The position numbers and the translations under genes were made by a program. Source: a virus. From it: DNA of 64,000 nucleotides. The notes under the pieces were generated by a model. It was not told where the DNA came from, ran no database searches, and was given only the letters and a program-made list of their open reading frames with translations. The stretch is taken from positions 31,293-95,292 of the IMG/VR virus record IMGVR_UViG_3300023184_004591. One strand, written 5' to 3'. Below are positions 1 through 64,000 of the stretch, piece after piece (the stretch's first letter is position 1; each line of letters starts with the position of its first letter).

Positions 1-191
1 CCACCTTCTCTAACTCTAAATTCAACGTCCGATAATTTTAAATAGTCTGCCTTTAATACAACTAAACCTTTATACGTTACGGAAAATACGTGTCTATGTA
101 AGTCATAGTAACACATTACTTTTTTACCAATTAAATCGTTAATATTACTTTTTAACAATTCTTCTTGTTCCTCAGTTATTATTATTCTCAT
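1..191 (-). CDS. Hypothetical protein, 3' end outside the window
   Basis: Reading leftward from an ATG at 189-191 the frame stays open to the window edge (63 codons seen). The peptide begins MRIIITEEQEELLKSN and continues with a basic, beta-prone stretch ending EFRVREGG. The ATG overlaps the TGA stop of the upstream gene at 188-190 (ATGA), the usual junction of translationally coupled phage genes. I do not recognise the family. It belongs to the same leftward unit as the gene at 188-700. Confidence 0.6.
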   Translation of the reverse strand, partial: MRIIITEEQEELLKSNINDLIGKKVMCYYDLHRHVFSVTYKGLVVLKADYLKLSDVEFRVREG

Positions 192-700
192 AATCCTCTA
201 AATTCGTTTGGTCCAACAGGAGATCCTATTATTGTTCTATAAAAAGGTTTATACCCTTTATAAGTATGTTTTATATCCGAAGTGACACGACCATCATTAA
301 CCACCGTGTAGTATCTTACAAAACTTTCCGTATCGTAATACCCAATATAATCACCGAATTGAATGTCTATTTCTAAGTCCTCTAAAGTTTTTAAATAAAC
401 GGACATTGTAATATTACCAGGTTCAAACTGATCCATTTTAGTGGAACCTAATAATTTGTTTTCAGGTGCCGCAATCCCCACATACGCATTAAACTCAACA
501 GGGGGTAAAAATTTAATACCATCTTTAACTGTTTCACCATATACGTCGTCAATTTTGGTTTTTATTTTATCAACTCTATAAAGTACACAAGTGTAATTCA
601 TATCACCAATTAACCATTCCTGACCCATCTCAACCTCAAGGTTAAAATCGTTCTCACCAAAAAATTTACCTAGTCTTGTTATAGGAACTCTATTCGCCAT
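188..700 (-). CDS. Putative virion structural protein (170 aa)
   Basis: Starts at the ATG at 698-700 (MANRVPITRLGKFF). A longer TTG-started reading to 829 is rejected because it runs through the promoter-like palindrome at 708-723. The protein is beta-rich and acidic, with no signal peptide or membrane segment and no catalytic motif. The Tyr/Asp-rich core (FGDYIGYYDTESFVRYYTV) and the position near a probable neck gene suggest a head-tail connector or neck component of a T4-like virion, but this is inference. Its stop overlaps the next leftward gene by ATGA. Confidence 0.55.
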   Translation of the reverse strand: MANRVPITRLGKFFGENDFNLEVEMGQEWLIGDMNYTCVLYRVDKIKTKIDDVYGETVKDGIKFLPPVEFNAYVGIAAPENKLLGSTKMDQFEPGNITMSVYLKTLEDLEIDIQFGDYIGYYDTESFVRYYTVVNDGRVTSDIKHTYKGYKPFYRTIIGSPVGPNEFRGL

Positions 701-707
701 TTTGTCG

Positions 708-723
708 TATTTATTGATAAATA
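708..723. promoter_or_regulatory. Palindromic late-promoter-like element, probably bidirectional
   Basis: TATTTATTGATAAATA reads as TATTTATCAATAAATA on the other strand, so both strands carry the TATTTAT motif found before many genes here. For the leftward gene the motif begins 23 nt from its ATG at 700. A second, weaker rightward copy (TATTTTTATAAAAAAC, 737-752) lies 22 nt before the TTG at 759 of the helicase gene. Confidence 0.5.
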
Positions 724-758
724 TCTTTTTTATTGTTATTTTTATAAAAAACAAAATT

Positions 759-2528
759 TTGGAAGTTACCCCATCACTAATAGAGCATAAAGCTTTGTCC
801 TTATTGGACTCGTATTCGGGTGCCAACAATCACATATTGTATCTAAAAACAAAAAAAGAAACAAGTAAAAAGTTTTATCCAACAAGAACTCAAGCAGATT
901 ACATTATAAATTATTTTGATACAACACCTAAGGTTGCACGTAAGTGGGTTGATCTTGACACTTATTTCGCAAAGAAGTTTGCTGAAGAAAGATACTTGAT
1001 GGAAACCCCTGAAAAAATTTACATTGAGAAATTATTAGTAGAAAAAGAAAAATCATATCATATTTGGGGTAAGTTTTTTGATAAGGATCCTTTAACAGAA
1101 TTTTGGGTACCTAAATCTTCGTTAATTAAAACTCACAATGTCGAGAAGGTTGAAGTTGATTATTCTAAATATGATCACCGACCACCATTGGAACATCAAA
1201 AAGAGGCGGTAGAAAAATTGGCAGGATCAAGACGATTCATTCTTGCTGATGACATGGGTCTTGGTAAAACAACCGCAACAATTATTGCGGCTTTAGAGAC
1301 AGGTGCAAAAAAAATATTAATTATTTGTCCTGCATCGTTAAAGATAAATTGGCAACGTGAAATTGAAAATTATTCAGATAGACCTGTTTATATTGCAGAG
1401 GGGAAGAAATTTTCAACTGAGTCTGATTTTGTGATTGTAAACTATGATATCCTAAAAAATTTCCACGACATTGACCCAAAAAAGAAAGACGGATCAATAT
1501 TAACACAATCAAACTTTGACCTTGTTATTTTAGATGAGGCACATATGATCTCAAATCCTCAAGCTCAACGAACAAAGATTATAAATCATTTCGTTAAAGA
1601 TATTAAAAGAGTTTGGTTGTTAACTGGAACTCCGATGACTTCTCGCCCAATGAACTATTATAACTTACTGAATATTATTGAATCACCTGTTGCACAGAAT
1701 TGGATGGCTTATGCTATTCGTTATTGTCAAGGTTACCAATTTATGGCAGGTAAAAGAAAAGTTTGGAATGTAACGGGAGCATCTAATTTGGAGGAGTTGA
1801 GAGATCGTACTTCAAAACAGATACTTCGAAGATTAAAAGAAGACGTGTTAGATCTTCCCGATAAAATTATTTCCCCTGTCTACCTTCGTTTGAAATCTAA
1901 AGACTATGAGGAATTAATGGGGGAGTATTATGATTGGTTTGACAATAAAAAAGATGAGTCATCATCTCTTACTGTTCAGTTCTCAAAATTAATGAAAGTA
2001 CGTAAGGTTATTGCAAATGAAAAAACAAAACAGACAATTGAATTTGCTGAGAATATTATTGAACAAGGCAAAAAAGTTATAATCTTCACTAACTTCACTG
2101 ATACTTTACAAACAATCTATAATCATTTTGGAAAACAAGCGGTTTATTTAGATGGTAGTTGTTCCAAACCTCATCGTCAAAATGCGGTTGATGAGTTTCA
2201 AGAGAACGATAAAATTAAAGTATTTGTTGGGAACTTAAAAGCTGCGGGTGTTGGATTAACTTTAACTGCCGCTGAGGTTGTGATTATGAATGACCTATCA
2301 TTTGTTCCCGCCGAACACGCACAGGCCGAAGATAGGGCATATCGTTATGGTCAAAAATCAAACGTACTTGTTTATTATCCATTGTATGAAAATACAATAG
2401 AAGGTGCGGTTTATGATATACTAAATCGTAAAAAAGAAATCATTAGAACCGTTATGGGGGATGAACAACCCGAAAATGTTGGTGATGTTGTTGAGGAAAT
2501 ACTTGGTTTAATTAATAAGAGAAGGTAA
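759..2528 (+). CDS. SNF2-family superfamily 2 DNA helicase/translocase
   Basis: An ATP-dependent DNA translocase of the SNF2/SMARCAL1 type, probably acting in phage DNA repair, recombination or fork remodelling. Numbered from the TTG at 759 (589 aa): Q-like motif PPLEHQKEAV near 142, Walker A DDMGLGKT about 164-171, DEAH about 259-262, motif III LLTGTP, and a C-terminal RecA lobe ending in the SNF2 arginine-finger motif EDRAYRYGQ. No ATG lies upstream of the conserved N-terminal region. The TTG at 759 is preferred because a promoter-like motif at 737 precedes it by 22 nt, the spacing seen at other genes; a TTG at 702 lies before the palindrome at 708-723 and is less likely. T4 UvsW has a related role but lacks the SNF2 hallmark. 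Confidence 0.88.
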   Translation: MEVTPSLIEHKALSLLDSYSGANNHILYLKTKKETSKKFYPTRTQADYIINYFDTTPKVARKWVDLDTYFAKKFAEERYLMETPEKIYIEKLLVEKEKSYHIWGKFFDKDPLTEFWVPKSSLIKTHNVEKVEVDYSKYDHRPPLEHQKEAVEKLAGSRRFILADDMGLGKTTATIIAALETGAKKILIICPASLKINWQREIENYSDRPVYIAEGKKFSTESDFVIVNYDILKNFHDIDPKKKDGSILTQSNFDLVILDEAHMISNPQAQRTKIINHFVKDIKRVWLLTGTPMTSRPMNYYNLLNIIESPVAQNWMAYAIRYCQGYQFMAGKRKVWNVTGASNLEELRDRTSKQILRRLKEDVLDLPDKIISPVYLRLKSKDYEELMGEYYDWFDNKKDESSSLTVQFSKLMKVRKVIANEKTKQTIEFAENIIEQGKKVIIFTNFTDTLQTIYNHFGKQAVYLDGSCSKPHRQNAVDEFQENDKIKVFVGNLKAAGVGLTLTAAEVVIMNDLSFVPAEHAQAEDRAYRYGQKSNVLVYYPLYENTIEGAVYDILNRKKEIIRTVMGDEQPENVGDVVEEILGLINKRR

Positions 2529-2537
2529 ATCTTTTTG

Positions 2538-2560
2538 TTAATGATAATATTTATCATTAA
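2538..2560. promoter_or_regulatory. Perfect inverted repeat overlapping the start of the peptidase-SOD gene
   Basis: TTAATGATAA (2538-2547), a 3-nt loop TAT, and TTATCATTAA (2551-2560) are exact reverse complements, and the last base is the A of the ATG. There is no T-run after it, so it is not an intrinsic terminator. It contains TATTTAT at 2548-2554, 12 nt from the start codon. It may be an operator, a promoter element, or an mRNA hairpin limiting access to the start codon. Confidence 0.55.
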
Positions 2561-3648
2561 TGAAAGTAAGCATCAAACGTACAAATTCAGGACTTGATCC
2601 AAAGTATAACGAGTTAATTCACACCTTTATTAAATTCTTACAAAAGAATTATCAATTAAGGGACAATATTACTATTGAATTTGTTGGTGAGAAAACAGGT
2701 GGAATGTCCACAGGTAGTCATCACCCTGAAAATGGAATCAAAGTTTTAACTGACGGTAGATTAAATCGTGATATAATGAGAACATTAGCTCACGAGTGGG
2801 TTCATGCCTACCAAAGAAATGTTCTTAAAAGAGAACAAGGTCCAAACATTGGTGGTCAGAATGAAGATGAGGCAAATGCTTATGCTGGTCGACTAATCAA
2901 AATGTTTGAAGAAGAATTCCCACAATTTAATGAATTTGTTTTTGAAGGTTTAAAAGGGATTAACAATAAAATTAATCTTATTAATGAACAAATTCTATTA
3001 TCAGAAAAACAAAATATCAAAAAAGATTTTATAATGGAGATGAAAAAAATTGGGATTGAGAAATTACCATACTCCTATTCATCAATGAAACAATTTGTGG
3101 ATCCTGAAACTATGGACATCCATTATAACAAACATTATAAAGGTTATGTTAAAAAATTAAACGACGCACTTGCAAACAAAAAGGGTGATGTTGAATTGGA
3201 AGACATAATTAAAAACATCAGTAAGTACGACACTAAAGTTAGAAATAATGCCGGTGGAGCATTTAACCACGCTTTATTTTGGAAAATGTTAAGTCCGACT
3301 AAACAGAAACCAAGTGGTGAAGTATTTGATAAAATTGTAAAACAATACGGAAATATTAAAAAATTAAAAGATGAATTTAATCAAGTGGCTAAAGATCGAT
3401 TTGGATCAGGATGGACTTGGTTAATTTTAACTAAGAATAATAGATTAAAAATTATTTCTACACCTAATCAAGATAACCCATTAATGAATATTGTTAAAGA
3501 TGGTGGTTATCCATTATTAGGTCTTGATGTGTGGGAACACGCATACTATCTAAAATATCGTAATAAACGTGACGAATATATTAATAATTTTTGGAATCAC
3601 GTTAATTGGGAATTTGTTAACGAACTATATTTGTTAAGAACAAAATAA
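2560..3648 (+). CDS. HExxH metallopeptidase-like domain fused to Fe/Mn superoxide dismutase
   Basis: One uninterrupted frame of 362 aa. Residues about 1-125 form a zincin-like domain with HEWVH (78-82) and a downstream NEDEANAYAGRL in which Glu104 could be the third zinc ligand. Residues about 168-360 are a full Fe/Mn-type superoxide dismutase: LPYSYSSMKQFVDPETM start, metal ligands His188, His237, Asp323 and His327, second-shell His192, Tyr196, Gln304 (NQDNPLM, as in Mn enzymes) and Glu326. The SOD half should convert superoxide to hydrogen peroxide and oxygen. A helical, charged linker (about 130-166) joins the halves. No signal peptide, so it acts in the cytoplasm or the virion. It lies between a helicase and a neck gene and is preceded by a perfect inverted repeat. 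Confidence 0.9.
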   Translation: MKVSIKRTNSGLDPKYNELIHTFIKFLQKNYQLRDNITIEFVGEKTGGMSTGSHHPENGIKVLTDGRLNRDIMRTLAHEWVHAYQRNVLKREQGPNIGGQNEDEANAYAGRLIKMFEEEFPQFNEFVFEGLKGINNKINLINEQILLSEKQNIKKDFIMEMKKIGIEKLPYSYSSMKQFVDPETMDIHYNKHYKGYVKKLNDALANKKGDVELEDIIKNISKYDTKVRNNAGGAFNHALFWKMLSPTKQKPSGEVFDKIVKQYGNIKKLKDEFNQVAKDRFGSGWTWLILTKNNRLKIISTPNQDNPLMNIVKDGGYPLLGLDVWEHAYYLKYRNKRDEYINNFWNHVNWEFVNELYLLRTK

Positions 3649-3653
3649 TAAGA

Positions 3654-3667
3654 TATTTATAAATAAA
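3654..3667 (+). promoter_or_regulatory. Late-promoter-like motif
   Basis: TATTTATAAATAAA, containing an exact T4-type late core TATAAATA at 3658-3665. It begins 20 nt upstream of the ATG at 3674. One of the two cleanest examples of the recurring motif. Confidence 0.65.
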
Positions 3668-3673
3668 ACTTAT

Positions 3674-4798
3674 ATGTCGATAATTAGCGAACCAGAAAGA
3701 AGTGACCTATACAAAAAAGTGAAACACGTTTTAGGTGCCCCACTTAGAAGTATAGAATTGGAAGAGGAACAAATGGACACTCTTCTTGAATTTTCTATTG
3801 ATGAATATTCACAATACGTACAAGATTGGTTAACTGAATCTCAGTGGACTAATTTATATAACTTAAACATGGACACACAATCATTATCAAAAGCGTTCAC
3901 AACAAGAAGTTTAGATTACGAAACACGATACACTTATGCGTATTCTAAAATTGTAGGTTTACAGGCAGGTGGAGATTCGGTATTGAAAAAAGATTTTATA
4001 CAATTAGTTCCTAATCAACAAATATATGAAATTCCTGAAAATAGAGAATTAAATGAATTGTTATGGTTCACACCAGCAACTTTAAATAGTTCAATGTTTG
4101 GGGCAGGATTTGGATTCGGAGAATTTGGTGGTGGTATCGGTGGTGCGGGTGGATTCGCACAAATGGGTAACATGGCAGGAAGTTATTTTATGATGCCGGC
4201 ATTTGATATGTTATTGAGAATGCAAGAGATAAACATCCAAAAAAGAATTATTTCAGGTGATTTAACTTATAGAGTAACCGCATTACCAGGAGGTAAAAAG
4301 GCAGTTCACTTAATGAACACACCCGGAGGTAAATTTGATTTCGGTAACTCAACTTTAATGAAAGGTAGAGTTTGGTATTGGTACTATGATGTTGGACCTG
4401 AAGATAGAGATGAATGTTTAAAAAACAATCCTGATATTATTAAATTACCTTCTGACGTACCATACGAAAAGGTTAGTTGGGTGGATCTTAATAACCCAGC
4501 ACAAATTTGGGTTAGAAGATGGTTTATTGCTTATTGTAAAGAAACATTAGCGAGAGTAAGAGGTAAGTTTAGTGGTAATCTTAAATCACCTGATGGTGAT
4601 TTAACTATGGATTATGCTGCATTAGCAACCGAAGCAAAAGACGAAAAAACAAAATTGATTGATGAGTTAATTGGTGCCGAAGGTAGACTAACAAGGTTGA
4701 AACCTGAAAAAGTAATGGAACGTGAAGCATTAATTGCTGAGAATTTAAATAAGTCACTTAAGTTTAGGGCAATGCCAAGACAAATATACGTTATTTAA
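3674..4798 (+). CDS. Putative T4 gp13-like neck protein
   Basis: 374 aa, soluble. The N-terminal half begins MSIISEPERSDLYKKV. A Gly/Phe/Met-rich low-complexity insertion follows at about residues 155-175. The C-terminal half contains WVRRWFIAYCKETLARVRGKF, a pattern I associate with gp13-type head-completion/neck proteins of T4-like phages, which seal the filled head and join it to the tail. The assignment rests on this motif and the structural context and needs a profile search. Late-type promoter directly upstream; the next gene follows after 1 nt. Confidence 0.5.
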   Translation: MSIISEPERSDLYKKVKHVLGAPLRSIELEEEQMDTLLEFSIDEYSQYVQDWLTESQWTNLYNLNMDTQSLSKAFTTRSLDYETRYTYAYSKIVGLQAGGDSVLKKDFIQLVPNQQIYEIPENRELNELLWFTPATLNSSMFGAGFGFGEFGGGIGGAGGFAQMGNMAGSYFMMPAFDMLLRMQEINIQKRIISGDLTYRVTALPGGKKAVHLMNTPGGKFDFGNSTLMKGRVWYWYYDVGPEDRDECLKNNPDIIKLPSDVPYEKVSWVDLNNPAQIWVRRWFIAYCKETLARVRGKFSGNLKSPDGDLTMDYAALATEAKDEKTKLIDELIGAEGRLTRLKPEKVMEREALIAENLNKSLKFRAMPRQIYVI

Positions 4799-4799
4799 T

Positions 4800-5150
4800 A
4801 TGCCAATAATTAAAGAAATACCAATAAGAAAGACTATAATGAAAGAAAATATTGTCATAGAAGATAATACCAAGTACGATAATTTAATTCTATTTGAAAA
4901 ACATTATACCACAAATGGTGAGGATCTTATTATTGTTAAAACAATTGGTGGATCAGAAATTTTATTAAACTCTGAAACCACCAATCGTGTTATTATAAAA
5001 TCATTGGTTAGTGTTTTAATTAAACCTAACACAGGTAAAATTGATGAGGAGTGGGATGAACTATTGTTAGAAAAAGGGGCTTGTGTCCAATTTCAATTTG
5101 TTCAGGGTAACTGGTATGTGCTTTCGTCCGATGGAATAAAAATTTCCTAA
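4800..5150 (+). CDS. Hypothetical small beta-rich protein
   Basis: 116 aa, begins one base after the preceding stop, so probably translationally coupled to the neck gene. The sequence alternates hydrophobic and polar residues, with DEEWDELLLEKGACVQFQF and a final GNWYVLSSDGIKI, typical of a small beta-sandwich or carbohydrate-binding-like domain in virion proteins. Its last 4 bases overlap the 3' end of the leftward HNH gene. Function unknown; minor virion component is the likely role by context. Confidence 0.55.
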   Translation: MPIIKEIPIRKTIMKENIVIEDNTKYDNLILFEKHYTTNGEDLIIVKTIGGSEILLNSETTNRVIIKSLVSVLIKPNTGKIDEEWDELLLEKGACVQFQFVQGNWYVLSSDGIKIS

Positions 5151-5746
5151 AGTATTTTAGAACCTTTAGTCATATTATCTTTAGACCATAAAGGTTGTAA
5201 GTTACTATAATGACATAATTTATAGATCTCTTCCTCTGTTTTTGCCGAAGATAATGGAATTATATGGTCAATATGCCAACCATAAAAACTTTTATTATCC
5301 CAAGTCATTCCATCTGTAAATTTACTTTCCAAATATTCTTTTAAAAATTTAATATCACAACCTAAATAATCCACTGACCTATTATTTTTAACATATCCAT
5401 AGTCTCTAAAAATATCTTTTAATCTATTCCTATAATTTGTTTTTAATTTAAACAGAATATCTTCATTATATTTTTTTTTAAAATAGTTTGAGTGATAATC
5501 TCTAACCTTATCTTTATTTTTATTTTTCCATTTTTTTGTATATTCATAAGATATTCCATGATTCTTATCAAGAAAATTTTTTTGAATATCTTTGTATTTT
5601 TTATCGTTATTTAACCTCCAAGTGGTTGAATTTTTATTTTGACAAATCTTACAATTACTTCTTAATTTATCTTTACCATATGAATTTTTATAAAACTCAC
5701 AAACATTTTTTATTTCTTTACACTTACTACAAATTTTTGTTTCCAT
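5147..5746 (-). CDS. Free-standing HNH endonuclease (homing-type)
   Basis: 199 aa. N-terminal zinc finger with Cys6-x2-Cys9 and Cys32-x2-Cys35, a Lys/Asn-rich middle, and a C-terminal HNH nuclease: WHIDHIIPL with Asp160 and His161, then Asn182 and Asn191 in the NLQPLW...DNMTKGSK block. Such free-standing HNH enzymes nick or cut DNA and often move with their gene by homing. It lies on the minus strand against a rightward structural gene, overlapping that gene's 3' end by 4 nt, and overlaps the upstream ribbon-helix-helix gene by 20 nt. Its codon use is even more AT- and Lys/Asn-rich than its neighbours, consistent with an inserted element. Confidence 0.85.
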   Translation of the reverse strand: METKICSKCKEIKNVCEFYKNSYGKDKLRSNCKICQNKNSTTWRLNNDKKYKDIQKNFLDKNHGISYEYTKKWKNKNKDKVRDYHSNYFKKKYNEDILFKLKTNYRNRLKDIFRDYGYVKNNRSVDYLGCDIKFLKEYLESKFTDGMTWDNKSFYGWHIDHIIPLSSAKTEEEIYKLCHYSNLQPLWSKDNMTKGSKIL

Positions 5747-5882
5747 AATATTCTCTAACTAATTTTTCTATTATGCGGGAAACCATTATCTTTTCTTCTT
5801 TTATTTTATCATATAAAATTCTATCAAGACTAATGCTAACTTTAACTTTTTTTTCTTCTTTATTTTTTTTAAGTCTTCCCAT
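5727..5882 (-). CDS. Ribbon-helix-helix DNA-binding protein (CopG/Arc-like)
   Basis: 51 aa from the ATG at 5880-5882 (MGRLKKNKEEKKVKVSISL). A longer TTG-started reading overlaps the polymerase gene and is rejected. VKVSISLDRILYDKIKEEK followed by VSRIIEKLVREYYG matches the short beta-strand plus two helices of ribbon-helix-helix repressors, which bind DNA as dimers. It immediately precedes and overlaps the HNH gene, so it probably controls that cassette. Confidence 0.7.
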   Translation of the reverse strand: MGRLKKNKEEKKVKVSISLDRILYDKIKEEKIMVSRIIEKLVREYYGNKNL

Positions 5883-5886
5883 AATA

Positions 5887-5893
5887 ATAAATA
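5887..5893 (-). promoter_or_regulatory. TATTTAT motif upstream of the RHH gene
   Basis: On the minus strand TATTTATTATT begins 11 nt before the ATG at 5882. It belongs to the same recurring family as the structural-gene promoters, at the short end of the spacing range. Confidence 0.4.
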
Positions 5894-5919
5894 TATAGTT
5901 TTTTATAAAAATACTACTT

Positions 5920-8853
5920 TTATACGTATTCTTCCCATCCTTCTTCTGCCAATTCATACATATAATTTGGGTCAATACCAACCGATTCCCAAAATTCTAC
6001 TTCACCTTGTTCCATCTTGATTAAGTTTTCATAAACATCATCTTGGTCCGCAGGGCTAAATGGTTTACCGTTAATCAATTTACATTGGTCCGTAGTGTAG
6101 AAACTTCTATCTTCAGGATCCTTAACTAATAAAGTATCTCTAACCTCGTCATCAAACACAATCATCAAAGGTTCAACTCGTTTATTAAAAGTTGCAATAG
6201 CTCTTTGTATATTATATTCACCTAACATCTCAGGGTTATTTTCTAAATCAGATGGTTCAATTCGATAACAATTTAATTGGACAACTGATTCTGTACTAGT
6301 AAGTCGATATGCTAAATCTGTTGGGATTCCTGTATTAGCCTCCTTGTTTTTGGCATCGCTACGAACCCAATTATCTTCAGACCAAGATTTCTCCCAACCA
6401 TTGTTAAGTAAAAACTTTTCTTTCTGTTTATATTCTATATTACTTCTTGAACTATCTGAAAAGAACAAGTCAATTTGTTCTTGTGACCAACCTTTTTTTG
6501 GTTGGTTTACTTTCTGAACATCACCATGAGACGCCTTTGTTCCGTTATTAACATATAAAATCATATCTCCAAGATTTGCTTGTATTCCATCTTTTATAAG
6601 AAGTTCCATGTGGGCCATTCTTGAATTAAGACTACCTGCCTTTGTAGTTTGTTTACTACGTTTGATGTAATCATCAATACTCAATTTAACTTTAGCCTTG
6701 GATGCGATCTCAGCCAAAGGAATTTTTTGGTCAAATATCTTTTGAATGTACTCATAGTACCATTCAATAAATTCTTTTCCCTCACCTCTAAGTAATTGTT
6801 TAACGCCTTTATCCAAAAACTTCTCAATGTATTTTGGCATTTTTTTGGATTTAATACTATTACCCGTTAGTTTAACTTTACCATTGTGTTCCATCGTTGC
6901 GTAGTTCTTACGAGCCAAGTTAATACAAGAATCCCAAGTACCATCACAATCAAGTCCCATCTCACCTTTCATAAAGATATCGTTAAACTCTGCAACATCG
7001 GCATCATAACCACGATATTCTTTACCCTCTTTAACCAACCAATTTTTTCCTTTACCAATATAAACTCTATCATCAACACCACCCTCAGGTAATGAGAAGT
7101 TCATACCATCGGTGTCACACACCAAAGGACTATATCCTCTCTTACTAAAGAAGTTTAACATTTGTCTTAAGTATTGTCTACCTGTACAAGTGATCTGTTC
7201 CCCCATATCAATATCGCCCCACGGAAATACTTGTGGTGCGGATAACGATCCGAAGAACGCATTAATAAAGATCTTAATAGGTAATTGTTTACGGTCATAA
7301 GATGTTGACTTCTTCTTATCGATAGTCTTATATTCCGCAGCCAAATTCTTGTACATAATACGAGAGTTACGGAAGTAAGTTAATAACCCCTTCATTGCTC
7401 CCGTTATATCACACTCAGGGAACACGTCGTGAACTAACTGAATGGATGGGTATAGTGAAGAGTAGTCAAGTTTAAGTACGTCCTTAGAGTACCCTACTTT
7501 TAATAATCGTGATAGACCACCAACAAAACTTCTTCTTTCTTCTTTCTTGGGGATTGCCAAACCATATTTGTATGACCAAGCCAACATTACCATTTTCCAT
7601 AATGTTGCGGTACCCATTGTTGATGCTCTCTCATATGTTGTCGGAACTAAAGATGCTAATAGAAACGTTGCTTGGTTGAACTCGTCATCCACAATCAACG
7701 TTTCCTCAAGGTCATCGTCAAGGTAACGCTCAACTATGTCGTCCCCCGTTGTTTTAAGATAAACATCTCCTCGTCTTACGCATATCTCATCCACCTTTGG
7801 GTCAATACCAACTTTTTTGTATTTACCATTTTCAGTATTTAACCAATACTCATCTTTCTCTGCATACATTGGGCCAATACTTGTGTGGTCAATGTAGATA
7901 CGATCAGGAGCTTCTGCATCAATATACTTGGTAATATATTTCAAACCTGCCTCTTTAATGTTTGAGTTGATTGCTTGTGATCTACGAACTGAATGGATAA
8001 TGTCAATTACATTATAACCCCACATTTGGACTTGATTAAATCTCTCAACCTCATTCGCCAACTTTAACATTGATTCTTTCTGTGAGATTGTCTTCTTAGC
8101 ATTCATTGAGATTGCGATTCTCTTAATATCTAAATTTAGAGCCTTACATCTTTCGAATATCCAAAACCAGTCAAAGTTTGCTGAGTTATAACCCGCAATG
8201 ATTGATGGTTTAAGTTGGTCTATTGTTCTGAAGAATTCCACAATACCTGCTCGTTCCTCATCTTCGTTTGAACATTCGATAACTTTTTGGAATCCTTTAT
8301 TTGTTTTCATTCCAATCATAAAGATACGACCATCCTTAGGTTCTAATGCGGTCGTCTCAAGGTCAAATACAAACCTCGTAATATCATTGTATTCCTCAAA
8401 CCCTTTGAACAATCGTTTCTCTTTTGAGATGAGGTATTGTTCTACAGGTGATACCATTAGGATTTTATCTTTTGCCTTTTCTCCCCATGGATCAATCCCA
8501 CCATCACGGAAGAATTGAGTTAAAGAACGATATCCTTTAATAGATTTAACCATAAAGGTCAACCCTTCTTCTAATCGTTTATTACCATCTGTTCGGAGTT
8601 TTTCTATGAGGATACCATATTTACCCATGGCCTGTTTTTGTAAGGCCTTGGATCCTTCGTAAAAGTTAAGACCACGTAGATCACCAACCCAAGCAAACGC
8701 AATGAGTGAATCCTGTTGTATAATCTTACCTTTACCGGGAACTTCTTTAATTTTGAAAATGTGGTCTGATATATAATCAAACTCTACGGAAACAATATGT
8801 TCCTCAGGATCGTTCCCTTCTAGGAAACTTTTAATTTCTTCTTGTGATATCAT
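5920..8853 (-). CDS. 43: Family B DNA polymerase (T4 gp43-like)
   Basis: 977 aa replicative DNA polymerase with a proofreading exonuclease. Exo I FDLETTAL (Asp164, Glu166), Exo II AGYNSANFDWF (Asp228), Exo III YLDDD (Tyr377, Asp381). Palm motif A is LDYSSLYPS (Asp463), motif B is KIFINAFFG (Lys527-Gly535), and motif C is CDTDG (Asp580, Asp582). All catalytic acidic residues are present. T4 gp43 is 898 aa; the extra length is in the spacer after the exonuclease and the C-terminal region. The start ATG at 8853 lies about 55 nt from the predicted transcription start of a sigma70-like promoter, so this is probably an early gene, unlike its neighbours. Confidence 0.96.
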   Translation of the reverse strand: MISQEEIKSFLEGNDPEEHIVSVEFDYISDHIFKIKEVPGKGKIIQQDSLIAFAWVGDLRGLNFYEGSKALQKQAMGKYGILIEKLRTDGNKRLEEGLTFMVKSIKGYRSLTQFFRDGGIDPWGEKAKDKILMVSPVEQYLISKEKRLFKGFEEYNDITRFVFDLETTALEPKDGRIFMIGMKTNKGFQKVIECSNEDEERAGIVEFFRTIDQLKPSIIAGYNSANFDWFWIFERCKALNLDIKRIAISMNAKKTISQKESMLKLANEVERFNQVQMWGYNVIDIIHSVRRSQAINSNIKEAGLKYITKYIDAEAPDRIYIDHTSIGPMYAEKDEYWLNTENGKYKKVGIDPKVDEICVRRGDVYLKTTGDDIVERYLDDDLEETLIVDDEFNQATFLLASLVPTTYERASTMGTATLWKMVMLAWSYKYGLAIPKKEERRSFVGGLSRLLKVGYSKDVLKLDYSSLYPSIQLVHDVFPECDITGAMKGLLTYFRNSRIMYKNLAAEYKTIDKKKSTSYDRKQLPIKIFINAFFGSLSAPQVFPWGDIDMGEQITCTGRQYLRQMLNFFSKRGYSPLVCDTDGMNFSLPEGGVDDRVYIGKGKNWLVKEGKEYRGYDADVAEFNDIFMKGEMGLDCDGTWDSCINLARKNYATMEHNGKVKLTGNSIKSKKMPKYIEKFLDKGVKQLLRGEGKEFIEWYYEYIQKIFDQKIPLAEIASKAKVKLSIDDYIKRSKQTTKAGSLNSRMAHMELLIKDGIQANLGDMILYVNNGTKASHGDVQKVNQPKKGWSQEQIDLFFSDSSRSNIEYKQKEKFLLNNGWEKSWSEDNWVRSDAKNKEANTGIPTDLAYRLTSTESVVQLNCYRIEPSDLENNPEMLGEYNIQRAIATFNKRVEPLMIVFDDEVRDTLLVKDPEDRSFYTTDQCKLINGKPFSPADQDDVYENLIKMEQGEVEFWESVGIDPNYMYELAEEGWEEYV

Positions 8854-8879
8854 AATACTTTTTGAGTTGGTTCATTGGC

Positions 8880-8896
8880 TTTCGTGTACAACGAAA
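8880..8896. promoter_or_regulatory. Hairpin in the DNA polymerase leader
   Basis: TTTCGT (8880-8885) pairs with ACGAAA (8891-8896) around a 5-nt loop. It sits 27-43 nt upstream of the polymerase start codon, inside the leader predicted from the promoter at 8914-8942. In T4, gp43 represses its own translation by binding a hairpin in its leader; a similar role here is only an analogy. Confidence 0.4.
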
Positions 8897-8913
8897 TTTA
8901 CCTTACACTCATA

Positions 8914-8942
8914 AGTATATCAAAAAATTAAACTGATGTCAA
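8914..8942 (-). promoter_or_regulatory. Sigma70-like promoter for DNA polymerase
   Basis: On the minus strand TTGACA (8942-8937) and TATACT (8919-8914) are separated by exactly 17 nt, close to the enterobacterial consensus. No TATTTAT motif is present here. This differs from the motif at virion genes and suggests early, host-polymerase transcription. In Bacteroidota the usual box is TAnnTTTG, so activity in the real host is not certain. Confidence 0.6.
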
Positions 8943-8951
8943 CCAAATTTA

Positions 8952-9833
8952 TTAACAAGGAGGATTTAATAATGTGTATTCGGTAATATAACCTGAGTTA
9001 TCAATAACAACCCAATGTAATTCTGATAACGGTGTGACTCCCCCTGTAGTTACAATATAATTTCCTGGTTCAAATCGGTAATTATAATCATAATAATAAC
9101 CAACATATGTACCAACTTGTAATGGTAGATTAGTTAAACCGATAATTCCAGACCAACTAGCTCCCCCATTGTAAGTTTCACATACAACAGTTTCTGAGGA
9201 TAATGCATTAGGTACGGTATCTAAATTGGTGAATGGACCATCTAATGTATATCTATAACCATATTGAAAAGTTACATTATCATATAGACCTGTAGTTGTA
9301 GTTGTTGTTAAATTTTGGGTAGTAGTCGTAGTAATTGGTTCAGGTGTTGGAGTTGGCGGACAACAAGCCCTACAACTAGGACAAGGAGTTGTGGTTGTTG
9401 TGGTTGTTGTCGGGATACTTGCACAACAAGGAAAATCAACAACATAACAAGACTCATATGGAAGATCATCAGCAATGAAACTTTCCTGTACATTAATATA
9501 AAGTTTTTCTCTGATTGGTAAAATTAATGTACCATCCGAATTTCGTAATAAAAATTGACCTTCATATCTACCAACCTTTCTTGTATCATTTGATGTGAAT
9601 TGATAATAAACATAATACTCATACTCAGCATTCGGGTCCATTAATGTTTTCTCAACAAATCCTGCAGGTCTAGTAACAATTCTTGGAATTCCCGTTTCAG
9701 TGTCTACCATAGAAAAGAAGATAGAAGCTTCCTCGATCATTTCCATCATCTTGTTATAATCACTTCTACCGTCCTTAACGACTTGCATCTTTAAAACGGG
9801 CAACGTAGCATTTTTCTTAATGTAAAATTCCAT
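8952..9833 (-). CDS. Putative baseplate/appendage protein with Thr-rich linker
   Basis: 293 aa in three parts. Residues about 1-125 form a beta-rich domain (MEFYIKKNATLPVLKMQVV start) that resembles the N-terminal attachment region of baseplate upper proteins. Residues about 137-185 are a low-complexity linker with runs of Thr and paired Cys (TTTTTTTTPCPSCRACCP). The rest is a beta-rich tip domain with many Tyr and Gly. The Thr/Pro linker resembles, on a small scale, the mucin-like tracts of the proteins at 16549 and 28605, so it may be another substrate of the glycan cluster next to it. Late-type motif upstream. Confidence 0.55.
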   Translation of the reverse strand: MEFYIKKNATLPVLKMQVVKDGRSDYNKMMEMIEEASIFFSMVDTETGIPRIVTRPAGFVEKTLMDPNAEYEYYVYYQFTSNDTRKVGRYEGQFLLRNSDGTLILPIREKLYINVQESFIADDLPYESCYVVDFPCCASIPTTTTTTTTPCPSCRACCPPTPTPEPITTTTTQNLTTTTTTGLYDNVTFQYGYRYTLDGPFTNLDTVPNALSSETVVCETYNGGASWSGIIGLTNLPLQVGTYVGYYYDYNYRFEPGNYIVTTGGVTPLSELHWVVIDNSGYITEYTLLNPPC

Positions 9834-9847
9834 TATTTGATTTTACA

Positions 9848-9854
9848 ATAAATA
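9848..9854 (-). promoter_or_regulatory. TATTTAT motif upstream of the appendage gene
   Basis: Minus strand TATTTATTGTAAAA begins 21 nt before the ATG at 9833, between two genes. It sits within a short palindrome CAATAAATATTG. Confidence 0.5.
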
Positions 9855-9860
9855 TTGCAA

Positions 9861-12260
9861 TTAACATTCTTTTCTCAATTTACCATCATAAAAATCAAAT
9901 CTATTGTGATCAGTTGGTGTTGAAAGTAATACGGAACCTTTTATATTACCCTTTACAGTTTCTTGATAACAATGGGACATAAGAGTTTGTTCGTATGGCA
10001 TACTAAATTTTGTTTTAAGATAACATTTATAGTTACCTTCTCTTGACATAACTATTGGCCAATTACATAAATAAATTTCACCTGTTGCATATGGAATCCC
10101 ATTGTAAGATTTGATGTGTTTAAATTCTAAATTAGGTGAGTTAGGATCTAAACCATGTTCCGGTAATCTTGGGTTATTTATCCAATGAGATTCCCTAAAA
10201 GATTGTGGGACATTATACCAAGACCATTGTTTAGTATGACTACCATAAAATTCTGTAAAGTTTAACTTTAAAAAATCAAAATTTTCATCCTTAACAATTT
10301 TTAAACTGTTATCAAATATGTTTTTAATTTTTCTAATAAAACCATTATTACAAGTAACTTCAGAACCATTATAAAAAAACATATCGTCCTCAAAAAAATA
10401 ATAATGACTTAAATTATTTTGTTCATCAAAATGTTCCGCAATAAATTGTCTACCACCTGTTATACCAATATTATCCTTTTTAATATGTTCAAAACCATAT
10501 TGATCACATAACTCAACATATCTTTGAGTTGTGGATAAATCAGTTGAATTGTTAAGTAAGTATTTTTTAGTTTTAGTTAAAAATGACTGGTCATATTCTA
10601 ACATAGATTCAATAAGAGTTTCAAATTGTTTTGGGGAATTAAACGTAATTACATATAACCCAATATCGCTACCAACACCGTTAATTTTTATTTTAGTTTC
10701 AACATCAATTGGTTTATCAAATTGAGTTAAATTTTCAAAAAACGGCCAAACTAAACCATTACTTTCAATTTCAAATCTATGAATTAACTCAGGATATTTG
10801 TGACATAAAATAGTGAATAAACATTCGTCGGCACCCATTAAATTATCCTTTAATGTTGATTCCATTATACCATAATATAATGAATTTATATTGTTTATTG
10901 TATCTTTATGACCACCAAAGAATCCTCCTCTAGCAACGTATTTAACAAAATCAGTATTACAATATTTTGCCATACTTTTTCGTTCAAATCCGTGAATCTC
11001 ATCATTGTATTCATATGGGTATGTTATATGAACATATTCTTTACCTAAAGATAACATATAATTTTCTAAATTATCTAAGACTTTTTCTTTAGTAAAATAC
11101 CCACTATCAACTGTATTTGTTAAACCACCATCAATCCAAAAAAAGTATTCAGAATTAAATGGATTAACAATTGAAGAATCATTTAACATAAACATTTTAG
11201 TAAACATCATTGGGTTATAATATTCTAATGATGCCTGAGGAGATTCTCCTAACCAACCAGCAAAATTTTTCCAACTGTCTGTATTACGTATTTCTTGGAT
11301 CTTATCAAAGAAAGGATTCCAAGATTTAAAGTCTTCTAAATTTTTAATAAATATTTTTGTTGGTTTATTCCCTCTTATTTTTAATACCTCTTCCTCTAAA
11401 TCTTTAGGTATCCAAATACACATCTGTACATCTGTTTCTAAAAATTCAAAAAATCTATTTTTATAATATTCAAAATCTCTTTTTGCCCAACCATCAAGAT
11501 TACCTCTACCCATATCCCACAAACCAGTTACCATAGTAACATTTTGTTTTTTATTTTGTGATTCATAAACAGATTCTTTGGGGTATAAGAAATGATCCCC
11601 TCTTTGTTTTAAGTCAATATCGTTTATGTAATTACATTGTTCACAAAAATCATCTAATAATTTTTGAGATTCCTCATAGGTATATTTTTCCCACCAATTG
11701 TTCTCAAATTCAATAATTGGTTTTTGTTTTAAATTTTTTATTGTTTCTGTAAACCCTTTTAACACAAATAAATCTTCAGTTTCCGTATCTATTTTTAAAA
11801 TGTCAATTTTTTCTAAATTATACCTATGGTTAATATTATCAAAAAAATTAGTATTGATATTAGAATTTTCATCATAATTAATTTTAGATAAACCTAAATT
11901 GTAATTTTGGGTACCAACACTGTTTTCTATTTCGTATTGAAATGCACTATCATTAATTGTGAAACCTTTTACTCTATCTGACATTGCAATATTCTCAACC
12001 GTTATATGAGGTTGGTTTGAATATTTTTCATCTAAATATTTATATAGTTCAGGATGAACCTCAAATAATATCGCTCTTTTAATATCCAAAGATTTATTTA
12101 ATTCATCAAAATAAGTCCCACTATTTGCTCCAACATCAACCACAACTAAATCTTTTTTATCTTTTAGTTTTGATATTAATACACCTGTGGCACTATATAT
12201 GTGCATTTTTGAGTGATCATCCCATATTTTAATCTCATTATAATATTTTGTTTTTTCCAT
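9861..12260 (-). CDS. Three-domain fusion: FkbM methyltransferase, HtrL/YibB-like GT, GT-A glycosyltransferase
   Basis: 799 aa from the ATG at 12258-12260; a longer reading enters the upstream gene. Domain 1 (about 30-215) is an FkbM-type SAM methyltransferase with VVDVGANSGTYF and a later IDILKIDTETED. Domain 2 (about 240-530) resembles the HtrL/YibB family: VTGLWDMGRGN and YFFWIDGGLT, a likely nucleotide-sugar binding site. Domain 3 (about 545-799) is a GT-A-like domain with FFEDDMFF as its DxD-type metal site. It would add sugars and methyl groups to a glycan. It is the last gene of the leftward glycan cluster, 13 nt after the preceding gene. A TATAAATA on the minus strand lies about 28 nt upstream. 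Confidence 0.75.
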   Translation of the reverse strand: MEKTKYYNEIKIWDDHSKMHIYSATGVLISKLKDKKDLVVVDVGANSGTYFDELNKSLDIKRAILFEVHPELYKYLDEKYSNQPHITVENIAMSDRVKGFTINDSAFQYEIENSVGTQNYNLGLSKINYDENSNINTNFFDNINHRYNLEKIDILKIDTETEDLFVLKGFTETIKNLKQKPIIEFENNWWEKYTYEESQKLLDDFCEQCNYINDIDLKQRGDHFLYPKESVYESQNKKQNVTMVTGLWDMGRGNLDGWAKRDFEYYKNRFFEFLETDVQMCIWIPKDLEEEVLKIRGNKPTKIFIKNLEDFKSWNPFFDKIQEIRNTDSWKNFAGWLGESPQASLEYYNPMMFTKMFMLNDSSIVNPFNSEYFFWIDGGLTNTVDSGYFTKEKVLDNLENYMLSLGKEYVHITYPYEYNDEIHGFERKSMAKYCNTDFVKYVARGGFFGGHKDTINNINSLYYGIMESTLKDNLMGADECLFTILCHKYPELIHRFEIESNGLVWPFFENLTQFDKPIDVETKIKINGVGSDIGLYVITFNSPKQFETLIESMLEYDQSFLTKTKKYLLNNSTDLSTTQRYVELCDQYGFEHIKKDNIGITGGRQFIAEHFDEQNNLSHYYFFEDDMFFYNGSEVTCNNGFIRKIKNIFDNSLKIVKDENFDFLKLNFTEFYGSHTKQWSWYNVPQSFRESHWINNPRLPEHGLDPNSPNLEFKHIKSYNGIPYATGEIYLCNWPIVMSREGNYKCYLKTKFSMPYEQTLMSHCYQETVKGNIKGSVLLSTPTDHNRFDFYDGKLRKEC

Positions 12261-12273
12261 ATATTTTGTATTT

Positions 12274-13260
12274 TTATACGTTACCAATATTTATATTTTG
12301 AATATGGGAGAACGATGTTACCACATATTCATTATTGTCTTTATTAGTTTTAAACTTTATTCTAGTTGATTTAGGTAAATCAAATGCTGGGTTAGATTTA
12401 AATGTATGTTCATTACAAATGAATGAAATTTTACTTTCATCCACACTAATAATATTTTTTACAAGTTCAGTAACATCCATTATTTTATCTTCAAAAACAT
12501 CTAACGATCTTCCCTCATCTCTTTGTTCTGCAAAATACCCAAATTTCGCATCAATAATTTCTATTTTTAAGTTAGATAAATCAGTACCATCATAAAAGTA
12601 TTTTGGAATAACTGTATAGTACGGATCCCATTCAAAATGAAACATTTCATATGGTTTAATACTTTCTTTAAAATTATTTGCTTCATGTAACCATGCCTCG
12701 CATGACCATCTTGATCCACCATAATAATCATTAAAAGGGATATTTTTTTGTACGTGTGTTGATTTCGTCCACCAAAAATTACCCCACCACCAATTACCAT
12801 TATTTGTTACACCAACAGTATCGTATTCGTCTAATTGTTTTACACATTTTTCCCAATTATCAATTAAAAAATATTCCAACATTTCAACCCAATTATTAAT
12901 ACCGTCAAATTTTAAATTACTAATTTCTTTTGTGTCAAAATTTTTGTATTTATTAAACACTCCTTTAGTGTGGAAATACAAAATTTTATAATCATCTCGT
13001 AATCTACTTAACTCATCAACTTTTCTCAATGCCATTATACCTTCACCCCAATTTATATCTGTATATTCAACAATATATTTAGGGTACTTAATCATAATAT
13101 CGTCTAACTTATCTTTTAAGGTATTTGTTGTGTCCGTAACAAAAAGATATAATTCGTCCGCAGATTCATATAAACCTGAATCATAAACTCTTTTAATTTG
13201 ATTGGTTAATTTTTCTTCCCAATCATTAATCATAAAACAATATGAAATAACCGCTACCAT
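12274..13260 (-). CDS. Putative glycosyltransferase
   Basis: 328 aa. The N-terminal about 220 residues look like a GT-A fold: a short first strand (MVAVISYCFM), a Trp-rich NGNWWWGNFWWTKS segment typical of acceptor-site loops in such enzymes, and a conserved ILYFHTKG. I see no clean DxD. The C-terminal about 100 residues are a separate beta-rich domain of unknown role (FICNEHTFKSNPAFDL). It lies 3 nt from the oxygenase gene and in one operon with the GT60-like enzyme and the two fusion enzymes. Confidence 0.6.
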   Translation of the reverse strand: MVAVISYCFMINDWEEKLTNQIKRVYDSGLYESADELYLFVTDTTNTLKDKLDDIMIKYPKYIVEYTDINWGEGIMALRKVDELSRLRDDYKILYFHTKGVFNKYKNFDTKEISNLKFDGINNWVEMLEYFLIDNWEKCVKQLDEYDTVGVTNNGNWWWGNFWWTKSTHVQKNIPFNDYYGGSRWSCEAWLHEANNFKESIKPYEMFHFEWDPYYTVIPKYFYDGTDLSNLKIEIIDAKFGYFAEQRDEGRSLDVFEDKIMDVTELVKNIISVDESKISFICNEHTFKSNPAFDLPKSTRIKFKTNKDNNEYVVTSFSHIQNINIGNV

Positions 13261-13263
13261 ATA

Positions 13264-13911
13264 TTACATTTTTTTAAAATAATCCCCAATACTAAATTTG
13301 GTATTGGTATTTATTGATCCTTTATCGTTAGGTATAAATTTATTTATATCAACTAACCTAAAATCTATTGATACTCTAGTTTTACCACTATTATTTAATT
13401 TATTACCGTGAATTTTATTAGCTCCATCAAAAACTAAAATTTCACCATAATTTACACAATACGGATAATAATCACCTTTATCCTCCTTACTTTCACACCA
13501 TATCGTATTTTGTTCGTTAGTGTCCATAAAGGGTAACCAAAAATTAACTTCAGTTATTGAATGATTATATGTCTTATCTTTGTGCCACTCCCCCACGGCA
13601 ACATTACCATCGGATAATTGTACTCTAAATGTTGGAATACTTTGGTATATGATTTCATCATATTCAAAAGTTTCTTTTAAGTGTTTAATTAATTCCAAAT
13701 ATAGAGGTTCTACTTTTTCTTTAAACTTAGTATAGTATTTTTTATGCCAAATTGTAGATTGATCATCTTCTCTCTTAAGTAAATCATAATTTTTTATTAA
13801 GTGAATGTCTTCTAAATCAAATTCATTAATATCTAAAATCTCCCTAATTATTTCCTTAAACGGGAATTTGTTCACATCGTATTGTATTTTATATGGGGTT
13901 GAGAGGTACAT
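13264..13911 (-). CDS. 2-oxoglutarate/Fe(II)-dependent oxygenase
   Basis: 215 aa. Facial triad visible as His110 and Asp112 (GEWHKDKTYNH) and His168 (NKIHGNK), followed by Arg179 (KTRVSIDFR) for 2-oxoglutarate binding. Such enzymes hydroxylate a substrate using oxygen and 2-oxoglutarate. The sequence looks most like the StrG-type oxygenases found in carbohydrate clusters, so a sugar is one candidate substrate. Because the neighbours include a peptide GlcNAc-transferase-like enzyme and Pro/Thr repeat proteins, prolyl hydroxylation is the more provocative alternative. Nothing in the sequence decides between them. Tight operon spacing on both sides (3 nt). Confidence 0.8.
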   Translation of the reverse strand: MYLSTPYKIQYDVNKFPFKEIIREILDINEFDLEDIHLIKNYDLLKREDDQSTIWHKKYYTKFKEKVEPLYLELIKHLKETFEYDEIIYQSIPTFRVQLSDGNVAVGEWHKDKTYNHSITEVNFWLPFMDTNEQNTIWCESKEDKGDYYPYCVNYGEILVFDGANKIHGNKLNNSGKTRVSIDFRLVDINKFIPNDKGSINTNTKFSIGDYFKKM

Positions 13912-13914
13912 ATT

Positions 13915-15240
13915 TTATTTTTTTATGATCACACTAGTTATACTCCAATCGGGTCTGTTTTGATATATCTCAACCGATAAGATATTCTCATTTAAATAAG
14001 TGATGTCATCTTCAGTTAAATAATCAGATTGTATTTTACCCGTTGATATGAAATTTTTTAACATATCTAATGTTATTGTTTTTGTTGGGTCTCCCCACCC
14101 ACACCAATCCTTTTCAGGCATCAGAGCTTCTAAACTAGTATGTAAGTCCTCAAGTACATATATTCCCCCTGACTTTAATGTTTTAAATAATTTTGACAAT
14201 GTGATTTGTTGATCGTACATTCTATGTGAACCATCATCTAATATAACATCAATTTCATTATATTGGTTTGAGAATGATTCCAACATTTCAGGATTTGATT
14301 GGTCAATATTAATTAACTCAATACGATCTAAATTTTTATCACCTAAGTTTTTTTCACAGAAAGGTAAATTATTATCTAACCCTAAAACTTTTGAATTTTT
14401 AAAATAGTCTCTCCACATTAAAATAGATCCTCCATGATTTACACCGATCTCAACAAATGTTTTAACTTTTTCTTTAATAGGTAAAAATAAATCATCATAA
14501 ATCAATCTTAAATAATTGTGTTCATAATGTTTATCGGTATCATAATATTCTACAATATCAGACAATTTTTCACCATCAGGTATTTCTATATTAAAAATAT
14601 CATAATAACATTTATCAATAGTTCTATTTGGTAACATACCGTAAGAAAAGGCATGAAATATAAAATTTTTATTTATTTTATTTTTATACTCATTCCCATT
14701 TAATACTTTATTTGTAATTAATTTAATATTTGATTTAGAATCAACCATAACATCCATTAAATGCCCAAAACAAGTTTGGTCGTGCCATAATCCCGTTTTA
14801 TAGTATCCAAGTTCATTATTTGGTCCACCCAATAAATTATCACCTAACTCCCACCATTTATTCATTACTTGTTTTGTCCAATCCGAATTTTTCATCAAGA
14901 AAACGCCCGCATTTAATTTACTAGGTCCGTAATCTTCAGTACATATAATATTGTAATCTGGGTCAATAAAATCTTCTATACTATAAGTAAAATCACATAC
15001 TATCGCATCCGCATCTAAAAAAAGAATGTAGTCAGGGTTATATAATTCAAAAACCTCATTAATAAATTTTGGTTTATACCAAGTTGGGGATCTTCCCTCT
15101 AATGCGGTTTTTATTTTATTATCATCAGATTCTAAATGATAAATGTATCCCTTTTCATCACAATATTTTTTATTTATTTCTTTTGTGAATTTACCATAAC
15201 TAAGGTTAGTGGTAAAAAATTGAGCAATAACTATTTTCAT
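13915..15240 (-). CDS. Fusion of GT-A glycosyltransferase and class I SAM methyltransferase
   Basis: 441 aa. The N-terminal half (about 1-225) is a GT-A glycosyltransferase with FLDADAIV (Asp76-Ala-Asp78) and a galactosyltransferase-like layout, including LNAGVFLMKNS. The C-terminal half (about 235-441) is a Rossmann methyltransferase: FVEIGVNHGGS for SAM and VILDDGSHRMYDQQIT. This half is a clear paralogue of the stand-alone methyltransferase at 44501-45208, sharing the GWGDPTK motif and the ILDDGSH..MYDQQIT core. The fusion presumably couples sugar transfer with methyl capping. Two bases separate it from the GT60-like gene upstream. Confidence 0.82.
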   Translation of the reverse strand: MKIVIAQFFTTNLSYGKFTKEINKKYCDEKGYIYHLESDDNKIKTALEGRSPTWYKPKFINEVFELYNPDYILFLDADAIVCDFTYSIEDFIDPDYNIICTEDYGPSKLNAGVFLMKNSDWTKQVMNKWWELGDNLLGGPNNELGYYKTGLWHDQTCFGHLMDVMVDSKSNIKLITNKVLNGNEYKNKINKNFIFHAFSYGMLPNRTIDKCYYDIFNIEIPDGEKLSDIVEYYDTDKHYEHNYLRLIYDDLFLPIKEKVKTFVEIGVNHGGSILMWRDYFKNSKVLGLDNNLPFCEKNLGDKNLDRIELINIDQSNPEMLESFSNQYNEIDVILDDGSHRMYDQQITLSKLFKTLKSGGIYVLEDLHTSLEALMPEKDWCGWGDPTKTITLDMLKNFISTGKIQSDYLTEDDITYLNENILSVEIYQNRPDWSITSVIIKK

Positions 15241-15241
15241 A

Positions 15242-16489
15242 TTATAAATTACCTGTTAATCTATCACACCACCCTTTTGATATTGAGTGAGGCCATACAA
15301 CCCAATAGGTTGGTTTATCTGTAGCATTAAATTCTCTCCATACTTTACAATAACCATCAGGATCATTTTTCATCCTATTAATTTCATTAATATCGGCATC
15401 TAATCTATATAACGTTTCATCTTTTGAATTATGGAAGGCAACAACCCAAAAATCATAATCGGGTTCAGGTACACTACCATAATGAACATCAATACAATGT
15501 TTAAATATTGAAGAAAAGGAATCTTTCCATTCTTCTTCTGAACTATATGTATAAGGATTTGGTGGGTATTGTTTATCTAATGTGTATTGTTGTACCGCTC
15601 TTTTTGAGAATAATACACCAGAATATTTTTCATAGTCTTGTACTGTTCTTTCAGTACCTAATCCATAGATACCAAAGTCACTATCAGGAGTTTCACCATC
15701 AACACCTAATAATTGTCTATTTTTTTGGTGACATCTTTCGTTTCGTTTTCCCCAATCTTTATCATCATCCCATTGTTTTGTTCTACCCTTACGAGTATAT
15801 TCGTGCCAAATGACCGTTTTATGTGGGTGGAATAGATCATATCCGTGAGTATATGCTCTTACTGCAATTGAGATTTCTTCTCCATGAAAATAAAACTCAG
15901 GATCATGTTGTACCTCAGTTGAAAATTGACCTAAAGTAAAACAAAAGTGTGCCGAATAAAATCTTGAGGGAATTGGTTCTTTTAATTTATCCCAACCTGG
16001 TATTGTTTCAGGTAAAAAGAAAACACAACCTTCAGGTGTAAATCTATCGAAAGACATTCTCCACGGCTCCTTAACTCTACCTTGTGGGTCATTATCGGGA
16101 TCAAAAGAAGAAACATATCCTGTTAATAAAGGTTTTTTGTATCCTTTCTTTTGTAACTGTTTAATCATTTTAATTAAAGTGTCATCCCAATCCTTTTCAA
16201 ACCTCATATGTGAGTCAATCTGTAAAGTATATTCTTCACCTTCATATACTTGTTGAGTTAAATGTCTTGCCCAACAAACACCTGTCGATTCCGTATATGG
16301 AATATTTAAGATTCTGAATCTATCATCATTTTCATATTCTGACAGATCATCAAAACCATCTTCAGGGTGGAATTGTCTTGCAATACCAAGTCTAATGTTT
16401 TTTGGTTTTTTTGCCTTTTCCAACATATCTTTAATTGTTGGTATTAATTGTGGGTCCCTATAGGACGCAATTTGTACAAATATTCTCAT
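15242..16489 (-). CDS. GT60-like (GlcNAc) glycosyltransferase, possible peptide O-GlcNAc-transferase
   Basis: 415 aa. The start MRIFVQIASYRDPQLIPTI and LQIDSHMRFEKDWDD (Asp92-Ser-His94 as metal-binding site) are hallmarks of the Pfam GlcNAc family, CAZy GT60. Characterised GT60 members transfer GlcNAc from UDP-GlcNAc to Ser/Thr or hydroxyproline of proteins; Dictyostelium Skp1 Gnt1 is the best-known case. The gene starts 60 nt downstream of the stop of the giant Thr/Pro-repeat protein, which offers hundreds of Thr residues. A degenerate TATTTTT motif at 16506-16512 lies 23 nt upstream of the start codon. Bacterial members often act in surface polysaccharide synthesis, so the acceptor is unproven. 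Confidence 0.8.
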   Translation of the reverse strand: MRIFVQIASYRDPQLIPTIKDMLEKAKKPKNIRLGIARQFHPEDGFDDLSEYENDDRFRILNIPYTESTGVCWARHLTQQVYEGEEYTLQIDSHMRFEKDWDDTLIKMIKQLQKKGYKKPLLTGYVSSFDPDNDPQGRVKEPWRMSFDRFTPEGCVFFLPETIPGWDKLKEPIPSRFYSAHFCFTLGQFSTEVQHDPEFYFHGEEISIAVRAYTHGYDLFHPHKTVIWHEYTRKGRTKQWDDDKDWGKRNERCHQKNRQLLGVDGETPDSDFGIYGLGTERTVQDYEKYSGVLFSKRAVQQYTLDKQYPPNPYTYSSEEEWKDSFSSIFKHCIDVHYGSVPEPDYDFWVVAFHNSKDETLYRLDADINEINRMKNDPDGYCKVWREFNATDKPTYWVVWPHSISKGWCDRLTGNL

Positions 16490-16548
16490 ATTTCTTTTTT
16501 AAGAAAAAAATACTGTAAAAAAAAATAAAGAAAACACTTAATTAGTTA

Positions 16549-19500
16549 TCATTTACAAGGGAAAGATACATTACATGATGCACAATTGTTTGTTCCCGAC
16601 CAATCTATCCCAGCACCAACTGCAGTTCCTGTTGATGTTGATATTGTTGTCCAACATTGACTACCTTGAGTAACAATTTGACCCGCAATGGTTCCTACTG
16701 GTAAAATAATTATTCTGTCGGCAAGAACTCCACAACAGTGTGCAACTAACCATTTAACACCACCTGTTGTTGTTGGTGTAATTGTAGGTGTTGGAGTTGG
16801 CGTTGCAGTTTTCGTAGGTGTTGGTGTCGGTGTTGGACATGGGTTTGTAGTCAGACAAGTAGCACAACTACTTCCGTATGATACATTATTCCAAGTTAAT
16901 GTTGCAGGTCCTGCAATTGTACCAGAAATTTGATAACAGTTATTATTAATGTCAGTAACTACGTCACCGATCGCAAATGATGACGGTAAACTAATAATAC
17001 CATCAGGGTCCGCATTACAACAAGGTTTCACAAAGAAGAATGAGTAGGATGTGGTTGGTGTTAGAGTTAATGTTGGTGTTAATGTTGGTGTTGAAGTTCT
17101 CGTTGGTGTTGGTGTTAATGTTTTAGTTAGTGTTGGTGTTGGTGTTGGACATGCAGGGCAGAAAGTACATCCTAAACCATCGATATCATTTCCATATACA
17201 GAACCATTCCATGTTACTGTTGCAGGTCCTATAACAGTTGATGAAACCACATAACAGTTACCGTTTGTTGCTCCAACAACATATAAAATGTCAAGATTCA
17301 CATATATTGCAGGTAAGTAAAGAACCGCAGTGGATCCATCACAACATGATGTTCCTAATCCCCAAGTGTATTCTGTGGTTACCGTTGGTGTATTAGTCGG
17401 TGTTGGTGTTAACGTAGGTGTTGAAGTTCTTGTTGGTGTTAATGTTGGAGTTAACGTAGGGGTTAACGTAGGTGTAGAAGTTCTTGTTGGTGTTAATGTA
17501 GGTGTTAACGTTGGAGTTGAAGTTCTTGTTGGTGTTAATGTTGGGGTTAACGTAGGTGTAGAAGTTCTTGTTGGTGTTAATGTTGGTGTATTAGTCAATG
17601 TCTGAGTCAGCGTTGGTGTTAACGTTGGTGTTAATGTAGGGGTGTTAGTTAAAGTCTGAGTTAATGTAGGTGTTAATGTTGGGGTTGAAGTTCTTGTAGG
17701 GGTTAACGTAGGGGTATTAGTCAATGTCTGAGTTAATGTAGGTGTTAATGTTGGGGTTGAAGTTCTTGTAGGGGTTAACGTAGGGGTATTAGTCAACGTT
17801 GGAGTTAATGTTGGAGTTAACGTAGGTGTATTAGTCAAGGTCTGAGTTAAAGTTTGGGTCAATGTTGGGGTATTAGTCAACGTTGGAGTCAATGTAGGGG
17901 TTGAGGTTCTTGTTGGGGTTAATGTTGGCGTTAACGTAGGGGTGTTAGTTAACGTTTGAGTTAATGTAGGTGTTAATGTTGGTGTACTAGTTAATGTCTG
18001 AGTCAACGTTTGAGTTAACGTAGGTGTATTAGTTAAAGTTTGAGTTAACGTAGGGGTTAACGTAGGTGTGTTGGTTAAAGTTTGGGTCAACGTTGGTGTT
18101 AACGTAGGTGTTGAAGTTCTTGTTGGTGTTAATGTTGGAGTTAATGTTGGTGTATTAGTCAATGTCTGAGTTAATGTTGGTGTTAATGTAGGGGTATTAG
18201 TTAATGTCTGAGTTAACGTTGGTGTCAATGTAGGTGTTGATGTTAACGTTGGTGTCAATGTAGGTGTTGATGTTAATGTTTGAGTCAGGGTTTGAGTAGG
18301 TGTTGGCGTTGGTGTCAATCCTATTGTTGAGGTTAAAGTTTGTGTTAATGTAGGTGTAGGTGTTGAGGTTAAAGTTTGAGTTAATGTAGGTGTATTGGTT
18401 AGAGTTGGTGTTAACGATCTTGTTAATGTTGGGGTATTAGTTAATGTCTGACTTAAAGTCTGAGTCAATGTTGGAGTATTAGTTAAAGTTTGAGTCAATG
18501 TTGGAGTTAACGTTGGTGTGTTAGTTAAAGTTTGAGTCAATGTCTGAGTCAATGTAGGGGTATTGGTTAATGTCTGAGTTAACGTTGGTGTTAATGTAGG
18601 AGTATTAGTTAATGTTTGAGTCAACGTTTGAGTCAATGTAGGGGTTGAAGTTCTTGTTGGTGTTAACGTTGGTGTTAACGTAGGGGTGTTAGTTAACGTT
18701 TGAGTTAATGTTGGAGTTAACGTCGGGGTATTAGTTAATGTCTGAGTTAATGTTTGAGTCAATGTAGGGGTGTTAGTCAATGTTGGAGTTAACGATCCTG
18801 TTAACGTAGGGGTGTTAGTTAACGTTTGAGTTAGAGTTTGTGTTAATGTAGGGGTGTTAGTTAAAGTTTGAGTCAATGTAGGAGTATTAGTCAACGTAGG
18901 CGTTAACGATCTTGTTAATGTTGGAGTATTAGTTAAAGTTTGTGTTAATGTAGGTGTTAATGTTGGTGTGTTAGTTAACGTTTGAGTCAACGTTGGCGTG
19001 TTAGTTAATGTTTGGGTTAATGTAGGGGTTAATGTGGGGGTTGAAGTTAACGTTTGAGTTACCGTTTGAGTTAACGTTGGGGTATTAGTAGGTGTCTCCG
19101 TAGGTGTTGGTGTTGGAGTATTTGTAGTATTTGATGTTCTTGTTAACGTTGGTGTGTTAGTAAGAGTAGGCGTAGGGGTTGAAGTCAACGTTTGTGTTAA
19201 CGTAGGAGTTAAGGTTGGGGTTGAAGTTAACGTTTGTGTTAACGTAGGAGTTAGAGTTGGAGTTGAAGTTAACGTAGGTGTTAATGTTGGAGTTAATGTA
19301 GGGGTGTTAGTCAATGTCTGAGTCAACGTTGGGGTTGAAGTTCTTGTTGGAGTTAATGATCCTGTTAACGTAGGAGTGTTAGTTAAAGTTTGGGTTAATG
19401 TAGGTGTTAGAGTTGGGGTACTGGTTAAAGTTTGAGTTAATGTTGGGGTATTAGTTGAAGTTAACGTAGGGGTATTAGTTAATGTCTGAGTTAAAGTTTG

Positions 19501-20835
19501 AGTCAATGTTGGAGTTAATGTTGGGGTATTAGTCAATGTTTGGGTTAATGTAGGTGTTAGAGTTGGGGTTGAAGTTAACGTAGGTGTTAACGTAGGGGTT
19601 AGAGTAGGTGTTGAAGTTCTTGTTGGTGTTAACGTAGGGGTTAATGTAGGGGTGTTAGTTAAAGTTTGAGTCAACGTTGGTGTTAACGTAGGTGTTAACG
19701 TCGGAGTATTAGTTAATGTCTGAGTCAATGTCTGAGTCAACGTTGGGGTTAACGTAGGGGTATTAGTTAATGTTTGGGTTAACGTAGGGGTTACCGTTCT
19801 TGTTAAAGTAGGGGTATTAGTTAAGGTAGGAGTTACAGTTCTTGTTAACGTAGGGGTATTGGTAGGAGTTGAAGTTCTTGTTGGTGTTACAGTTTGAGTT
19901 AACGTAGGGGTGTTAGTTAATGTTTGGGTTAATGTCGGAGTTAACGTAGGAGTATTTGTTAACGTCGGAGTATTAGTCAATGTCTGAGTTAACGTTTGTG
20001 TTAACGTTGGGGTATTAGTAGGGGTATTGGTAGGCGTTGATGTTAAAGTTTGAGTTAATGTTTGAGTTAACGTAGGTGTATTAGTTGGGGTTGACGTAGG
20101 AGTTAACGTTGGTGTATTGGTAGGTGTTGATGTTAATGTTTGAGTTACCGTTTGAGTTAATGTAGGGGTGTTAGTTAAAGTTTGAGTTAATGTCGGAGTT
20201 AACGTAGGAGTATTTGTTAAAGTTTGTGTTAACGTTGGTGTATTGGTAGGTGTTGATGTTAAAGTTTGAGTTAATGTCTGAGTTAATGTTGGAGTTAAAG
20301 TAGGGGTATTAGTTAGAGTACTAATAGGTGTTGACGTTAATGTTGGTGTTAATGTTGGTATTGGTAAAATACAAGTATTCCCAATACATGGTGATCCATA
20401 ATTTAAAGTAACATTATCTAAATTAATTACATTACTACCACAATAATATACCGTAGAGTATCCAGGAACAAAAACATTCCCAATTACATTTCCAAAACAA
20501 TCAGTGTATGTGAATGATCCCCCACCATCATTATTACAAGAAACCGCAAGACAACAACAAGTACAAGGACCTGTTGCGGTTGGGGTTAATGTTGGCGTAT
20601 GGGTTGGTGTATTAGTTGGAACACATTGGTGATATTGGAATGTTTCACAATTTTGTGAATCAACTATTTTTACTAAAATTGGTGTTGTCTCATCTAATGG
20701 GGATGGAGAATAAAACGTTGTTGTTCCACCACCAAATGTCGTCGCATAATAACAATACGTATTTGTTACATCACACACATAAATATTATATGGAGGCGTT
20801 CCTGTTGATACGGATAATGTTATTTGATACGGCAT
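16549..20835 (-). CDS. Giant Thr/Pro-repeat (mucin-like) virion surface protein with Cys-rich modules
   Basis: 1428 aa. Residues about 1-75 are a small beta domain (PYNIYVCDV...ILVKIVD) also found as the stand-alone protein at 22930-23235, probably the virion anchor. A Cys-rich segment follows (about 90-157). Residues about 158-1151 are almost only Thr, Pro, Leu, Asn, Gln and Ser in units such as [14 protein letters not shown]. Three Cys-rich modules of about 75-90 aa close the protein (starting SCCDG, PCCNAD and HCCGVL), separated by short TP linkers and related to the six modules of the 20913-22898 protein. No signal peptide. Thr every second residue would make an extended, heavily O-glycosylatable stalk. 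GT60-like and other sugar genes follow directly. Confidence 0.8.
16690..17380 (-). repeat. Three C-terminal Cys-rich modules with TP linkers
   Basis: Approximate bounds. Each module has a CC pair, about 20 residues later an NxNCY or SQCW site, then TWN or DWSG, and a final Cys pair (CTFCPAC, CATC, CASC). TPTPTLTKT-type linkers separate them. The same CC...G.C(Y/W)...C..C layout recurs six times in the neighbouring 661-aa protein. Confidence 0.6.
17381..20362 (-). repeat. About 3 kb of Thr/Pro-coding degenerate repeats
   Basis: On the plus strand the tract reads as variants of GTTGGTGTTAATGTTGG and TTAGTTAAAGTTTGAGT. The coded unit is TPTLT alternating with [10 protein letters not shown] or RTSTPTLT. 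The protein pattern is nearly perfect while synonymous third positions vary freely from unit to unit, so there are few long exact DNA repeats. Long plus-strand open frames here (VGVNVGVEV) are shadows. Confidence 0.85.
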
Positions 20836-20841
20836 TTGATA

Positions 20842-20848
20842 ATAAATA
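20842..20848 (-). promoter_or_regulatory. TATTTAT motif upstream of the mucin-like gene
   Basis: Minus strand TATTTATTATCAA begins 13 nt before the ATG at 20835 and lies in an inverted repeat TTGATA(N5)TATCAA (20836-20852). Confidence 0.45.
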
Positions 20849-20912
20849 TCAACACCTATATAAATCCAAAATCTTATTATAAATTATAATTGGTGCCAAT
20901 CATTTAGGGGGA

Positions 20913-22898
20913 TTATGAACAATTATGAATCGCAGTACATTCTGGACAATCAATATATTCTGTAATTGTACCTAAAAATAAGGTTGATGGTCCCGAAGTT
21001 GGTGTACTATTTTCCCAACAAGTCCCACTATCACTATCATAAAAGTATGTCGGTAATCCATTTGATGGAACTAAAACTGTTTGATCTGGTTGCACCCCAC
21101 AACAATCAATTAGTTGAACATAGTTACAAACATTTTGACTGATACAACCATTACAATTATCGTATTGGGATTCCCATACGCTGAAGTTTGTTGTTGGGGT
21201 ATCTGTTGTGATCGAAACACAACTATAACAGTTTCCAACGGAGTCAGTATACCTCCTACCAATTGTGTATGATCCAAATGCAATTTCTGTAATCCCATTT
21301 TCACAACAAGATTCAAATAAATAATAATCAGGACAATTTCCAATATCCATCTGACAACTCTGACAACTATCATATTGGGCTTTAGGTATTATAATTAAAG
21401 GCCAAGTTGGTGTTCCAACTAAAGACCATCCAACAACTTCCCAACAAACACCATTTACATCACCAAATATTGTTCCCGTTGTTGGAACTTGCTCCATGAT
21501 GGCTACCTCAACCTGTAATAGGTCACAACAATTTCTAAGAGTGACATAAGCAAAATCAGGACAAGTATTTGAGTCCACACAATCAATACAATCAGTCGAA
21601 GGCGTTGTTAAAGTTATTTCATAATTTGTTGGTAATTCATATGCTTCCGATATAATAGTCCAACAAATTCCGTCCGAATCAACCCAAACCTCATCTATGG
21701 AGAGATCCAATGTTGTATGTATTACTTCTTGTGAGAAAATACCACAACAAGACTGAACCACCCAAACAGACGGACAATTGTTATTACTAATACAATCTTC
21801 GCAATTAGTATATCCTGTTGTTCCAATCGTAATTGTAGGGGCAGTTACAGGTGCGGATGTGCTTGAGTCAATACTCCAACAGAATCCGTAATCATCAACA
21901 AAATAATCACCAACTGTTAAACCTAATGATCCTGAAACATATTCCAAACCCTTAACACAACAATTTACAATATTAACATTATCAGGACAACGATTACTTG
22001 AAATACAAGATTCACAACTCTCATAGTTACTTACTAATGATCTAACACTATTTGGTGAGGTTGTTCCAGTACTTTCTATCTCCCAACAATTACCATCTGA
22101 ATCACTCCAAAATGACCCTATTGTTAAATTTGTCCCATTAATAATTTCGGTAACGGTTGGTTCACAACAATTTCTTAACAGATAAAATTCACCGTCAGGT
22201 ATTGAACAATTTTTTTCATAATTTAATGTATATGTAAAATTGGCAGGACCCTTTATTACGGAATTATGTGTAACGCTCATGCCAACAACAAAGAACACAT
22301 CACATGAATCGTAATATTGGGTGAAAGTATGTGAGAGATCAAAACATAATGTATTTTTGGCAAACCCGTACCTTGTCGGTGTAATAACTGACGTAAGTGG
22401 TATTCTTCCGGTTACTGATAAATCATGACATTGGTATAAAAATAAACTAATTACAAATGATGGAGGTATTCCACTATTTCTTATATCAAAATAAATGTTA
22501 CCACATAAATGTATTGTGTCTCCCGACCTAATGTCAACAGGGCAAGGTACCCCAACATTTGATATTGACTCAGGTATTGGAGGTACAGTACCTCCTTTAT
22601 ATGGTAAAGGAAAATCCCACGGACAACCATTCCATCCACAACCTTTACTAGCACCAACATATAATGAAGAAAATTTTGCAGAAGACGACGAAGGTGTGAA
22701 ATACCCCGAATTTGACGCAATTAACGTATTTTCCGTTGAGCACCCACCAATAAGTGATGCGACTTGAGATAACGTAGCTTTATATGATGATCCTGCAGGG
22801 TTTTGTGATGTGTCCCCCGTAATCACTATGTGTAGTATATCATCAAGTGATATACTTGGGGCTAATGTTCTATCTGTTAGTCTTTGGTAATTCGGCAT
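20913..22898 (-). CDS. Virion protein with six Cys-rich modules
   Basis: 661 aa. The N-terminus (SISLDDILHIVITGD...YKATLSQVASLIGGC) is the short fibre-attachment domain also seen at the starts of the proteins at 27944 and 23645. A beta-rich region follows (about 60-240). Then come six modules of about 70 aa, each with a CC pair (NCCEP, NCCVKG, SCCGIF, NCCDLL, SCCENG, DCCGVQ), a D(S)xGxCW site and a closing CxxC. The regular Cys layout suggests small disulfide- or metal-stabilised domains strung as beads. Likely a tail or fibre appendage in contact with the host surface. I do not recognise the module family. Late-type motif upstream. Confidence 0.65.
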   Translation of the reverse strand: MPNYQRLTDRTLAPSISLDDILHIVITGDTSQNPAGSSYKATLSQVASLIGGCSTENTLIASNSGYFTPSSSSAKFSSLYVGASKGCGWNGCPWDFPLPYKGGTVPPIPESISNVGVPCPVDIRSGDTIHLCGNIYFDIRNSGIPPSFVISLFLYQCHDLSVTGRIPLTSVITPTRYGFAKNTLCFDLSHTFTQYYDSCDVFFVVGMSVTHNSVIKGPANFTYTLNYEKNCSIPDGEFYLLRNCCEPTVTEIINGTNLTIGSFWSDSDGNCWEIESTGTTSPNSVRSLVSNYESCESCISSNRCPDNVNIVNCCVKGLEYVSGSLGLTVGDYFVDDYGFCWSIDSSTSAPVTAPTITIGTTGYTNCEDCISNNNCPSVWVVQSCCGIFSQEVIHTTLDLSIDEVWVDSDGICWTIISEAYELPTNYEITLTTPSTDCIDCVDSNTCPDFAYVTLRNCCDLLQVEVAIMEQVPTTGTIFGDVNGVCWEVVGWSLVGTPTWPLIIIPKAQYDSCQSCQMDIGNCPDYYLFESCCENGITEIAFGSYTIGRRYTDSVGNCYSCVSITTDTPTTNFSVWESQYDNCNGCISQNVCNYVQLIDCCGVQPDQTVLVPSNGLPTYFYDSDSGTCWENSTPTSGPSTLFLGTITEYIDCPECTAIHNCS

Positions 22899-22909
22899 CC
22901 TCTTTTAGT

Positions 22910-22917
22910 TATAAATA
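22910..22917 (-). promoter_or_regulatory. Late-promoter-like motif
   Basis: Minus strand TATTTATAACTAAAAGAGG begins 19 nt before the ATG at 22898. The final GAGG also offers a weak Shine-Dalgarno match next to the start codon. Confidence 0.55.
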
Positions 22918-22929
22918 TTTAAGATGTCA

Positions 22930-23235
22930 TTATTGATCCTCGAAAAGATAAATATTTGCATCCATAAAAAGAAATCCTTCCCCAGATTGGAATAATTTAC
23001 TTTTTGATTCACCACAATTTAATATGAAAAATTCTTCACAACCATAGACATCAATTATTTTAATTCCTATTGCAGGAACGTTATTAAATTGGGAGGGTAT
23101 GTTTAATGTTATTGATGGTGGTATTGGGGTGTTTATGTACGCTAAAACCGCACATTGATTTCCGTACACATCACAGACATATATAACATAAGGTAAGGTT
23201 GCACCTGTAATACTATCAATTTGTAATACTAACAT
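22930..23235 (-). CDS. Small protein related to the anchor domain of the mucin-like protein
   Basis: 101 aa. Most of its length (PYVIYVCDVYGNQC ... GIKIIDVYGCEEFFILNC) aligns with the first about 75 residues of the 16549-20835 protein ([14 protein letters not shown] ... [17 protein letters not shown]). It ends in a short hydrophobic peptide (GEGFLFMDANIYLFEDQ) that resembles the C-terminal ends of the proteins at 27675 and 28605. Probably a small virion adaptor or tail-tip piece occupying the same attachment site as the mucin-like protein. Late-type motif just upstream. Confidence 0.55.
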   Translation of the reverse strand: MLVLQIDSITGATLPYVIYVCDVYGNQCAVLAYINTPIPPSITLNIPSQFNNVPAIGIKIIDVYGCEEFFILNCGESKSKLFQSGEGFLFMDANIYLFEDQ

Positions 23236-23240
23236 ATACC

Positions 23241-23247
23241 ATAAATA
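23241..23247 (-). promoter_or_regulatory. TATTTAT motif
   Basis: Minus strand TATTTATGGTATATG begins 12 nt before the ATG at 23235, the only motif in this short intergenic gap. Confidence 0.45.
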
Positions 23248-23295
23248 CTTACGTTAACTCAAATTGAAAACCTAAATAGGATATTTAAAGTTTAC

Positions 23296-23643
23296 TTATA
23301 CTATTCCCAATAATTCTATATATTTGTTGTATAAAAAATCATTTGAATCAAGTAAGTTACTTGTAAATTCTGTTCTGTTTAAAATAATATTTTTATATTG
23401 GTCATCATATGAAAATAATGATAGACTCATTTCATCCCAATTATTACAATTTAAGGGTAATTCTGAGTTAGTTTGAGTTTTAAAAGTTTCGGATGTCATC
23501 ATAGATAAAACATCGATTAATAACGTTTTAACTATTAAGTCATCCATTTTTTCAATATCAACTCTCATGGTCGAACTTTTATTTATTGTGATCCCGTTTT
23601 GATAAAGGGTTATTACTAATATATTCCAATCTGTATAATTCAT
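23296..23643 (-). CDS. Hypothetical protein
   Basis: 115 aa, starts MNYTDWNILVITLYQNG, mixed alpha/beta, no membrane segment or catalytic motif. It lies 1 nt downstream of the long fibre gene and so is co-transcribed with it. Position after a fibre gene is where fibre chaperones are often found, but no sequence feature proves this. Confidence 0.5.
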   Translation of the reverse strand: MNYTDWNILVITLYQNGITINKSSTMRVDIEKMDDLIVKTLLIDVLSMMTSETFKTQTNSELPLNCNNWDEMSLSLFSYDDQYKNIILNRTEFTSNLLDSNDFLYNKYIELLGIV

Positions 23644-23644
23644 A

Positions 23645-26600
23645 TTAATTATTTTTTAAAACCATTACTGTTAATGTACCTTGTTTTATTGACCCACCAA
23701 TACCACTAACAGAGGCGGAAGACCCCGAAACATAAACGGCATCCACTTCAATTGTATGTGAACCCGCAGCTAAAGTAAGTATTACTGAAGTATTCCAATT
23801 GGCAACCCAGTTCGTAACGTTAGCAAGTGCCGCTGCCGTTGGGTTGTCAGCATATATTCTTTGATATCCACCTGAGGCTAATACCGCACCATCAACTAAA
23901 ATTGCAACATCTAATGCTGAACCACCTGTTGAAGTTGTTGCGAGCGTATTAACACCACCATTTGTCTGTATGTAAACCATTGTTTGTCCCGAAACTGTGA
24001 TTGTTGTCGATAAACCTGGAATTAAAGTCAATGCGGTTGTTGCACTTGTAAGATTTAATTGGGAGGTACCCGTAACCATTATACCTGATTGACCTAAAGT
24101 TAAAGAACTTCCATTACCTGTGTAAGTACCTGAAAAAGAACCAAAGAACCCAACTGATGAGGTTACAGTTCCTGACATAGTTGTTGTACCGTCATCTTTT
24201 ACTTTGAAGACCTCAGTACCACTATTATTTTTTAATGTTAATTGGTCTATAGTAGTTGCACTTGCACTTACACTTTGTTGTACTCTTAAATTATCAAATT
24301 GTAAATTTTGTGATGCTGCGGTAGAGTAATTGAAGAATACTCCAAATACACTCATAAGTGTTGAGGTGTATGTACTATCAACCGCAGAACCTATTAACGT
24401 ACTTGTTGTTGTTGGATCACCCCATGCAGATGCTCCGTCATCTCTAAAATAATACGACCAAGTATTTGTTGATGGTGTGTATACAATTCTAGCACTGACA
24501 TAATTTGTGTTACCTGAGAAAAGTCCACCAGTAATAATATCTGTTTGAGTTCCCGCAAGACCATTATTATATTTAACAAGTTTCCAATTTCGTGTACCTG
24601 TTGTACCATAGACTAATGCGTAACCACTACCCGCACTTTGTAAGTTAGTATTTGATCCTACCAATACTACCGCTCCTGCGTATGAGGAAGCTCCAAATCC
24701 TGCAAATATTGACGCTCTATTAGTCCTTAAATTGAAAGTCCATTCAATTGTAGATAATGAGTTATTACTTGATAATGTTGGGTTAAATGGTGAACCAAAT
24801 CCTGAAAGAGGAACTGTTGTATAAGATTGTCCAGCAGTACCTCCATTAGCAATATTCAAATAGTTAGTTACTATTGTGGCATTTCCTGTACCTGTATTTG
24901 TATTTGTATATGTTAGGGATGGTGTTCCTCCTGGAGATAAGGTTACTCTACCATAATCATCAATAAATGGTGTTGAGACAGATGGGGTTGGTGGTACATT
25001 TGGAGAAACTAAAGTTAATGTTGAGGCACTTACAGTTGTTGCGGTAACTGACTTCATTGAAGTATTTCCTGTCACAGTTAAATCTCCATTAACTGTCATT
25101 CCTGTTACACTATTAATTGTTGCGGTTAAATCAGGTTGACCATTATTTTGTTTAACCGTAAAAATATTATTATTGTATGTGAATCCTGTCACATATGTGT
25201 TAGGATCTATTGGTAAATTGTTATAAGTTGTTGCTGAAATTGTATTTGCCGTTAAACCACTTTGGAAAATAGTTCCCCCTGTCATAGTTCCCCCACTTAA
25301 TGGAAGATATTTTCCGGTAACATTATCAGGTAAATTGTTATAAGTTGTTGCTGAAATTGTATTTGCGGTTAAACTTTGCACTGAGGTATTTCCTGTCACA
25401 GTTAAATCTCCATTAACTGTCATTCCTGTTACACTATTAATTGTTGTGGTTAAGTCAGGTTGACCATTATTTTGTTTAACCGTAAAGACATTATCACCAT
25501 ACGTAAACCCTGTCACATATGTGTTAGGATCTATTGGTAAATTGTTATAAGTTGTTGCTGAAATTACATCACTTGTAATGGATGATGCACTGTATATATC
25601 ATTACCACCCATGTTAATGTCTCCCACCATTGGTCTTGACCCATCAACTAAAAGGTACTGTGTATGGTCATCCGCACTTAAACCTAATAAGTTACCGTGA
25701 GTTGCAGATGCGTTAACACCTCCAGCCTTAAATCCAACAATAGGTCTTATATCTTCTATTTGGTAAATGTTTGACCCTCCTTGTCGGACGTATATGCTTG
25801 CAATTTCAGTTACTGAATCACTAAAATATGTTGGGGGTAATGGTAATAACGCATTTTCTGCCTGTATTAAAGTTGGATATTGATTTTGACCTAACACTAA
25901 AAAGTACTGTTCATTTACTGCATCACCAACAACATACAATGTATGTTTTGTGAACGCACTAATTGATAATGGAGAAATAGTTCCACTATTGTCATCATAA
26001 CCTACAACTACTTGAGTTGTTGCAGATGTTGACCATCCTGTACCACCATCTCTATAATACATTGTAAATGTAATTCCATTACCACCATCAGGGAAAAATT
26101 CGTTTGTGGAATAATAATAATCCCCACCAGTTACATCTATATTATATGGTGTTATATTTTCCGTAACAATTGATCCTTTTGAATAAATTGGTCCAATACC
26201 GTTTCTAAATAAATTACTATATTGGTTAGATGTATGGTTCGCATTTAAAGGACTGGCATCAATTAAAACAATATCGGTGGAGTTTGTTACAACTCTACCT
26301 AAAACAATATTATAAACTGAATTAGGTCTTAAACCTGAATTAGATAAAATTCCATTGTTATTAATAAATAAATACTGATTACTATTTTGTGGTAACTCTT
26401 TTAGAGTATCACTCCAATCAAAACGTTTAATAACACCATTGTTAATTATACTTTCTAAATAACCATAACCTTCAGATACACTAATTGTGGTTCCACTAAC
26501 TATTGTAATAATACCACCCTCAAGAACACCCATTGTACCACCTTCAAAAAGAAGTGTGGATAAATCAGTGTGTGTACCATCTTTAAATGTTACAGAAAGT

Positions 26601-27649
26601 TTTCTTGTTATATCCAATTCACCATCCGTATGGTCTAAGAAAGACCAATACACATCTTCTGAAACATTAAATATTTTTTGGTGACTTAAACTACCTTGTA
26701 TTGTTCCTTGAGTTCCAGAATGATCAACTGATAAATCATAAGTTAACGAATCTATAATACTAACACCATCAATATCAAATGTTGAGGGTCCACCAATATT
26801 CATTACTCTAAAACCAATATCCCAATTTGAAATATTTACACTAGATACAATTAAATTTGCATTATCTTCTATTTTAAACGCAATTGATCCAGAAGTATTA
26901 TCTCCAATACAATTACCACTACTATAACTAATTTGAGACCCAATACCTTGACAAAAATTCGCAATCGTTGGGACACCTGTTGGCTCATTAAAATGGTTTT
27001 CTAATGACGCAAATGCGGTATAAGTAGGGCTGTTGGCAATAACGTAAACACCATAGGTGTACGATCCATTTAAGTCAATGTACTCACCAAAAAATTCTGT
27101 GTTTGCAATTGATGATGTAACACTAATTTGAACGTCATTGTCATACATTGATACTTTATGTGCCAAAGCAAACCCATCTAAGTCGTCACACGCAATACCA
27201 ACACCTGAGGTGGCACCACTAATAGTTAAAAATGATATTTGACCCGTATCGCCTAATCTAAAAATAATGTTTGATGGATTATCAGGTGTTATTACAACAG
27301 AATTAATGTCCACACCAACAATACTAACATACGGTTTGTTTGATAAGTTAATTGGTGGTTCAACATAAACACCTGACCCCACTTGAATTGAATATCTATT
27401 TGTAAACGATGGTCCTGATATTGATTGGACTGCATCATATAAAGATGTAAAATCTACATCCCCACCTTTACCAACTTTAATTACATTTTCTACAAATGTA
27501 TTATCTAATACATAATTTTTTAAATCATCTATTTTAGTTTCACTTGTAGTTCCTGTTGGATTTATGTAACTAACAAAAGGTACTATATCGGTGGCAGTAT
27601 AACCTGATTTACCGACATATGGAAGTTGTGATATTTTTACGTCTGACAT
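23645..27649 (-). CDS. Long tail fibre with beta-helix and tip domain
   Basis: 1334 aa. Residues about 1-50 form the attachment domain (MSDVKISQLPYVGKSGY...). Residues about 55-330 look like a right-handed beta-helix (VGKGGDVDFTSLYDAVQSI, YSIQVGSGVYVEPPIN), as in pectate-lyase-like fibre domains. Residues about 690-860 are repeated stalk segments (GDLTVTGNTS, SATTYNNLP). The last about 145 residues form a compact beta tip (LAAGSHTIEVDAV...GTLTVMVLKNN). The tip is clearly related to the C-terminus of the exported protein at 62025-63533. Likely trimeric and host-recognising. A 179-bp direct repeat inside the gene may allow rearrangement. Confidence 0.8.
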   Translation of the reverse strand: MSDVKISQLPYVGKSGYTATDIVPFVSYINPTGTTSETKIDDLKNYVLDNTFVENVIKVGKGGDVDFTSLYDAVQSISGPSFTNRYSIQVGSGVYVEPPINLSNKPYVSIVGVDINSVVITPDNPSNIIFRLGDTGQISFLTISGATSGVGIACDDLDGFALAHKVSMYDNDVQISVTSSIANTEFFGEYIDLNGSYTYGVYVIANSPTYTAFASLENHFNEPTGVPTIANFCQGIGSQISYSSGNCIGDNTSGSIAFKIEDNANLIVSSVNISNWDIGFRVMNIGGPSTFDIDGVSIIDSLTYDLSVDHSGTQGTIQGSLSHQKIFNVSEDVYWSFLDHTDGELDITRKLSVTFKDGTHTDLSTLLFEGGTMGVLEGGIITIVSGTTISVSEGYGYLESIINNGVIKRFDWSDTLKELPQNSNQYLFINNNGILSNSGLRPNSVYNIVLGRVVTNSTDIVLIDASPLNANHTSNQYSNLFRNGIGPIYSKGSIVTENITPYNIDVTGGDYYYSTNEFFPDGGNGITFTMYYRDGGTGWSTSATTQVVVGYDDNSGTISPLSISAFTKHTLYVVGDAVNEQYFLVLGQNQYPTLIQAENALLPLPPTYFSDSVTEIASIYVRQGGSNIYQIEDIRPIVGFKAGGVNASATHGNLLGLSADDHTQYLLVDGSRPMVGDINMGGNDIYSASSITSDVISATTYNNLPIDPNTYVTGFTYGDNVFTVKQNNGQPDLTTTINSVTGMTVNGDLTVTGNTSVQSLTANTISATTYNNLPDNVTGKYLPLSGGTMTGGTIFQSGLTANTISATTYNNLPIDPNTYVTGFTYNNNIFTVKQNNGQPDLTATINSVTGMTVNGDLTVTGNTSMKSVTATTVSASTLTLVSPNVPPTPSVSTPFIDDYGRVTLSPGGTPSLTYTNTNTGTGNATIVTNYLNIANGGTAGQSYTTVPLSGFGSPFNPTLSSNNSLSTIEWTFNLRTNRASIFAGFGASSYAGAVVLVGSNTNLQSAGSGYALVYGTTGTRNWKLVKYNNGLAGTQTDIITGGLFSGNTNYVSARIVYTPSTNTWSYYFRDDGASAWGDPTTTSTLIGSAVDSTYTSTLMSVFGVFFNYSTAASQNLQFDNLRVQQSVSASATTIDQLTLKNNSGTEVFKVKDDGTTTMSGTVTSSVGFFGSFSGTYTGNGSSLTLGQSGIMVTGTSQLNLTSATTALTLIPGLSTTITVSGQTMVYIQTNGGVNTLATTSTGGSALDVAILVDGAVLASGGYQRIYADNPTAAALANVTNWVANWNTSVILTLAAGSHTIEVDAVYVSGSSASVSGIGGSIKQGTLTVMVLKNN
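25063..25241 (-). repeat. Direct repeat copy 1 in the fibre gene
   Basis: About 179 bp, matching 25387-25565 with only scattered substitutions and a constant 324-bp offset. Codes for the segment containing NGQPDLTATINSV, TVNGDLTVTGNTS and ATTYNNLPIDPN. Confidence 0.8.
25387..25565 (-). repeat. Direct repeat copy 2 in the fibre gene
   Basis: Second copy of the 179-bp repeat. Differences include GTTGTGGTTAAGTC against GTTGCGGTTAAATC and a changed YGDN/YNNN codon group. Recombination between copies would delete 324 bp (108 codons) in frame. Confidence 0.8.
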
Positions 27650-27657
27650 TATCTTTT

Positions 27658-27671
27658 TTTATTTATAAATA
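27658..27671 (-). promoter_or_regulatory. Late-promoter-like motif upstream of the fibre gene
   Basis: Minus strand TATTTATAAATAAAAAAA, with an exact TATAAATA core, begins 22 nt before the ATG at 27649. Confidence 0.65.
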
Positions 27672-27674
27672 CTT

Positions 27675-27944
27675 TTATTCTACGATTATGTAGGCACCAT
27701 TTTCAGAAATTAATCGGTTTCCAAACTCATCGGTTATAACAGGTATACAAGGGACATTTAATATACACGTTTTATCATAAAACGGAATGTAAATTGTATA
27801 CGATCCACGATAGTCCTCACTTATATAATTATATGGTAATGTTACGGTTCCAAGATCAATTACATTACCGTAACAATCGGTATGTATGATTTCGGATTGT
27901 TGTCCGATATAATTGTTTGTTAATATTTGTAAAACTGAACTCAT
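27675..27944 (-). CDS. Small adaptor-like virion protein
   Basis: 89 aa. The core CYGNVIDLGTVTLPYNY...YRGSYTIYI aligns with the N-terminal domain of the mucin-like protein at 28605-30488 (VVINLGNVTLPCTF...YGTYTILVL). The tail DEFGNRLISENGAYIIVE is a short hydrophobic end peptide of the same style as at 22930 and 28605. It appears to be a minimal version of the anchor plus end peptide without the Thr/Pro stalk. It shares one base with the next gene upstream. Confidence 0.55.
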   Translation of the reverse strand: MSSVLQILTNNYIGQQSEIIHTDCYGNVIDLGTVTLPYNYISEDYRGSYTIYIPFYDKTCILNVPCIPVITDEFGNRLISENGAYIIVE

Positions 27945-28582
27945 TAATAAGTTTTATTTAATGTAAATATCTCTGAATAAATTGAGTTTCCTGCATTGTT
28001 AGTGTTCCACTGAGCGGTGATGACAAGTGTATTATCTATTGTAGTATCAAAAGTTGTATCGTTTACTACACTAAAATTTACTCCTTCAAAGTTAAGACCT
28101 GAATTCTTAGTATAAGCGAATAATCCTCCCGATACTATTGATCCTACTGTTGCCACCCCTATTCGTCTTACAGTAAAATTAACATCTAGTTTCCAATGTT
28201 TATTTGTGGCGGTCTCCATCGCCATTACTCCTGTATCTGCTAACAATATGCCTGAAACAGTTTTAATTCTAATATGTAAAGTAGCGGCACCAACACAAGA
28301 TATATGTCCTATTAATACTCCATGAAAACTATCACCAACACTGAACCCATTTTCAGGAATTGTAATAGATCCTACACCATTATTTATTAATGTCGACTCA
28401 ACGGTTGTGGCACTTACCGCAACGCTGGTTCCTGTTTGACTAAATAACCCATAAACTATTGGCAGGGGTGATAATGTAGATTGTTTTATTTTATATGTGG
28501 TTCCCGAATACTCAACAACAAACTCAGAGTTTGCAGTTACTGCGGTTAATTCGGGTAATGAGGATATTGGTAAATCTGGCAT
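27944..28582 (-). CDS. Short tail fibre or fibre-tip protein
   Basis: 212 aa. It begins with the attachment motif MPDLPISSLPELTAVTANSEFVV and YSGTTYKIKQSTL, matching the N-termini of the other fibres, followed by a beta-sandwich-like region of about 160 residues resembling phage head-fibre or neck-fibre tips (TLHIRIKTVSG, ITAQWNTNNAGNSIYSE). No catalytic motif. Probably a short receptor-binding or decoration fibre. Late-type motif upstream. Confidence 0.6.
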   Translation of the reverse strand: MPDLPISSLPELTAVTANSEFVVEYSGTTYKIKQSTLSPLPIVYGLFSQTGTSVAVSATTVESTLINNGVGSITIPENGFSVGDSFHGVLIGHISCVGAATLHIRIKTVSGILLADTGVMAMETATNKHWKLDVNFTVRRIGVATVGSIVSGGLFAYTKNSGLNFEGVNFSVVNDTTFDTTIDNTLVITAQWNTNNAGNSIYSEIFTLNKTY

Positions 28583-28587
28583 TTCTT

Positions 28588-28602
28588 TTTATTTTATAAA
28601 TA
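28588..28602 (-). promoter_or_regulatory. Late-promoter-like motif
   Basis: Minus strand TATTTATAAAATAAA begins 20 nt before the ATG at 28582, in the 22-bp gap between genes. Confidence 0.55.
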
Positions 28603-28604
28603 GT

Positions 28605-30488
28605 TTATGTTATCATAATCTTTGATCCATCTGCCTGTAGAACAAAGAATCCATCGGATTGTAATAAATAGTTTATTATATTTGTCGGTGTTGGTGTTAA
28701 TGTCGGTGTTAAAGTAGGTGTGTTAGTTAAGGTCTGAGTCAATGTCTGAGTTAACGTTGGTGTTAAGGTAGGCGTTAATGTTGGAGTTGAAGTTCTTGTT
28801 GGTGTTAACGTCTGAGTTAATGTTGGTGTCGGTGTTGAAGTTGGTGGGTTAAGAGGATCTATCAACTCAACGTATAGTAAATCATTATCACCAATACTTT
28901 GTGTTAAATTATAAATGTAAGTACTTGGTGGTGTTCCTGTGAAACCACTTATTAAGATTCCGTTTTCGTAAACATTAACTGTGTGGTTAGTACCACCTGT
29001 AACACTTATGATTAAGTAATCACCAGGAACGTTAGTATATAAGAATCCATTTCCACTTGTGTTTTGTAAAATTGGGTAATAGAAGTTAAATACCGCACTA
29101 AAATTACCACCTATTGAGGTTATCACTGAACCATCGGTATCGTAATTACTAACTAAGAAGTTTCTATATGGTGTTGGTGTAGGTGTTGGGGTTAAGGTTG
29201 AGGTTGGTGTAGGTGTTGGTGGATAACATGCATCTGTACAAATTACATACCCTGGTTCACCTGTTAAATCATATCCAGTTGGTACTTCAGGTATTAATGA
29301 TAAAACTTCAAAAGTATAACCACGATTTTCAGGGTTATTATAAAAATACCCAATAGTTAAAGGGGTTAATGATTTAACGTTAAATGTCCCAACGTTTGAA
29401 CAACCACCACCATAACAACCATACCCTGTTACTTCATAATAATATATTATTTGGGTTGAGGTTGGGGTAACTGTCGGTGTTGGGGTTGAGGTTAATGTTG
29501 GTGTTAATGTCGGTGTTAATGTTGGGGTTAATGTTGGTGTTAATGTTGGTGTTGACGTTAAAGTAGGTGTCGGAGTTAAAGTTGGTGTTGGTGTTGGTGT
29601 GTTTGTTATATAAACTATTTCATATGTGAAATCACAGTTCAATGTTGTTGGTGTTGGTGTTGACGTTAACGTTTGTGTTAACGTAGGTGTGTTAGTTGAC
29701 GTTAACGTTTGTGTTAATGTTTGTGTTAACGTAGGTGTGTTAGTTGGTGTTTGTGTTAATCCTGGTGTTTTTGTATGTGTTGGTGTTTGTGTACGTGTAG
29801 GTGTCACGGTTTGAGTTAACGTTTGTGTTAATGTTGGCGTTAATGTTGGTGTTTGTGTACGTGTAGGTGTCACGGTTTGAGTTAACGTTTGTGTTAATGT
29901 TGGCGTTAATGTTGGTGTTTGCGTAGGTGTTGCCGTTAACGTAGGCGTTGGTGTTAATGTTGCCGTTAATGTTAATGTTGGAGTTTGGGTAATAATACAA
30001 TAACCACTTGTTGTAGTTTGTGTTGGTCTTGGTGTTCTAGTTGGTTTTGGTGTTTTACTTGGTGAAGGACAACCACATGGATCCGTACACGTCGGATGAG
30101 GTGTGGATGTTACCGTTTGAGTTACCGTTTGAGTTACAGTAATTGTTGGTGTTGGTATACAAACATATCTTGTTTCAGTTGGTGTAACTGTTGGTGTTGG
30201 TGTAGCAGTCGGTGTTTTTGTTAATGTTGGTGTTGGTGTTGGTGTCGGAGTAGGTCTGACAACATTTAATATGTTTGGGCAATCATTATCAACACATTGA
30301 TCATTTAATACCAATATGGTGTAAGTACCATAAATTTCTCTTTGTGGATCAAGTAAAGATGGGTTAAATGTACATGGAAGTGTTACATTCCCCAAGTTAA
30401 TTACAACATTATCGTTGTCAGGTTTAAATAATATATTTGCAACCTCACCATCGTAATTAAAACTTTTTATTATTATGCTTTGACTCAT
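28605..30488 (-). CDS. Second Thr/Pro-repeat (mucin-like) virion protein
   Basis: 627 aa. Anchor domain at about 1-80 (INLGNVTLPCTF). A Thr/Pro tract with several Cys islands covers about 82-285, and another TP tract about 298-345. A beta domain follows (YYYEVTGYGCYGGGCSNVG...), then a short TP linker and a second beta domain (about 440-550, resembling a C2-like or jelly-roll fold). A final TP tract and the end peptide YLLQSDGFFVLQADGSKIMIT close the protein. The repeats use the same TPTLTQTLT vocabulary as the giant protein at 16549. Its start lies 2 nt from the stop of the papain-domain protein, so the two are co-expressed. Role: probably a glycosylated surface stalk carrying binding domains. 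Confidence 0.72.
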   Translation of the reverse strand: MSQSIIIKSFNYDGEVANILFKPDNDNVVINLGNVTLPCTFNPSLLDPQREIYGTYTILVLNDQCVDNDCPNILNVVRPTPTPTPTPTLTKTPTATPTPTVTPTETRYVCIPTPTITVTQTVTQTVTSTPHPTCTDPCGCPSPSKTPKPTRTPRPTQTTTSGYCIITQTPTLTLTATLTPTPTLTATPTQTPTLTPTLTQTLTQTVTPTRTQTPTLTPTLTQTLTQTVTPTRTQTPTHTKTPGLTQTPTNTPTLTQTLTQTLTSTNTPTLTQTLTSTPTPTTLNCDFTYEIVYITNTPTPTPTLTPTPTLTSTPTLTPTLTPTLTPTLTPTLTSTPTPTVTPTSTQIIYYYEVTGYGCYGGGCSNVGTFNVKSLTPLTIGYFYNNPENRGYTFEVLSLIPEVPTGYDLTGEPGYVICTDACYPPTPTPTSTLTPTPTPTPYRNFLVSNYDTDGSVITSIGGNFSAVFNFYYPILQNTSGNGFLYTNVPGDYLIISVTGGTNHTVNVYENGILISGFTGTPPSTYIYNLTQSIGDNDLLYVELIDPLNPPTSTPTPTLTQTLTPTRTSTPTLTPTLTPTLTQTLTQTLTNTPTLTPTLTPTPTNIINYLLQSDGFFVLQADGSKIMIT

Positions 30489-30490
30489 CC

Positions 30491-33364
30491 TTAAAATGTT
30501 TTTTCAACGGCCAAACAAATTTCACCATTTTCATTTATTAATCTTCTCATATCCGTAAAACTGATATAAGCGTGACCTTGTTGGCCCCACGATTTACCCC
30601 AACTATTTTTAATTCTAAACTGTTGTTTTTTTGTGTCAACACCATTAATAACATATGCGTGTCCACCAGCGAGTCTACCTGAAATACTAATTAAACCATT
30701 TCTATCAGGGTAGAACATACCATTGTACCAATTAGTACCAACAACAACAGGACCTACGTTTAATATTGTTGAAACCAAAACGTTCAAATCAAATGTCCAT
30801 AAATAAGATCCTATTTTCCCTGTATTTTTAAGATACTTGGCGGCTCCTCTAACAGATGTCCCATCGTAATTTTCACCTACCCATTCATCAATTTTTTGGG
30901 CCTCTGTGTAAATTAAACTTGGGGGAATAATTGGTGCGATCCCACCATGTTTTACAGGACCATCTTCAATCCAATGAGCCCAAGCGTATCCAACACATTG
31001 TGGTGTATTTCCTTGATTACCCCACCATTCATTATCATCCCAATTTCTAATAGTTAATGGTGTGATAGTTCTTGGTAGTTTATCTTCAATTAAATATTTT
31101 TTATCTCTTTCATCAGGAATATAATTTCTACCTAATTGGAATTCATCCCCAACAGGTTCATCATTAACTACTTGATATGTAAAATCATTAACCTCACAAG
31201 ATAATACATCACAATCAGGACAATCATAATCAAACATATCAAAAGTACCTTTCAATACTTTGAAATTATGTTTAACCTCAGCTGATGACAATGGTGTAAC
31301 ATACATTCTAAATTGAGATATGCCACCTTCAAATGTTCCACCAAAATTTTGTTCCAATAGAATATTTGTTTTCATTCCTGCAAATGTTGTTCCACTAAGA
31401 ATATTCTCAGGAAATAATTCAGGATCTTGAATGTAATTGTTATAAGGATAAGTAGTTGATGAAAAAGTTAAGTTCTCATGTAGTCCTTGAGTTCCTCCAC
31501 CCCACGAAATGTTGAATGGTACCCCAAGTTGTCTTTCTTTATCTGTATTAAGTGCTCTTGGAATAATTTCTTCAAAGTCTTCAATAGTGTAGAACGGTTT
31601 ACCATTAACGTAGATTCTTAATCTACCCATTCTATATTTTTTGTCATCCAACCATTTTTGATTTAGATTAACAAGTTCTATCATTTCAGGTTCCTTTTTA
31701 CCATTAGTAATCGGAACGGTAATTAATTTTACTGTGTCGTTTGCAAGTGAATCAAGATACTCACGTTTAGTAATATCATCTAACCCACCTCTATATTTTA
31801 AATCACAAGTATCTAAATAGGTATACCTACTCCACACAACATTAATGTTAACCCATTTCTCCACATCAAAGAATGGAGCACATTTATCAATACAATAATC
31901 GTATATACCATTTGGTGAACAATATTCAGTTATAGTATAACCTGTTACATAAGTTTGACCAGTCACACAAGTTCCTGATGTTTGACAATCACCGGTAATT
32001 TTCAATACTTTAACTCCAATCTTTGGATTCTTAGGGTCTCCACATAATTTTAATGAGAACGCATTTGATAAAGAATCAAACAATGGATCTTTTTCACAAG
32101 TTTCTTCTATTGAAGTATATCCCGTTGGTGAACAAGTTACACAATCATAACAAGTCTCACACGCCGTACAACTTGGTGTACACACAGGTGGTAATAAACA
32201 ATGTTCCCCACTTTTGGTTGGGGTAAATGATGGTGTTGGTGTTGGAGTACAATAACAACCTTGTTCTACTGTTGGGGTAGGTGTTGGTGTTGGAGTAACA
32301 AAAACGGTAGGACAATTATGTGTTTGACATTCCCACCCACATATATCACATTCTTCTTTACCGCATCCACACCCACAAGTTAATTTTTTTTCTTTATCAC
32401 CACCACATAAATCACAACCATAATTAACATGATAATCATGTTTATTATCAACAGATCTTGGTGGGTAAACGTAAATACATCTACTATTATGTGTATATGT
32501 GTTACAACACGCACAAGTTTCAACAGTTGTTAAACCAGATGTAACTCTTGTATACCCTGTAAAACAATTTGGTGAACCATCAGCATGATGATAAAATTTA
32601 TTCTCAGCTCTTGTCCCAAAATAAAAAAATATATTTTTATTGTTAGGATATATTTCATTTAATGTTGTCTCATCAGGATCCGGAAAATATTGGTCAAACA
32701 ATCTAGGTTTGATAACCATTTCAACAGACCAACCTTTATTCATTCTCTCAGGAAAAATGTCGTAGTCATAACCAAACAATTTATAAAACCCTTGATAGAA
32801 ACCACCATATAATTCGTGGTACTTTCCAAACGTCGGATCTGTTTTACTAACAACCTCATATAAAGTTGTTTTTGGTATTCCCGAAAATCTATGATTAGTC
32901 TCAGTATAACCCGTAACTTGAAACATTTTTAATCTTCTGTCAAAATGTAATCTATCAAATTTTATACTATCATCATATAAACCATTTGTAAAATATATTG
33001 TTTCTCCCGACATTTTGGTAACTAAACCATTGTCTATCCCCGTTAAACCAATATCACAAGCCGTTGACGATGAAAAACAAGTTAAATCTAAATTTTTTGG
33101 GTTATAATAGTTTTGAGAAACAAAAACATTATTAAAGTTATAATTCTTATATGTTAACGTTAGGTCTTGGGCACTTAATGGATCACTTATGTTAAAATTA
33201 ATTGGTAGTCGATTACCATATGTTTGAGCAATTAAAAATGGGGAAAAAATAACCTCTTGATTATAATCCCTTTCATCAGAAGTCAAAGACATATCCATAC
33301 TATCGGACTCAAGATTTATCTTGTACTTCTTATAAACATATTGATTAATATTTTGTTCCGCCAT
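30491..33364 (-). CDS. Virion structural protein with C-terminal papain-like cysteine peptidase
   Basis: 957 aa. Residues about 1-330 and 440-730 are a large beta-rich structural part, resembling LamG-type folds. In between lies a Cys-cluster region (about 270-420; CGCGCGKEECDICGWEC) with TP linkers. Residues about 750-957 form a C1A papain-like peptidase: oxyanion Gln784 and nucleophile Cys790 (NQGNTPQCVGYA), His902 (GGHAYVINGVD) and Asn920 (IKNSWGKSWG). All catalytic residues are present and no inhibitory propeptide is evident. As it heads the operon for the appendage genes, the peptidase probably rides on the tail and could cut host surface proteins during entry, or process virion proteins. 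Confidence 0.85.
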   Translation of the reverse strand: MAEQNINQYVYKKYKINLESDSMDMSLTSDERDYNQEVIFSPFLIAQTYGNRLPINFNISDPLSAQDLTLTYKNYNFNNVFVSQNYYNPKNLDLTCFSSSTACDIGLTGIDNGLVTKMSGETIYFTNGLYDDSIKFDRLHFDRRLKMFQVTGYTETNHRFSGIPKTTLYEVVSKTDPTFGKYHELYGGFYQGFYKLFGYDYDIFPERMNKGWSVEMVIKPRLFDQYFPDPDETTLNEIYPNNKNIFFYFGTRAENKFYHHADGSPNCFTGYTRVTSGLTTVETCACCNTYTHNSRCIYVYPPRSVDNKHDYHVNYGCDLCGGDKEKKLTCGCGCGKEECDICGWECQTHNCPTVFVTPTPTPTPTVEQGCYCTPTPTPSFTPTKSGEHCLLPPVCTPSCTACETCYDCVTCSPTGYTSIEETCEKDPLFDSLSNAFSLKLCGDPKNPKIGVKVLKITGDCQTSGTCVTGQTYVTGYTITEYCSPNGIYDYCIDKCAPFFDVEKWVNINVVWSRYTYLDTCDLKYRGGLDDITKREYLDSLANDTVKLITVPITNGKKEPEMIELVNLNQKWLDDKKYRMGRLRIYVNGKPFYTIEDFEEIIPRALNTDKERQLGVPFNISWGGGTQGLHENLTFSSTTYPYNNYIQDPELFPENILSGTTFAGMKTNILLEQNFGGTFEGGISQFRMYVTPLSSAEVKHNFKVLKGTFDMFDYDCPDCDVLSCEVNDFTYQVVNDEPVGDEFQLGRNYIPDERDKKYLIEDKLPRTITPLTIRNWDDNEWWGNQGNTPQCVGYAWAHWIEDGPVKHGGIAPIIPPSLIYTEAQKIDEWVGENYDGTSVRGAAKYLKNTGKIGSYLWTFDLNVLVSTILNVGPVVVGTNWYNGMFYPDRNGLISISGRLAGGHAYVINGVDTKKQQFRIKNSWGKSWGQQGHAYISFTDMRRLINENGEICLAVEKTF

Positions 33365-33367
33365 TCT

Positions 33368-33382
33368 TTTTATTAATAAATA
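33368..33382 (-). promoter_or_regulatory. Late-promoter-like motif for the leftward appendage operon
   Basis: Minus strand TATTTATTAATAAAA begins 18 nt before the ATG at 33364. With the motif at 33396 it forms a divergent promoter pair. Confidence 0.55.
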
Positions 33383-33395
33383 CCATAAATGAAAG

Positions 33396-33409
33396 TATTT
33401 ATATTAAAA
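33396..33409 (+). promoter_or_regulatory. Late-promoter-like motif for the rightward operon
   Basis: TATTTATATTAAAA begins 23 nt before the ATG at 33419. The identical 14-mer occurs before the gene at 51934. Confidence 0.55.
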
Positions 33410-33418
33410 AAAGTTTTT

Positions 33419-34570
33419 ATGATTAACTTTAATACAGAATATTTCAAAAAACCATATTATTTCTTTTTGAAGGACAAAGGAGATAAAATGTCTTTGTATT
33501 ACTCAGTTTCGGAAAATTTAAACGAGGCCAAACAAATTGATAGTAAAATGGATTTTGATAAATTACACGAAAAAAATATTAAAACTTTTATTAGTACCAT
33601 TTTATCCGAAAATAAAAAAATGAGCACAGGTGAGATTACAGGTCGTTTAAAGAAGTATAAGGAAGGTATTACTAGAGAATTTAAAGAAACAAAATTATTA
33701 ATTAAAATTATTTTGTCTTCTGCAAAACAATATTTAAAAGACAAAAATTTTGAATTATCAAAAGAAGAGAAAGATTTCATTAAAGATCAATCTGGGGACA
33801 TCGCTAAATTAATCCCATTAATTGTTTTACAATTATTACCGGGGTCCACATTGGCAACACCATTTATAATTGAATTTGGAAAAAAATTAGGAATTAAATT
33901 GAATAGTAAAATTCCTGAAAAATATAAAGAAAAAGAAACAGAGATTGATAGTGAGTTGGCAGAATTTGTTGATTCAGATGGGACATTGTTAGGGTCTAAT
34001 ATTCCAATGTTAGACCAACAAATGCACCCACACAAAACATTAGACCAAACCGTTAAAATGGCAAGGGCAAATCAATGGCCTTATTACAAACGTTATTATG
34101 GTGAGTCCGAAGAAGATAAATCTGATAAATTATTAGATGAGGTAGACCAATCAGAATCATTTGGTTTTGAAGAAACTGAAGATGTTTCAACATACGACGA
34201 AGCCGATGAAATATTCAAAGACGAATTGGGTGTTGAGGACGATATGGAACGTGAAGAAAGAGTTAAACGTTTAGGTTTTGATAGAAACTTAGACAAACAA
34301 CTTAAGAACGAAAAGAAAAGAGGGATGTGTAGAAATTGTTTCACTAAAAGACGATTGTCTGAATTAGAAAAACAAAAAATGACAGATCTTATTGATGAAA
34401 TATTAGTAAAGAAAAAGAAAAAATCTAACGATGTGGTACCTAAAGATGACTCTGAAGATTCTCCCGTTAGTAAAATATTAATTAAGAATATTGAGTCAAT
34501 TAAAAAAATTGCAGAAAAAGAAGGTATTAGTATAAATAAATTAATCAAACATTTAAAAGAAGGTGAATAA
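33419..34570 (+). CDS. Hypothetical protein with hydrophobic segment, possibly LETM1-like
   Basis: 383 aa from the ATG at 33419, chosen because the promoter-like motif begins 23 nt upstream; an ATG at 33389 precedes the motif. An ATG at 33488 has the best Shine-Dalgarno match of the region (AAAGGAG, spaced 6) and is a real alternative. Residues about 130-180 (SGDIAKLIPLIVLQLLPGS ... GKKLGIKLNSKIPEKY) resemble the LETM1-like pattern and contain one hydrophobic stretch. Acidic and Lys-rich C-terminal half with one CxxC pair (MCRNCF). Role unknown; it heads an operon of probable virion or core proteins. Confidence 0.6.
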   Translation: MINFNTEYFKKPYYFFLKDKGDKMSLYYSVSENLNEAKQIDSKMDFDKLHEKNIKTFISTILSENKKMSTGEITGRLKKYKEGITREFKETKLLIKIILSSAKQYLKDKNFELSKEEKDFIKDQSGDIAKLIPLIVLQLLPGSTLATPFIIEFGKKLGIKLNSKIPEKYKEKETEIDSELAEFVDSDGTLLGSNIPMLDQQMHPHKTLDQTVKMARANQWPYYKRYYGESEEDKSDKLLDEVDQSESFGFEETEDVSTYDEADEIFKDELGVEDDMEREERVKRLGFDRNLDKQLKNEKKRGMCRNCFTKRRLSELEKQKMTDLIDEILVKKKKKSNDVVPKDDSEDSPVSKILIKNIESIKKIAEKEGISINKLIKHLKEGE

Positions 34571-34586
34571 AAATTTATATGGTAAA

Positions 34587-35033
34587 ATGATTTCATTACC
34601 GAAAGAAATTACCGAATACTTAGGTAAGTGTTTTGATTATGTACCTAATTCAGATCCGTCTATTGAAGGTCATAAACGTAATATTGATTTACGTGATAAA
34701 GGCCATGTTTCTTATCAACAATTAGGTAGAATGAAAAATTGGTTTGATAATTATGATGGAGATGGTACTGACGCACCTTTTATACTAAATGGTGGGGAAT
34801 ACGTAAAGAATTGGACTAACGATACAATTACTCAATTAAGAAAGGGTGATGAACAAAATACTGAGATACATAGAGATTATATGCCATCTGACGTTAATCA
34901 AGATTTAATTGACGATATGGGTTGGTTGGCAGATATGAATAGACCATCAAAAGAACATAGTTCAGTTAATGATGATTTAAAAATAACAGAAGCCTTAATA
35001 AGGATAAACGACATAATGAAAAAAATAATTTAA
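34587..35033 (+). CDS. Hypothetical protein
   Basis: 148 aa from the ATG at 34587 (MISLPKEITEYLGKCFDYVP). A GTG start at 34563 is possible but overlaps the previous gene. Contains a conserved-looking EGHKRNIDLRDKGHVSYQQ and MKNWFDNYDGDG. C-terminus is helical (ALIRINDIMKKII). Soluble, acidic. I cannot name the family. One base separates it from the next gene. Confidence 0.55.
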   Translation: MISLPKEITEYLGKCFDYVPNSDPSIEGHKRNIDLRDKGHVSYQQLGRMKNWFDNYDGDGTDAPFILNGGEYVKNWTNDTITQLRKGDEQNTEIHRDYMPSDVNQDLIDDMGWLADMNRPSKEHSSVNDDLKITEALIRINDIMKKII

Positions 35034-35034
35034 T

Positions 35035-35322
35035 ATGGCAACAAGTGAAAGATTAGATTTTAGTCAACCTAATAATGAATTAGGTCAAATTGCTGAACAA
35101 CAAAGACAAAAGTTAATCCCTAAAAACGATTACAAATCGGTTAACCCTTATTCGTCAACCAATAAAGATGCAATGTCCGATGGTGACGAGTTTGGTAAAG
35201 GTACCGGAGTATTCTTAGATACCGCAAATGGTGGTTCATCTGTAGATACTATTGAGCGTATTAGTGAGATAAAGATTAATGAATATCAAAAAAACAAACC
35301 TTACACAACTCCGTCCGCATAA
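35035..35322 (+). CDS. Hypothetical small protein
   Basis: 95 aa, polar and Asn/Ser/Gln-rich with little predicted structure (MATSERLDFSQPNNELGQIA). Its stop codon overlaps the start of the WYL-like gene. Probably a virion or assembly factor judging by its operon; no family recognised. Confidence 0.5.
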   Translation: MATSERLDFSQPNNELGQIAEQQRQKLIPKNDYKSVNPYSSTNKDAMSDGDEFGKGTGVFLDTANGGSSVDTIERISEIKINEYQKNKPYTTPSA

Positions 35323-35726
35323 TGAAACTTTACAATACATTAAAAGGTCTTATCGTTGAAGTAGCTTCAATTGAATCCGTTGTTGATGCTATTAAAAAAA
35401 AGAGACGTGTTGTAATTTATTATAGTGGTGATGAACCAGGAGGTAATGGTTTAAGAACGATTGAACCTGTTTGTTTTGGGTATAGTAAGAAAGGTAATCC
35501 TGTTTTACGAGCTTGGGATATGGAAGGTGCGTCACATAGGGCATACTTAGGTGAGAAACCTTTACCAAGTTGGAGAATGTTTAGAATAGACAAAGTTCAA
35601 TTTATAAGACCAACGGCAGAGACATTTAATGAACCAAGACCAAACTATAATCCTAACGGAGATAAAAGTATGACTAAAGTTATTATTAACGCAGTCTTTG
35701 ATAACACTGAAGAAAATTTAGCTTAA
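35322..35726 (+). CDS. WYL-like domain protein
   Basis: 134 aa. RRVVIYYSGDEPGG, LRTIEPVCFGYSKKGNPVLRA and PSWRMFRIDKVQF follow the WYL-domain order (beta-barrel with a basic groove that senses nucleotides or binds nucleic acid). No helix-turn-helix is attached. The N-terminus MKLYNTLKGLIVEVAS is a short amphipathic peptide ending in I-V-E at residues 11-13, similar to T4 capsid-targeting peptides cut by the prohead protease at (L/I)-x-E. It may therefore be packaged in the head. Confidence 0.65.
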   Translation: MKLYNTLKGLIVEVASIESVVDAIKKKRRVVIYYSGDEPGGNGLRTIEPVCFGYSKKGNPVLRAWDMEGASHRAYLGEKPLPSWRMFRIDKVQFIRPTAETFNEPRPNYNPNGDKSMTKVIINAVFDNTEENLA

Positions 35727-35727
35727 T

Positions 35728-36327
35728 ATGAATTCAGAACAAGATTTAATACAAAAATTAATGATCTCAAAAAAGATCATGGAAAAACACAATGATATGG
35801 GTAGAAATGGTATCCAATCAACAGGTGGTATGTCAGCACCAATGGTGGAAGATTACCAACCTATACAAGCAAGTTATAATTTACCACAAGAATTTTTATC
35901 AGAACAAGAAGTCGCAAAACCAATTAATAATGGGCCAATGACATCTGATAGAATTTTAGGATCTAAATTACCTGACGAAATTAAAAAATTAATGATGGAA
36001 CATCCAATCCAACAACCTACAATGGGGGCGGGTTCTGGGACATTGTCAAATGAGTTAGTTGAAAAAGCAAGTAGATTGATGAATACAAATGCTAAAGGAG
36101 AAATATTAGAGAACAAACAACCACAAAGACAACAACAACCACAATCTAACGTTGGTGTTGACGCAAATGTAATTAGAGACATCGTAAGAGAAACTGTGGA
36201 GAGTGTCCTGAGAGAAAATGGTTTATTAACTGAATCTGAAACTAAAAGTAATGAAGTTTTTAAATTTAGAGTTGGTCAACATATTTTTGAAGGTAAGTTA
36301 GTAAGAGTCAAAAAAATTGCAAAATAA
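35728..36327 (+). CDS. Putative prohead core or internal virion protein
   Basis: 199 aa. The N-terminal two thirds are low-complexity, rich in Gln, Met, Pro and Asn (PQRQQQPQ). The C-terminus is a helix (VIRDIVRETVESVLREN) followed by a small beta motif (VFKFRVGQHIFEGKLVRVKKI). A site LLTESE fits the (L/I)-x-E cleavage rule. Such features suit a scaffold or internal head protein, but no family is recognised. Last gene before a clear terminator. Confidence 0.5.
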   Translation: MNSEQDLIQKLMISKKIMEKHNDMGRNGIQSTGGMSAPMVEDYQPIQASYNLPQEFLSEQEVAKPINNGPMTSDRILGSKLPDEIKKLMMEHPIQQPTMGAGSGTLSNELVEKASRLMNTNAKGEILENKQPQRQQQPQSNVGVDANVIRDIVRETVESVLRENGLLTESETKSNEVFKFRVGQHIFEGKLVRVKKIAK

Positions 36328-36348
36328 TTTAATTTAAAATAAATAAGG

Positions 36349-36377
36349 AACCTCAATCTATGATTGGGGTTTTTTTG
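36349..36377 (+). terminator. Rho-independent terminator
   Basis: AACCTCAATC (36349-36358), a 3-nt loop, and GATTGGGGTT (36362-36371) pair over 10 bp with one G-T mismatch pair. A run of seven T follows. It closes the rightward operon 33419-36327. Confidence 0.9.
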
Positions 36378-36433
36378 TTTATTGGGTTGATATTTCCGTA
36401 GATTTAGATTACATTTCTATTATTATTAGAACT

Positions 36434-37648
36434 ATGGAAAAAATTAATGTATTAGTATTACCTTCAGACACCTCAGGTGTGGGTAAATTTAGATCGGTAG
36501 ATCCGCACGTAAAATTACAAAATCTATACCCTAACGACTTTCATGTCGATATAGATTACACACCTAACATTCAAGACGAAAATTATTGGAAAAAATATAA
36601 TATTGTTCACTTCCATAGAAATATTGGACAGGACTACGATTCATGTCCAATGTTGATTGAAAAATTAAAAGGAATGGGTATCATTGTTATTGGTGATATT
36701 GATGATTATTGGTTACCAACAAAGGAACACCCTATTCATCAATTAATCGTACAAAATAAATTACACGAAAAGATTGTTAAAAATTTAAAAGTTTGTTCAT
36801 ATGTAATTACAACTACGGAAATTTTTGCAAATGAAATACGTAAATTTAATAAGAACGTAGTTGTGTTTCCAAATGCTATTGACCCAAATGAATCTCAGTT
36901 TAAAGAACCAACATTACCATCAGATAAAATTAGAGTTGGTTGGTTAGGAGGATCTTCCCATTTACACGATTTAAAATTAATTGATGGTACCGTTTCTAAA
37001 TTATCTTCATTACAAGATAAGTTACAATTTTATGTTTGTGGATTTGACACTCGTGGTCATGTTACAGAAATAAATCAACAAACGGGAGAAAAAACTCAAA
37101 GACCAATTAAACCTGAAGAAACAGTTTGGTTAAAGTATGAAAAAATATTCACTAACGACTATAAAATTGTAACACCAAAGTATAAAGAATTTTTAAGTAA
37201 ATTTGAGGACACAGAATATATTGGATCCGAAAATGAAAATTACGTTAGAGTTTGGACAAAACCAGTAACATCTTATGCTAAAAATTATTCTAAATTTGAT
37301 ATTTCATTAGCACCTATACAAAATCATATTTTTAATAGAATGAAATCTCAATTAAAAGTTATTGAGGCAGGGTTTTACAAAAAAGCTTTAATTGCATCAA
37401 ATGTTGGTCCTTATACAATTGATTTAAAACACGCACTTAAAAATGGTGAATTTACAGATGGGAATGCTTTATTAGTGGACAACGCAAGAAACCATAGTGA
37501 TTGGGCAAAAAATATTAAGAAGTTGGTTGACAATCCAAGTATGATTGTGGATCTTGGTGAAAGACTATATGAAACCGTGAAAGACAAATATGACCTTAAT
37601 CAAGTTACTAAAACAAGATCTGAATTTTACAAATCTTTAATTAAATAA
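36434..37648 (+). CDS. GT-B-fold glycosyltransferase (GT4-like)
   Basis: 404 aa. N-terminal Rossmann half (INVLVLPSDTSGVGKFRS; NIVHFHRNIG), then the donor-binding half with VVVFPNAIDPNE, RVGWLGGSSHLHDL and a late APIQNHIFNRMKSQLKVIEAG, the E-containing nucleotide-sugar site of GT4-type enzymes. It would transfer a sugar from an NDP- or GDP-sugar to a growing glycan. First gene of the second glycan cluster, 106 nt after the previous operon. I see no clean TATTTAT motif upstream. Confidence 0.8.
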   Translation: MEKINVLVLPSDTSGVGKFRSVDPHVKLQNLYPNDFHVDIDYTPNIQDENYWKKYNIVHFHRNIGQDYDSCPMLIEKLKGMGIIVIGDIDDYWLPTKEHPIHQLIVQNKLHEKIVKNLKVCSYVITTTEIFANEIRKFNKNVVVFPNAIDPNESQFKEPTLPSDKIRVGWLGGSSHLHDLKLIDGTVSKLSSLQDKLQFYVCGFDTRGHVTEINQQTGEKTQRPIKPEETVWLKYEKIFTNDYKIVTPKYKEFLSKFEDTEYIGSENENYVRVWTKPVTSYAKNYSKFDISLAPIQNHIFNRMKSQLKVIEAGFYKKALIASNVGPYTIDLKHALKNGEFTDGNALLVDNARNHSDWAKNIKKLVDNPSMIVDLGERLYETVKDKYDLNQVTKTRSEFYKSLIK

Positions 37649-37649
37649 T

Positions 37650-38102
37650 ATGTCTAATAAAAAAGGAATAGTAGGTTTTACCGCAGGTAACTTTGATTTA
37701 TTACATCCTGGCTACATTTATACATTTGAAACTGCAAAAGAACACTGTGATTATTTTATGGTGTTTCTTCAAAGAGATCCTTCTGAGACACGATTTACTA
37801 AATACAAACCTGTTGTCCCATTATATGAAAGACACAAAACATTAATGTCAATAAAATACATTGATGAGGTTGTAACATATCAAACTGAAGATGATTTACT
37901 AAAATTGATTGAATTTTTTAAACCTGATGTGAGAATTTTAGGAGACGATTATATTGGTAAACGATTCACTGGAGATCATATACCAATGGAAATTATTTAC
38001 ACTACAAGATCACATAATTGGTCAACAACAAAAATTAAAGACTTAATTACAATACAAACTTTAAAACAAAATCCTGAAATTATTAAACAAATTGAATTAT
38101 GA
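37650..38102 (+). CDS. Cytidylyltransferase-family nucleotidyltransferase
   Basis: 150 aa. GNFDLLHPGYIYTFETAK carries the nucleotidyltransferase signature as HPGY (His19-Tyr22) rather than the usual HxGH. The end motif WSTTKIKDL matches the ISTT-type CTP-binding site of TagD/RfaE-C-like enzymes. Likely activates a sugar or polyol phosphate with CTP or ATP for use by the neighbouring glycosyltransferases. The His-to-Tyr change in the signature could affect activity. One base after the GT gene; overlaps the exonuclease gene by 4 nt. Confidence 0.8.
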   Translation: MSNKKGIVGFTAGNFDLLHPGYIYTFETAKEHCDYFMVFLQRDPSETRFTKYKPVVPLYERHKTLMSIKYIDEVVTYQTEDDLLKLIEFFKPDVRILGDDYIGKRFTGDHIPMEIIYTTRSHNWSTTKIKDLITIQTLKQNPEIIKQIEL

Positions 38103-38815
38103 TAAACATCCCAATTACAAAAATTTTATTCCTCGACATTGAAACTGTAGGGATAACTAAAGATTACGATTCTTGCGTAAAACAATATCCAAGATTGTCA
38201 GAACAATTCGACAAATATTTCGATTGGTTCTTAAAAAGATTTCCTGAAGACGAAGGACTGTGTCCTAGAACCGAGCTTAAGGATTACATCTTTAAAAAAC
38301 GAACGGCATTGGTTCCTGAATTTGCAAAAATAGTTTGTGTTAGTGTTGCATTTGTTATGGACAACAATGAAATTAAAAAACAAACATTTTCAAATGATAA
38401 TGAGGGTGAACTATTAAAAGATTTACAAACGTTATTAAATCGTTGTGGTAAATTGGATTTTTATTTATGTGGTCACAATTTAAAAAACTTTGATATTCCA
38501 ATGATTGCAAAACGAATGATCATTAATGGATTAAAACCTTCTTCAATTCTACCATCATACGATACAAAGCCTTGGGAAGTTAAAGCAATTGATACAAAGG
38601 ATGTGTGGCAATACGGAGCATATACCGCAATTGGTTCATTAGATTTAATGTGTTCTTGTTTGGATATACCAACACCAAAAGGTGGGGATGTAACAGGAGA
38701 CAAAGTTCATGATTGTTATTGGAACAAAGGTATGTTAAAAGAAATTGGTGAGTACTGTGAAAGAGATGTTGATGTATTAATTGACGCAATAATTAAACTA
38801 AAACAATTAAAATAA
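38099..38815 (+). CDS. DEDD-family 3'-5' exonuclease (PolB-exonuclease-like)
   Basis: 238 aa. ExoI FLDIETVG (Asp13, Glu15), ExoII GHNLKNFDIPMI, and a C-terminal YCERDVDVL with the last catalytic Asp. This is the stand-alone exonuclease family related to the proofreading domain of family B polymerases. Probable role in DNA repair or end trimming. It shares single-base or 4-nt overlaps with both neighbours, so it is translated as part of the mixed sugar/nucleotide operon. Confidence 0.82.
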   Translation: MINIPITKILFLDIETVGITKDYDSCVKQYPRLSEQFDKYFDWFLKRFPEDEGLCPRTELKDYIFKKRTALVPEFAKIVCVSVAFVMDNNEIKKQTFSNDNEGELLKDLQTLLNRCGKLDFYLCGHNLKNFDIPMIAKRMIINGLKPSSILPSYDTKPWEVKAIDTKDVWQYGAYTAIGSLDLMCSCLDIPTPKGGDVTGDKVHDCYWNKGMLKEIGEYCERDVDVLIDAIIKLKQLK

Positions 38816-39396
38816 TGGATGACGTTGAGAGATTGATAAAACAATTAGAAGAATTAGATTCAATGTTCGGTGAGGACATGAATGAAATGAATTATGATGA
38901 AATTATAGATAAACATGGTTTTGATCTTTTTGAACTTGAAAAAGAAATGGAGAGTTATCAACCAACAATGAAATTAGAATTCTCATCAAAAAAATATGAC
39001 CCTAACTTTGCATACCCAACTGATTCAGGTATGGATTTATATTCAATGGAATCAATGATTATTGAACCATTTGGTAGAATATTAGCTCCAACAGGAGTTC
39101 ATTTTGATGTTCCTGAAAATTATGAAATTCAAATTAGATCAAAAAGTGGTTTAGCACTTAATCAAGGTTTAATGGTATTAAACTCACCAGGAACCGTAGA
39201 TCAAGGATACACAGGCGAAATTAAGGTTATATTGTTTAACACAACAAATAGTCCTGTTGAAATAAAAGAAGGTCAAAAAATTGCACAAGCGGTTGTTTGT
39301 CCCGTAGTTTGTGGAAAATGGTTAAACTTAATTAAAGTTGATACAATAAAAAATAAAGATAGATCAGATAATGGTTTTGGATCAACAGGTATATAA
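38815..39396 (+). CDS. dut: dUTPase (deoxyuridine triphosphatase)
   Basis: 193 aa. Residues 54-193 are a trimeric dUTPase with all five motifs: DSGMDLYS (70-77), RSKSGL (108-113), GTVDQGYTGEI (126-136), GQKIAQAVV, and the Gly-rich C-terminal RSDNGFGSTG (183-192). It hydrolyses dUTP to dUMP, keeping uracil out of phage DNA. The first about 50 residues are an acidic helical extension (MDDVERLIKQLEELDSMFGE) not present in the minimal enzyme. Starts on the last base of the exonuclease stop. Confidence 0.93.
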   Translation: MDDVERLIKQLEELDSMFGEDMNEMNYDEIIDKHGFDLFELEKEMESYQPTMKLEFSSKKYDPNFAYPTDSGMDLYSMESMIIEPFGRILAPTGVHFDVPENYEIQIRSKSGLALNQGLMVLNSPGTVDQGYTGEIKVILFNTTNSPVEIKEGQKIAQAVVCPVVCGKWLNLIKVDTIKNKDRSDNGFGSTGI

Positions 39397-39397
39397 T

Positions 39398-39964
39398 ATG
39401 GAACAAAAAATATTAAAACAGGTTATGAGACCTAAAGGGACTCATTTAGAAAACGAATTAAGACGTTTTTGTAGAGAAGCAAAAGAAATAATCGGAGATT
39501 CTCCTACCATCGTTGAATTAGGATCATACATGGGTGAAAGCAGTTTAATTTTTGCCGAAGAATTCCCTAACGGAAAAATATATTGTGTGGATAGCTGGGA
39601 GGGCGGATTTGATAATTCAGATACTTGTAGTGGGGATGACTATAATGATGTTGAAAATCAATTTAATATACGAACAAGTTTGGTGAACAACATTACTAAA
39701 ATAAAGGGTTTATCAACTAGTGTAGGTTTTGAATGTGATTTAGTTTATATCGATGCTTGTCATAAATATGAATGTGTTAAAAATGATATAATTCATTGGT
39801 CTCCTTTTGTTAAAAAAGTAATATCTGGACATGATTACTATGAAGATATTGATTTCTGTAATCGACACCCACATATAAAAGGGGTAAAAATTGCAATTGA
39901 AGAAATGTTAGGTTTACCTGACAAACAATATACCGATGGGTCTTGGTTAATAGTAAAAAAATGA
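39398..39964 (+). CDS. Class I SAM-dependent methyltransferase
   Basis: 188 aa from the ATG at 39398, one base after the dut stop; a longer reading into dut is not favoured. VELGSYMGESSLIFAEEF is the SAM site, followed by IYCVDSW and CDLVYIDACHKYE, the layout of Methyltransf_24-type enzymes. These often methylate sugars. Ends in ATGA overlap with the GT92-like gene. Confidence 0.75.
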   Translation: MEQKILKQVMRPKGTHLENELRRFCREAKEIIGDSPTIVELGSYMGESSLIFAEEFPNGKIYCVDSWEGGFDNSDTCSGDDYNDVENQFNIRTSLVNNITKIKGLSTSVGFECDLVYIDACHKYECVKNDIIHWSPFVKKVISGHDYYEDIDFCNRHPHIKGVKIAIEEMLGLPDKQYTDGSWLIVKK

Positions 39965-40662
39965 AAATAGGAGTTTGTTTAATAATTAAAGATGAAAATG
40001 AATATGTGGATGAATGGTTGTCCCACTATAGAAAATTAGGTGCGGATAAATTTTTCATTTATGATAATAATAGTTCAACCCCAATTAATGTGGTATCAGA
40101 AGATGTTGATGTTATTTTATGGAACGATGAAAAATTTGGATCTCAAAATAATGCATATTTAGATTGTTGCAATAAAAATAAAGATTTTGATTATATTGGT
40201 TTTTTTGATACTGATGAATTTTATATTTCAAATACAATGAATATAAAAGAAGATATAAATAATTTAACTAATAAATTTGGGAACTTTAGTGGTTTTGGAA
40301 TTTACTGGAGAATGTATGGTAAAACAAATCCATACTATATGGAAAGAAATCCAACTGAAGAATACACCCAATATTTTAATAATGACCACATTAAGAGTTT
40401 CATAGACCCCAAAACAATCAATCGTTTTCCTGACCCTCATTTTCCTTCGATAAATGGTAGGTATATAGATGAATTAGGTCGTACAGTTGTTTCGCCGATT
40501 GGTCAACACACAAGTGAAACAATATGGTTAAAACATATATGGACAAGAAGTTTATCCGAATTTGAATCTAAAATTAAAAGGGGGGACGTAAATAGAGTGA
40601 TAAGAATTATAAATAAAAATGACTTTTTTGTTTATAATGACAAATGCGTAATATCTGACTAA
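39961..40662 (+). CDS. GT92/DUF23-like glycosyltransferase
   Basis: 233 aa from the ATG at 39961, overlapping the previous stop by 4 nt. LIIKDENEYVDEWLSHYRKLG and FFIYDNNSS, then DYIGFFDTDEFY with the DTD metal site, match GT2/GT92-type enzymes. A late HIWTRSLSEFESKIKRG resembles the family's C-terminal helix. Acceptor unknown. Confidence 0.75.
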   Translation: MKIGVCLIIKDENEYVDEWLSHYRKLGADKFFIYDNNSSTPINVVSEDVDVILWNDEKFGSQNNAYLDCCNKNKDFDYIGFFDTDEFYISNTMNIKEDINNLTNKFGNFSGFGIYWRMYGKTNPYYMERNPTEEYTQYFNNDHIKSFIDPKTINRFPDPHFPSINGRYIDELGRTVVSPIGQHTSETIWLKHIWTRSLSEFESKIKRGDVNRVIRIINKNDFFVYNDKCVISD

Positions 40663-40664
40663 TA

Positions 40665-42170
40665 ATGATAACAATAATATACTCAACACATAAAGACGAA
40701 ACCTATAATAACAAATTTAAACAACATTTGTTACAAACCGTAGGATTAAATGACGTACAGATTTTAGAATTTGTTAATCATAATCAATACTCATTATCCC
40801 AAGTTTATAACAGTGGTATCACACAATCAATTTACGATATTGTTGTATGTTGCCATAATGACATTAAACTTGAAAAAAATTGGGGTAAAAAATTATTAGA
40901 GGATTTTTCTAATAACCCCGAATTCGGTATAATTGGAAAAGCGGGATCTTGTTATTTTCCTGAGTCAGGTGTGTATTGGGAGAAAATGTCTCAAACTATG
41001 GTAGGTCAAGTTTATCATCATCCTGAGGACCAAAAAAAATGGTTAAACAAATACTCACCTAAGTTACCATTCTTAATACCCGTTGTGACAATTGATGGTT
41101 TATTTATGTCTTTTGATAAAACAAAATGTAAACATTTCTTTGATGAAACAATTGGTAAGTTCCACTTTTATGACCATCTTTTTTGTTTACCAAATTATTT
41201 GGATGGAGTTAAAATTGGTGTTACCTCATCTTTTGAAATAACACATCAATCTATTGGTCAACCTAATCAAGAATTTTGGGAAAGCAAAGATAAGTTTATC
41301 GAGAAGTGGGGAAAAAATTTACCACTAGATCTAAAACCGTCATTTGTTTATGCCCCTGAAATAAAAAGAAAACATTTTAAAAAATTTGGTAAGGTTGCAA
41401 TTATAATACCAACCAAAGGTAATGTGGAAATGTTAAAAGAGTGTGTGGATTCTTTCTATCAATATTGCGATAAAGATAGTTATGATATTTTTGTTGCGGA
41501 CACAGGATCAACCGATGAGGAAAAAAATTGGATTAAAGAAAATATTAATAACATAACCTTAATTGAATACGATTATTATAATTTTGCTAAAATTAATAAC
41601 AATGTTGTAAAAAATTTACCTAATAATGTTTATGAGTTTTTATTATTTTCAAATAATGATATTAAAATACTAAATGATGTTATTAGTGGTATGTTATCTG
41701 TTTTTGAAACAAACAGATTAACGGGAACAGTTGGTTGTAGATTACATTATGGGGATAACACAATACAACATGATGGTGTGTTTATGTATATTAGACAATC
41801 AAATAGTATAATAGGTGTTGATCATATTAATTTAAAAAATTACTACAATTACTCAAATAGTACAAAAGAAGTTTTTGGTAATACAGGTGGTTTAATGATG
41901 GTAAGAAAACTTGTGTTTGAAAATAACAATATGTTTAATGAAAATTATATATCCTGTTTTGAAGATGTTGAGTTTAATCTTATTTTAAATTCAATTGGAT
42001 TAAAAAATTATATTTGTGGAGAATGTGTTGCCTATCACTATGAATCAACAACTAGAAATGAAGATCCCAAAAATTTAGTTAAATTACAATATGATTATTT
42101 TACAAATTTAATTCCTTCAGTTAAAAAAAATATAGAAAAGATAAAACATAAATTTGTCTCCATTAAATAA
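40665..42170 (+). CDS. Tandem GT-A glycosyltransferase (two domains)
   Basis: 501 aa. The N-terminal domain (about 1-225: IIYSTHKDET, VVCCHNDIKLE) is a GT-A-like domain with NDI in the metal-binding position. The C-terminal domain (about 240-501) is a classic GT2: VAIIIPTKGNVEMLKECVDS, DTGSTDEEKNWI, LLFSNNDIKI, and the acceptor-side FGNTGGLMMVRK and CFEDVEFN. The two active sites could build a disaccharide. Two bases after the previous gene. Confidence 0.82.
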   Translation: MITIIYSTHKDETYNNKFKQHLLQTVGLNDVQILEFVNHNQYSLSQVYNSGITQSIYDIVVCCHNDIKLEKNWGKKLLEDFSNNPEFGIIGKAGSCYFPESGVYWEKMSQTMVGQVYHHPEDQKKWLNKYSPKLPFLIPVVTIDGLFMSFDKTKCKHFFDETIGKFHFYDHLFCLPNYLDGVKIGVTSSFEITHQSIGQPNQEFWESKDKFIEKWGKNLPLDLKPSFVYAPEIKRKHFKKFGKVAIIIPTKGNVEMLKECVDSFYQYCDKDSYDIFVADTGSTDEEKNWIKENINNITLIEYDYYNFAKINNNVVKNLPNNVYEFLLFSNNDIKILNDVISGMLSVFETNRLTGTVGCRLHYGDNTIQHDGVFMYIRQSNSIIGVDHINLKNYYNYSNSTKEVFGNTGGLMMVRKLVFENNNMFNENYISCFEDVEFNLILNSIGLKNYICGECVAYHYESTTRNEDPKNLVKLQYDYFTNLIPSVKKNIEKIKHKFVSIK

Positions 42171-42172
42171 AC

Positions 42173-42802
42173 ATGATATTATCTAACAGTAGAAAATTCA
42201 TTTTCATTAAAACAAGGAAATGTGGGGGAACTTCAATCCAAAATACGTTATTACCATTTTGTAATAATCAAGATTTTGTAACACTTGGTTTTAATAATTT
42301 AATTACAAAAAGTATCTCCCCAATAGAGGAATTTTCTGAATTAAGTGATGTTAGAAAAAAATTTAAAATTAACACTGATGAATATTATAAGTTTGGTTTT
42401 GTTAGAAATCCTTATTCAATAACTTTATCAAGATTTTTTTATCAAATTAAACAAAAAAGAATTACATTAAAACCAAAAAAAGAAGATTTTAATCTATGGG
42501 CAAAAAACGAATATTTTGTTAACGGTAAGGATTTTAATTATAAAGGAGATATGTTTAGTAGATTTTTATTTAATTTTAAAAATGAACCTATCGTTGATTT
42601 TATTGGCAAACTTGAAAACGTAGAATCTGATTTTTTAATAGTTAAAAATAAATTAAATTTAAATTCTAATATCATATTAAAAAACAATAATAAATCAAAT
42701 TTTAATAATGTACATTATAGTGACTGGATGTCAGATGAAACAATAGATTTAGTTAAAAAATTCTTCCCATTTGAACTTTCATATTTTAACTACGAGTTTT
42801 AA
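42173..42802 (+). CDS. Carbohydrate-type sulfotransferase
   Basis: 209 aa. FIKTRKCGGTSIQNTL (about 11-26) is the 5'-phosphosulfate-binding loop and FGFVRNPYSITLSRFF (about 74-89, Arg78 and Ser86) is the 3'-phosphate motif of Golgi-type Sulfotransfer_2 enzymes; IGKLENVESDF follows as usual. It would move sulfate from PAPS to a glycan. Very AT-rich with many Asn and Lys. Last gene before the gap upstream of phoH. Phage sulfotransferases are uncommon, and this one lies among glycosyltransferases. Confidence 0.8.
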   Translation: MILSNSRKFIFIKTRKCGGTSIQNTLLPFCNNQDFVTLGFNNLITKSISPIEEFSELSDVRKKFKINTDEYYKFGFVRNPYSITLSRFFYQIKQKRITLKPKKEDFNLWAKNEYFVNGKDFNYKGDMFSRFLFNFKNEPIVDFIGKLENVESDFLIVKNKLNLNSNIILKNNNKSNFNNVHYSDWMSDETIDLVKKFFPFELSYFNYEF

Positions 42803-42852
42803 ATGTTTATTATTTTTAAGTTGGTTTTATATTTAAGTTAAATAGAAAACTT

Positions 42853-43599
42853 ATGACAAGTAGAAAAAAACCAATTTTAAAAGACGAAACAACGTCAACT
42901 ACTCAACCACAAATTTCAAGAAAAGAGTTAATCAACTCAGTAATCAAAAGAAAACAAAAAAGTAAATTTTTATCCGATAATCAAAAAGACTATTACGATA
43001 TTTTAATTAACAATCAAATTACAATTTGTTCAGGACCGGCAGGTGTTGGTAAAAGTTACATTTCAATGAAAGCAGCAGTAGATTTATTAATGGATCCAAA
43101 CAATTCCTATGAAAAAATTATTATTGTTAGACCCGCAGTTGAAGCTGAAGAAAAATTAGGATCTCTTCCAGGAAATTTGGAAGAAAAATTAGATCCATAT
43201 ATTTTTCCATCTTATTACTTACTTAATAAAATAATCGGTAAAGAAGCGAGAGAAAAATTAAAAGAGTATGAGGTAATCGAAGTGTTTGCTTTAGCGTACA
43301 TGAGAGGAATGAATATTGACAATTCGATTTTAATTTTTGAGGAAGGACAGAACGCAACACCAAATCAAATGAAATTATTATTAACAAGGATTGGATTCAA
43401 TAGTAAATTTTTTATATCAGGAGATTTAGAACAAACGGATCGTTATAAGGATAAAAAACAATCAGGACTTTACGATGCATTACAAAGATTCAGTGGTATA
43501 CCAGATATTGGTATATATGATTTTAAAAATGCCAAAAATGTTAGAAACCCATTAATTAGTAAAATTTTAGTTAAGTACGATGAAGAAAATAGGGATTGA
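42853..43599 (+). CDS. phoH: PhoH-like ATPase
   Basis: 248 aa. Walker A GPAGVGKS (61-68), then IIIVRPAVEAEEKLGSLPG and a Walker B LIFEEGQNAT in which the usual DEAQN is EEGQN (163-167), a Glu-for-Asp and Gly-for-Ala change. ISGDLEQTDR is the sensor motif. PhoH proteins are RNA/DNA-linked ATPases common in large lytic phages. An N-terminal extension of about 40 residues is basic. A palindrome ATTTAAGTTAAAT (42831-42843) in the 50-nt leader may be part of its promoter. Confidence 0.92.
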   Translation: MTSRKKPILKDETTSTTQPQISRKELINSVIKRKQKSKFLSDNQKDYYDILINNQITICSGPAGVGKSYISMKAAVDLLMDPNNSYEKIIIVRPAVEAEEKLGSLPGNLEEKLDPYIFPSYYLLNKIIGKEAREKLKEYEVIEVFALAYMRGMNIDNSILIFEEGQNATPNQMKLLLTRIGFNSKFFISGDLEQTDRYKDKKQSGLYDALQRFSGIPDIGIYDFKNAKNVRNPLISKILVKYDEENRD

Positions 43600-44257
43600 A
43601 ATTAATGGTGTGTTAAGAGACACTATTAGTAAATTTACTGAATTATATGAAAAACATTTAGTTGATATCCATTTGAATGAGTCTACGGATAAAACGTATG
43701 AAATTGAATTTTCGGGTGATACCGATGAGGTTATTGAATTCAATGAAAATGTGGTAGTTAATAATTTTGTCTATAAAATTTTAAGTCCTGTCACATCATT
43801 AGATTTAGGGTCACATTTTTCATTCCCATCTAAAGATGAACTATATTCATTTATGTATGAAGAATATACAATGGAGTTATTTGGTCACGCACCTTCAACT
43901 GAAATGTTAACTTTTAATATCCTAAACGATATCTATTATAACTTAAGAGATACTTATGACTTAATGATTGTTTCAGATGAAATTGGTAGATCAAAACCAT
44001 CGTCACTATTTTTTTTATCTAAATTTGGTTGTTTACTTGAAAAAGTATTTTTTTATAGTGAAGTAACAAAAAATAATATGTGGAATGACGTAGACATTTT
44101 ACTTACGTCGAATCCTGACTTACTATTAAATAAACCCGATAATAAGATTGTTATAAAATTTGTTACGGACTATAATAAACACATCAAATCAGATTATGAA
44201 ATTTTATCTCTATCTGATTTGGAATTAACAATTAAAAAAATAGAGGAAAATGTTTAA
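43580..44257 (+). CDS. HAD-like protein lacking the nucleophile Asp
   Basis: 225 aa. The start KKIGIEINGVLRDTISKF matches the first HAD motif (DxNGVLRD), but the nucleophile Asp position is Glu (IEING). A later LMIVSDEIGRSKPSSLFFLSKFG and MWNDVDILLTSNPDLL resemble motifs II-IV. It may be an inactive or binding-only member, or the motif may be shifted. Overlaps the end of phoH by 20 nt and the next gene by 8 nt, so it is tightly coupled. Confidence 0.6.
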   Translation: MKKIGIEINGVLRDTISKFTELYEKHLVDIHLNESTDKTYEIEFSGDTDEVIEFNENVVVNNFVYKILSPVTSLDLGSHFSFPSKDELYSFMYEEYTMELFGHAPSTEMLTFNILNDIYYNLRDTYDLMIVSDEIGRSKPSSLFFLSKFGCLLEKVFFYSEVTKNNMWNDVDILLTSNPDLLLNKPDNKIVIKFVTDYNKHIKSDYEILSLSDLELTIKKIEENV

Positions 44258-44504
44258 CGTATTTGGAGAAAATTATTACATAGATTTAGATAAGATTGAA
44301 GAGTTTGTTCAATATAGTGGTACTAGCGGGGAAACTAACATTCATGTCGTTAAATATGAATCAGTAAAGGCTATGGTTGATACAATATTAACCGAAATAA
44401 ATGAGGTGGATGAAAACTTAGGGATGAAAACAAATGAAGTTACTATTCCTTTTAAGATTGCATTTAATACACTTTTAATAAAAAAAATAATAAATAAAAT
44501 ATGA
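44250..44504 (+). CDS. Hypothetical small protein
   Basis: 84 aa, starts MFNVFGENYYIDLDKIEEFVQ, alpha/beta, no recognised motif. It overlaps the previous gene by 8 nt and the methyltransferase by ATGA, so it is part of the operon. Function unknown. Confidence 0.55.
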   Translation: MFNVFGENYYIDLDKIEEFVQYSGTSGETNIHVVKYESVKAMVDTILTEINEVDENLGMKTNEVTIPFKIAFNTLLIKKIINKI

Positions 44505-44523
44505 ACCAAGAAGAAATTTTAAA
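44483..44523 (+). repeat. Short direct repeat copy A (leader and first codons)
   Basis: AAAAATAATAAATAAAAT followed by ATGAACCAAGAAGAAATTTTAAA. Copy B at 45201-45248 has the same 18-mer, a 7-nt insertion, then the same 23 nt with one G-to-C change. Confidence 0.8.
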
Positions 44524-45208
44524 CACTCCTCAAGTTAAAAGGGAAACAATGAGTGATATTGCAAAAAAATACCCTACAGATAAAGATTTTACTCACAATT
44601 ACTTTAATTTGGTTTACGAAAAATATTTTTCACCAATTAGAGATGAGGTTAAAAAGTTTTGTGAAATTGGTGTTGGTGGTTTTTGGGAAGAAGCCGGATG
44701 GGTACCAGGTAATTCATTACGAGTGTTTGACGAATATTTTCCAAATGCTGAAATATTAGGTTTAGACATAAATTCTTTTAATTTAACTAGTCAAGGTAAA
44801 GTTGTGGTTGATTATATTGACCAGTCTAAAAAAGAACTTGTGGATGAGTATTCGTCAAAAATATCTGAGTATGATATTATTCTTGATGATGGATCCCATG
44901 TAATGTATGATCAACAAATTACAATGGCCACATTTTTTAGATCACTTAAAAGTGATGGTATATTTGTGATGGAAGATCTACATAGTAGTCCTGAAGTTAG
45001 AATTCCAGAAAAAAATGCAATATGGGGATGGGGTGACCCAACTAAAATAACAACATTAGAAATGTTAGAAAGTTTCAAAAATACAGGTAAAATAATTTCT
45101 GATTATTTATCGGATGAAGAAAAACTTTATTTAGAAAATAACATTAAATCAATTGAGATTTTTTATTTGGCTCCAACAAGTATTACATCAATAATATATA
45201 AAAAATAA
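44501..45208 (+). CDS. Class I SAM methyltransferase, paralogue of the 13915 fusion
   Basis: 235 aa. SAM site FCEIGVGGFWEEAGW, IILDDGSHVMYDQQIT and a GWGDPTKIT motif. The whole domain aligns with residues about 235-441 of the GT-methyltransferase fusion at 13915-15240. It probably methylates a sugar or other small group in the glycan pathway. Its first 7 residues and upstream 18 nt are repeated almost exactly at the start of the following gene. Confidence 0.78.
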   Translation: MNQEEILNTPQVKRETMSDIAKKYPTDKDFTHNYFNLVYEKYFSPIRDEVKKFCEIGVGGFWEEAGWVPGNSLRVFDEYFPNAEILGLDINSFNLTSQGKVVVDYIDQSKKELVDEYSSKISEYDIILDDGSHVMYDQQITMATFFRSLKSDGIFVMEDLHSSPEVRIPEKNAIWGWGDPTKITTLEMLESFKNTGKIISDYLSDEEKLYLENNIKSIEIFYLAPTSITSIIYKK

Positions 45209-45248
45209 TAAATAAAATATAACACATGAACCAAGAACAAATTTTAAA
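45201..45248 (+). repeat. Short direct repeat copy B (leader and first codons)
   Basis: See copy A. Both copies supply the leader and the MNQE(E/Q)IL start of otherwise unrelated genes (a methyltransferase and a glycosyltransferase). Confidence 0.8.
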
Positions 45249-46287
45249 GCTAGAACAATCCATTCAGAAAATGAGGGAAAAAAAGTCAAGAATTTATTTT
45301 ATAGTACAGGACACTAAAGGAAATGCAAAAGCGTCAATACGTTACATTTATGAAATGGCCATGTCACTAAAAAATAACGGATTTAATTCCATAATACTAC
45401 ATGAAACTCCTGAATACTTTGGTGTAACAGATTGGTTAGGTGAAGAATATATGACCAATTTAGAACATAGATCTATTGAGGGTACAAATTTAGAGATCTC
45501 ACCTGAGGATCTAATTGTTATTCCTGAGATTTATGGATTTATAATGGATCAAATCACTAAATTACCTTGTGGCAAAATCGTATTATCACAATCATACGAT
45601 TATATTTTTGAGACCTTACAACCTGGACAAACGTGGAGTCAACTTGGGTTTAACAAATGTATTACAACGTCTGAAAAACAAAAAGAATTAATTGCAACAA
45701 CAATGAGAAGTATCTCTATTGATGTAATTGAACCGACTATTTCAGAAATATTTGAAAAACAAAAGTTTCCACCTAAAACAATCATTGGTGTACACACAAG
45801 AGACCATAGAGATACGGTTAATTTAATTAAAACTTTTTACGCTAAATTCCCACAGTACAGATGGATCACTTTTAGAGATTTAAGAGGACTATCTCAGGTT
45901 GAATTTACAAATGCAATGAAAGAAAGTTTTGCGTCGGTTTGGATTGACAACATTAGTTCATACGGTACATTCCCACTTGAATCTATGAAAATGGGAGTAC
46001 CTGTAATTGGATTAGTTCCTAACATGACACCAGAGTGGATGAACGAAGAAAACGGTATTTGGATTAATAATCAAAATATGATTGTAGATGTAGTAGCCGA
46101 TTTTATTCAAAATTGGTTAGAGGATAACATAAATCCTAAAATGTATGAAGAAATGGATTTAACCATTAATAAACTCCCTACAAAAGAAAAGTTTGAATCA
46201 GAAGTTGTTGAATTATTTGCAAAAATGATCGATATGAGAGCAGATTCTTTTGAGGCACAATTAACTAAATTTGAAATAACTGAATAA
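45226..46287 (+). CDS. GT-B-like glycosyltransferase
   Basis: 353 aa. After a charged N-terminal helix the first Rossmann domain begins RIYFIVQDTKGNAKASIRY. The second includes KTIIGVHTRDHRDTVNL and SSYGTFPLESMKMGVPVIGL, the nucleotide-sugar site of GT4-type enzymes (Glu in PLESM). Acceptor unknown. Its start region duplicates that of the preceding methyltransferase gene. Confidence 0.72.
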   Translation: MNQEQILKLEQSIQKMREKKSRIYFIVQDTKGNAKASIRYIYEMAMSLKNNGFNSIILHETPEYFGVTDWLGEEYMTNLEHRSIEGTNLEISPEDLIVIPEIYGFIMDQITKLPCGKIVLSQSYDYIFETLQPGQTWSQLGFNKCITTSEKQKELIATTMRSISIDVIEPTISEIFEKQKFPPKTIIGVHTRDHRDTVNLIKTFYAKFPQYRWITFRDLRGLSQVEFTNAMKESFASVWIDNISSYGTFPLESMKMGVPVIGLVPNMTPEWMNEENGIWINNQNMIVDVVADFIQNWLEDNINPKMYEEMDLTINKLPTKEKFESEVVELFAKMIDMRADSFEAQLTKFEITE

Positions 46288-46288
46288 C

Positions 46289-47095
46289 ATGGAAAATAAT
46301 AAAACAATTTCGGTAATATTACCAATTAAAACTGCTAGGTCCGCAGACTTTGAGGACTTTTTTGATAGATGTATCAAATCAATAAAAAATCAAGGTGAAA
46401 CCGTAAGTGAATTAGTTATCGTTTATTGTGATGAATCTCTTTTGGAAACACAAATTAAGTCTTATGACTTTGATGGTTTAAACGTTAAATTTGATGTTTG
46501 GACTGAAGAACCTAATTTCGCAAATCAAGTTAATAGAGGTGTTGAAATATCAACTTCTAACTGGGTTTCATTAATTGAGTTTGATGATGAGTACTCAAAC
46601 ATATGGTTTAAAAACTCACAGACATATATGGAGATTTATCCTGATATTGACGCATTTTTACCAATCGTTGTTGATGTTAATGATAAAGGTGTATTTGTTG
46701 GATTCACAAACGAAGCTACATTTGCAGCAAATTTCACACAAGAACTTGGTTATTTAACTAATGAAACATTACAAATGTACCAAAATTTCCAAATTGCCGG
46801 AATGGTTATTAAAAAAGAAACATTCTTGGAGTATGGTAAATTTAAATCTAACATTAAATTAACATTTGGTTATGAGTTCTTTTTACGTATGACTCACGCA
46901 TCAATTAAATTTATGACTATCCCTAAAATTGGATACAAACATATGAACTTAAGAGAAGGTTCTATTTTTTGGAATTACAAAAATGGTGAAAATAGATTAA
47001 GTGAGGATGAGGCTAAATTTTGGATCGAGTCAGCAAAGAAAGAATATTTTTATATTGCACAAAGGGACATAAAATATGAACCACAAGAAGTTTGA
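46289..47095 (+). CDS. GT2-family glycosyltransferase
   Basis: 268 aa. ISVILPIKTARSADFEDFFDRCIKSI is a GT2 start; FANQVNRGVEISTSNWVSLIEFDDEYS gives the DxD-like metal site (FDDE). The remaining C-terminal half is acceptor-side. One base after the previous gene. Its TGA stop shares an A with the sigma factor's ATG, coupling sugar genes directly to the late regulator. Confidence 0.78.
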   Translation: MENNKTISVILPIKTARSADFEDFFDRCIKSIKNQGETVSELVIVYCDESLLETQIKSYDFDGLNVKFDVWTEEPNFANQVNRGVEISTSNWVSLIEFDDEYSNIWFKNSQTYMEIYPDIDAFLPIVVDVNDKGVFVGFTNEATFAANFTQELGYLTNETLQMYQNFQIAGMVIKKETFLEYGKFKSNIKLTFGYEFFLRMTHASIKFMTIPKIGYKHMNLREGSIFWNYKNGENRLSEDEAKFWIESAKKEYFYIAQRDIKYEPQEV

Positions 47096-47844
47096 TGACC
47101 GAAAATGTCAATTTATCGAACGAAGAGAATGAAAAGAAAAAGAAGGGAAGAAAACCCACAGTAAATAATTATTTTGACGTAAGAGAAGAAGATGCGGTTA
47201 GGGCCTACCTAATCGCAGAATCTTTTGATGAGAAGAACAAAATTTATAATGAGTTTTTAAAACACCCCTTAGATAAAATGATATCGTCAATTATTAGACG
47301 ATATAAATTATACAGAAAGGACATGGACTTTGAGGAGATCCATATGGATACTCATTCATTTTTAATGACTAAAATAGATAAATTTAAACCGGCTAAAGAG
47401 AAGAAAGCATATTCTTATTTTGGTACTATCTGTAAAAATTATCTAATGGGTCAAATTTTAAAAGACCAAAAAGAAATGAACAGAAAAATATCTTATGAAG
47501 ATATTTCGGGTGATGTTCATAATATGCCAGATATGATTTATTATATCGATAATGAAGATGTAAGTTCTGAAGAAATTATTAAAAAATTTTTAAATGAACT
47601 TAAAGATAATATGAATGAACCAAATATTTCCGAACAAGAAATAAAATTAGGTGAGGCATTAACTGATATTTTCACGAATTATAGTGCAATTTTTCAGGAA
47701 ACATCAAATAATAATAAATTTAATAAAAACATTATCCTGTTTGAATTGAGGGAAATGACCAATTTAAGTACAAAAGAAATACGTAATTCACTAAAACGAT
47801 ATAAAAAAATATACTTTCATATCGTAAATGAATTATTAAAATAA
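47095..47844 (+). CDS. 55: gp55-like late transcription sigma factor
   Basis: 249 aa from the ATG at 47095 (MTENVNLSNEENEKKKKG). A TTG one codon earlier is not needed. The core PLDKMISSIIRRYKLY...EEIHMDTHSFLMTKIDKFKP...AYSYFGTICKNYLMGQIL resembles sigma region 2 as seen in T4 gp55-type factors, which direct host RNA polymerase to TATAAATA late promoters. The C-terminal half (NLSTKEIRNSLKRYKKIYF) may be a small helix-turn-helix or clamp-binding end. The many TATTTAT/TATAAATA motifs in this window are its likely targets. Confidence 0.72.
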   Translation: MTENVNLSNEENEKKKKGRKPTVNNYFDVREEDAVRAYLIAESFDEKNKIYNEFLKHPLDKMISSIIRRYKLYRKDMDFEEIHMDTHSFLMTKIDKFKPAKEKKAYSYFGTICKNYLMGQILKDQKEMNRKISYEDISGDVHNMPDMIYYIDNEDVSSEEIIKKFLNELKDNMNEPNISEQEIKLGEALTDIFTNYSAIFQETSNNNKFNKNIILFELREMTNLSTKEIRNSLKRYKKIYFHIVNELLK

Positions 47845-47864
47845 AATAAAAAATACTTATAGGT

Positions 47865-48239
47865 ATGGGAAGACCAACAAAAAAGGAAATTAATCTAAGT
47901 AAGGAATCAATGTTATCTTTAATGCAAGAGATCTATAATGAACTTGTGGAACAAAGAAACACCGCCATTAGAATACAAAACAAGATGTTGACAATGATGA
48001 AAGAGCCAGAAGATATGACTCTTATTGGTCCTGTTATTGAAAAACAACAAAAGATTATTAACGACTGCGTTGATAAAAAATTATCTCTTTCAAAGTTACA
48101 AGCTCAAATTTGGCAAAAATCTCAGGAAAAACAAGATGATAATTTCACACTATCTGATTTGGATCTTGATGATGACACATTTAAAAGTTTAATTGATAAG
48201 GACACCTCAACAGATAATAGTTATAAATTAAATAAATAA
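47865..48239 (+). CDS. Hypothetical coiled-coil protein
   Basis: 124 aa, begins MGRPTKKEINLSKESMLSL; long helices (RNTAIRIQNKMLTMMKEP; EKQQKIINDCVDKKLSLSKLQAQIWQ) and an acidic tail. A small terminase subunit is one idea from size and helix content, but no motif supports it. A degenerate motif TACTTATAGG ends next to the ATG. Overlaps the following gene by one base. Confidence 0.5.
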   Translation: MGRPTKKEINLSKESMLSLMQEIYNELVEQRNTAIRIQNKMLTMMKEPEDMTLIGPVIEKQQKIINDCVDKKLSLSKLQAQIWQKSQEKQDDNFTLSDLDLDDDTFKSLIDKDTSTDNSYKLNK

Positions 48240-50146
48240 TGGCACAGGATACTGAAGATGGTTTTAATGACGTAGAAAAAAAAACAACTATACTTAAAAA
48301 GTACAAAAAGGTTAATAGTGATATTGAAGATCTACGAAAAAAAGCTGGAAAAACTTTAGAAAAGAAAAAATCTCAAGTTTCCACACAACTTTCTGATGCC
48401 AAAAAATTAAAGAACAAATATCAAAAAGAAATTAAAACCCAATTTGATAAATTATTAGATTTAAATTTCTTATCTCTTGGGGCAGGTAAAAGTAGTCAAG
48501 GATACCTTAAAAAAACTTTTACAAAAGCAATTAAAGAAATTACACCTAAATTAGATGATATAATATTAGAGTTAATGTTAGCTGCGGTGGGTTGTTCTCA
48601 AGATCAAGAATTTACCCCACAAACGATTTATATTAGAGTTAAGTCAGTTGATCTACTTAACACATTGAAAGAGGATCCTGCAACAGATGTGGGGAAATTA
48701 CTTTATGAGAAAAACGATATACAATATATCAATTTTCCATTTTCAATGAATAAAGAATTATATAACAGAACTCAAAATATTAATCAACCATTTAGTGTTC
48801 CGGCATCGGGACAAAGTTATAAAGGAACATCGGGTCAAGAATTGTTTGATATAACATATGTTGAATCTTATGTTGACCCAACATCTCTACAAACAATACA
48901 GGGTAGTTTTTTTAAGGTGGATTTAAAGAATAGAATGAGTACAAATAAAGTCTCTGAATTTTTAAAAGATTACTTCACTACAATAAAACTTTTTGATGAA
49001 ACTAACTTCTTTGCTAATTTAATGAATCAATTAACTGGGGCAGTTTCAATTAAAAAAGGGGACGGTAATGCAGATTTAGAAGATCTACAAAAAATACTAT
49101 TAATCATACAAAGAATATTAGGACTATGTTTTGATAACACTAAAGAGATTGATGTGTCGGGTATTGCAAAATTGTCCGAAAATGATAATGTTGATGAATC
49201 TTTCTTTGAGTTTACAGATATTGATTTACGATTTATTGATTCAAAAGTTTCTGACATAAAAATGGGGGTTGTTGAATTTGAAGAATGTGATACGGTTAAG
49301 TTACCTGTTGATTCGGATAGTATAACAAACGCATTAAATAATTTAGTTTTTGTTGATGGTAAAAATAATTCAAATAGTATAGATGATGCCTCTAACTTAA
49401 CTGATGTTTTAACTAAAAACCCAGGGTGGTTTCCTTTAGAAATAAATATTGATTTATCATTCCTAAAGGAATTTCCAAAAGCAATGGTGTCAACAGTACT
49501 ATCACCTAAAGTGGTTTTACCATTGATGATAACAACAAAATCATTAGGTCAAAATTTGGATTTACAGGTTAGTTCATTTATGGATTTTGCGAAAAATCTT
49601 AAATCATTCTTTATAAAATTTGCCTCAAGGGTCGGGGAACTTTTTGTTAAAATTTTATTTGATATCATTAAAAAAGACATTTTAGCTTTAGTACAATCTG
49701 TAAATTTAGATGTGATTAGGGGATTAAATAATAAAAAATTAAATATAATTTTATCTTTATCTGAGTTAGTTATTGCTATTGCTAAAGTTATAAAAAATTT
49801 CAGAGAATGTAAAAGTGTAATTGATGACTTACTAAACGCATTAAAAATTGCATCCAAAGGATTTAATGGGGATATCCCATTACCATTACTATTAACATCA
49901 AAACTTTTAAGTGGTTATTCTTCTGATAGAGCATTTTTAAATGTTATTGCAAATTTTGAAGAACTGGGGTTACCTACGGGTACCATGCCCGATGGAAGTC
50001 CTAACCTAATGTTAGCATCGATGAAAGCATTATTAGATGGTTCGGACCAAGAAAACGCATCAAATGGTAAATCACAAATTGCAATATACCCACTAAGTAT
50101 AACCCCAATCGGTCAAACAACACCAATAGTTTGTTATGGTAAATAA
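48239..50146 (+). CDS. Large putative baseplate/tail structural protein
   Basis: 635 aa. N-terminal about 75 residues are a Lys-rich coiled coil (KKAGKTLEKKKSQVSTQLSDAKKLKNKY). The centre is alpha/beta with IYIRVKSVDLLN, and the C-terminal third is strongly helical and amphipathic (FFIKFASRVGELFVKILFDI). Ends in a beta segment with Pro-rich ITPIGQTTPIVCY. Context before a gp5-like protein points to a baseplate or tube-initiator role. No family is recognised. Confidence 0.55.
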   Translation: MAQDTEDGFNDVEKKTTILKKYKKVNSDIEDLRKKAGKTLEKKKSQVSTQLSDAKKLKNKYQKEIKTQFDKLLDLNFLSLGAGKSSQGYLKKTFTKAIKEITPKLDDIILELMLAAVGCSQDQEFTPQTIYIRVKSVDLLNTLKEDPATDVGKLLYEKNDIQYINFPFSMNKELYNRTQNINQPFSVPASGQSYKGTSGQELFDITYVESYVDPTSLQTIQGSFFKVDLKNRMSTNKVSEFLKDYFTTIKLFDETNFFANLMNQLTGAVSIKKGDGNADLEDLQKILLIIQRILGLCFDNTKEIDVSGIAKLSENDNVDESFFEFTDIDLRFIDSKVSDIKMGVVEFEECDTVKLPVDSDSITNALNNLVFVDGKNNSNSIDDASNLTDVLTKNPGWFPLEINIDLSFLKEFPKAMVSTVLSPKVVLPLMITTKSLGQNLDLQVSSFMDFAKNLKSFFIKFASRVGELFVKILFDIIKKDILALVQSVNLDVIRGLNNKKLNIILSLSELVIAIAKVIKNFRECKSVIDDLLNALKIASKGFNGDIPLPLLLTSKLLSGYSSDRAFLNVIANFEELGLPTGTMPDGSPNLMLASMKALLDGSDQENASNGKSQIAIYPLSITPIGQTTPIVCYGK

Positions 50147-50157
50147 AATATAAAAAA

Positions 50158-50376
50158 ATGGATAATAAAGTAGAATCACAACAAGTTGTGGAAATAATTA
50201 AAGAACATAAAGTTAGACCTAATAAAGATCTAATTTTGGCTATGGAATTTATTAAAAAAGATTTTGAATTAACAAAAGAAAGTTTAATTAAAATGACAAG
50301 TCATTTAGATAAATTAGAATTAACATACAATACACTATTAAAAGAATATCAAACAAGAAATGTGGTTCAAAAATAA
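50158..50376 (+). CDS. Hypothetical small helical protein
   Basis: 72 aa, two predicted helices (SQQVVEIIKEHK; LTKESLIKMTSHLDKLELTYNTLLKEY) consistent with a short coiled coil. Its end overlaps the next gene by 17 nt. Probably a baseplate chaperone or minor component by context only. Confidence 0.5.
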   Translation: MDNKVESQQVVEIIKEHKVRPNKDLILAMEFIKKDFELTKESLIKMTSHLDKLELTYNTLLKEYQTRNVVQK

Positions 50377-51913
50377 AAATTTATTTCCGGGTTATGTAAA
50401 AGATAATAAAGATCCAATGATGTTAGGTAGGGTACGAGTTGTACCTACCCTTGAAAGATATGAGGATTCTTTACCTGAAGATTGGAATGAGGAAAATGAC
50501 AAGTGGACGGCAAAAGATCCATTTATATTTTTACCATTGTTACCATACTACATTAATCAGGTCCCAAAAGAGAATGAATATGTTAACTTAATTTATTATG
50601 ACAATCGTGAAAGATTGGATGCAAATAAATTTTACATTCAAGGTCCAATAACAAGACCTCAAAATAACCACAAAGAAGATTGGAAAAACTCTCAGTCCAT
50701 GATGGCAACTGGGGAATTTTTTAAACCTGCAAATGAATTAAGAGATCGTAAAACAGGAATAACTGATCCAAAAATTTATGGTATATATCCTGAACCAGGT
50801 GACAACGCAATATTAGGTAGAGGAACCGCAGATGTTGTTGTAAAAGAAAATGATGTGTTAATACGAGCAGGTAAATTAGATCCACTTAAATCTTCAAGTG
50901 CCGATTTTAATATACCCGTACCAAATGATAAAAGATCATTTTTACAAATATCAACATTTGGTTTGGAGAAAATTAAAGGTGAACCAAAAATAGTAACCGA
51001 ATACATCAAAGAAAGTAGACAAGTTAAAAATTTGGTTGAGTGGGAAATAACGAATCTTGCAACAACGGGGACAACATTTGATGGTAGTATTAAATTATAT
51101 AGTTTAATTCCGGTACCAGAAACTTTATCTAATAAAATTTTCCTTACTTCTGATTTAGATAGTTATAAAGGAACAACTTTATATGAACTAAATTTTACAG
51201 GAAAAACTTCTGATCAGGCTTTAACAATAATAAATGATTTTATTAAAGGTGTTAATATTGGTAAAATAAATATTGACGGATATATTTCATACCCATCACA
51301 AGATGGATCAAAATTAGAAAATCAATTCCCATTTGTTTTTACACCAACAAAAAGTAATACTGAAATATTCTTAGGTGCTAATATTGATACCCCAAGTGGT
51401 TTAACTGAATTTAATAATATTGTAAATTTTTATTCAAAAACTAAATTATCACCACAAAATAAAGAGTATGGGTTTGGTCTTGTTTGGATACAAGACGTAT
51501 TAGGTGAACAAGCTGAAGCCAAGATAACTAAAGTTGCAAATGATTCATTTGTTGCTAGCCCAACATCGTATGGTGTGATGGGAGGTGACTTTCTTTATTT
51601 ATTATCACATAAGTCAGTTATCCCAAGTAAAGGAACCCCAATTGATTTGAAAAATACATTATATGGTATTGATCAACCAACATTAGTTGATTCAATTTAT
51701 GGAAAAACAAATTCAATGGTTAGAGGTGAAGAATTAATGTCATTCTTAAACCTAATCGTTCAATTTATGATTGGTCACGTACATCCATTTCCAGGTCTTG
51801 CTCCGATACAGGAATATCCATCAATACCTGATGGTCCTTCATCAAAAAAGATCTTAGAGATACTTAATAACGCTCAAAATACAATCCTTAATCAAAATAT
51901 TAGAATTAATTGA
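50360..51913 (+). CDS. gp5-like OB-fold baseplate hub protein
   Basis: 517 aa. The first about 120 residues (FPGYVKDNKDPMMLGRVRVVP...IFLPLLPYYINQVPKENEYV) match the OB-fold domain of T4 gp5-type hub/spike proteins. The C-terminal end (MSFLNLIVQFMIGHVHPFPG) has His residues typical of a metal-binding spike region. I see no lysozyme domain in the middle, unlike T4 gp5. It should sit at the centre of the baseplate beneath the tail tube. Confidence 0.68.
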   Translation: MWFKNKNLFPGYVKDNKDPMMLGRVRVVPTLERYEDSLPEDWNEENDKWTAKDPFIFLPLLPYYINQVPKENEYVNLIYYDNRERLDANKFYIQGPITRPQNNHKEDWKNSQSMMATGEFFKPANELRDRKTGITDPKIYGIYPEPGDNAILGRGTADVVVKENDVLIRAGKLDPLKSSSADFNIPVPNDKRSFLQISTFGLEKIKGEPKIVTEYIKESRQVKNLVEWEITNLATTGTTFDGSIKLYSLIPVPETLSNKIFLTSDLDSYKGTTLYELNFTGKTSDQALTIINDFIKGVNIGKINIDGYISYPSQDGSKLENQFPFVFTPTKSNTEIFLGANIDTPSGLTEFNNIVNFYSKTKLSPQNKEYGFGLVWIQDVLGEQAEAKITKVANDSFVASPTSYGVMGGDFLYLLSHKSVIPSKGTPIDLKNTLYGIDQPTLVDSIYGKTNSMVRGEELMSFLNLIVQFMIGHVHPFPGLAPIQEYPSIPDGPSSKKILEILNNAQNTILNQNIRIN

Positions 51914-51928
51914 TATTTATATTAAAAA
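51914..51928 (+). promoter_or_regulatory. Late-promoter-like motif
   Basis: TATTTATATTAAAAA begins 20 nt before the ATG at 51934; its first 14 nt match the motif at 33396. Confidence 0.6.
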
Positions 51929-51933
51929 CGTAA

Positions 51934-53394
51934 ATGTCAATAAATAATTCATATTTCAGTAGGAATAATACTTTAATATCTAATAGCTTTGTTAATTCAG
52001 GGAGAAATCCTGTTACCGAATTATTTTATGGTGATGGAAGTCTTGTGAACCCAATCGGATTCACACGTTTTATCTTTGATTTAGATCTTACTTTATTAAA
52101 AGAAAAATATCAAAATGGTATTATAAGTGAGGGGTGTAATTCAGACACAACTCATACTTTAAGGATGACTAATACAAGTTATTTTGATAAAGAATTGTTA
52201 AATACTTCAACATCTCAAGGTAGACTAAGAGCAACATCTTTTGATTTAATTTTATTTAGAATTCCTTATGTGAATTTTGATGAAAATCAACCTCAAATTT
52301 GGGACGAGGGAGTTGGTTATGATTATTATGATCAAGTAACAGGAATACCAAGTGATAAGAACTATTCCGATAGACCTTCAAATTGGTCAGCAACAACAAC
52401 AATTACAGATTGGCAACAAGCAGGAATTTATAATAATAAAAATACAGGTTCATTTAATTATAATCAATTAGAAATTGTTGCAACACAACATTTTGAATTT
52501 GGTGATGAGAACATAGAGTTTGATATGACAAGTGAAATTAACTCTATTTTAGATGGTACATTAATCAACACCACAGGATGGGGTATTGCTTACTTACCTC
52601 AAGTTGAAAACTTAACTGGTACGACGGGTAATTACTCTGTTGGGTTCTTTACACGACACACTCAAACCTTCTATGAGCCATTTTTAGAGACTAATTACAA
52701 TGATGTTATTGAAGATGATAGAAATTCATTCTCATTAGGTAAAATTAACAAATTATACTTATACATTTTTGAAGATGGGGATTTTCAAAACTTAGACAAC
52801 AATCCTTTAGTTACAATTAGTGATCAATCGGGAACTCCAATACCGGGTCTTGTAAATATGTCATCTTGTCAAGTCACAAAGGGTGTATATGAGATAACAA
52901 TTCCACCATTACTTGGATATAAAACCCCATGTATCTTTACGGATACTTGGTCTGACATTTCATTAAATGGTTTTTCATTACCTAATGTGATTAATGAATT
53001 TGCAATTTACCCATTAAAAAAATCTATTCAAATTGGGACGACAACTAATGATCCTGCGGTATATGGTTTTGATTATTATGGGATTAAACAAGACGAAAAA
53101 ATATTAAATACTGACATTAGAAAAGTTGGTGTTATAATCAAAAAGGCATATACAACCAACCAACAATTACCAAAAATTGAGGGTCAATATAGGGTATATG
53201 TTAGAGAAGGTCAAACCGAAGTTCAAGTTCAGGATTGGACCAAACTTAATAGAACTCCAAATGAGTACTATTTTATATTTGATACAAGGGATAAGATCCC
53301 AAATGAATACTACATTGACTTAAAAGTAATATCAAGTGGGGAGGTCAACACTTATAAACGACAAATAAAATTCCAAATAGTTAATAAGAAGTAA
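51934..53394 (+). CDS. Putative baseplate/tail structural protein
   Basis: 486 aa, beta-rich throughout, Asn/Tyr/Thr-rich, no signal peptide. SFDLILFRIPYVNFDENQPQIWDEG and FGDENIEFDMTSEINSILDG resemble the DNRLRE-type beta-sandwich found in surface proteins. C-terminal part (QYRVYVREGQTEVQVQDW; FIFDTRDKIPNEYYIDLKV) looks like an Ig-like domain. Placed between the hub and the large propeller protein, probably a wedge or fibre-connecting component. Confidence 0.55.
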   Translation: MSINNSYFSRNNTLISNSFVNSGRNPVTELFYGDGSLVNPIGFTRFIFDLDLTLLKEKYQNGIISEGCNSDTTHTLRMTNTSYFDKELLNTSTSQGRLRATSFDLILFRIPYVNFDENQPQIWDEGVGYDYYDQVTGIPSDKNYSDRPSNWSATTTITDWQQAGIYNNKNTGSFNYNQLEIVATQHFEFGDENIEFDMTSEINSILDGTLINTTGWGIAYLPQVENLTGTTGNYSVGFFTRHTQTFYEPFLETNYNDVIEDDRNSFSLGKINKLYLYIFEDGDFQNLDNNPLVTISDQSGTPIPGLVNMSSCQVTKGVYEITIPPLLGYKTPCIFTDTWSDISLNGFSLPNVINEFAIYPLKKSIQIGTTTNDPAVYGFDYYGIKQDEKILNTDIRKVGVIIKKAYTTNQQLPKIEGQYRVYVREGQTEVQVQDWTKLNRTPNEYYFIFDTRDKIPNEYYIDLKVISSGEVNTYKRQIKFQIVNKK

Positions 53395-53404
53395 ATCTAT
53401 TTGA

Positions 53405-53418
53405 TATTTATAAATAAA
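53405..53418 (+). promoter_or_regulatory. Late-promoter-like motif
   Basis: TATTTATAAATAAA with an exact TATAAATA core (53409-53416). It begins 24 nt before the ATG at 53429. Confidence 0.65.
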
Positions 53419-53428
53419 AAAAATAATT

Positions 53429-56400
53429 ATGGGATCAGATAATCAAAATTTTTCAGGATGGAGCGGTAGCACCTTCGATATAACAAAACTAAACTTTAGT
53501 GGAAGAACAAAAAGTGAGACCACAAAAAGTCCACGAATTGTTACAGGACCTGTGGATATCACAAAAGATAGACCTAAAAAATCTACTATCACACCAGGTG
53601 TTAAACAAATGCCTATAGCAAAAGTTAAATCAGAAACAATTTTTGATGCAACAAAAGCATCAAAATTAGGTAGACCATCTATGTTAAGCTCGGCACCTTT
53701 AGAATCAAATAATTTACCATTTACCGCAGGAACAGTTGATACAAGTTTCCCATATGGGGTTGATACAGGTTTTAACGGTGAGGTTTATGTATCTAAAGTA
53801 CAATCAGATGGTAAAATATTAATTGGTGGTGATTTTACTAATTACAACTACAACGGATACAATTATTACTCACCATATTTAATTAGATTAAATTCTGACG
53901 GTTCTCCTGATTTTGACTTTGCATATACGTATCATGCCGATGACGCTGGTTGGATGATAAACGGTGGGGTAAGAACCATTGATATTCAGTCTGATGGTAA
54001 AATATTAATCGGTGGTGGATTTGACGCTTATTCTGGCGGGACATACTATTATTCATCAGGAATTATGAGATTTAATTCTGACGGAACATTTGACAATACA
54101 TTATTTGTTGGTGATGGTTTTAATGATGAGGTATTAAAAATTATAGTACAACCTGATGGTAAAATATTAGTGGTAGGTATATTTTTTCAATATAACAACA
54201 CTGATAATTGGAGGATTATTAGATTAAATTCTAATGGAACTCCTGATTCAAGTTTTATTACGGGGGATGGTATTGATTTTGATGATTATGGAATTGTTTA
54301 TGATATGATATTACAACCTGATGGTAAAATTATCTTAGGTGGTGATTTCTATAATTATAATGGAGTTGAATCTGACTACATTGTTAGACTTAATTCAAAT
54401 GGTTCATACGATAACACATTTGTAACGGGTGCAGGTTTTAATGATACAGTTAGTTCATTAGCATTACAGTCCGATGGTAAAATTATTGTTGGAGGTGATT
54501 TTAATTATTATAATAACATAGACTTATATAGTGGTTATATTGTTAGATTAGGTGTTAACGGTGAAATGGATACAAGATTTGGTTATGGTCTTGACAATAC
54601 CGTTTATTCCTTGACAATCCAATCTGACGATAAGATATTAGTTGGTGGGAGCTTTGGTGATTTTTATCCTTATGATTTTGGTACAATTAATATTGATAAT
54701 CTTGTTAGATTCCAATCTGATTGTACACTTGATTTAAGTTTTGTATTTGACAGTGGTGTTTATAATGGGAGTGTTCTTTCTATAACATTAGATTCTGATG
54801 ATAGAATTTATGTTGGTGGTAGTTTCTATGAGGACGGTTCTCCGTGGTTATTAAACCGTTTTGGTAGATTAAACAACTCAATATTAGAATATCCTTATGT
54901 TTATACGGTTGAAGCTTGTACTCAACCTTTAGTGGACGAAACAATAACTTATGTGATTGGTTCAATGACTGAATTAAATCCTTTTATAACATATAGTTTA
55001 CAAAGTATTCAAAATCCTTCAATAACAGTTTGTGGTTTTTTAACTGACACATACCCATCTAACGTTATTGAGTACACTGCCGTTAACACATATTACGATT
55101 GTGAAGAAGCTTATAAATCAAATAATAAATTAGTAATTGTTGAGGATGGTATAACAGGTCAACAATCTCCGTGGGTTGTTGATAACAAATATGAGGTAGG
55201 TGACATTTTTTATATTAATCAAGTAATTGATGAATTCACTAGATTTTTTGTTAAATTTGCCGCAAAAATAATTGAAATTACTCCTTGGTCGGAATATGAC
55301 GGATTCTTTGGTGATATTTGGGATTACTTACCCCCATCAAATTATGTTCCTTATGCGTCAGTTAATGATGCGATAGAGGCGAATGGACTTATTTATGAGG
55401 CATATGCTTGTTCAGTACCCGCAAATTTTTATCCTTTAATTCATAAAGCATATTATGACTATACAACAATATTAATACCAATTGAAAATAGTCCTGTTAA
55501 CGTTATTAGTAATTATTTACCAATAGGTCCTTATGAATTTATTTCAGGCGGAACTCCAGAAATATTTAGCACAATTGAAATTGCGGATGGTGAATCTTGT
55601 GATTTAGGTTTAACTAAAATAGCACCTGAAGGCGTATTAAATCAAAATTTCCTTAACACAGGATTTGATGGGAATTTAGTTTACACAATGGTGGAACAAC
55701 CTGACGGTAAGATATTAGTTGGGGGTAATTTCAGTGATTATCTTGAAGTACCGGTTGGTAATTTTATGAGAATAAATCCTGATGGAAGTTTAGACGAGAC
55801 ATTCTACTTGGGTCAATTCAATAGTTATATTAGAGCTATTGCTTTACAACCTGATGGTAAAATATTGGTTGGTGGTAATTTCACAAATTATGACGGATAT
55901 AACGCTGGACGTATAATTAGATTAAATTCTGATGGAACTATCGATTCAGGATTTACTTTTAATACTGAATTTAACGGTATTGTTAGAGCAATCGTCATTC
56001 AAAGAGACGGTAAAATTGTTGTGGGTGGATCATTTGATTATTATTATGACTTTTATTGCCCACAAATTGTTAGATTAAATTCTAATGGTTCACCTGACTT
56101 TACATTTGATATGGGAGACGGTTTTGATGGTGATGAAGTGTATACAATTATAATTGGTGATACAAAAGAAACTTTTTGGTCAGGTAGTGGAAATGTCCCA
56201 ACAACATATACTGAAGATTTAATTGTTGGTGGTAGATTTACTTATTATAAAGGAACCAATAACATAGGTGGTATTGTTAAATTATCTTCAACAGGGGATA
56301 TATTACCTGATTTTGGTAATGGTTTTAATCAAGACACAGGAGGAACACCAAGAGTAAATAGAATTGTTAAACAACCTGATGGTAAGTTAATAGTTGTTGG

Positions 56401-58528
56401 TGGTTCTAATAATGGAAATGACTTGGTCGACTATAATGGAATATGTATTCCTCAAAATATGGTTAGATTAGTTGGTGATGGTGATGGAGGTTATCAAATT
56501 GATAACACATTTATACCATATCCTGGTGGTGAATCAGGAGACTGCGGACCTGATTATGACGCAGGTTTTGATGGCGCTGTATTATCAGTCGCATTATTAC
56601 CAAACGGTAAATATATGGTCGGAGGACAGTTCGGTAAGTTTGAATGGGATGAAAACCTAGAAGAGGTTGATGTACCGTATTTAGTTAGATTAAATTCTGA
56701 CGGTAGTTTAGACGAAACTTTTACATTCACAATAAATGATAACTACGTTAATAATGTTTTATTATTATCATCAGGAAGATTATTAGTGGGAGGTTGGTTT
56801 AATACTCCTCAGGATTTAATGTTAGAATTATTTATTGGTGAAGAATATGTATTACGTTCATTTGACACTTGTGATGGTTTAACATCAAATATTTTCTTAC
56901 CAACAGGTTATAAACCCGAATATGTGGAAGGGTCGTTAGAAAACGTAACCGAATTACCATATTCACCAATTTCAATTATTGGTTTAAATATAGTTTATCA
57001 AAATGTTAGTGGTGACGATGATAGTAATTTCTTTATTGAATTACCGTTAGATTTTGATGTTAATTTCTTAGGGGTAAATTATACTTCAGTAAATGTTGGG
57101 ACAAACTCATATTTAACATTTGGTGGTGGGTCTGATAATTACGGTATTGACCCATTACCTGAAGATATCCCAAATGAAACAGGTTTACCAGGTGTGTATC
57201 TATCAACAAGAAACAATGATGGTACTTGTTTAGATTCATCATTAGTAACATTATATACAGGTACTACAGATGGTGGTAACACAACAATAATTAGATTTGA
57301 GGGAAATCACGAAAATTCAACTGACTTTCCTTATGAGACTAATTTAATTTACAACTTTAAATTTTATAAAGACCAATCAAATTACTTCGATATTATTATT
57401 GAGCAAAATGACGTTTTCTGTAATGATGACCCTACGGGTGGTGTTAGTGACGGTATCAATACAACTTGGGTTTCATCATTTGATAGTTCATCTGAAAAGT
57501 CATATAGAATAAGTGGGAGTGTTGCAAAACCAATCAAAGCAAACCTTAATAATAGAGCGGTAGTATGTGGTACTATTGGTGATGTAATAACTACACCACA
57601 ATTAAATGGTGGTCCAATTGGTGGTAGTATGTACTTTGATGGTGTTAATGACACTATGGTTCAAATTAATAATGATGGAGGACAATTTGGATTTGGTGGA
57701 CCAGGTCTATGGGATTTTACAATCGAGTGGTTCCAATATTGGGAAGGCGGTACAACTAACGCAAGACCGTTCTCAATTGCGACTTATAGTGTTGGGGATG
57801 GTGATGTACTACAAATATCATTTGAGGGGGACGGTCTTCTTTGGGTTAGTGGTAATACCGCTAGTTTAAATATCAACTTAAATGATATACAAAATAAATG
57901 GGTTCATTTTGCAATAACAAGATACTATAATGGTTTAAATCATTTGTGGTGTGTCTATGTTGATGGTGTACGAGTTATAACAGATTGGACAAATGATACT
58001 ATTTTAACAAATACATTACCATTAGTGATTGGTAATCAAACTAATAATGACGGTAAATTCCAAGGATATATTACAAACTTTAGAGTTAATAACCAATCGG
58101 CAATCTACTCAGGACCAACCATAACGGTTCCAACACAACCATTAACTTGTGATAATAATGTAATATTGTTAATAAATTCAAACGATGCTGATAATTTATA
58201 TAAAGATATTTGTGGAGGACAAACTACATCAAATACTGGAGTTACTTGGTCAAATTTAACACCATTTGTAAATACACTTGATTTCTCATTATTCACTGCA
58301 ACTGATTTTACAAGTTATAACACTTGTAATGATTGTTTGAATACTGATATATATCAAGTATCTCTATATGTTAGAAACTTTTTATCAATAAAAAATAATG
58401 AGACTTTACCTAATTTTGTGTCATATAATACTATGACATTATCTGACATTCAGAAGGTACAATCATTTGGTCCAATATTCACAACTCTTGGTCCTGAGTC
58501 TTACGAAATACTAAACTATAATTTATAA
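53429..58528 (+). CDS. Giant adhesin with two 7-repeat delta-60 beta-propellers and LamG-like domain
   Basis: 1699 aa. N-terminal about 100 residues are a flexible, Lys/Thr-rich attachment region. Then seven delta-60 repeats (about 120-490; QSDGKILIGGDF...IVRLNSNGS), a spacer domain (about 490-745), and seven more repeats (about 750-1140; QPDGKILVGGNF...IIRLNSDGT). Seven repeats each suggests two complete seven-bladed propellers. Next is a beta domain (about 1150-1380; NIDO-like by pattern) and a LamG/ConA-like domain (about 1390-1600; MYFDGVNDTMVQ, WVHFAITRYYNG, LWCVYVDGVRV, GYITNFRVNNQSAIY) for carbohydrate binding. Likely the main distal tail or receptor-binding protein. Delta-60 repeats are better known from bacterial secreted proteins. 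Confidence 0.82.
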   Translation: MGSDNQNFSGWSGSTFDITKLNFSGRTKSETTKSPRIVTGPVDITKDRPKKSTITPGVKQMPIAKVKSETIFDATKASKLGRPSMLSSAPLESNNLPFTAGTVDTSFPYGVDTGFNGEVYVSKVQSDGKILIGGDFTNYNYNGYNYYSPYLIRLNSDGSPDFDFAYTYHADDAGWMINGGVRTIDIQSDGKILIGGGFDAYSGGTYYYSSGIMRFNSDGTFDNTLFVGDGFNDEVLKIIVQPDGKILVVGIFFQYNNTDNWRIIRLNSNGTPDSSFITGDGIDFDDYGIVYDMILQPDGKIILGGDFYNYNGVESDYIVRLNSNGSYDNTFVTGAGFNDTVSSLALQSDGKIIVGGDFNYYNNIDLYSGYIVRLGVNGEMDTRFGYGLDNTVYSLTIQSDDKILVGGSFGDFYPYDFGTINIDNLVRFQSDCTLDLSFVFDSGVYNGSVLSITLDSDDRIYVGGSFYEDGSPWLLNRFGRLNNSILEYPYVYTVEACTQPLVDETITYVIGSMTELNPFITYSLQSIQNPSITVCGFLTDTYPSNVIEYTAVNTYYDCEEAYKSNNKLVIVEDGITGQQSPWVVDNKYEVGDIFYINQVIDEFTRFFVKFAAKIIEITPWSEYDGFFGDIWDYLPPSNYVPYASVNDAIEANGLIYEAYACSVPANFYPLIHKAYYDYTTILIPIENSPVNVISNYLPIGPYEFISGGTPEIFSTIEIADGESCDLGLTKIAPEGVLNQNFLNTGFDGNLVYTMVEQPDGKILVGGNFSDYLEVPVGNFMRINPDGSLDETFYLGQFNSYIRAIALQPDGKILVGGNFTNYDGYNAGRIIRLNSDGTIDSGFTFNTEFNGIVRAIVIQRDGKIVVGGSFDYYYDFYCPQIVRLNSNGSPDFTFDMGDGFDGDEVYTIIIGDTKETFWSGSGNVPTTYTEDLIVGGRFTYYKGTNNIGGIVKLSSTGDILPDFGNGFNQDTGGTPRVNRIVKQPDGKLIVVGGSNNGNDLVDYNGICIPQNMVRLVGDGDGGYQIDNTFIPYPGGESGDCGPDYDAGFDGAVLSVALLPNGKYMVGGQFGKFEWDENLEEVDVPYLVRLNSDGSLDETFTFTINDNYVNNVLLLSSGRLLVGGWFNTPQDLMLELFIGEEYVLRSFDTCDGLTSNIFLPTGYKPEYVEGSLENVTELPYSPISIIGLNIVYQNVSGDDDSNFFIELPLDFDVNFLGVNYTSVNVGTNSYLTFGGGSDNYGIDPLPEDIPNETGLPGVYLSTRNNDGTCLDSSLVTLYTGTTDGGNTTIIRFEGNHENSTDFPYETNLIYNFKFYKDQSNYFDIIIEQNDVFCNDDPTGGVSDGINTTWVSSFDSSSEKSYRISGSVAKPIKANLNNRAVVCGTIGDVITTPQLNGGPIGGSMYFDGVNDTMVQINNDGGQFGFGGPGLWDFTIEWFQYWEGGTTNARPFSIATYSVGDGDVLQISFEGDGLLWVSGNTASLNINLNDIQNKWVHFAITRYYNGLNHLWCVYVDGVRVITDWTNDTILTNTLPLVIGNQTNNDGKFQGYITNFRVNNQSAIYSGPTITVPTQPLTCDNNVILLINSNDADNLYKDICGGQTTSNTGVTWSNLTPFVNTLDFSLFTATDFTSYNTCNDCLNTDIYQVSLYVRNFLSIKNNETLPNFVSYNTMTLSDIQKVQSFGPIFTTLGPESYEILNYNL
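53790..54900 (+). repeat. First block of seven delta-60 repeats
   Basis: Approximate bounds. Seven units of about 50-60 codons, each with D(G/D)(K/R)I(L/I/Y)(I/V/L)GG(D/S/G)F except the third (VVGIF), followed by an (R)LN(S)(D/N)G motif. Confidence 0.7.
55690..56850 (+). repeat. Second block of seven delta-60 repeats
   Basis: Approximate bounds. Seven units of the same type; the fourth (LIVGGRF) and fifth (LIVVGGSN) are the most diverged and longer through insertions. Confidence 0.7.
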
Positions 58529-58534
58529 AAAATC

Positions 58535-58762
58535 ATGATAACACCAATTTTATTCTTCAATAATCCAGAACAAGCTGAAGCCCCATTATCTGCGAATACT
58601 GAAACTGTTATTTGTTATACTTGTCTTTCGGACATTAATAATGGTAATGCATATTATTACACAAATACGGTACCACACCCAACCTACACCAATGAATTTG
58701 GTAAAGCGGTAGTACAATTAGATATGGTCACATTAGGAGGACCTAATGGATTAAATAATTAA
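58535..58762 (+). CDS. Hypothetical small protein
   Basis: 75 aa, starts MITPILFFNNPEQAEAPLSA; Asn/Thr/Tyr-rich, beta-prone, with one CxxC-like pair (CYTC). 6 nt after the giant adhesin gene and 3 nt before the next. Possibly a tail-fibre chaperone or a small virion component; no motif supports a specific role. Confidence 0.5.
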   Translation: MITPILFFNNPEQAEAPLSANTETVICYTCLSDINNGNAYYYTNTVPHPTYTNEFGKAVVQLDMVTLGGPNGLNN

Positions 58763-58765
58763 TTT

Positions 58766-59248
58766 ATGAAAAAAATTATTAAACTAAATGAATCGGACAT
58801 TACCAATTTGGTAAAAAAGGTTCTTAATGAACAAAAAGGTGGTCGTTATATGTTCTTCTCAAATTTAGAACAAATGAGAAGACAATGTGATCTATTATTA
58901 GATTTAGATGAATCTATGGTTGAGGAGATTCTTGGGAATGGTCACGATTGGGCTCAAGATCATATCTCCGAAGCAAAGAACAATATGGATCAGGTATTTG
59001 ATTTCCTTATGAATGAAACCAAAAAAGACGGTATGGAGTTATCAATGAATATTGACGATAAAGATATGGTTATGTCGGAAGGTAGAAAAAAAACAGGAAC
59101 TAAACTTTGTGCTCGTGGTAAATCAGCCGCAAAATCTAAATTTGACGTATACCCAAGTGCTTACGCTAATGGTTATGCGGTACAAGTATGTAAAGGAACA
59201 AAACCTGGTTTAGACGGTAAGAAAAGATGCTCTTCACCATACTGTTAA
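58766..59248 (+). CDS. Small Cys/Lys-rich protein with probable head-targeting N-terminus
   Basis: 160 aa. The N-terminal peptide (INLNE-type: KLNESDITNLVKKVLNEQ) is amphipathic and ends in L-N-E (20-22), fitting (L/I)-x-E prohead protease sites. Middle part is acidic and helical. C-terminal about 50 residues are basic and Cys-containing (KLCARGKSAAKSKF ... QVCKGTKPGLDG). No known enzyme motif. Possibly an internal head protein injected or packaged with DNA. Confidence 0.55.
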   Translation: MKKIIKLNESDITNLVKKVLNEQKGGRYMFFSNLEQMRRQCDLLLDLDESMVEEILGNGHDWAQDHISEAKNNMDQVFDFLMNETKKDGMELSMNIDDKDMVMSEGRKKTGTKLCARGKSAAKSKFDVYPSAYANGYAVQVCKGTKPGLDGKKRCSSPYC

Positions 59249-59288
59249 TTTTTTTTTAAAAATATTTTTTTTATTAGGATAATTTCTA

Positions 59289-59296
59289 TATATTTG
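59289..59296 (+). promoter_or_regulatory. Bacteroidota-type -7 box (TAnnTTTG)
   Basis: TATATTTG 23 nt before the ATG at 59319. The TTTG -33 partner is not clearly present (only an A/T-rich run). No TATTTAT motif here, so this gene may use the host housekeeping factor. Confidence 0.4.
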
Positions 59297-59318
59297 TAGA
59301 TACAAACATTATGGAAAT

Positions 59319-59747
59319 ATGAAAAAAAAAATAAAAAGATTTTTTAGTAGATTAAAACTTAAATTGTACATTTGGTCAAAAAATTCTTCAAGGATTATAC
59401 CTACATATCAGGAAGAAGGCCCAACGTATGAAAAGACTTGTTTTAAAATTTGTCTCAAAATAATACATCACTCTGATACTGAATTTATGATTGCCCCAAT
59501 GTCGGATAAACGTTATCTTAAAAATGATCAGATGGGAATCTTTATTACGATGACAGAACGTAGAGTGGAGATTACGAATCACGTATACAACTACAACGTT
59601 AAATTAACTGAAAGAGATTGGCAACGTCTGACATACATATTTGATACTGAAACTGATAAAAGACGACTTAGTTATGAAAGTGAGATTAATTCACAAATTA
59701 CTAACTCTCTACACAACATATTAGAAAGAGTTTCTAATCTCGATTAA
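59319..59747 (+). CDS. Hypothetical basic protein
   Basis: 142 aa. Strongly basic, amphipathic N-terminus (MKKKIKRFFSRLKLKLYIW), then an alpha/beta region (CFKICLKIIHH; ITMTERRVEITNHVYNY) and a C-terminal helix (EINSQITNSLHNILERV). It could bind a membrane surface or nucleic acid through the basic end. Not recognised. Convergent with and overlapping the leftward gene at 59721 by 27 nt. Confidence 0.55.
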   Translation: MKKKIKRFFSRLKLKLYIWSKNSSRIIPTYQEEGPTYEKTCFKICLKIIHHSDTEFMIAPMSDKRYLKNDQMGIFITMTERRVEITNHVYNYNVKLTERDWQRLTYIFDTETDKRRLSYESEINSQITNSLHNILERVSNLD

Positions 59748-60443
59748 AATTTTACCAATTAAGGAATCTACGGATTCCTTTTTTGTTTTATACGATGTCA
59801 TAATTGGTTTTTGACCTTTACCTGTTTGTGTATCTTTTTTCTCGGCTTTTCTTTTTTGTTGACAAGCCCCTCTTTTTTCCGAATCTGACATTTTTCCCGC
59901 AACTCCCGCTGCTCTACATTTTGGATATGCCTTGTCTGTGGCGTCGTGTCTCCCACAAGGTGGATGCTTACCATCAACTTTCTTGCAAATGTTCACCCAA
60001 GGACCATTTGGTTGTGTGGACCCTTTTGGTTTCTTCTTTATTCCAAACCAAACCCCTAAATCTTCCATTAAAGTATCATCTGTTATTTCAACCCATTCAT
60101 TTACAGGAACTATTGTTAATTTTCTACCAGGTGTTTGATTAATATTGTTACCATCATCATCACTATAGGTTGAGTTAGGGTGGTTTTTTATATAATCACT
60201 AACTTTTTTTGCTTTAGATTCTATTTTTTTGATTTGTTTTTTTGTCTCATCCATAGATCCATCATAACTATCAAATTCTAACATTGGACTATCGTATTTT
60301 GAAACAGGAATTGTGAATGGTTGCATATCGATTTTTTTAAATAACCGAACACCAGGTTGTAATGGTGCAACATATGAACCTCTACCTCCACCATCGGAAG
60401 TTGCTTCAGATAAAATTTTCTTTATTAATTGATTTAAATCCAT
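59721..60443 (-). CDS. DUF5872-like, probable internal head protein
   Basis: 240 aa from the ATG at 60441-60443. A longer reading crosses the divergent promoter motif and is rejected. N-terminus MDLNQLIKKILSEATS resembles a capsid-targeting peptide with L-S-E at 11-13 before Ala. C-terminal third is Lys/Cys-rich (KKPKGSTQPNGPW, HPPCGRHDATDKAYPKCRA, KMSDSEKRGACQQKRKAEKK), which resembles the short basic DUF5872-type motif found in phage proteins. Its C-terminal end (VDSLIGKILIEI) echoes the N-terminal peptide. Probable DNA-associated internal protein. Confidence 0.6.
   Translation of the reverse strand: MDLNQLIKKILSEATSDGGGRGSYVAPLQPGVRLFKKIDMQPFTIPVSKYDSPMLEFDSYDGSMDETKKQIKKIESKAKKVSDYIKNHPNSTYSDDDGNNINQTPGRKLTIVPVNEWVEITDDTLMEDLGVWFGIKKKPKGSTQPNGPWVNICKKVDGKHPPCGRHDATDKAYPKCRAAGVAGKMSDSEKRGACQQKRKAEKKDTQTGKGQKPIMTSYKTKKESVDSLIGKILIEIRNSF
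59761..59785 (+). terminator. Rho-independent terminator inside the convergent gene
   Basis: AAGGAATC (59761-59768) and GATTCCTT (59773-59780) form a stem with a 4-nt loop followed by a T-run. It ends the rightward transcript of 59319-59747 but lies within the coding sequence of the leftward gene. Confidence 0.8.
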
Positions 60444-60457
60444 AATTTGTCTACTAT

Positions 60458-60465
60458 TATAAATA
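60458..60465. promoter_or_regulatory. TATAAATA element between divergent genes
   Basis: TATAAATA on the plus strand, 23 nt before the ATG at 60481; on the minus strand it reads TATTTATAATAG, beginning 22 nt before the ATG at 60443. One element could serve either or both genes. Confidence 0.5.
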
Positions 60466-60480
60466 TCAACACAATAGAAA

Positions 60481-60711
60481 ATGGAAGAACAACAGAATGA
60501 ATTATTTGGTAACCTATTTGGTACCATCAATTTACTAAGTGAAGAACATTTAGATGCAATCCTTATGTCCATGAATAAGGATCTCGCTTTATATTATTTA
60601 GTTGAGTCAGTTAAGTCGGCACATAAACGTGGGTCATTTACAATAGGTGAATCTGAAGTGATTTCTAAAGCAATAAGAACTTTATCAAAACAAGAAAATG
60701 TAACAGAATAA
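60481..60711 (+). CDS. Hypothetical small helical protein
   Basis: 76 aa, acidic, four short helices by pattern (NELFGNLFGTINLL, EEHLDAILMSM, ALYYLVESVKSAHKRG, ISKAIRTL). Soluble. Divergent from the internal-protein gene and convergent with the exported-protein gene (1-nt gap). Not recognised. Confidence 0.55.
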   Translation: MEEQQNELFGNLFGTINLLSEEHLDAILMSMNKDLALYYLVESVKSAHKRGSFTIGESEVISKAIRTLSKQENVTE

Positions 60712-60712
60712 T

Positions 60713-62014
60713 TTATCTAATTATCTTTTTCATTGTACCATCTTCGTATACCTCAAAAATAAATCCTTTAGTATCTGATTGGATTTCTTGACCAAGTAAA
60801 TTTACGTATTTTACTATTTTCTTAATTGATATTGTATTATCTAATGAAATAGGTCCGTAGTATTTAAAATTACCGTCATAATCAAATTGTTTTAACATAT
60901 AATAATTTATCAGTAAATCATCAAAAGAATCCATAAAACTATAATAACTAGTTGTGTTACTATTACCTGACGCAGTTTTATACCCAATCGGAATCCATTT
61001 TTCACCATCAGTACTTCTTTGAATTTCAAAGTAATCTGAATTACTTTCGGATGCGGTCACCCATTTTAATACATTATATGTTTGGTATTTATCACCGTCA
61101 AAATATAATAGTTCTATAGGTAGTGGAACATTATTCACAAATCCTACTTGGAACCAATTAAACCCAATTACATCATCACTAATTAATGTGTAATCTAAAT
61201 CTGACGATCCGTTTATTGAGTTATGAGTCCCTGATATCACCCAAGTTGTGTTAGATGGTCCATTATTTTTAATCATTCTTGTTAATGTTCTGTCCGTAAT
61301 GTTAGTTAAATTATTTGCTCTTAAAGTTGTTGTAAATTTTTTAGTATTAAGAGATCCACCATAACTATCAGGAGTAATACTCCAATATCCATCAACTACA
61401 TAATCATCAATTAACTGATTATCGGAAGATGTTACAGGTAAACCATTATGATCGTTACCCATACTTGGTAATCCTGAAATATATTCTCCAATCAAATAAC
61501 CACCTGACGTTGATTCAGTATAGTTAATTATGATGTTTCTATTGTAGGATGAAGTTCCTATTGGAAAAATTCCACTTGATTGTGTGGAGTTAGTATTATT
61601 AAACCACCTTTTAAGTTGACCTGTAACTGTACCGTCAGTCCAATTTAGGATCCCAATATTTGATGAATTGTATCCAACTTCAATTAAACTTGAATTAGAC
61701 ACAACTCCTGTAATCATGTTTAATTCATTAGTAAATGTCACAGGTGTTGATATAATAAATCCGTTAGAATTATTTAAAGTTCCTTTATAAAAGGATGTTT
61801 GACTACCACTGATAGTTTGTTGGTTAGAACCAATAAAAATCCATCTACCCCCTACGTTTGTGGATGATACGTTATTGTAGTCGGTATTACTCAACACTAA
61901 ATAAGGATCATTACTTGATACAATGTTTACCCCACCTGTTGTTTTAAATGTTGCGTTTTGAGATACCCCTATAAAGTTTACCATTAAGAATAGTAAAAAT
62001 ATTATTTTTTTCAT
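60713..62014 (-). CDS. Secreted host-like protein with T9SS-type C-terminal region
   Basis: 433 aa. Sec signal peptide MKKIIFLLFLMVNFIGVSQN (lysine start, hydrophobic core). Large beta-rich extracellular region. LPIELLYFDGDKYQTYNVLKW, NSDYFEIQRSTDGEKW, YYMLKQFDYDGNFKYYGP is the Ig-like module that ends many flavobacterial secreted proteins, and the last about 30 residues (VNLLGQEIQ ... FEVYEDGTMKKIIR) match the type A sorting signal of the type IX secretion system. The protein should be exported and attached to, or released from, the infected cell surface. It is not a typical phage gene and was probably acquired from a host. Shares an operon with the next gene. Confidence 0.75.
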   Translation of the reverse strand: MKKIIFLLFLMVNFIGVSQNATFKTTGGVNIVSSNDPYLVLSNTDYNNVSSTNVGGRWIFIGSNQQTISGSQTSFYKGTLNNSNGFIISTPVTFTNELNMITGVVSNSSLIEVGYNSSNIGILNWTDGTVTGQLKRWFNNTNSTQSSGIFPIGTSSYNRNIIINYTESTSGGYLIGEYISGLPSMGNDHNGLPVTSSDNQLIDDYVVDGYWSITPDSYGGSLNTKKFTTTLRANNLTNITDRTLTRMIKNNGPSNTTWVISGTHNSINGSSDLDYTLISDDVIGFNWFQVGFVNNVPLPIELLYFDGDKYQTYNVLKWVTASESNSDYFEIQRSTDGEKWIPIGYKTASGNSNTTSYYSFMDSFDDLLINYYMLKQFDYDGNFKYYGPISLDNTISIKKIVKYVNLLGQEIQSDTKGFIFEVYEDGTMKKIIR

Positions 62015-62024
62015 TACTATAAAT

Positions 62025-63533
62025 TTATTTAGTTATTGTCAAAACAGTAAGGGAACCTTGACAAACTCCAGCTGCTGCCCCACCAATTGTTGGGTTATCC
62101 ACATTAGATTCTGATCTTCGATTACCTCTAACATCAATCGTATGACTACCCGCACTTAATGTTACCATTGTTGTTATAGACCACGGACCATACCCCCATA
62201 AAGAAATTGTCCCATAATTTTGTGCAGTAACTGCTTGAGTTGCACCATTTAAAACTACACCATCTACATAAACACCTATTTGTGAATTGACATTTCTATT
62301 TGTTGTTGCCGAGTTATCATAAATACAACCGTGAGTCGTTACAAAATAAACGTGATTAGCATCTGAGGTAAAAGTAGTTGTAAGTCCGGTTATAGTTACC
62401 ATTGTTGTTGTTGTGGGAGTTATGGTTGCCGTTTGATTAACTGTTGTCCCAGCTTGTGTTAGTGTACTCCATGATGTGACACCTGAACCATTAGTTTGTA
62501 AAAATTGACCTGAAGTACCTGCCGAATTAGGTAATGTTAATGTTAAATTAGCTCCCGTTAAATCCCCACTTTGTATTGCGGTGTAGTATGTGGGAGTTGT
62601 TCCTGATTCTTTCATTCTAACATAACCATCTGTAGAAACGTTTCCCGCTTCAGTTACTGAGAAAACCGCAGTTGAAGAACCGTTAGGAGTTACCTCAAAT
62701 TGTTGTGACCCATTAGCATCAGCGTCTAATGCAACTCTAACGTCTGTGTTTGAGTTTATTCTTAAAATTCCGCTAGTACCTCCGTTAATACCAGAACCAT
62801 TTATATCTTGTCCATTCACATTTATGTCACCACCTAATGTTCCATTTCCATCTATGTTATAATTTGCGGTTGTTTGTTGGGAAGTTCCATTTTGTATGTA
62901 ATTACCATTACCTGATGGTATATCAGCAGAAACTAAAGTTCTAAATGTTGGTGAACCTGCAGAACCTGTTGTTGGACCAGCAAATACCGTATTTGCCGAC
63001 TGATTAGCCAATGTACCCGTTAATGTTCCTGATGTGGTAATAGGTGAATTAGAAACCGTTATTATAGATGGTAAAGATAAACCAACTGACGTAACACTAC
63101 CCCCACTATTATTATCCGTACTATTAACCGTAAAGTTAGGGTAAGTTCCCGTTACTGTTGTTGATCCACCACCTGTTAATGTAACAGTTTGATCAGGACT
63201 TGTGTTTGTAATCGTATTACTTGCAACACTAATACCTGTACCTGCAGTATACGAGGCCTCAGTTCCAGACGCCAATCTAACCCATGTGGATCCATCATAA
63301 AAATAAAAACCTGATGTACCATTTGTTTGATAAACTAATAATCCACTTGCGGGTGAGGAAATTGAACTCCTTTCAGATTGTAACATTCTAGGTATTAATA
63401 TACCTTGTGATGTTGATTTAACATCCAATATTGCTGAAGAATTTGGGGAACTCCCATCTGTGTTAATTCCCACACCTTGTGATAATACTGTGGTGGAAAT
63501 TAATAACGTTAAAAACAATAATAATTTTTTCAT
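62025..63533 (-). CDS. Exported fibre-like surface protein with phage fibre tip domain
   Basis: 502 aa from the ATG at 63531-63533; a TTG two codons upstream is not needed. Sec signal peptide MKKLLLFLTLLISTTVLSQG. Residues about 20-90 (GVGINTDGSSPNSSAILDV ... FYFYDGSTWVRL) are a domain typical of Bacteroidota surface proteins. A fibre-like beta stalk follows. The last about 140 residues (VYVDGVVLNG ... VTLSAGSHTIDV ... GSLTVLTITK) match the tip of the phage's own long fibre at 23645-27649. An exported copy of the receptor-binding tip could block or mask the receptor. Late-type promoter upstream. Confidence 0.75.
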   Translation of the reverse strand: MKKLLLFLTLLISTTVLSQGVGINTDGSSPNSSAILDVKSTSQGILIPRMLQSERSSISSPASGLLVYQTNGTSGFYFYDGSTWVRLASGTEASYTAGTGISVASNTITNTSPDQTVTLTGGGSTTVTGTYPNFTVNSTDNNSGGSVTSVGLSLPSIITVSNSPITTSGTLTGTLANQSANTVFAGPTTGSAGSPTFRTLVSADIPSGNGNYIQNGTSQQTTANYNIDGNGTLGGDINVNGQDINGSGINGGTSGILRINSNTDVRVALDADANGSQQFEVTPNGSSTAVFSVTEAGNVSTDGYVRMKESGTTPTYYTAIQSGDLTGANLTLTLPNSAGTSGQFLQTNGSGVTSWSTLTQAGTTVNQTATITPTTTTMVTITGLTTTFTSDANHVYFVTTHGCIYDNSATTNRNVNSQIGVYVDGVVLNGATQAVTAQNYGTISLWGYGPWSITTMVTLSAGSHTIDVRGNRRSESNVDNPTIGGAAAGVCQGSLTVLTITK

Positions 63534-63546
63534 AACCAATCTTTTT

Positions 63547-63554
63547 TATAAATA
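63547..63554 (-). promoter_or_regulatory. Late-promoter-like motif for the exported-protein operon
   Basis: Minus strand TATTTATAAAAAAG begins 21 nt before the ATG at 63533. Confidence 0.55.
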
Positions 63555-63639
63555 TACTTATGTCACATATTAAAGACGAACGTATGTAATAAAAATACCC
63601 TTAATTTATGTATTTTAACATTATTAATTAGCAAAACAT

Positions 63640-63676
63640 ATAAAACAAAAAAAGGAGACAATAAATTGTCTCCTTT
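63640..63676 (-). terminator. Strong terminator after the capsid gene
   Basis: AAAGGAGACAAT (63651-63662) pairs perfectly with ATTGTCTCCTTT (63665-63676). Read leftward the stem is followed by an uninterrupted T-run and TTTTGTTTTAT. It ends the transcript of the major capsid protein gene. Confidence 0.9.
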
Positions 63677-63697
63677 CTCTTATTCGGTATTAATTGA

Positions 63698-64000
63698 TTA
63701 TCTCAATTCTCTCAAGTCAAATGTTCTAACTCCATCAACTGTGATACGTCCGTAGAAACGGTTGTTAACCATTTTCTTAGCGTATCTTGTCATTATACCT
63801 TTGATAGGTGTAAAGTTGAATGGATTGTACATTGTAGGTGTCAATTGTAGAGGTACGTACGGTGCGTAGATGTAACCTGTGTCTAACAATGATGTTCCTT
63901 TGTGTCCTACTAACACTGTGTTAGCTGGGAAGTAAGGGTCACGGTAAACTTGGTAACGTCCTGCAAGAGTACCAACTCTTTCAATACCCATGTTATACTG
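63698..64000 (-). CDS. 23: gp23-like major capsid protein, C-terminal part (5' end outside the window)
   Basis: The frame is open to the window edge; the ATG at 63991 is internal, preceded by in-frame codons QYN. The visible about 100 residues include LAGRYQVYRDPYFPANTVLVGHKG, YIYAPYVPLQLTPTMYNPFNF and GIMTRYAKKMVNNRFYG, the conserved C-terminal region of T4 gp23-family capsid proteins, which assemble the HK97-fold icosahedral head. Followed by a strong terminator, in line with very high expression. Confidence 0.9.
   Translation of the reverse strand, partial: QYNMGIERVGTLAGRYQVYRDPYFPANTVLVGHKGTSLLDTGYIYAPYVPLQLTPTMYNPFNFTPIKGIMTRYAKKMVNNRFYGRITVDGVRTFDLRELR

Follow-up and report, generated by a model that had tools for sequence, protein, structure and literature searches.

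A putative mucin-type O-glycosylation system for virion appendages encoded beside PolB in a contractile-tailed phage

The leftward block and its Thr-rich tracts

The window, i.e., the whole stretch of 64,000 nucleotides analysed here, comprises bases 31293-95292 of a 95,292-base IMG/VR virus record (IMGVR_UViG_3300023184_004591). The presence in it of tail tube and sheath genes makes the phage contractile-tailed. From 33364 to 8952 its minus strand forms a single co-directional, leftward block encoding, in order, a protein that ends in a peptidase, fibre-like proteins, two proteins with long tracts rich in Thr, sugar enzymes and a Thr-linker protein, the gene for which (8952-9833) adjoins that for DNA polymerase B (PolB). 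An initial annotation of this DNA had placed the two Thr/Pro proteins and the Thr-rich linker correctly. The features of the block are:

8952..9833, minus strand: conserved baseplate-like protein with a BppU-like N-terminal fold and a distal poly-Thr/Thr-Pro linker (homologues in 73 loci; Foldseek)
9861..12287, minus strand: FkbM methyltransferase, HtrL/YibB and a C-terminal domain, the second invariant bookend of the sugar cassette (PF05050, PF09612)
12274..13260, minus strand: variable-cassette gene, possible glycosyltransferase, no family match
13264..13911, minus strand: variable-cassette gene with a weak match to sporadic carbohydrate-cluster 2OG-Fe(II) oxygenases (TIGR04324, below cut-off)
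13915..15240, minus strand: variable-cassette gene, GT34 plus methyltransferase (PF05637, E 3e-13)
15242..16489, minus strand: GT60 glycosyltransferase (PF11397, E 5e-73; AF2 model; D92/H94 invariant), the proposed initiating UDP-GlcNAc:polypeptide alpha-GlcNAc-transferase
16549..20835, minus strand: mucin-like stalk protein of 1428 aa, with an N-terminal domain, a (Thr-x)n tract of ~1000 residues and three 6-Cys modules
17341..20355, minus strand: the (Thr-x)n tract, which spans stalk-protein residues 161-1165 (alternation count, codon pattern)
20913..22898, minus strand: fibre-like protein in which the 6-Cys module found at the end of the stalk protein occurs six times
23645..27649, minus strand: probable fibre-like protein of 1334 aa, so assigned from position and composition (homologues in 11 GT60 loci)
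28605..30488, minus strand: 627-aa protein with several shorter (Thr-x)n tracts
30491..33364, minus strand: protein with short TPTPT tracts and a C-terminal papain-family peptidase, at the start of the block (phrog_16701, E 1.5e-56; PF00112)

In the stalk protein Thr stands at 490 of the 503 alternate positions between residues 161 and 1165, giving the long tract and dense potential O-sites by which mucins are recognised. Without interruption the T-x alternation extends over as many as 160 Thr, while shuffles that preserve composition reach no more than 17. Could such regularity derive from a DNA microsatellite? The entropy of the Thr-phase codons is 0.16, 0.14 and 1.88 bits at codon positions 1, 2 and 3 respectively, which rules that origin out: with the first two positions near-fixed and the third near-random, it is at the protein level that Thr at alternate residues has been selected. 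The intervening residue is Leu, Pro, Gln, Asn, Ser or Arg, with Pro at just 148 of 502 alternate positions. Hence of the initial 'Thr/Pro' label the long Thr-rich tracts stand but a rule for Pro does not, and (Thr-x)n is the better description. In 31 of 37 non-redundant related loci, described below, there are 225 alternating runs, whereas shuffled proteins have none, and there x is Pro, Asn, Gln, Val, Ile, Leu, Lys, Arg, Glu or Ser.

Where on the virion might such tracts be? Foldseek matches of 8952-9833, with modest E-values, are to the baseplates of phage NF5 and TP901-1 type and to BppU-domain proteins, and the combination of a BppU-like N-terminal fold with a distal Thr tract would place at least one tract on the baseplate. 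The phage transferases, as in known cases of phage virion glycosylation, adjoin virion genes, though genes whose virion status is itself presumed. The 6-Cys module (CC...GxC[WY]...CxxC...C) has a beads-on-string arrangement beside the Thr tracts, in six copies in 20913-22898 and three in 16549-20835; the 17 copies found with its profile are spread over 9 loci, and hence it is not present throughout.

Elsewhere in the window there is a second, plus-strand sugar-gene cluster (36434-47095), partly conserved across related loci, with a phrog_7162 glycosyltransferase, a two-domain GT2, and GT4-like, methyltransferase-like and nucleotidyltransferase-like genes. A protein of 1699 aa (53429-58528) combines a laminin-G-like domain with ten DUF5122 beta-propeller repeats. 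The Bacteroidota-style signal peptides and repeats of two proteins encoded at 60713-63539 suggest a Bacteroidota host.

A GT60 enzyme bordering a variable sugar cassette

In a profile search 15242-16489 matches PF11397 over its full length (247 bits against a cut-off of 21), which bears out its initial description as GT60-like. The structural search that had been advocated was made with an AlphaFold2 model (pLDDT 88), and the best PDB matches are polypeptide GalNAc-transferases (ppGalNAc-Ts), the enzymes that start mucin O-glycosylation. A sequence search of the PDB with the GT60 profile gave no solved relative, and one of NCBIfam no match. Residues 92-94 are DSH, with D92 and H94 conserved without exception in 132 phage and bacterial sequences. 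This is the DxH that replaces DxD in both GT27 and GT60, families that have Ser/Thr O-glycosylation in common (PMC7185993), and the Trypanosoma cruzi GT60 enzyme TcOGNT1 forms GlcNAc-alpha-Thr on the mucins of that parasite (PMC9472816). From family, fold and motif the phage protein is proposed to be a UDP-GlcNAc:polypeptide alpha-GlcNAc-transferase. No paper that connects phages with GT60 or with mucin-like proteins came up in a literature search.

GT60 is one bookend of a cassette whose other is a YibB-type enzyme, the YibB part being present in 35 of the 37 non-redundant loci. Between them are 0-9 genes per locus, 116 in total, belonging to 46 families of which 25 are singletons. These are mostly glycosyl-, methyl-, carbamoyl-, acetyl- and aminotransferases, with GT2, GT7, GT10, GT11, GT25 and GT34 among the families matched. 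Not one of the 116 proteins has two or more hydrophobic (membrane) segments, and neither the flippase or polymerase nor the membrane initiator characteristic of O-antigen/LPS cassettes is apparent in them, which disfavours an export route of O-antigen type. GT60 has no membrane segment in any of 80 copies (the best 80 of 369 relatives), and all the enzymes look soluble. The pattern is what would be expected if the glycan of a protein always began with one sugar and varied in those further out.

The functions initially ascribed to the individual cassette genes have fared variously. For 13915-15240 GT34 holds and the methyltransferase matches are below curated cut-offs, while of the methyltransferase-GT-GT series attributed to 9861-12287, FkbM and HtrL/YibB are matched and the third part is a C-terminal domain. 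The glycosyltransferase call at 12274-13260 is unconfirmed, and the 2OG oxygenase call at 13264-13911 amounts to a weak match (TIGR04324, 51 bits against a cut-off of 150).

Linkage among related loci and in cultured phages

Relatives are encoded on 369 viral contig stretches, of which the best 80, 75-95% identical, were taken and reduced to 37 non-redundant loci that are of one lineage and hence not independent. Their conserved order is tract-bearing fibres, GT60, the 0-9 variable genes, the YibB-type enzyme, the baseplate-like protein and PolB. The gene immediately 5' of GT60, co-directional with it in 36 of the 37, has a tract in 23 (27 when two genes are counted), in contrast to 58 of 524 other genes of the same loci (p ~3e-12) and to 27 of 190 other upstream genes; in 14 loci it is without one. 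Conserved linkage in related phages, which had been set beforehand as the test on which the proposal could fail, is thus what was found. Of eleven GT60 records checked that have little or no adjacent tract, eight carry (Thr-x)8 runs elsewhere and the other three are fragments of <40 kb. Approached from the other side, 49 viral records anchored on tracts include 14 with GT60, some just 29-42% identical to 15242-16489, and 35 in which none was detected, many of them fragments. When 40 of these records were tested for YibB, it was present in 9 of the 14 with GT60 and in 0 of the 26 without. The association of tract and GT60 is seen again in a number of distinct GT60 branches whose identity to 15242-16489 is 29-46%.

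Among 50,697 phage records GT60 is present in just three, all of cultured jumbo phages to which the present one is distantly related: XacN1, CM1 and RAS14, the latter two being very similar Stenotrophomonas phages. All three have the YibB-type bookend, and (Thr-x)8 runs number 122 in XacN1 and three each in CM1 and RAS14, with none in the reversed control. No such run is present in 16 comparison phages without GT60, most of them PolB relatives (3/3 versus 0/16, Fisher p 0.001, or 0.0065 with CM1 and RAS14 counted once). The comparison phages are named relatives; anchoring on XacN1 PolB in viral contigs gave 16 loci, mostly short contigs, that were not used. At least 13 XacN1 ORFs contain tracts, several of them lying next to the tail sheath gene, and in both XacN1 and RAS14 the nearest tract is more than 9 kb away from GT60. 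In XacN1, cf. the virion-like 30491-33364, a tract protein likewise has a papain-family gene in its vicinity. At least two glycoproteins have been reported in XacN1 virions, and the authors of that report suggest that they are products of the phage transferases, among which is the GT60 gene ORF334 (PMC5852040).

Are there cellular counterparts? Most bacterial GT60 homologues lack such tracts nearby, and bacterial genomes with these homologues have no consistent tract excess over a reversed-pattern control. There is weak enrichment of Thr-rich proteins near the bacterial GT60 genes (7/261 versus 3/571 genes, p 0.013, with Nostoc counted more than once). In the Jiulongibacter sediminis chromosome (L278:7945-15142), two GT60-type genes flank a gene for a Thr/Pro-rich protein, followed by NodU-like and FkbM-like genes, and this locus is a cellular version of the pairing of GT60 with a Thr-rich protein. 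In Nostoc (L325:7971-9250, L330:8322-8900) small Thr-rich proteins are encoded directly upstream of GT60 homologues.

Proposed function, alternatives and known systems

The leftward block is probably a system for mucin-type O-glycosylation of virion appendages. Long fibre and baseplate proteins would carry (Thr-x)n stalks, to the Thr residues of which cytosolic GT60 would add alpha-linked GlcNAc, so starting O-glycans. Extension and decoration of these would fall to a set of transferases and tailoring enzymes that is specific to each genome and ends with the YibB-type enzyme. In the contractile-tailed virion the decorated proteins would then form stiff, extended stalks, coated in sugar and bearing Cys-rich modules, with a presumed mechanical or adhesive role and with adhesion, shielding, reach or bait as possible purposes. 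That the phage makes and glycosylates its own stalks, as originally put forward, is strongly supported by gene linkage; the glycan and its presence on virions are extrapolated from linkage and homology.

Might the cassette instead serve to alter the envelope of the host (its LPS, capsule or surface glycans), for instance to counter superinfection, with the Thr-rich proteins being unrelated neighbours? Glycosyltransferase clusters of cyanophages and jumbo phages have been published with that reading (PMC7824862), and the window has its further sugar-gene cluster. However, characterised GT60 enzymes use protein acceptors (PMC9472816, PMC7185993), the tract gene is the immediate neighbour of GT60, and GT60 predicts (Thr-x)n tracts also in phages of proteobacterial hosts. 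Together with the dearth of membrane segments in GT60 and in the cassette proteins, this renders the envelope alternative, raised already in the initial annotation, disfavoured and quite unlikely. It seems no likelier that the tracts are unmodified flexible or extended fibre linkers and that GT60 acts on some other protein of virion or host. Secreted proteins commonly have Thr/Pro linkers, and many viral contigs have Thr/Pro tracts with no detectable GT60, but strict Thr alternation with near-random third codon positions exceeds the needs of a linker, and the co-occurrence with GT60 in cultured phages also argues against it.

Some GT60 enzymes modify hydroxyproline, and the 2OG-oxygenase-like gene at 13264-13911 sits in the cassette, so a Skp1-like route was considered, in which the prolines of the tract are first hydroxylated by the oxygenase and GT60 then attaches GlcNAc to the hydroxyproline. 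Such a route would have a conserved prolyl-hydroxylase partner, yet the gene is in none of the 80 related loci (the best 80 of 369) and so is not a conserved part of the system. Moreover, what its product best, if weakly, resembles is a carbohydrate-cluster oxygenase, and in the tract it is Thr, not Pro, that is fixed. This route is very improbable indeed and was rejected.

If the proposed glycosylation of phage stalks is correct, mucin-type protein O-glycosylation extends to tailed phages, with XacN1, RAS14 and CM1 as a cultured test case, and several 'core' phage glycosyltransferases currently read as DNA- or envelope-modifying gain a target. The conserved initiator with its exchangeable extension genes would then be a natural toolkit for O-glycans on simple Thr-x peptides in bacteria. 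A bolder and rather doubtful extension is that large aquatic phages own a genuine viral mucin system whose glycan locus is polymorphic. Exchangeable sugar genes would lie between an invariant initiator and an invariant terminal enzyme, so that the bottle-brush fibres of each phage would bear a glycan peculiar to it, perhaps baiting the glycan-binding proteins on the surface of Bacteroidota hosts.

Moraphages, to which the present phage is likened by description, are large freshwater phages with predicted Bacteroidota hosts and four core glycosyltransferase groups whose target is unassigned (PMC12619734). XacN1 has a GT60 that is 46% identical, a YibB-type bookend, many (Thr-x)n proteins and reported virion glycoproteins, but has a proteobacterial host and dispersed tracts away from GT60; neither the tracts nor the GT60 family is described in the text of PMC5852040 consulted here. 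Phage-encoded glycosyltransferases modify virion proteins in mycobacteriophages also (Freeman et al. 2023, cited in PMC12619734), though there the glycans are at the C-termini of capsid and tail-tube subunits and, in that summary, no long mucin-like stalks are described. With the mucin-type O-glycosylation by ppGalNAc-Ts (GT27) there is in common the nearest solved fold, the DxH motif, a dense Thr scaffold and flanking Cys-rich modules, while the family is another, the presumed donor is UDP-GlcNAc and the setting is a prokaryotic virus. The T. cruzi system similarly pairs GT60 with Thr-rich surface proteins, TcOGNT making the GlcNAc-alpha-Thr start that is then elongated (PMC9472816). However, TcOGNT is a Golgi enzyme acting on the GPI-anchored mucins of a eukaryote, and its counterpart here is an apparently soluble phage enzyme whose likely substrates are fibre and baseplate proteins with strict Thr-x alternation.
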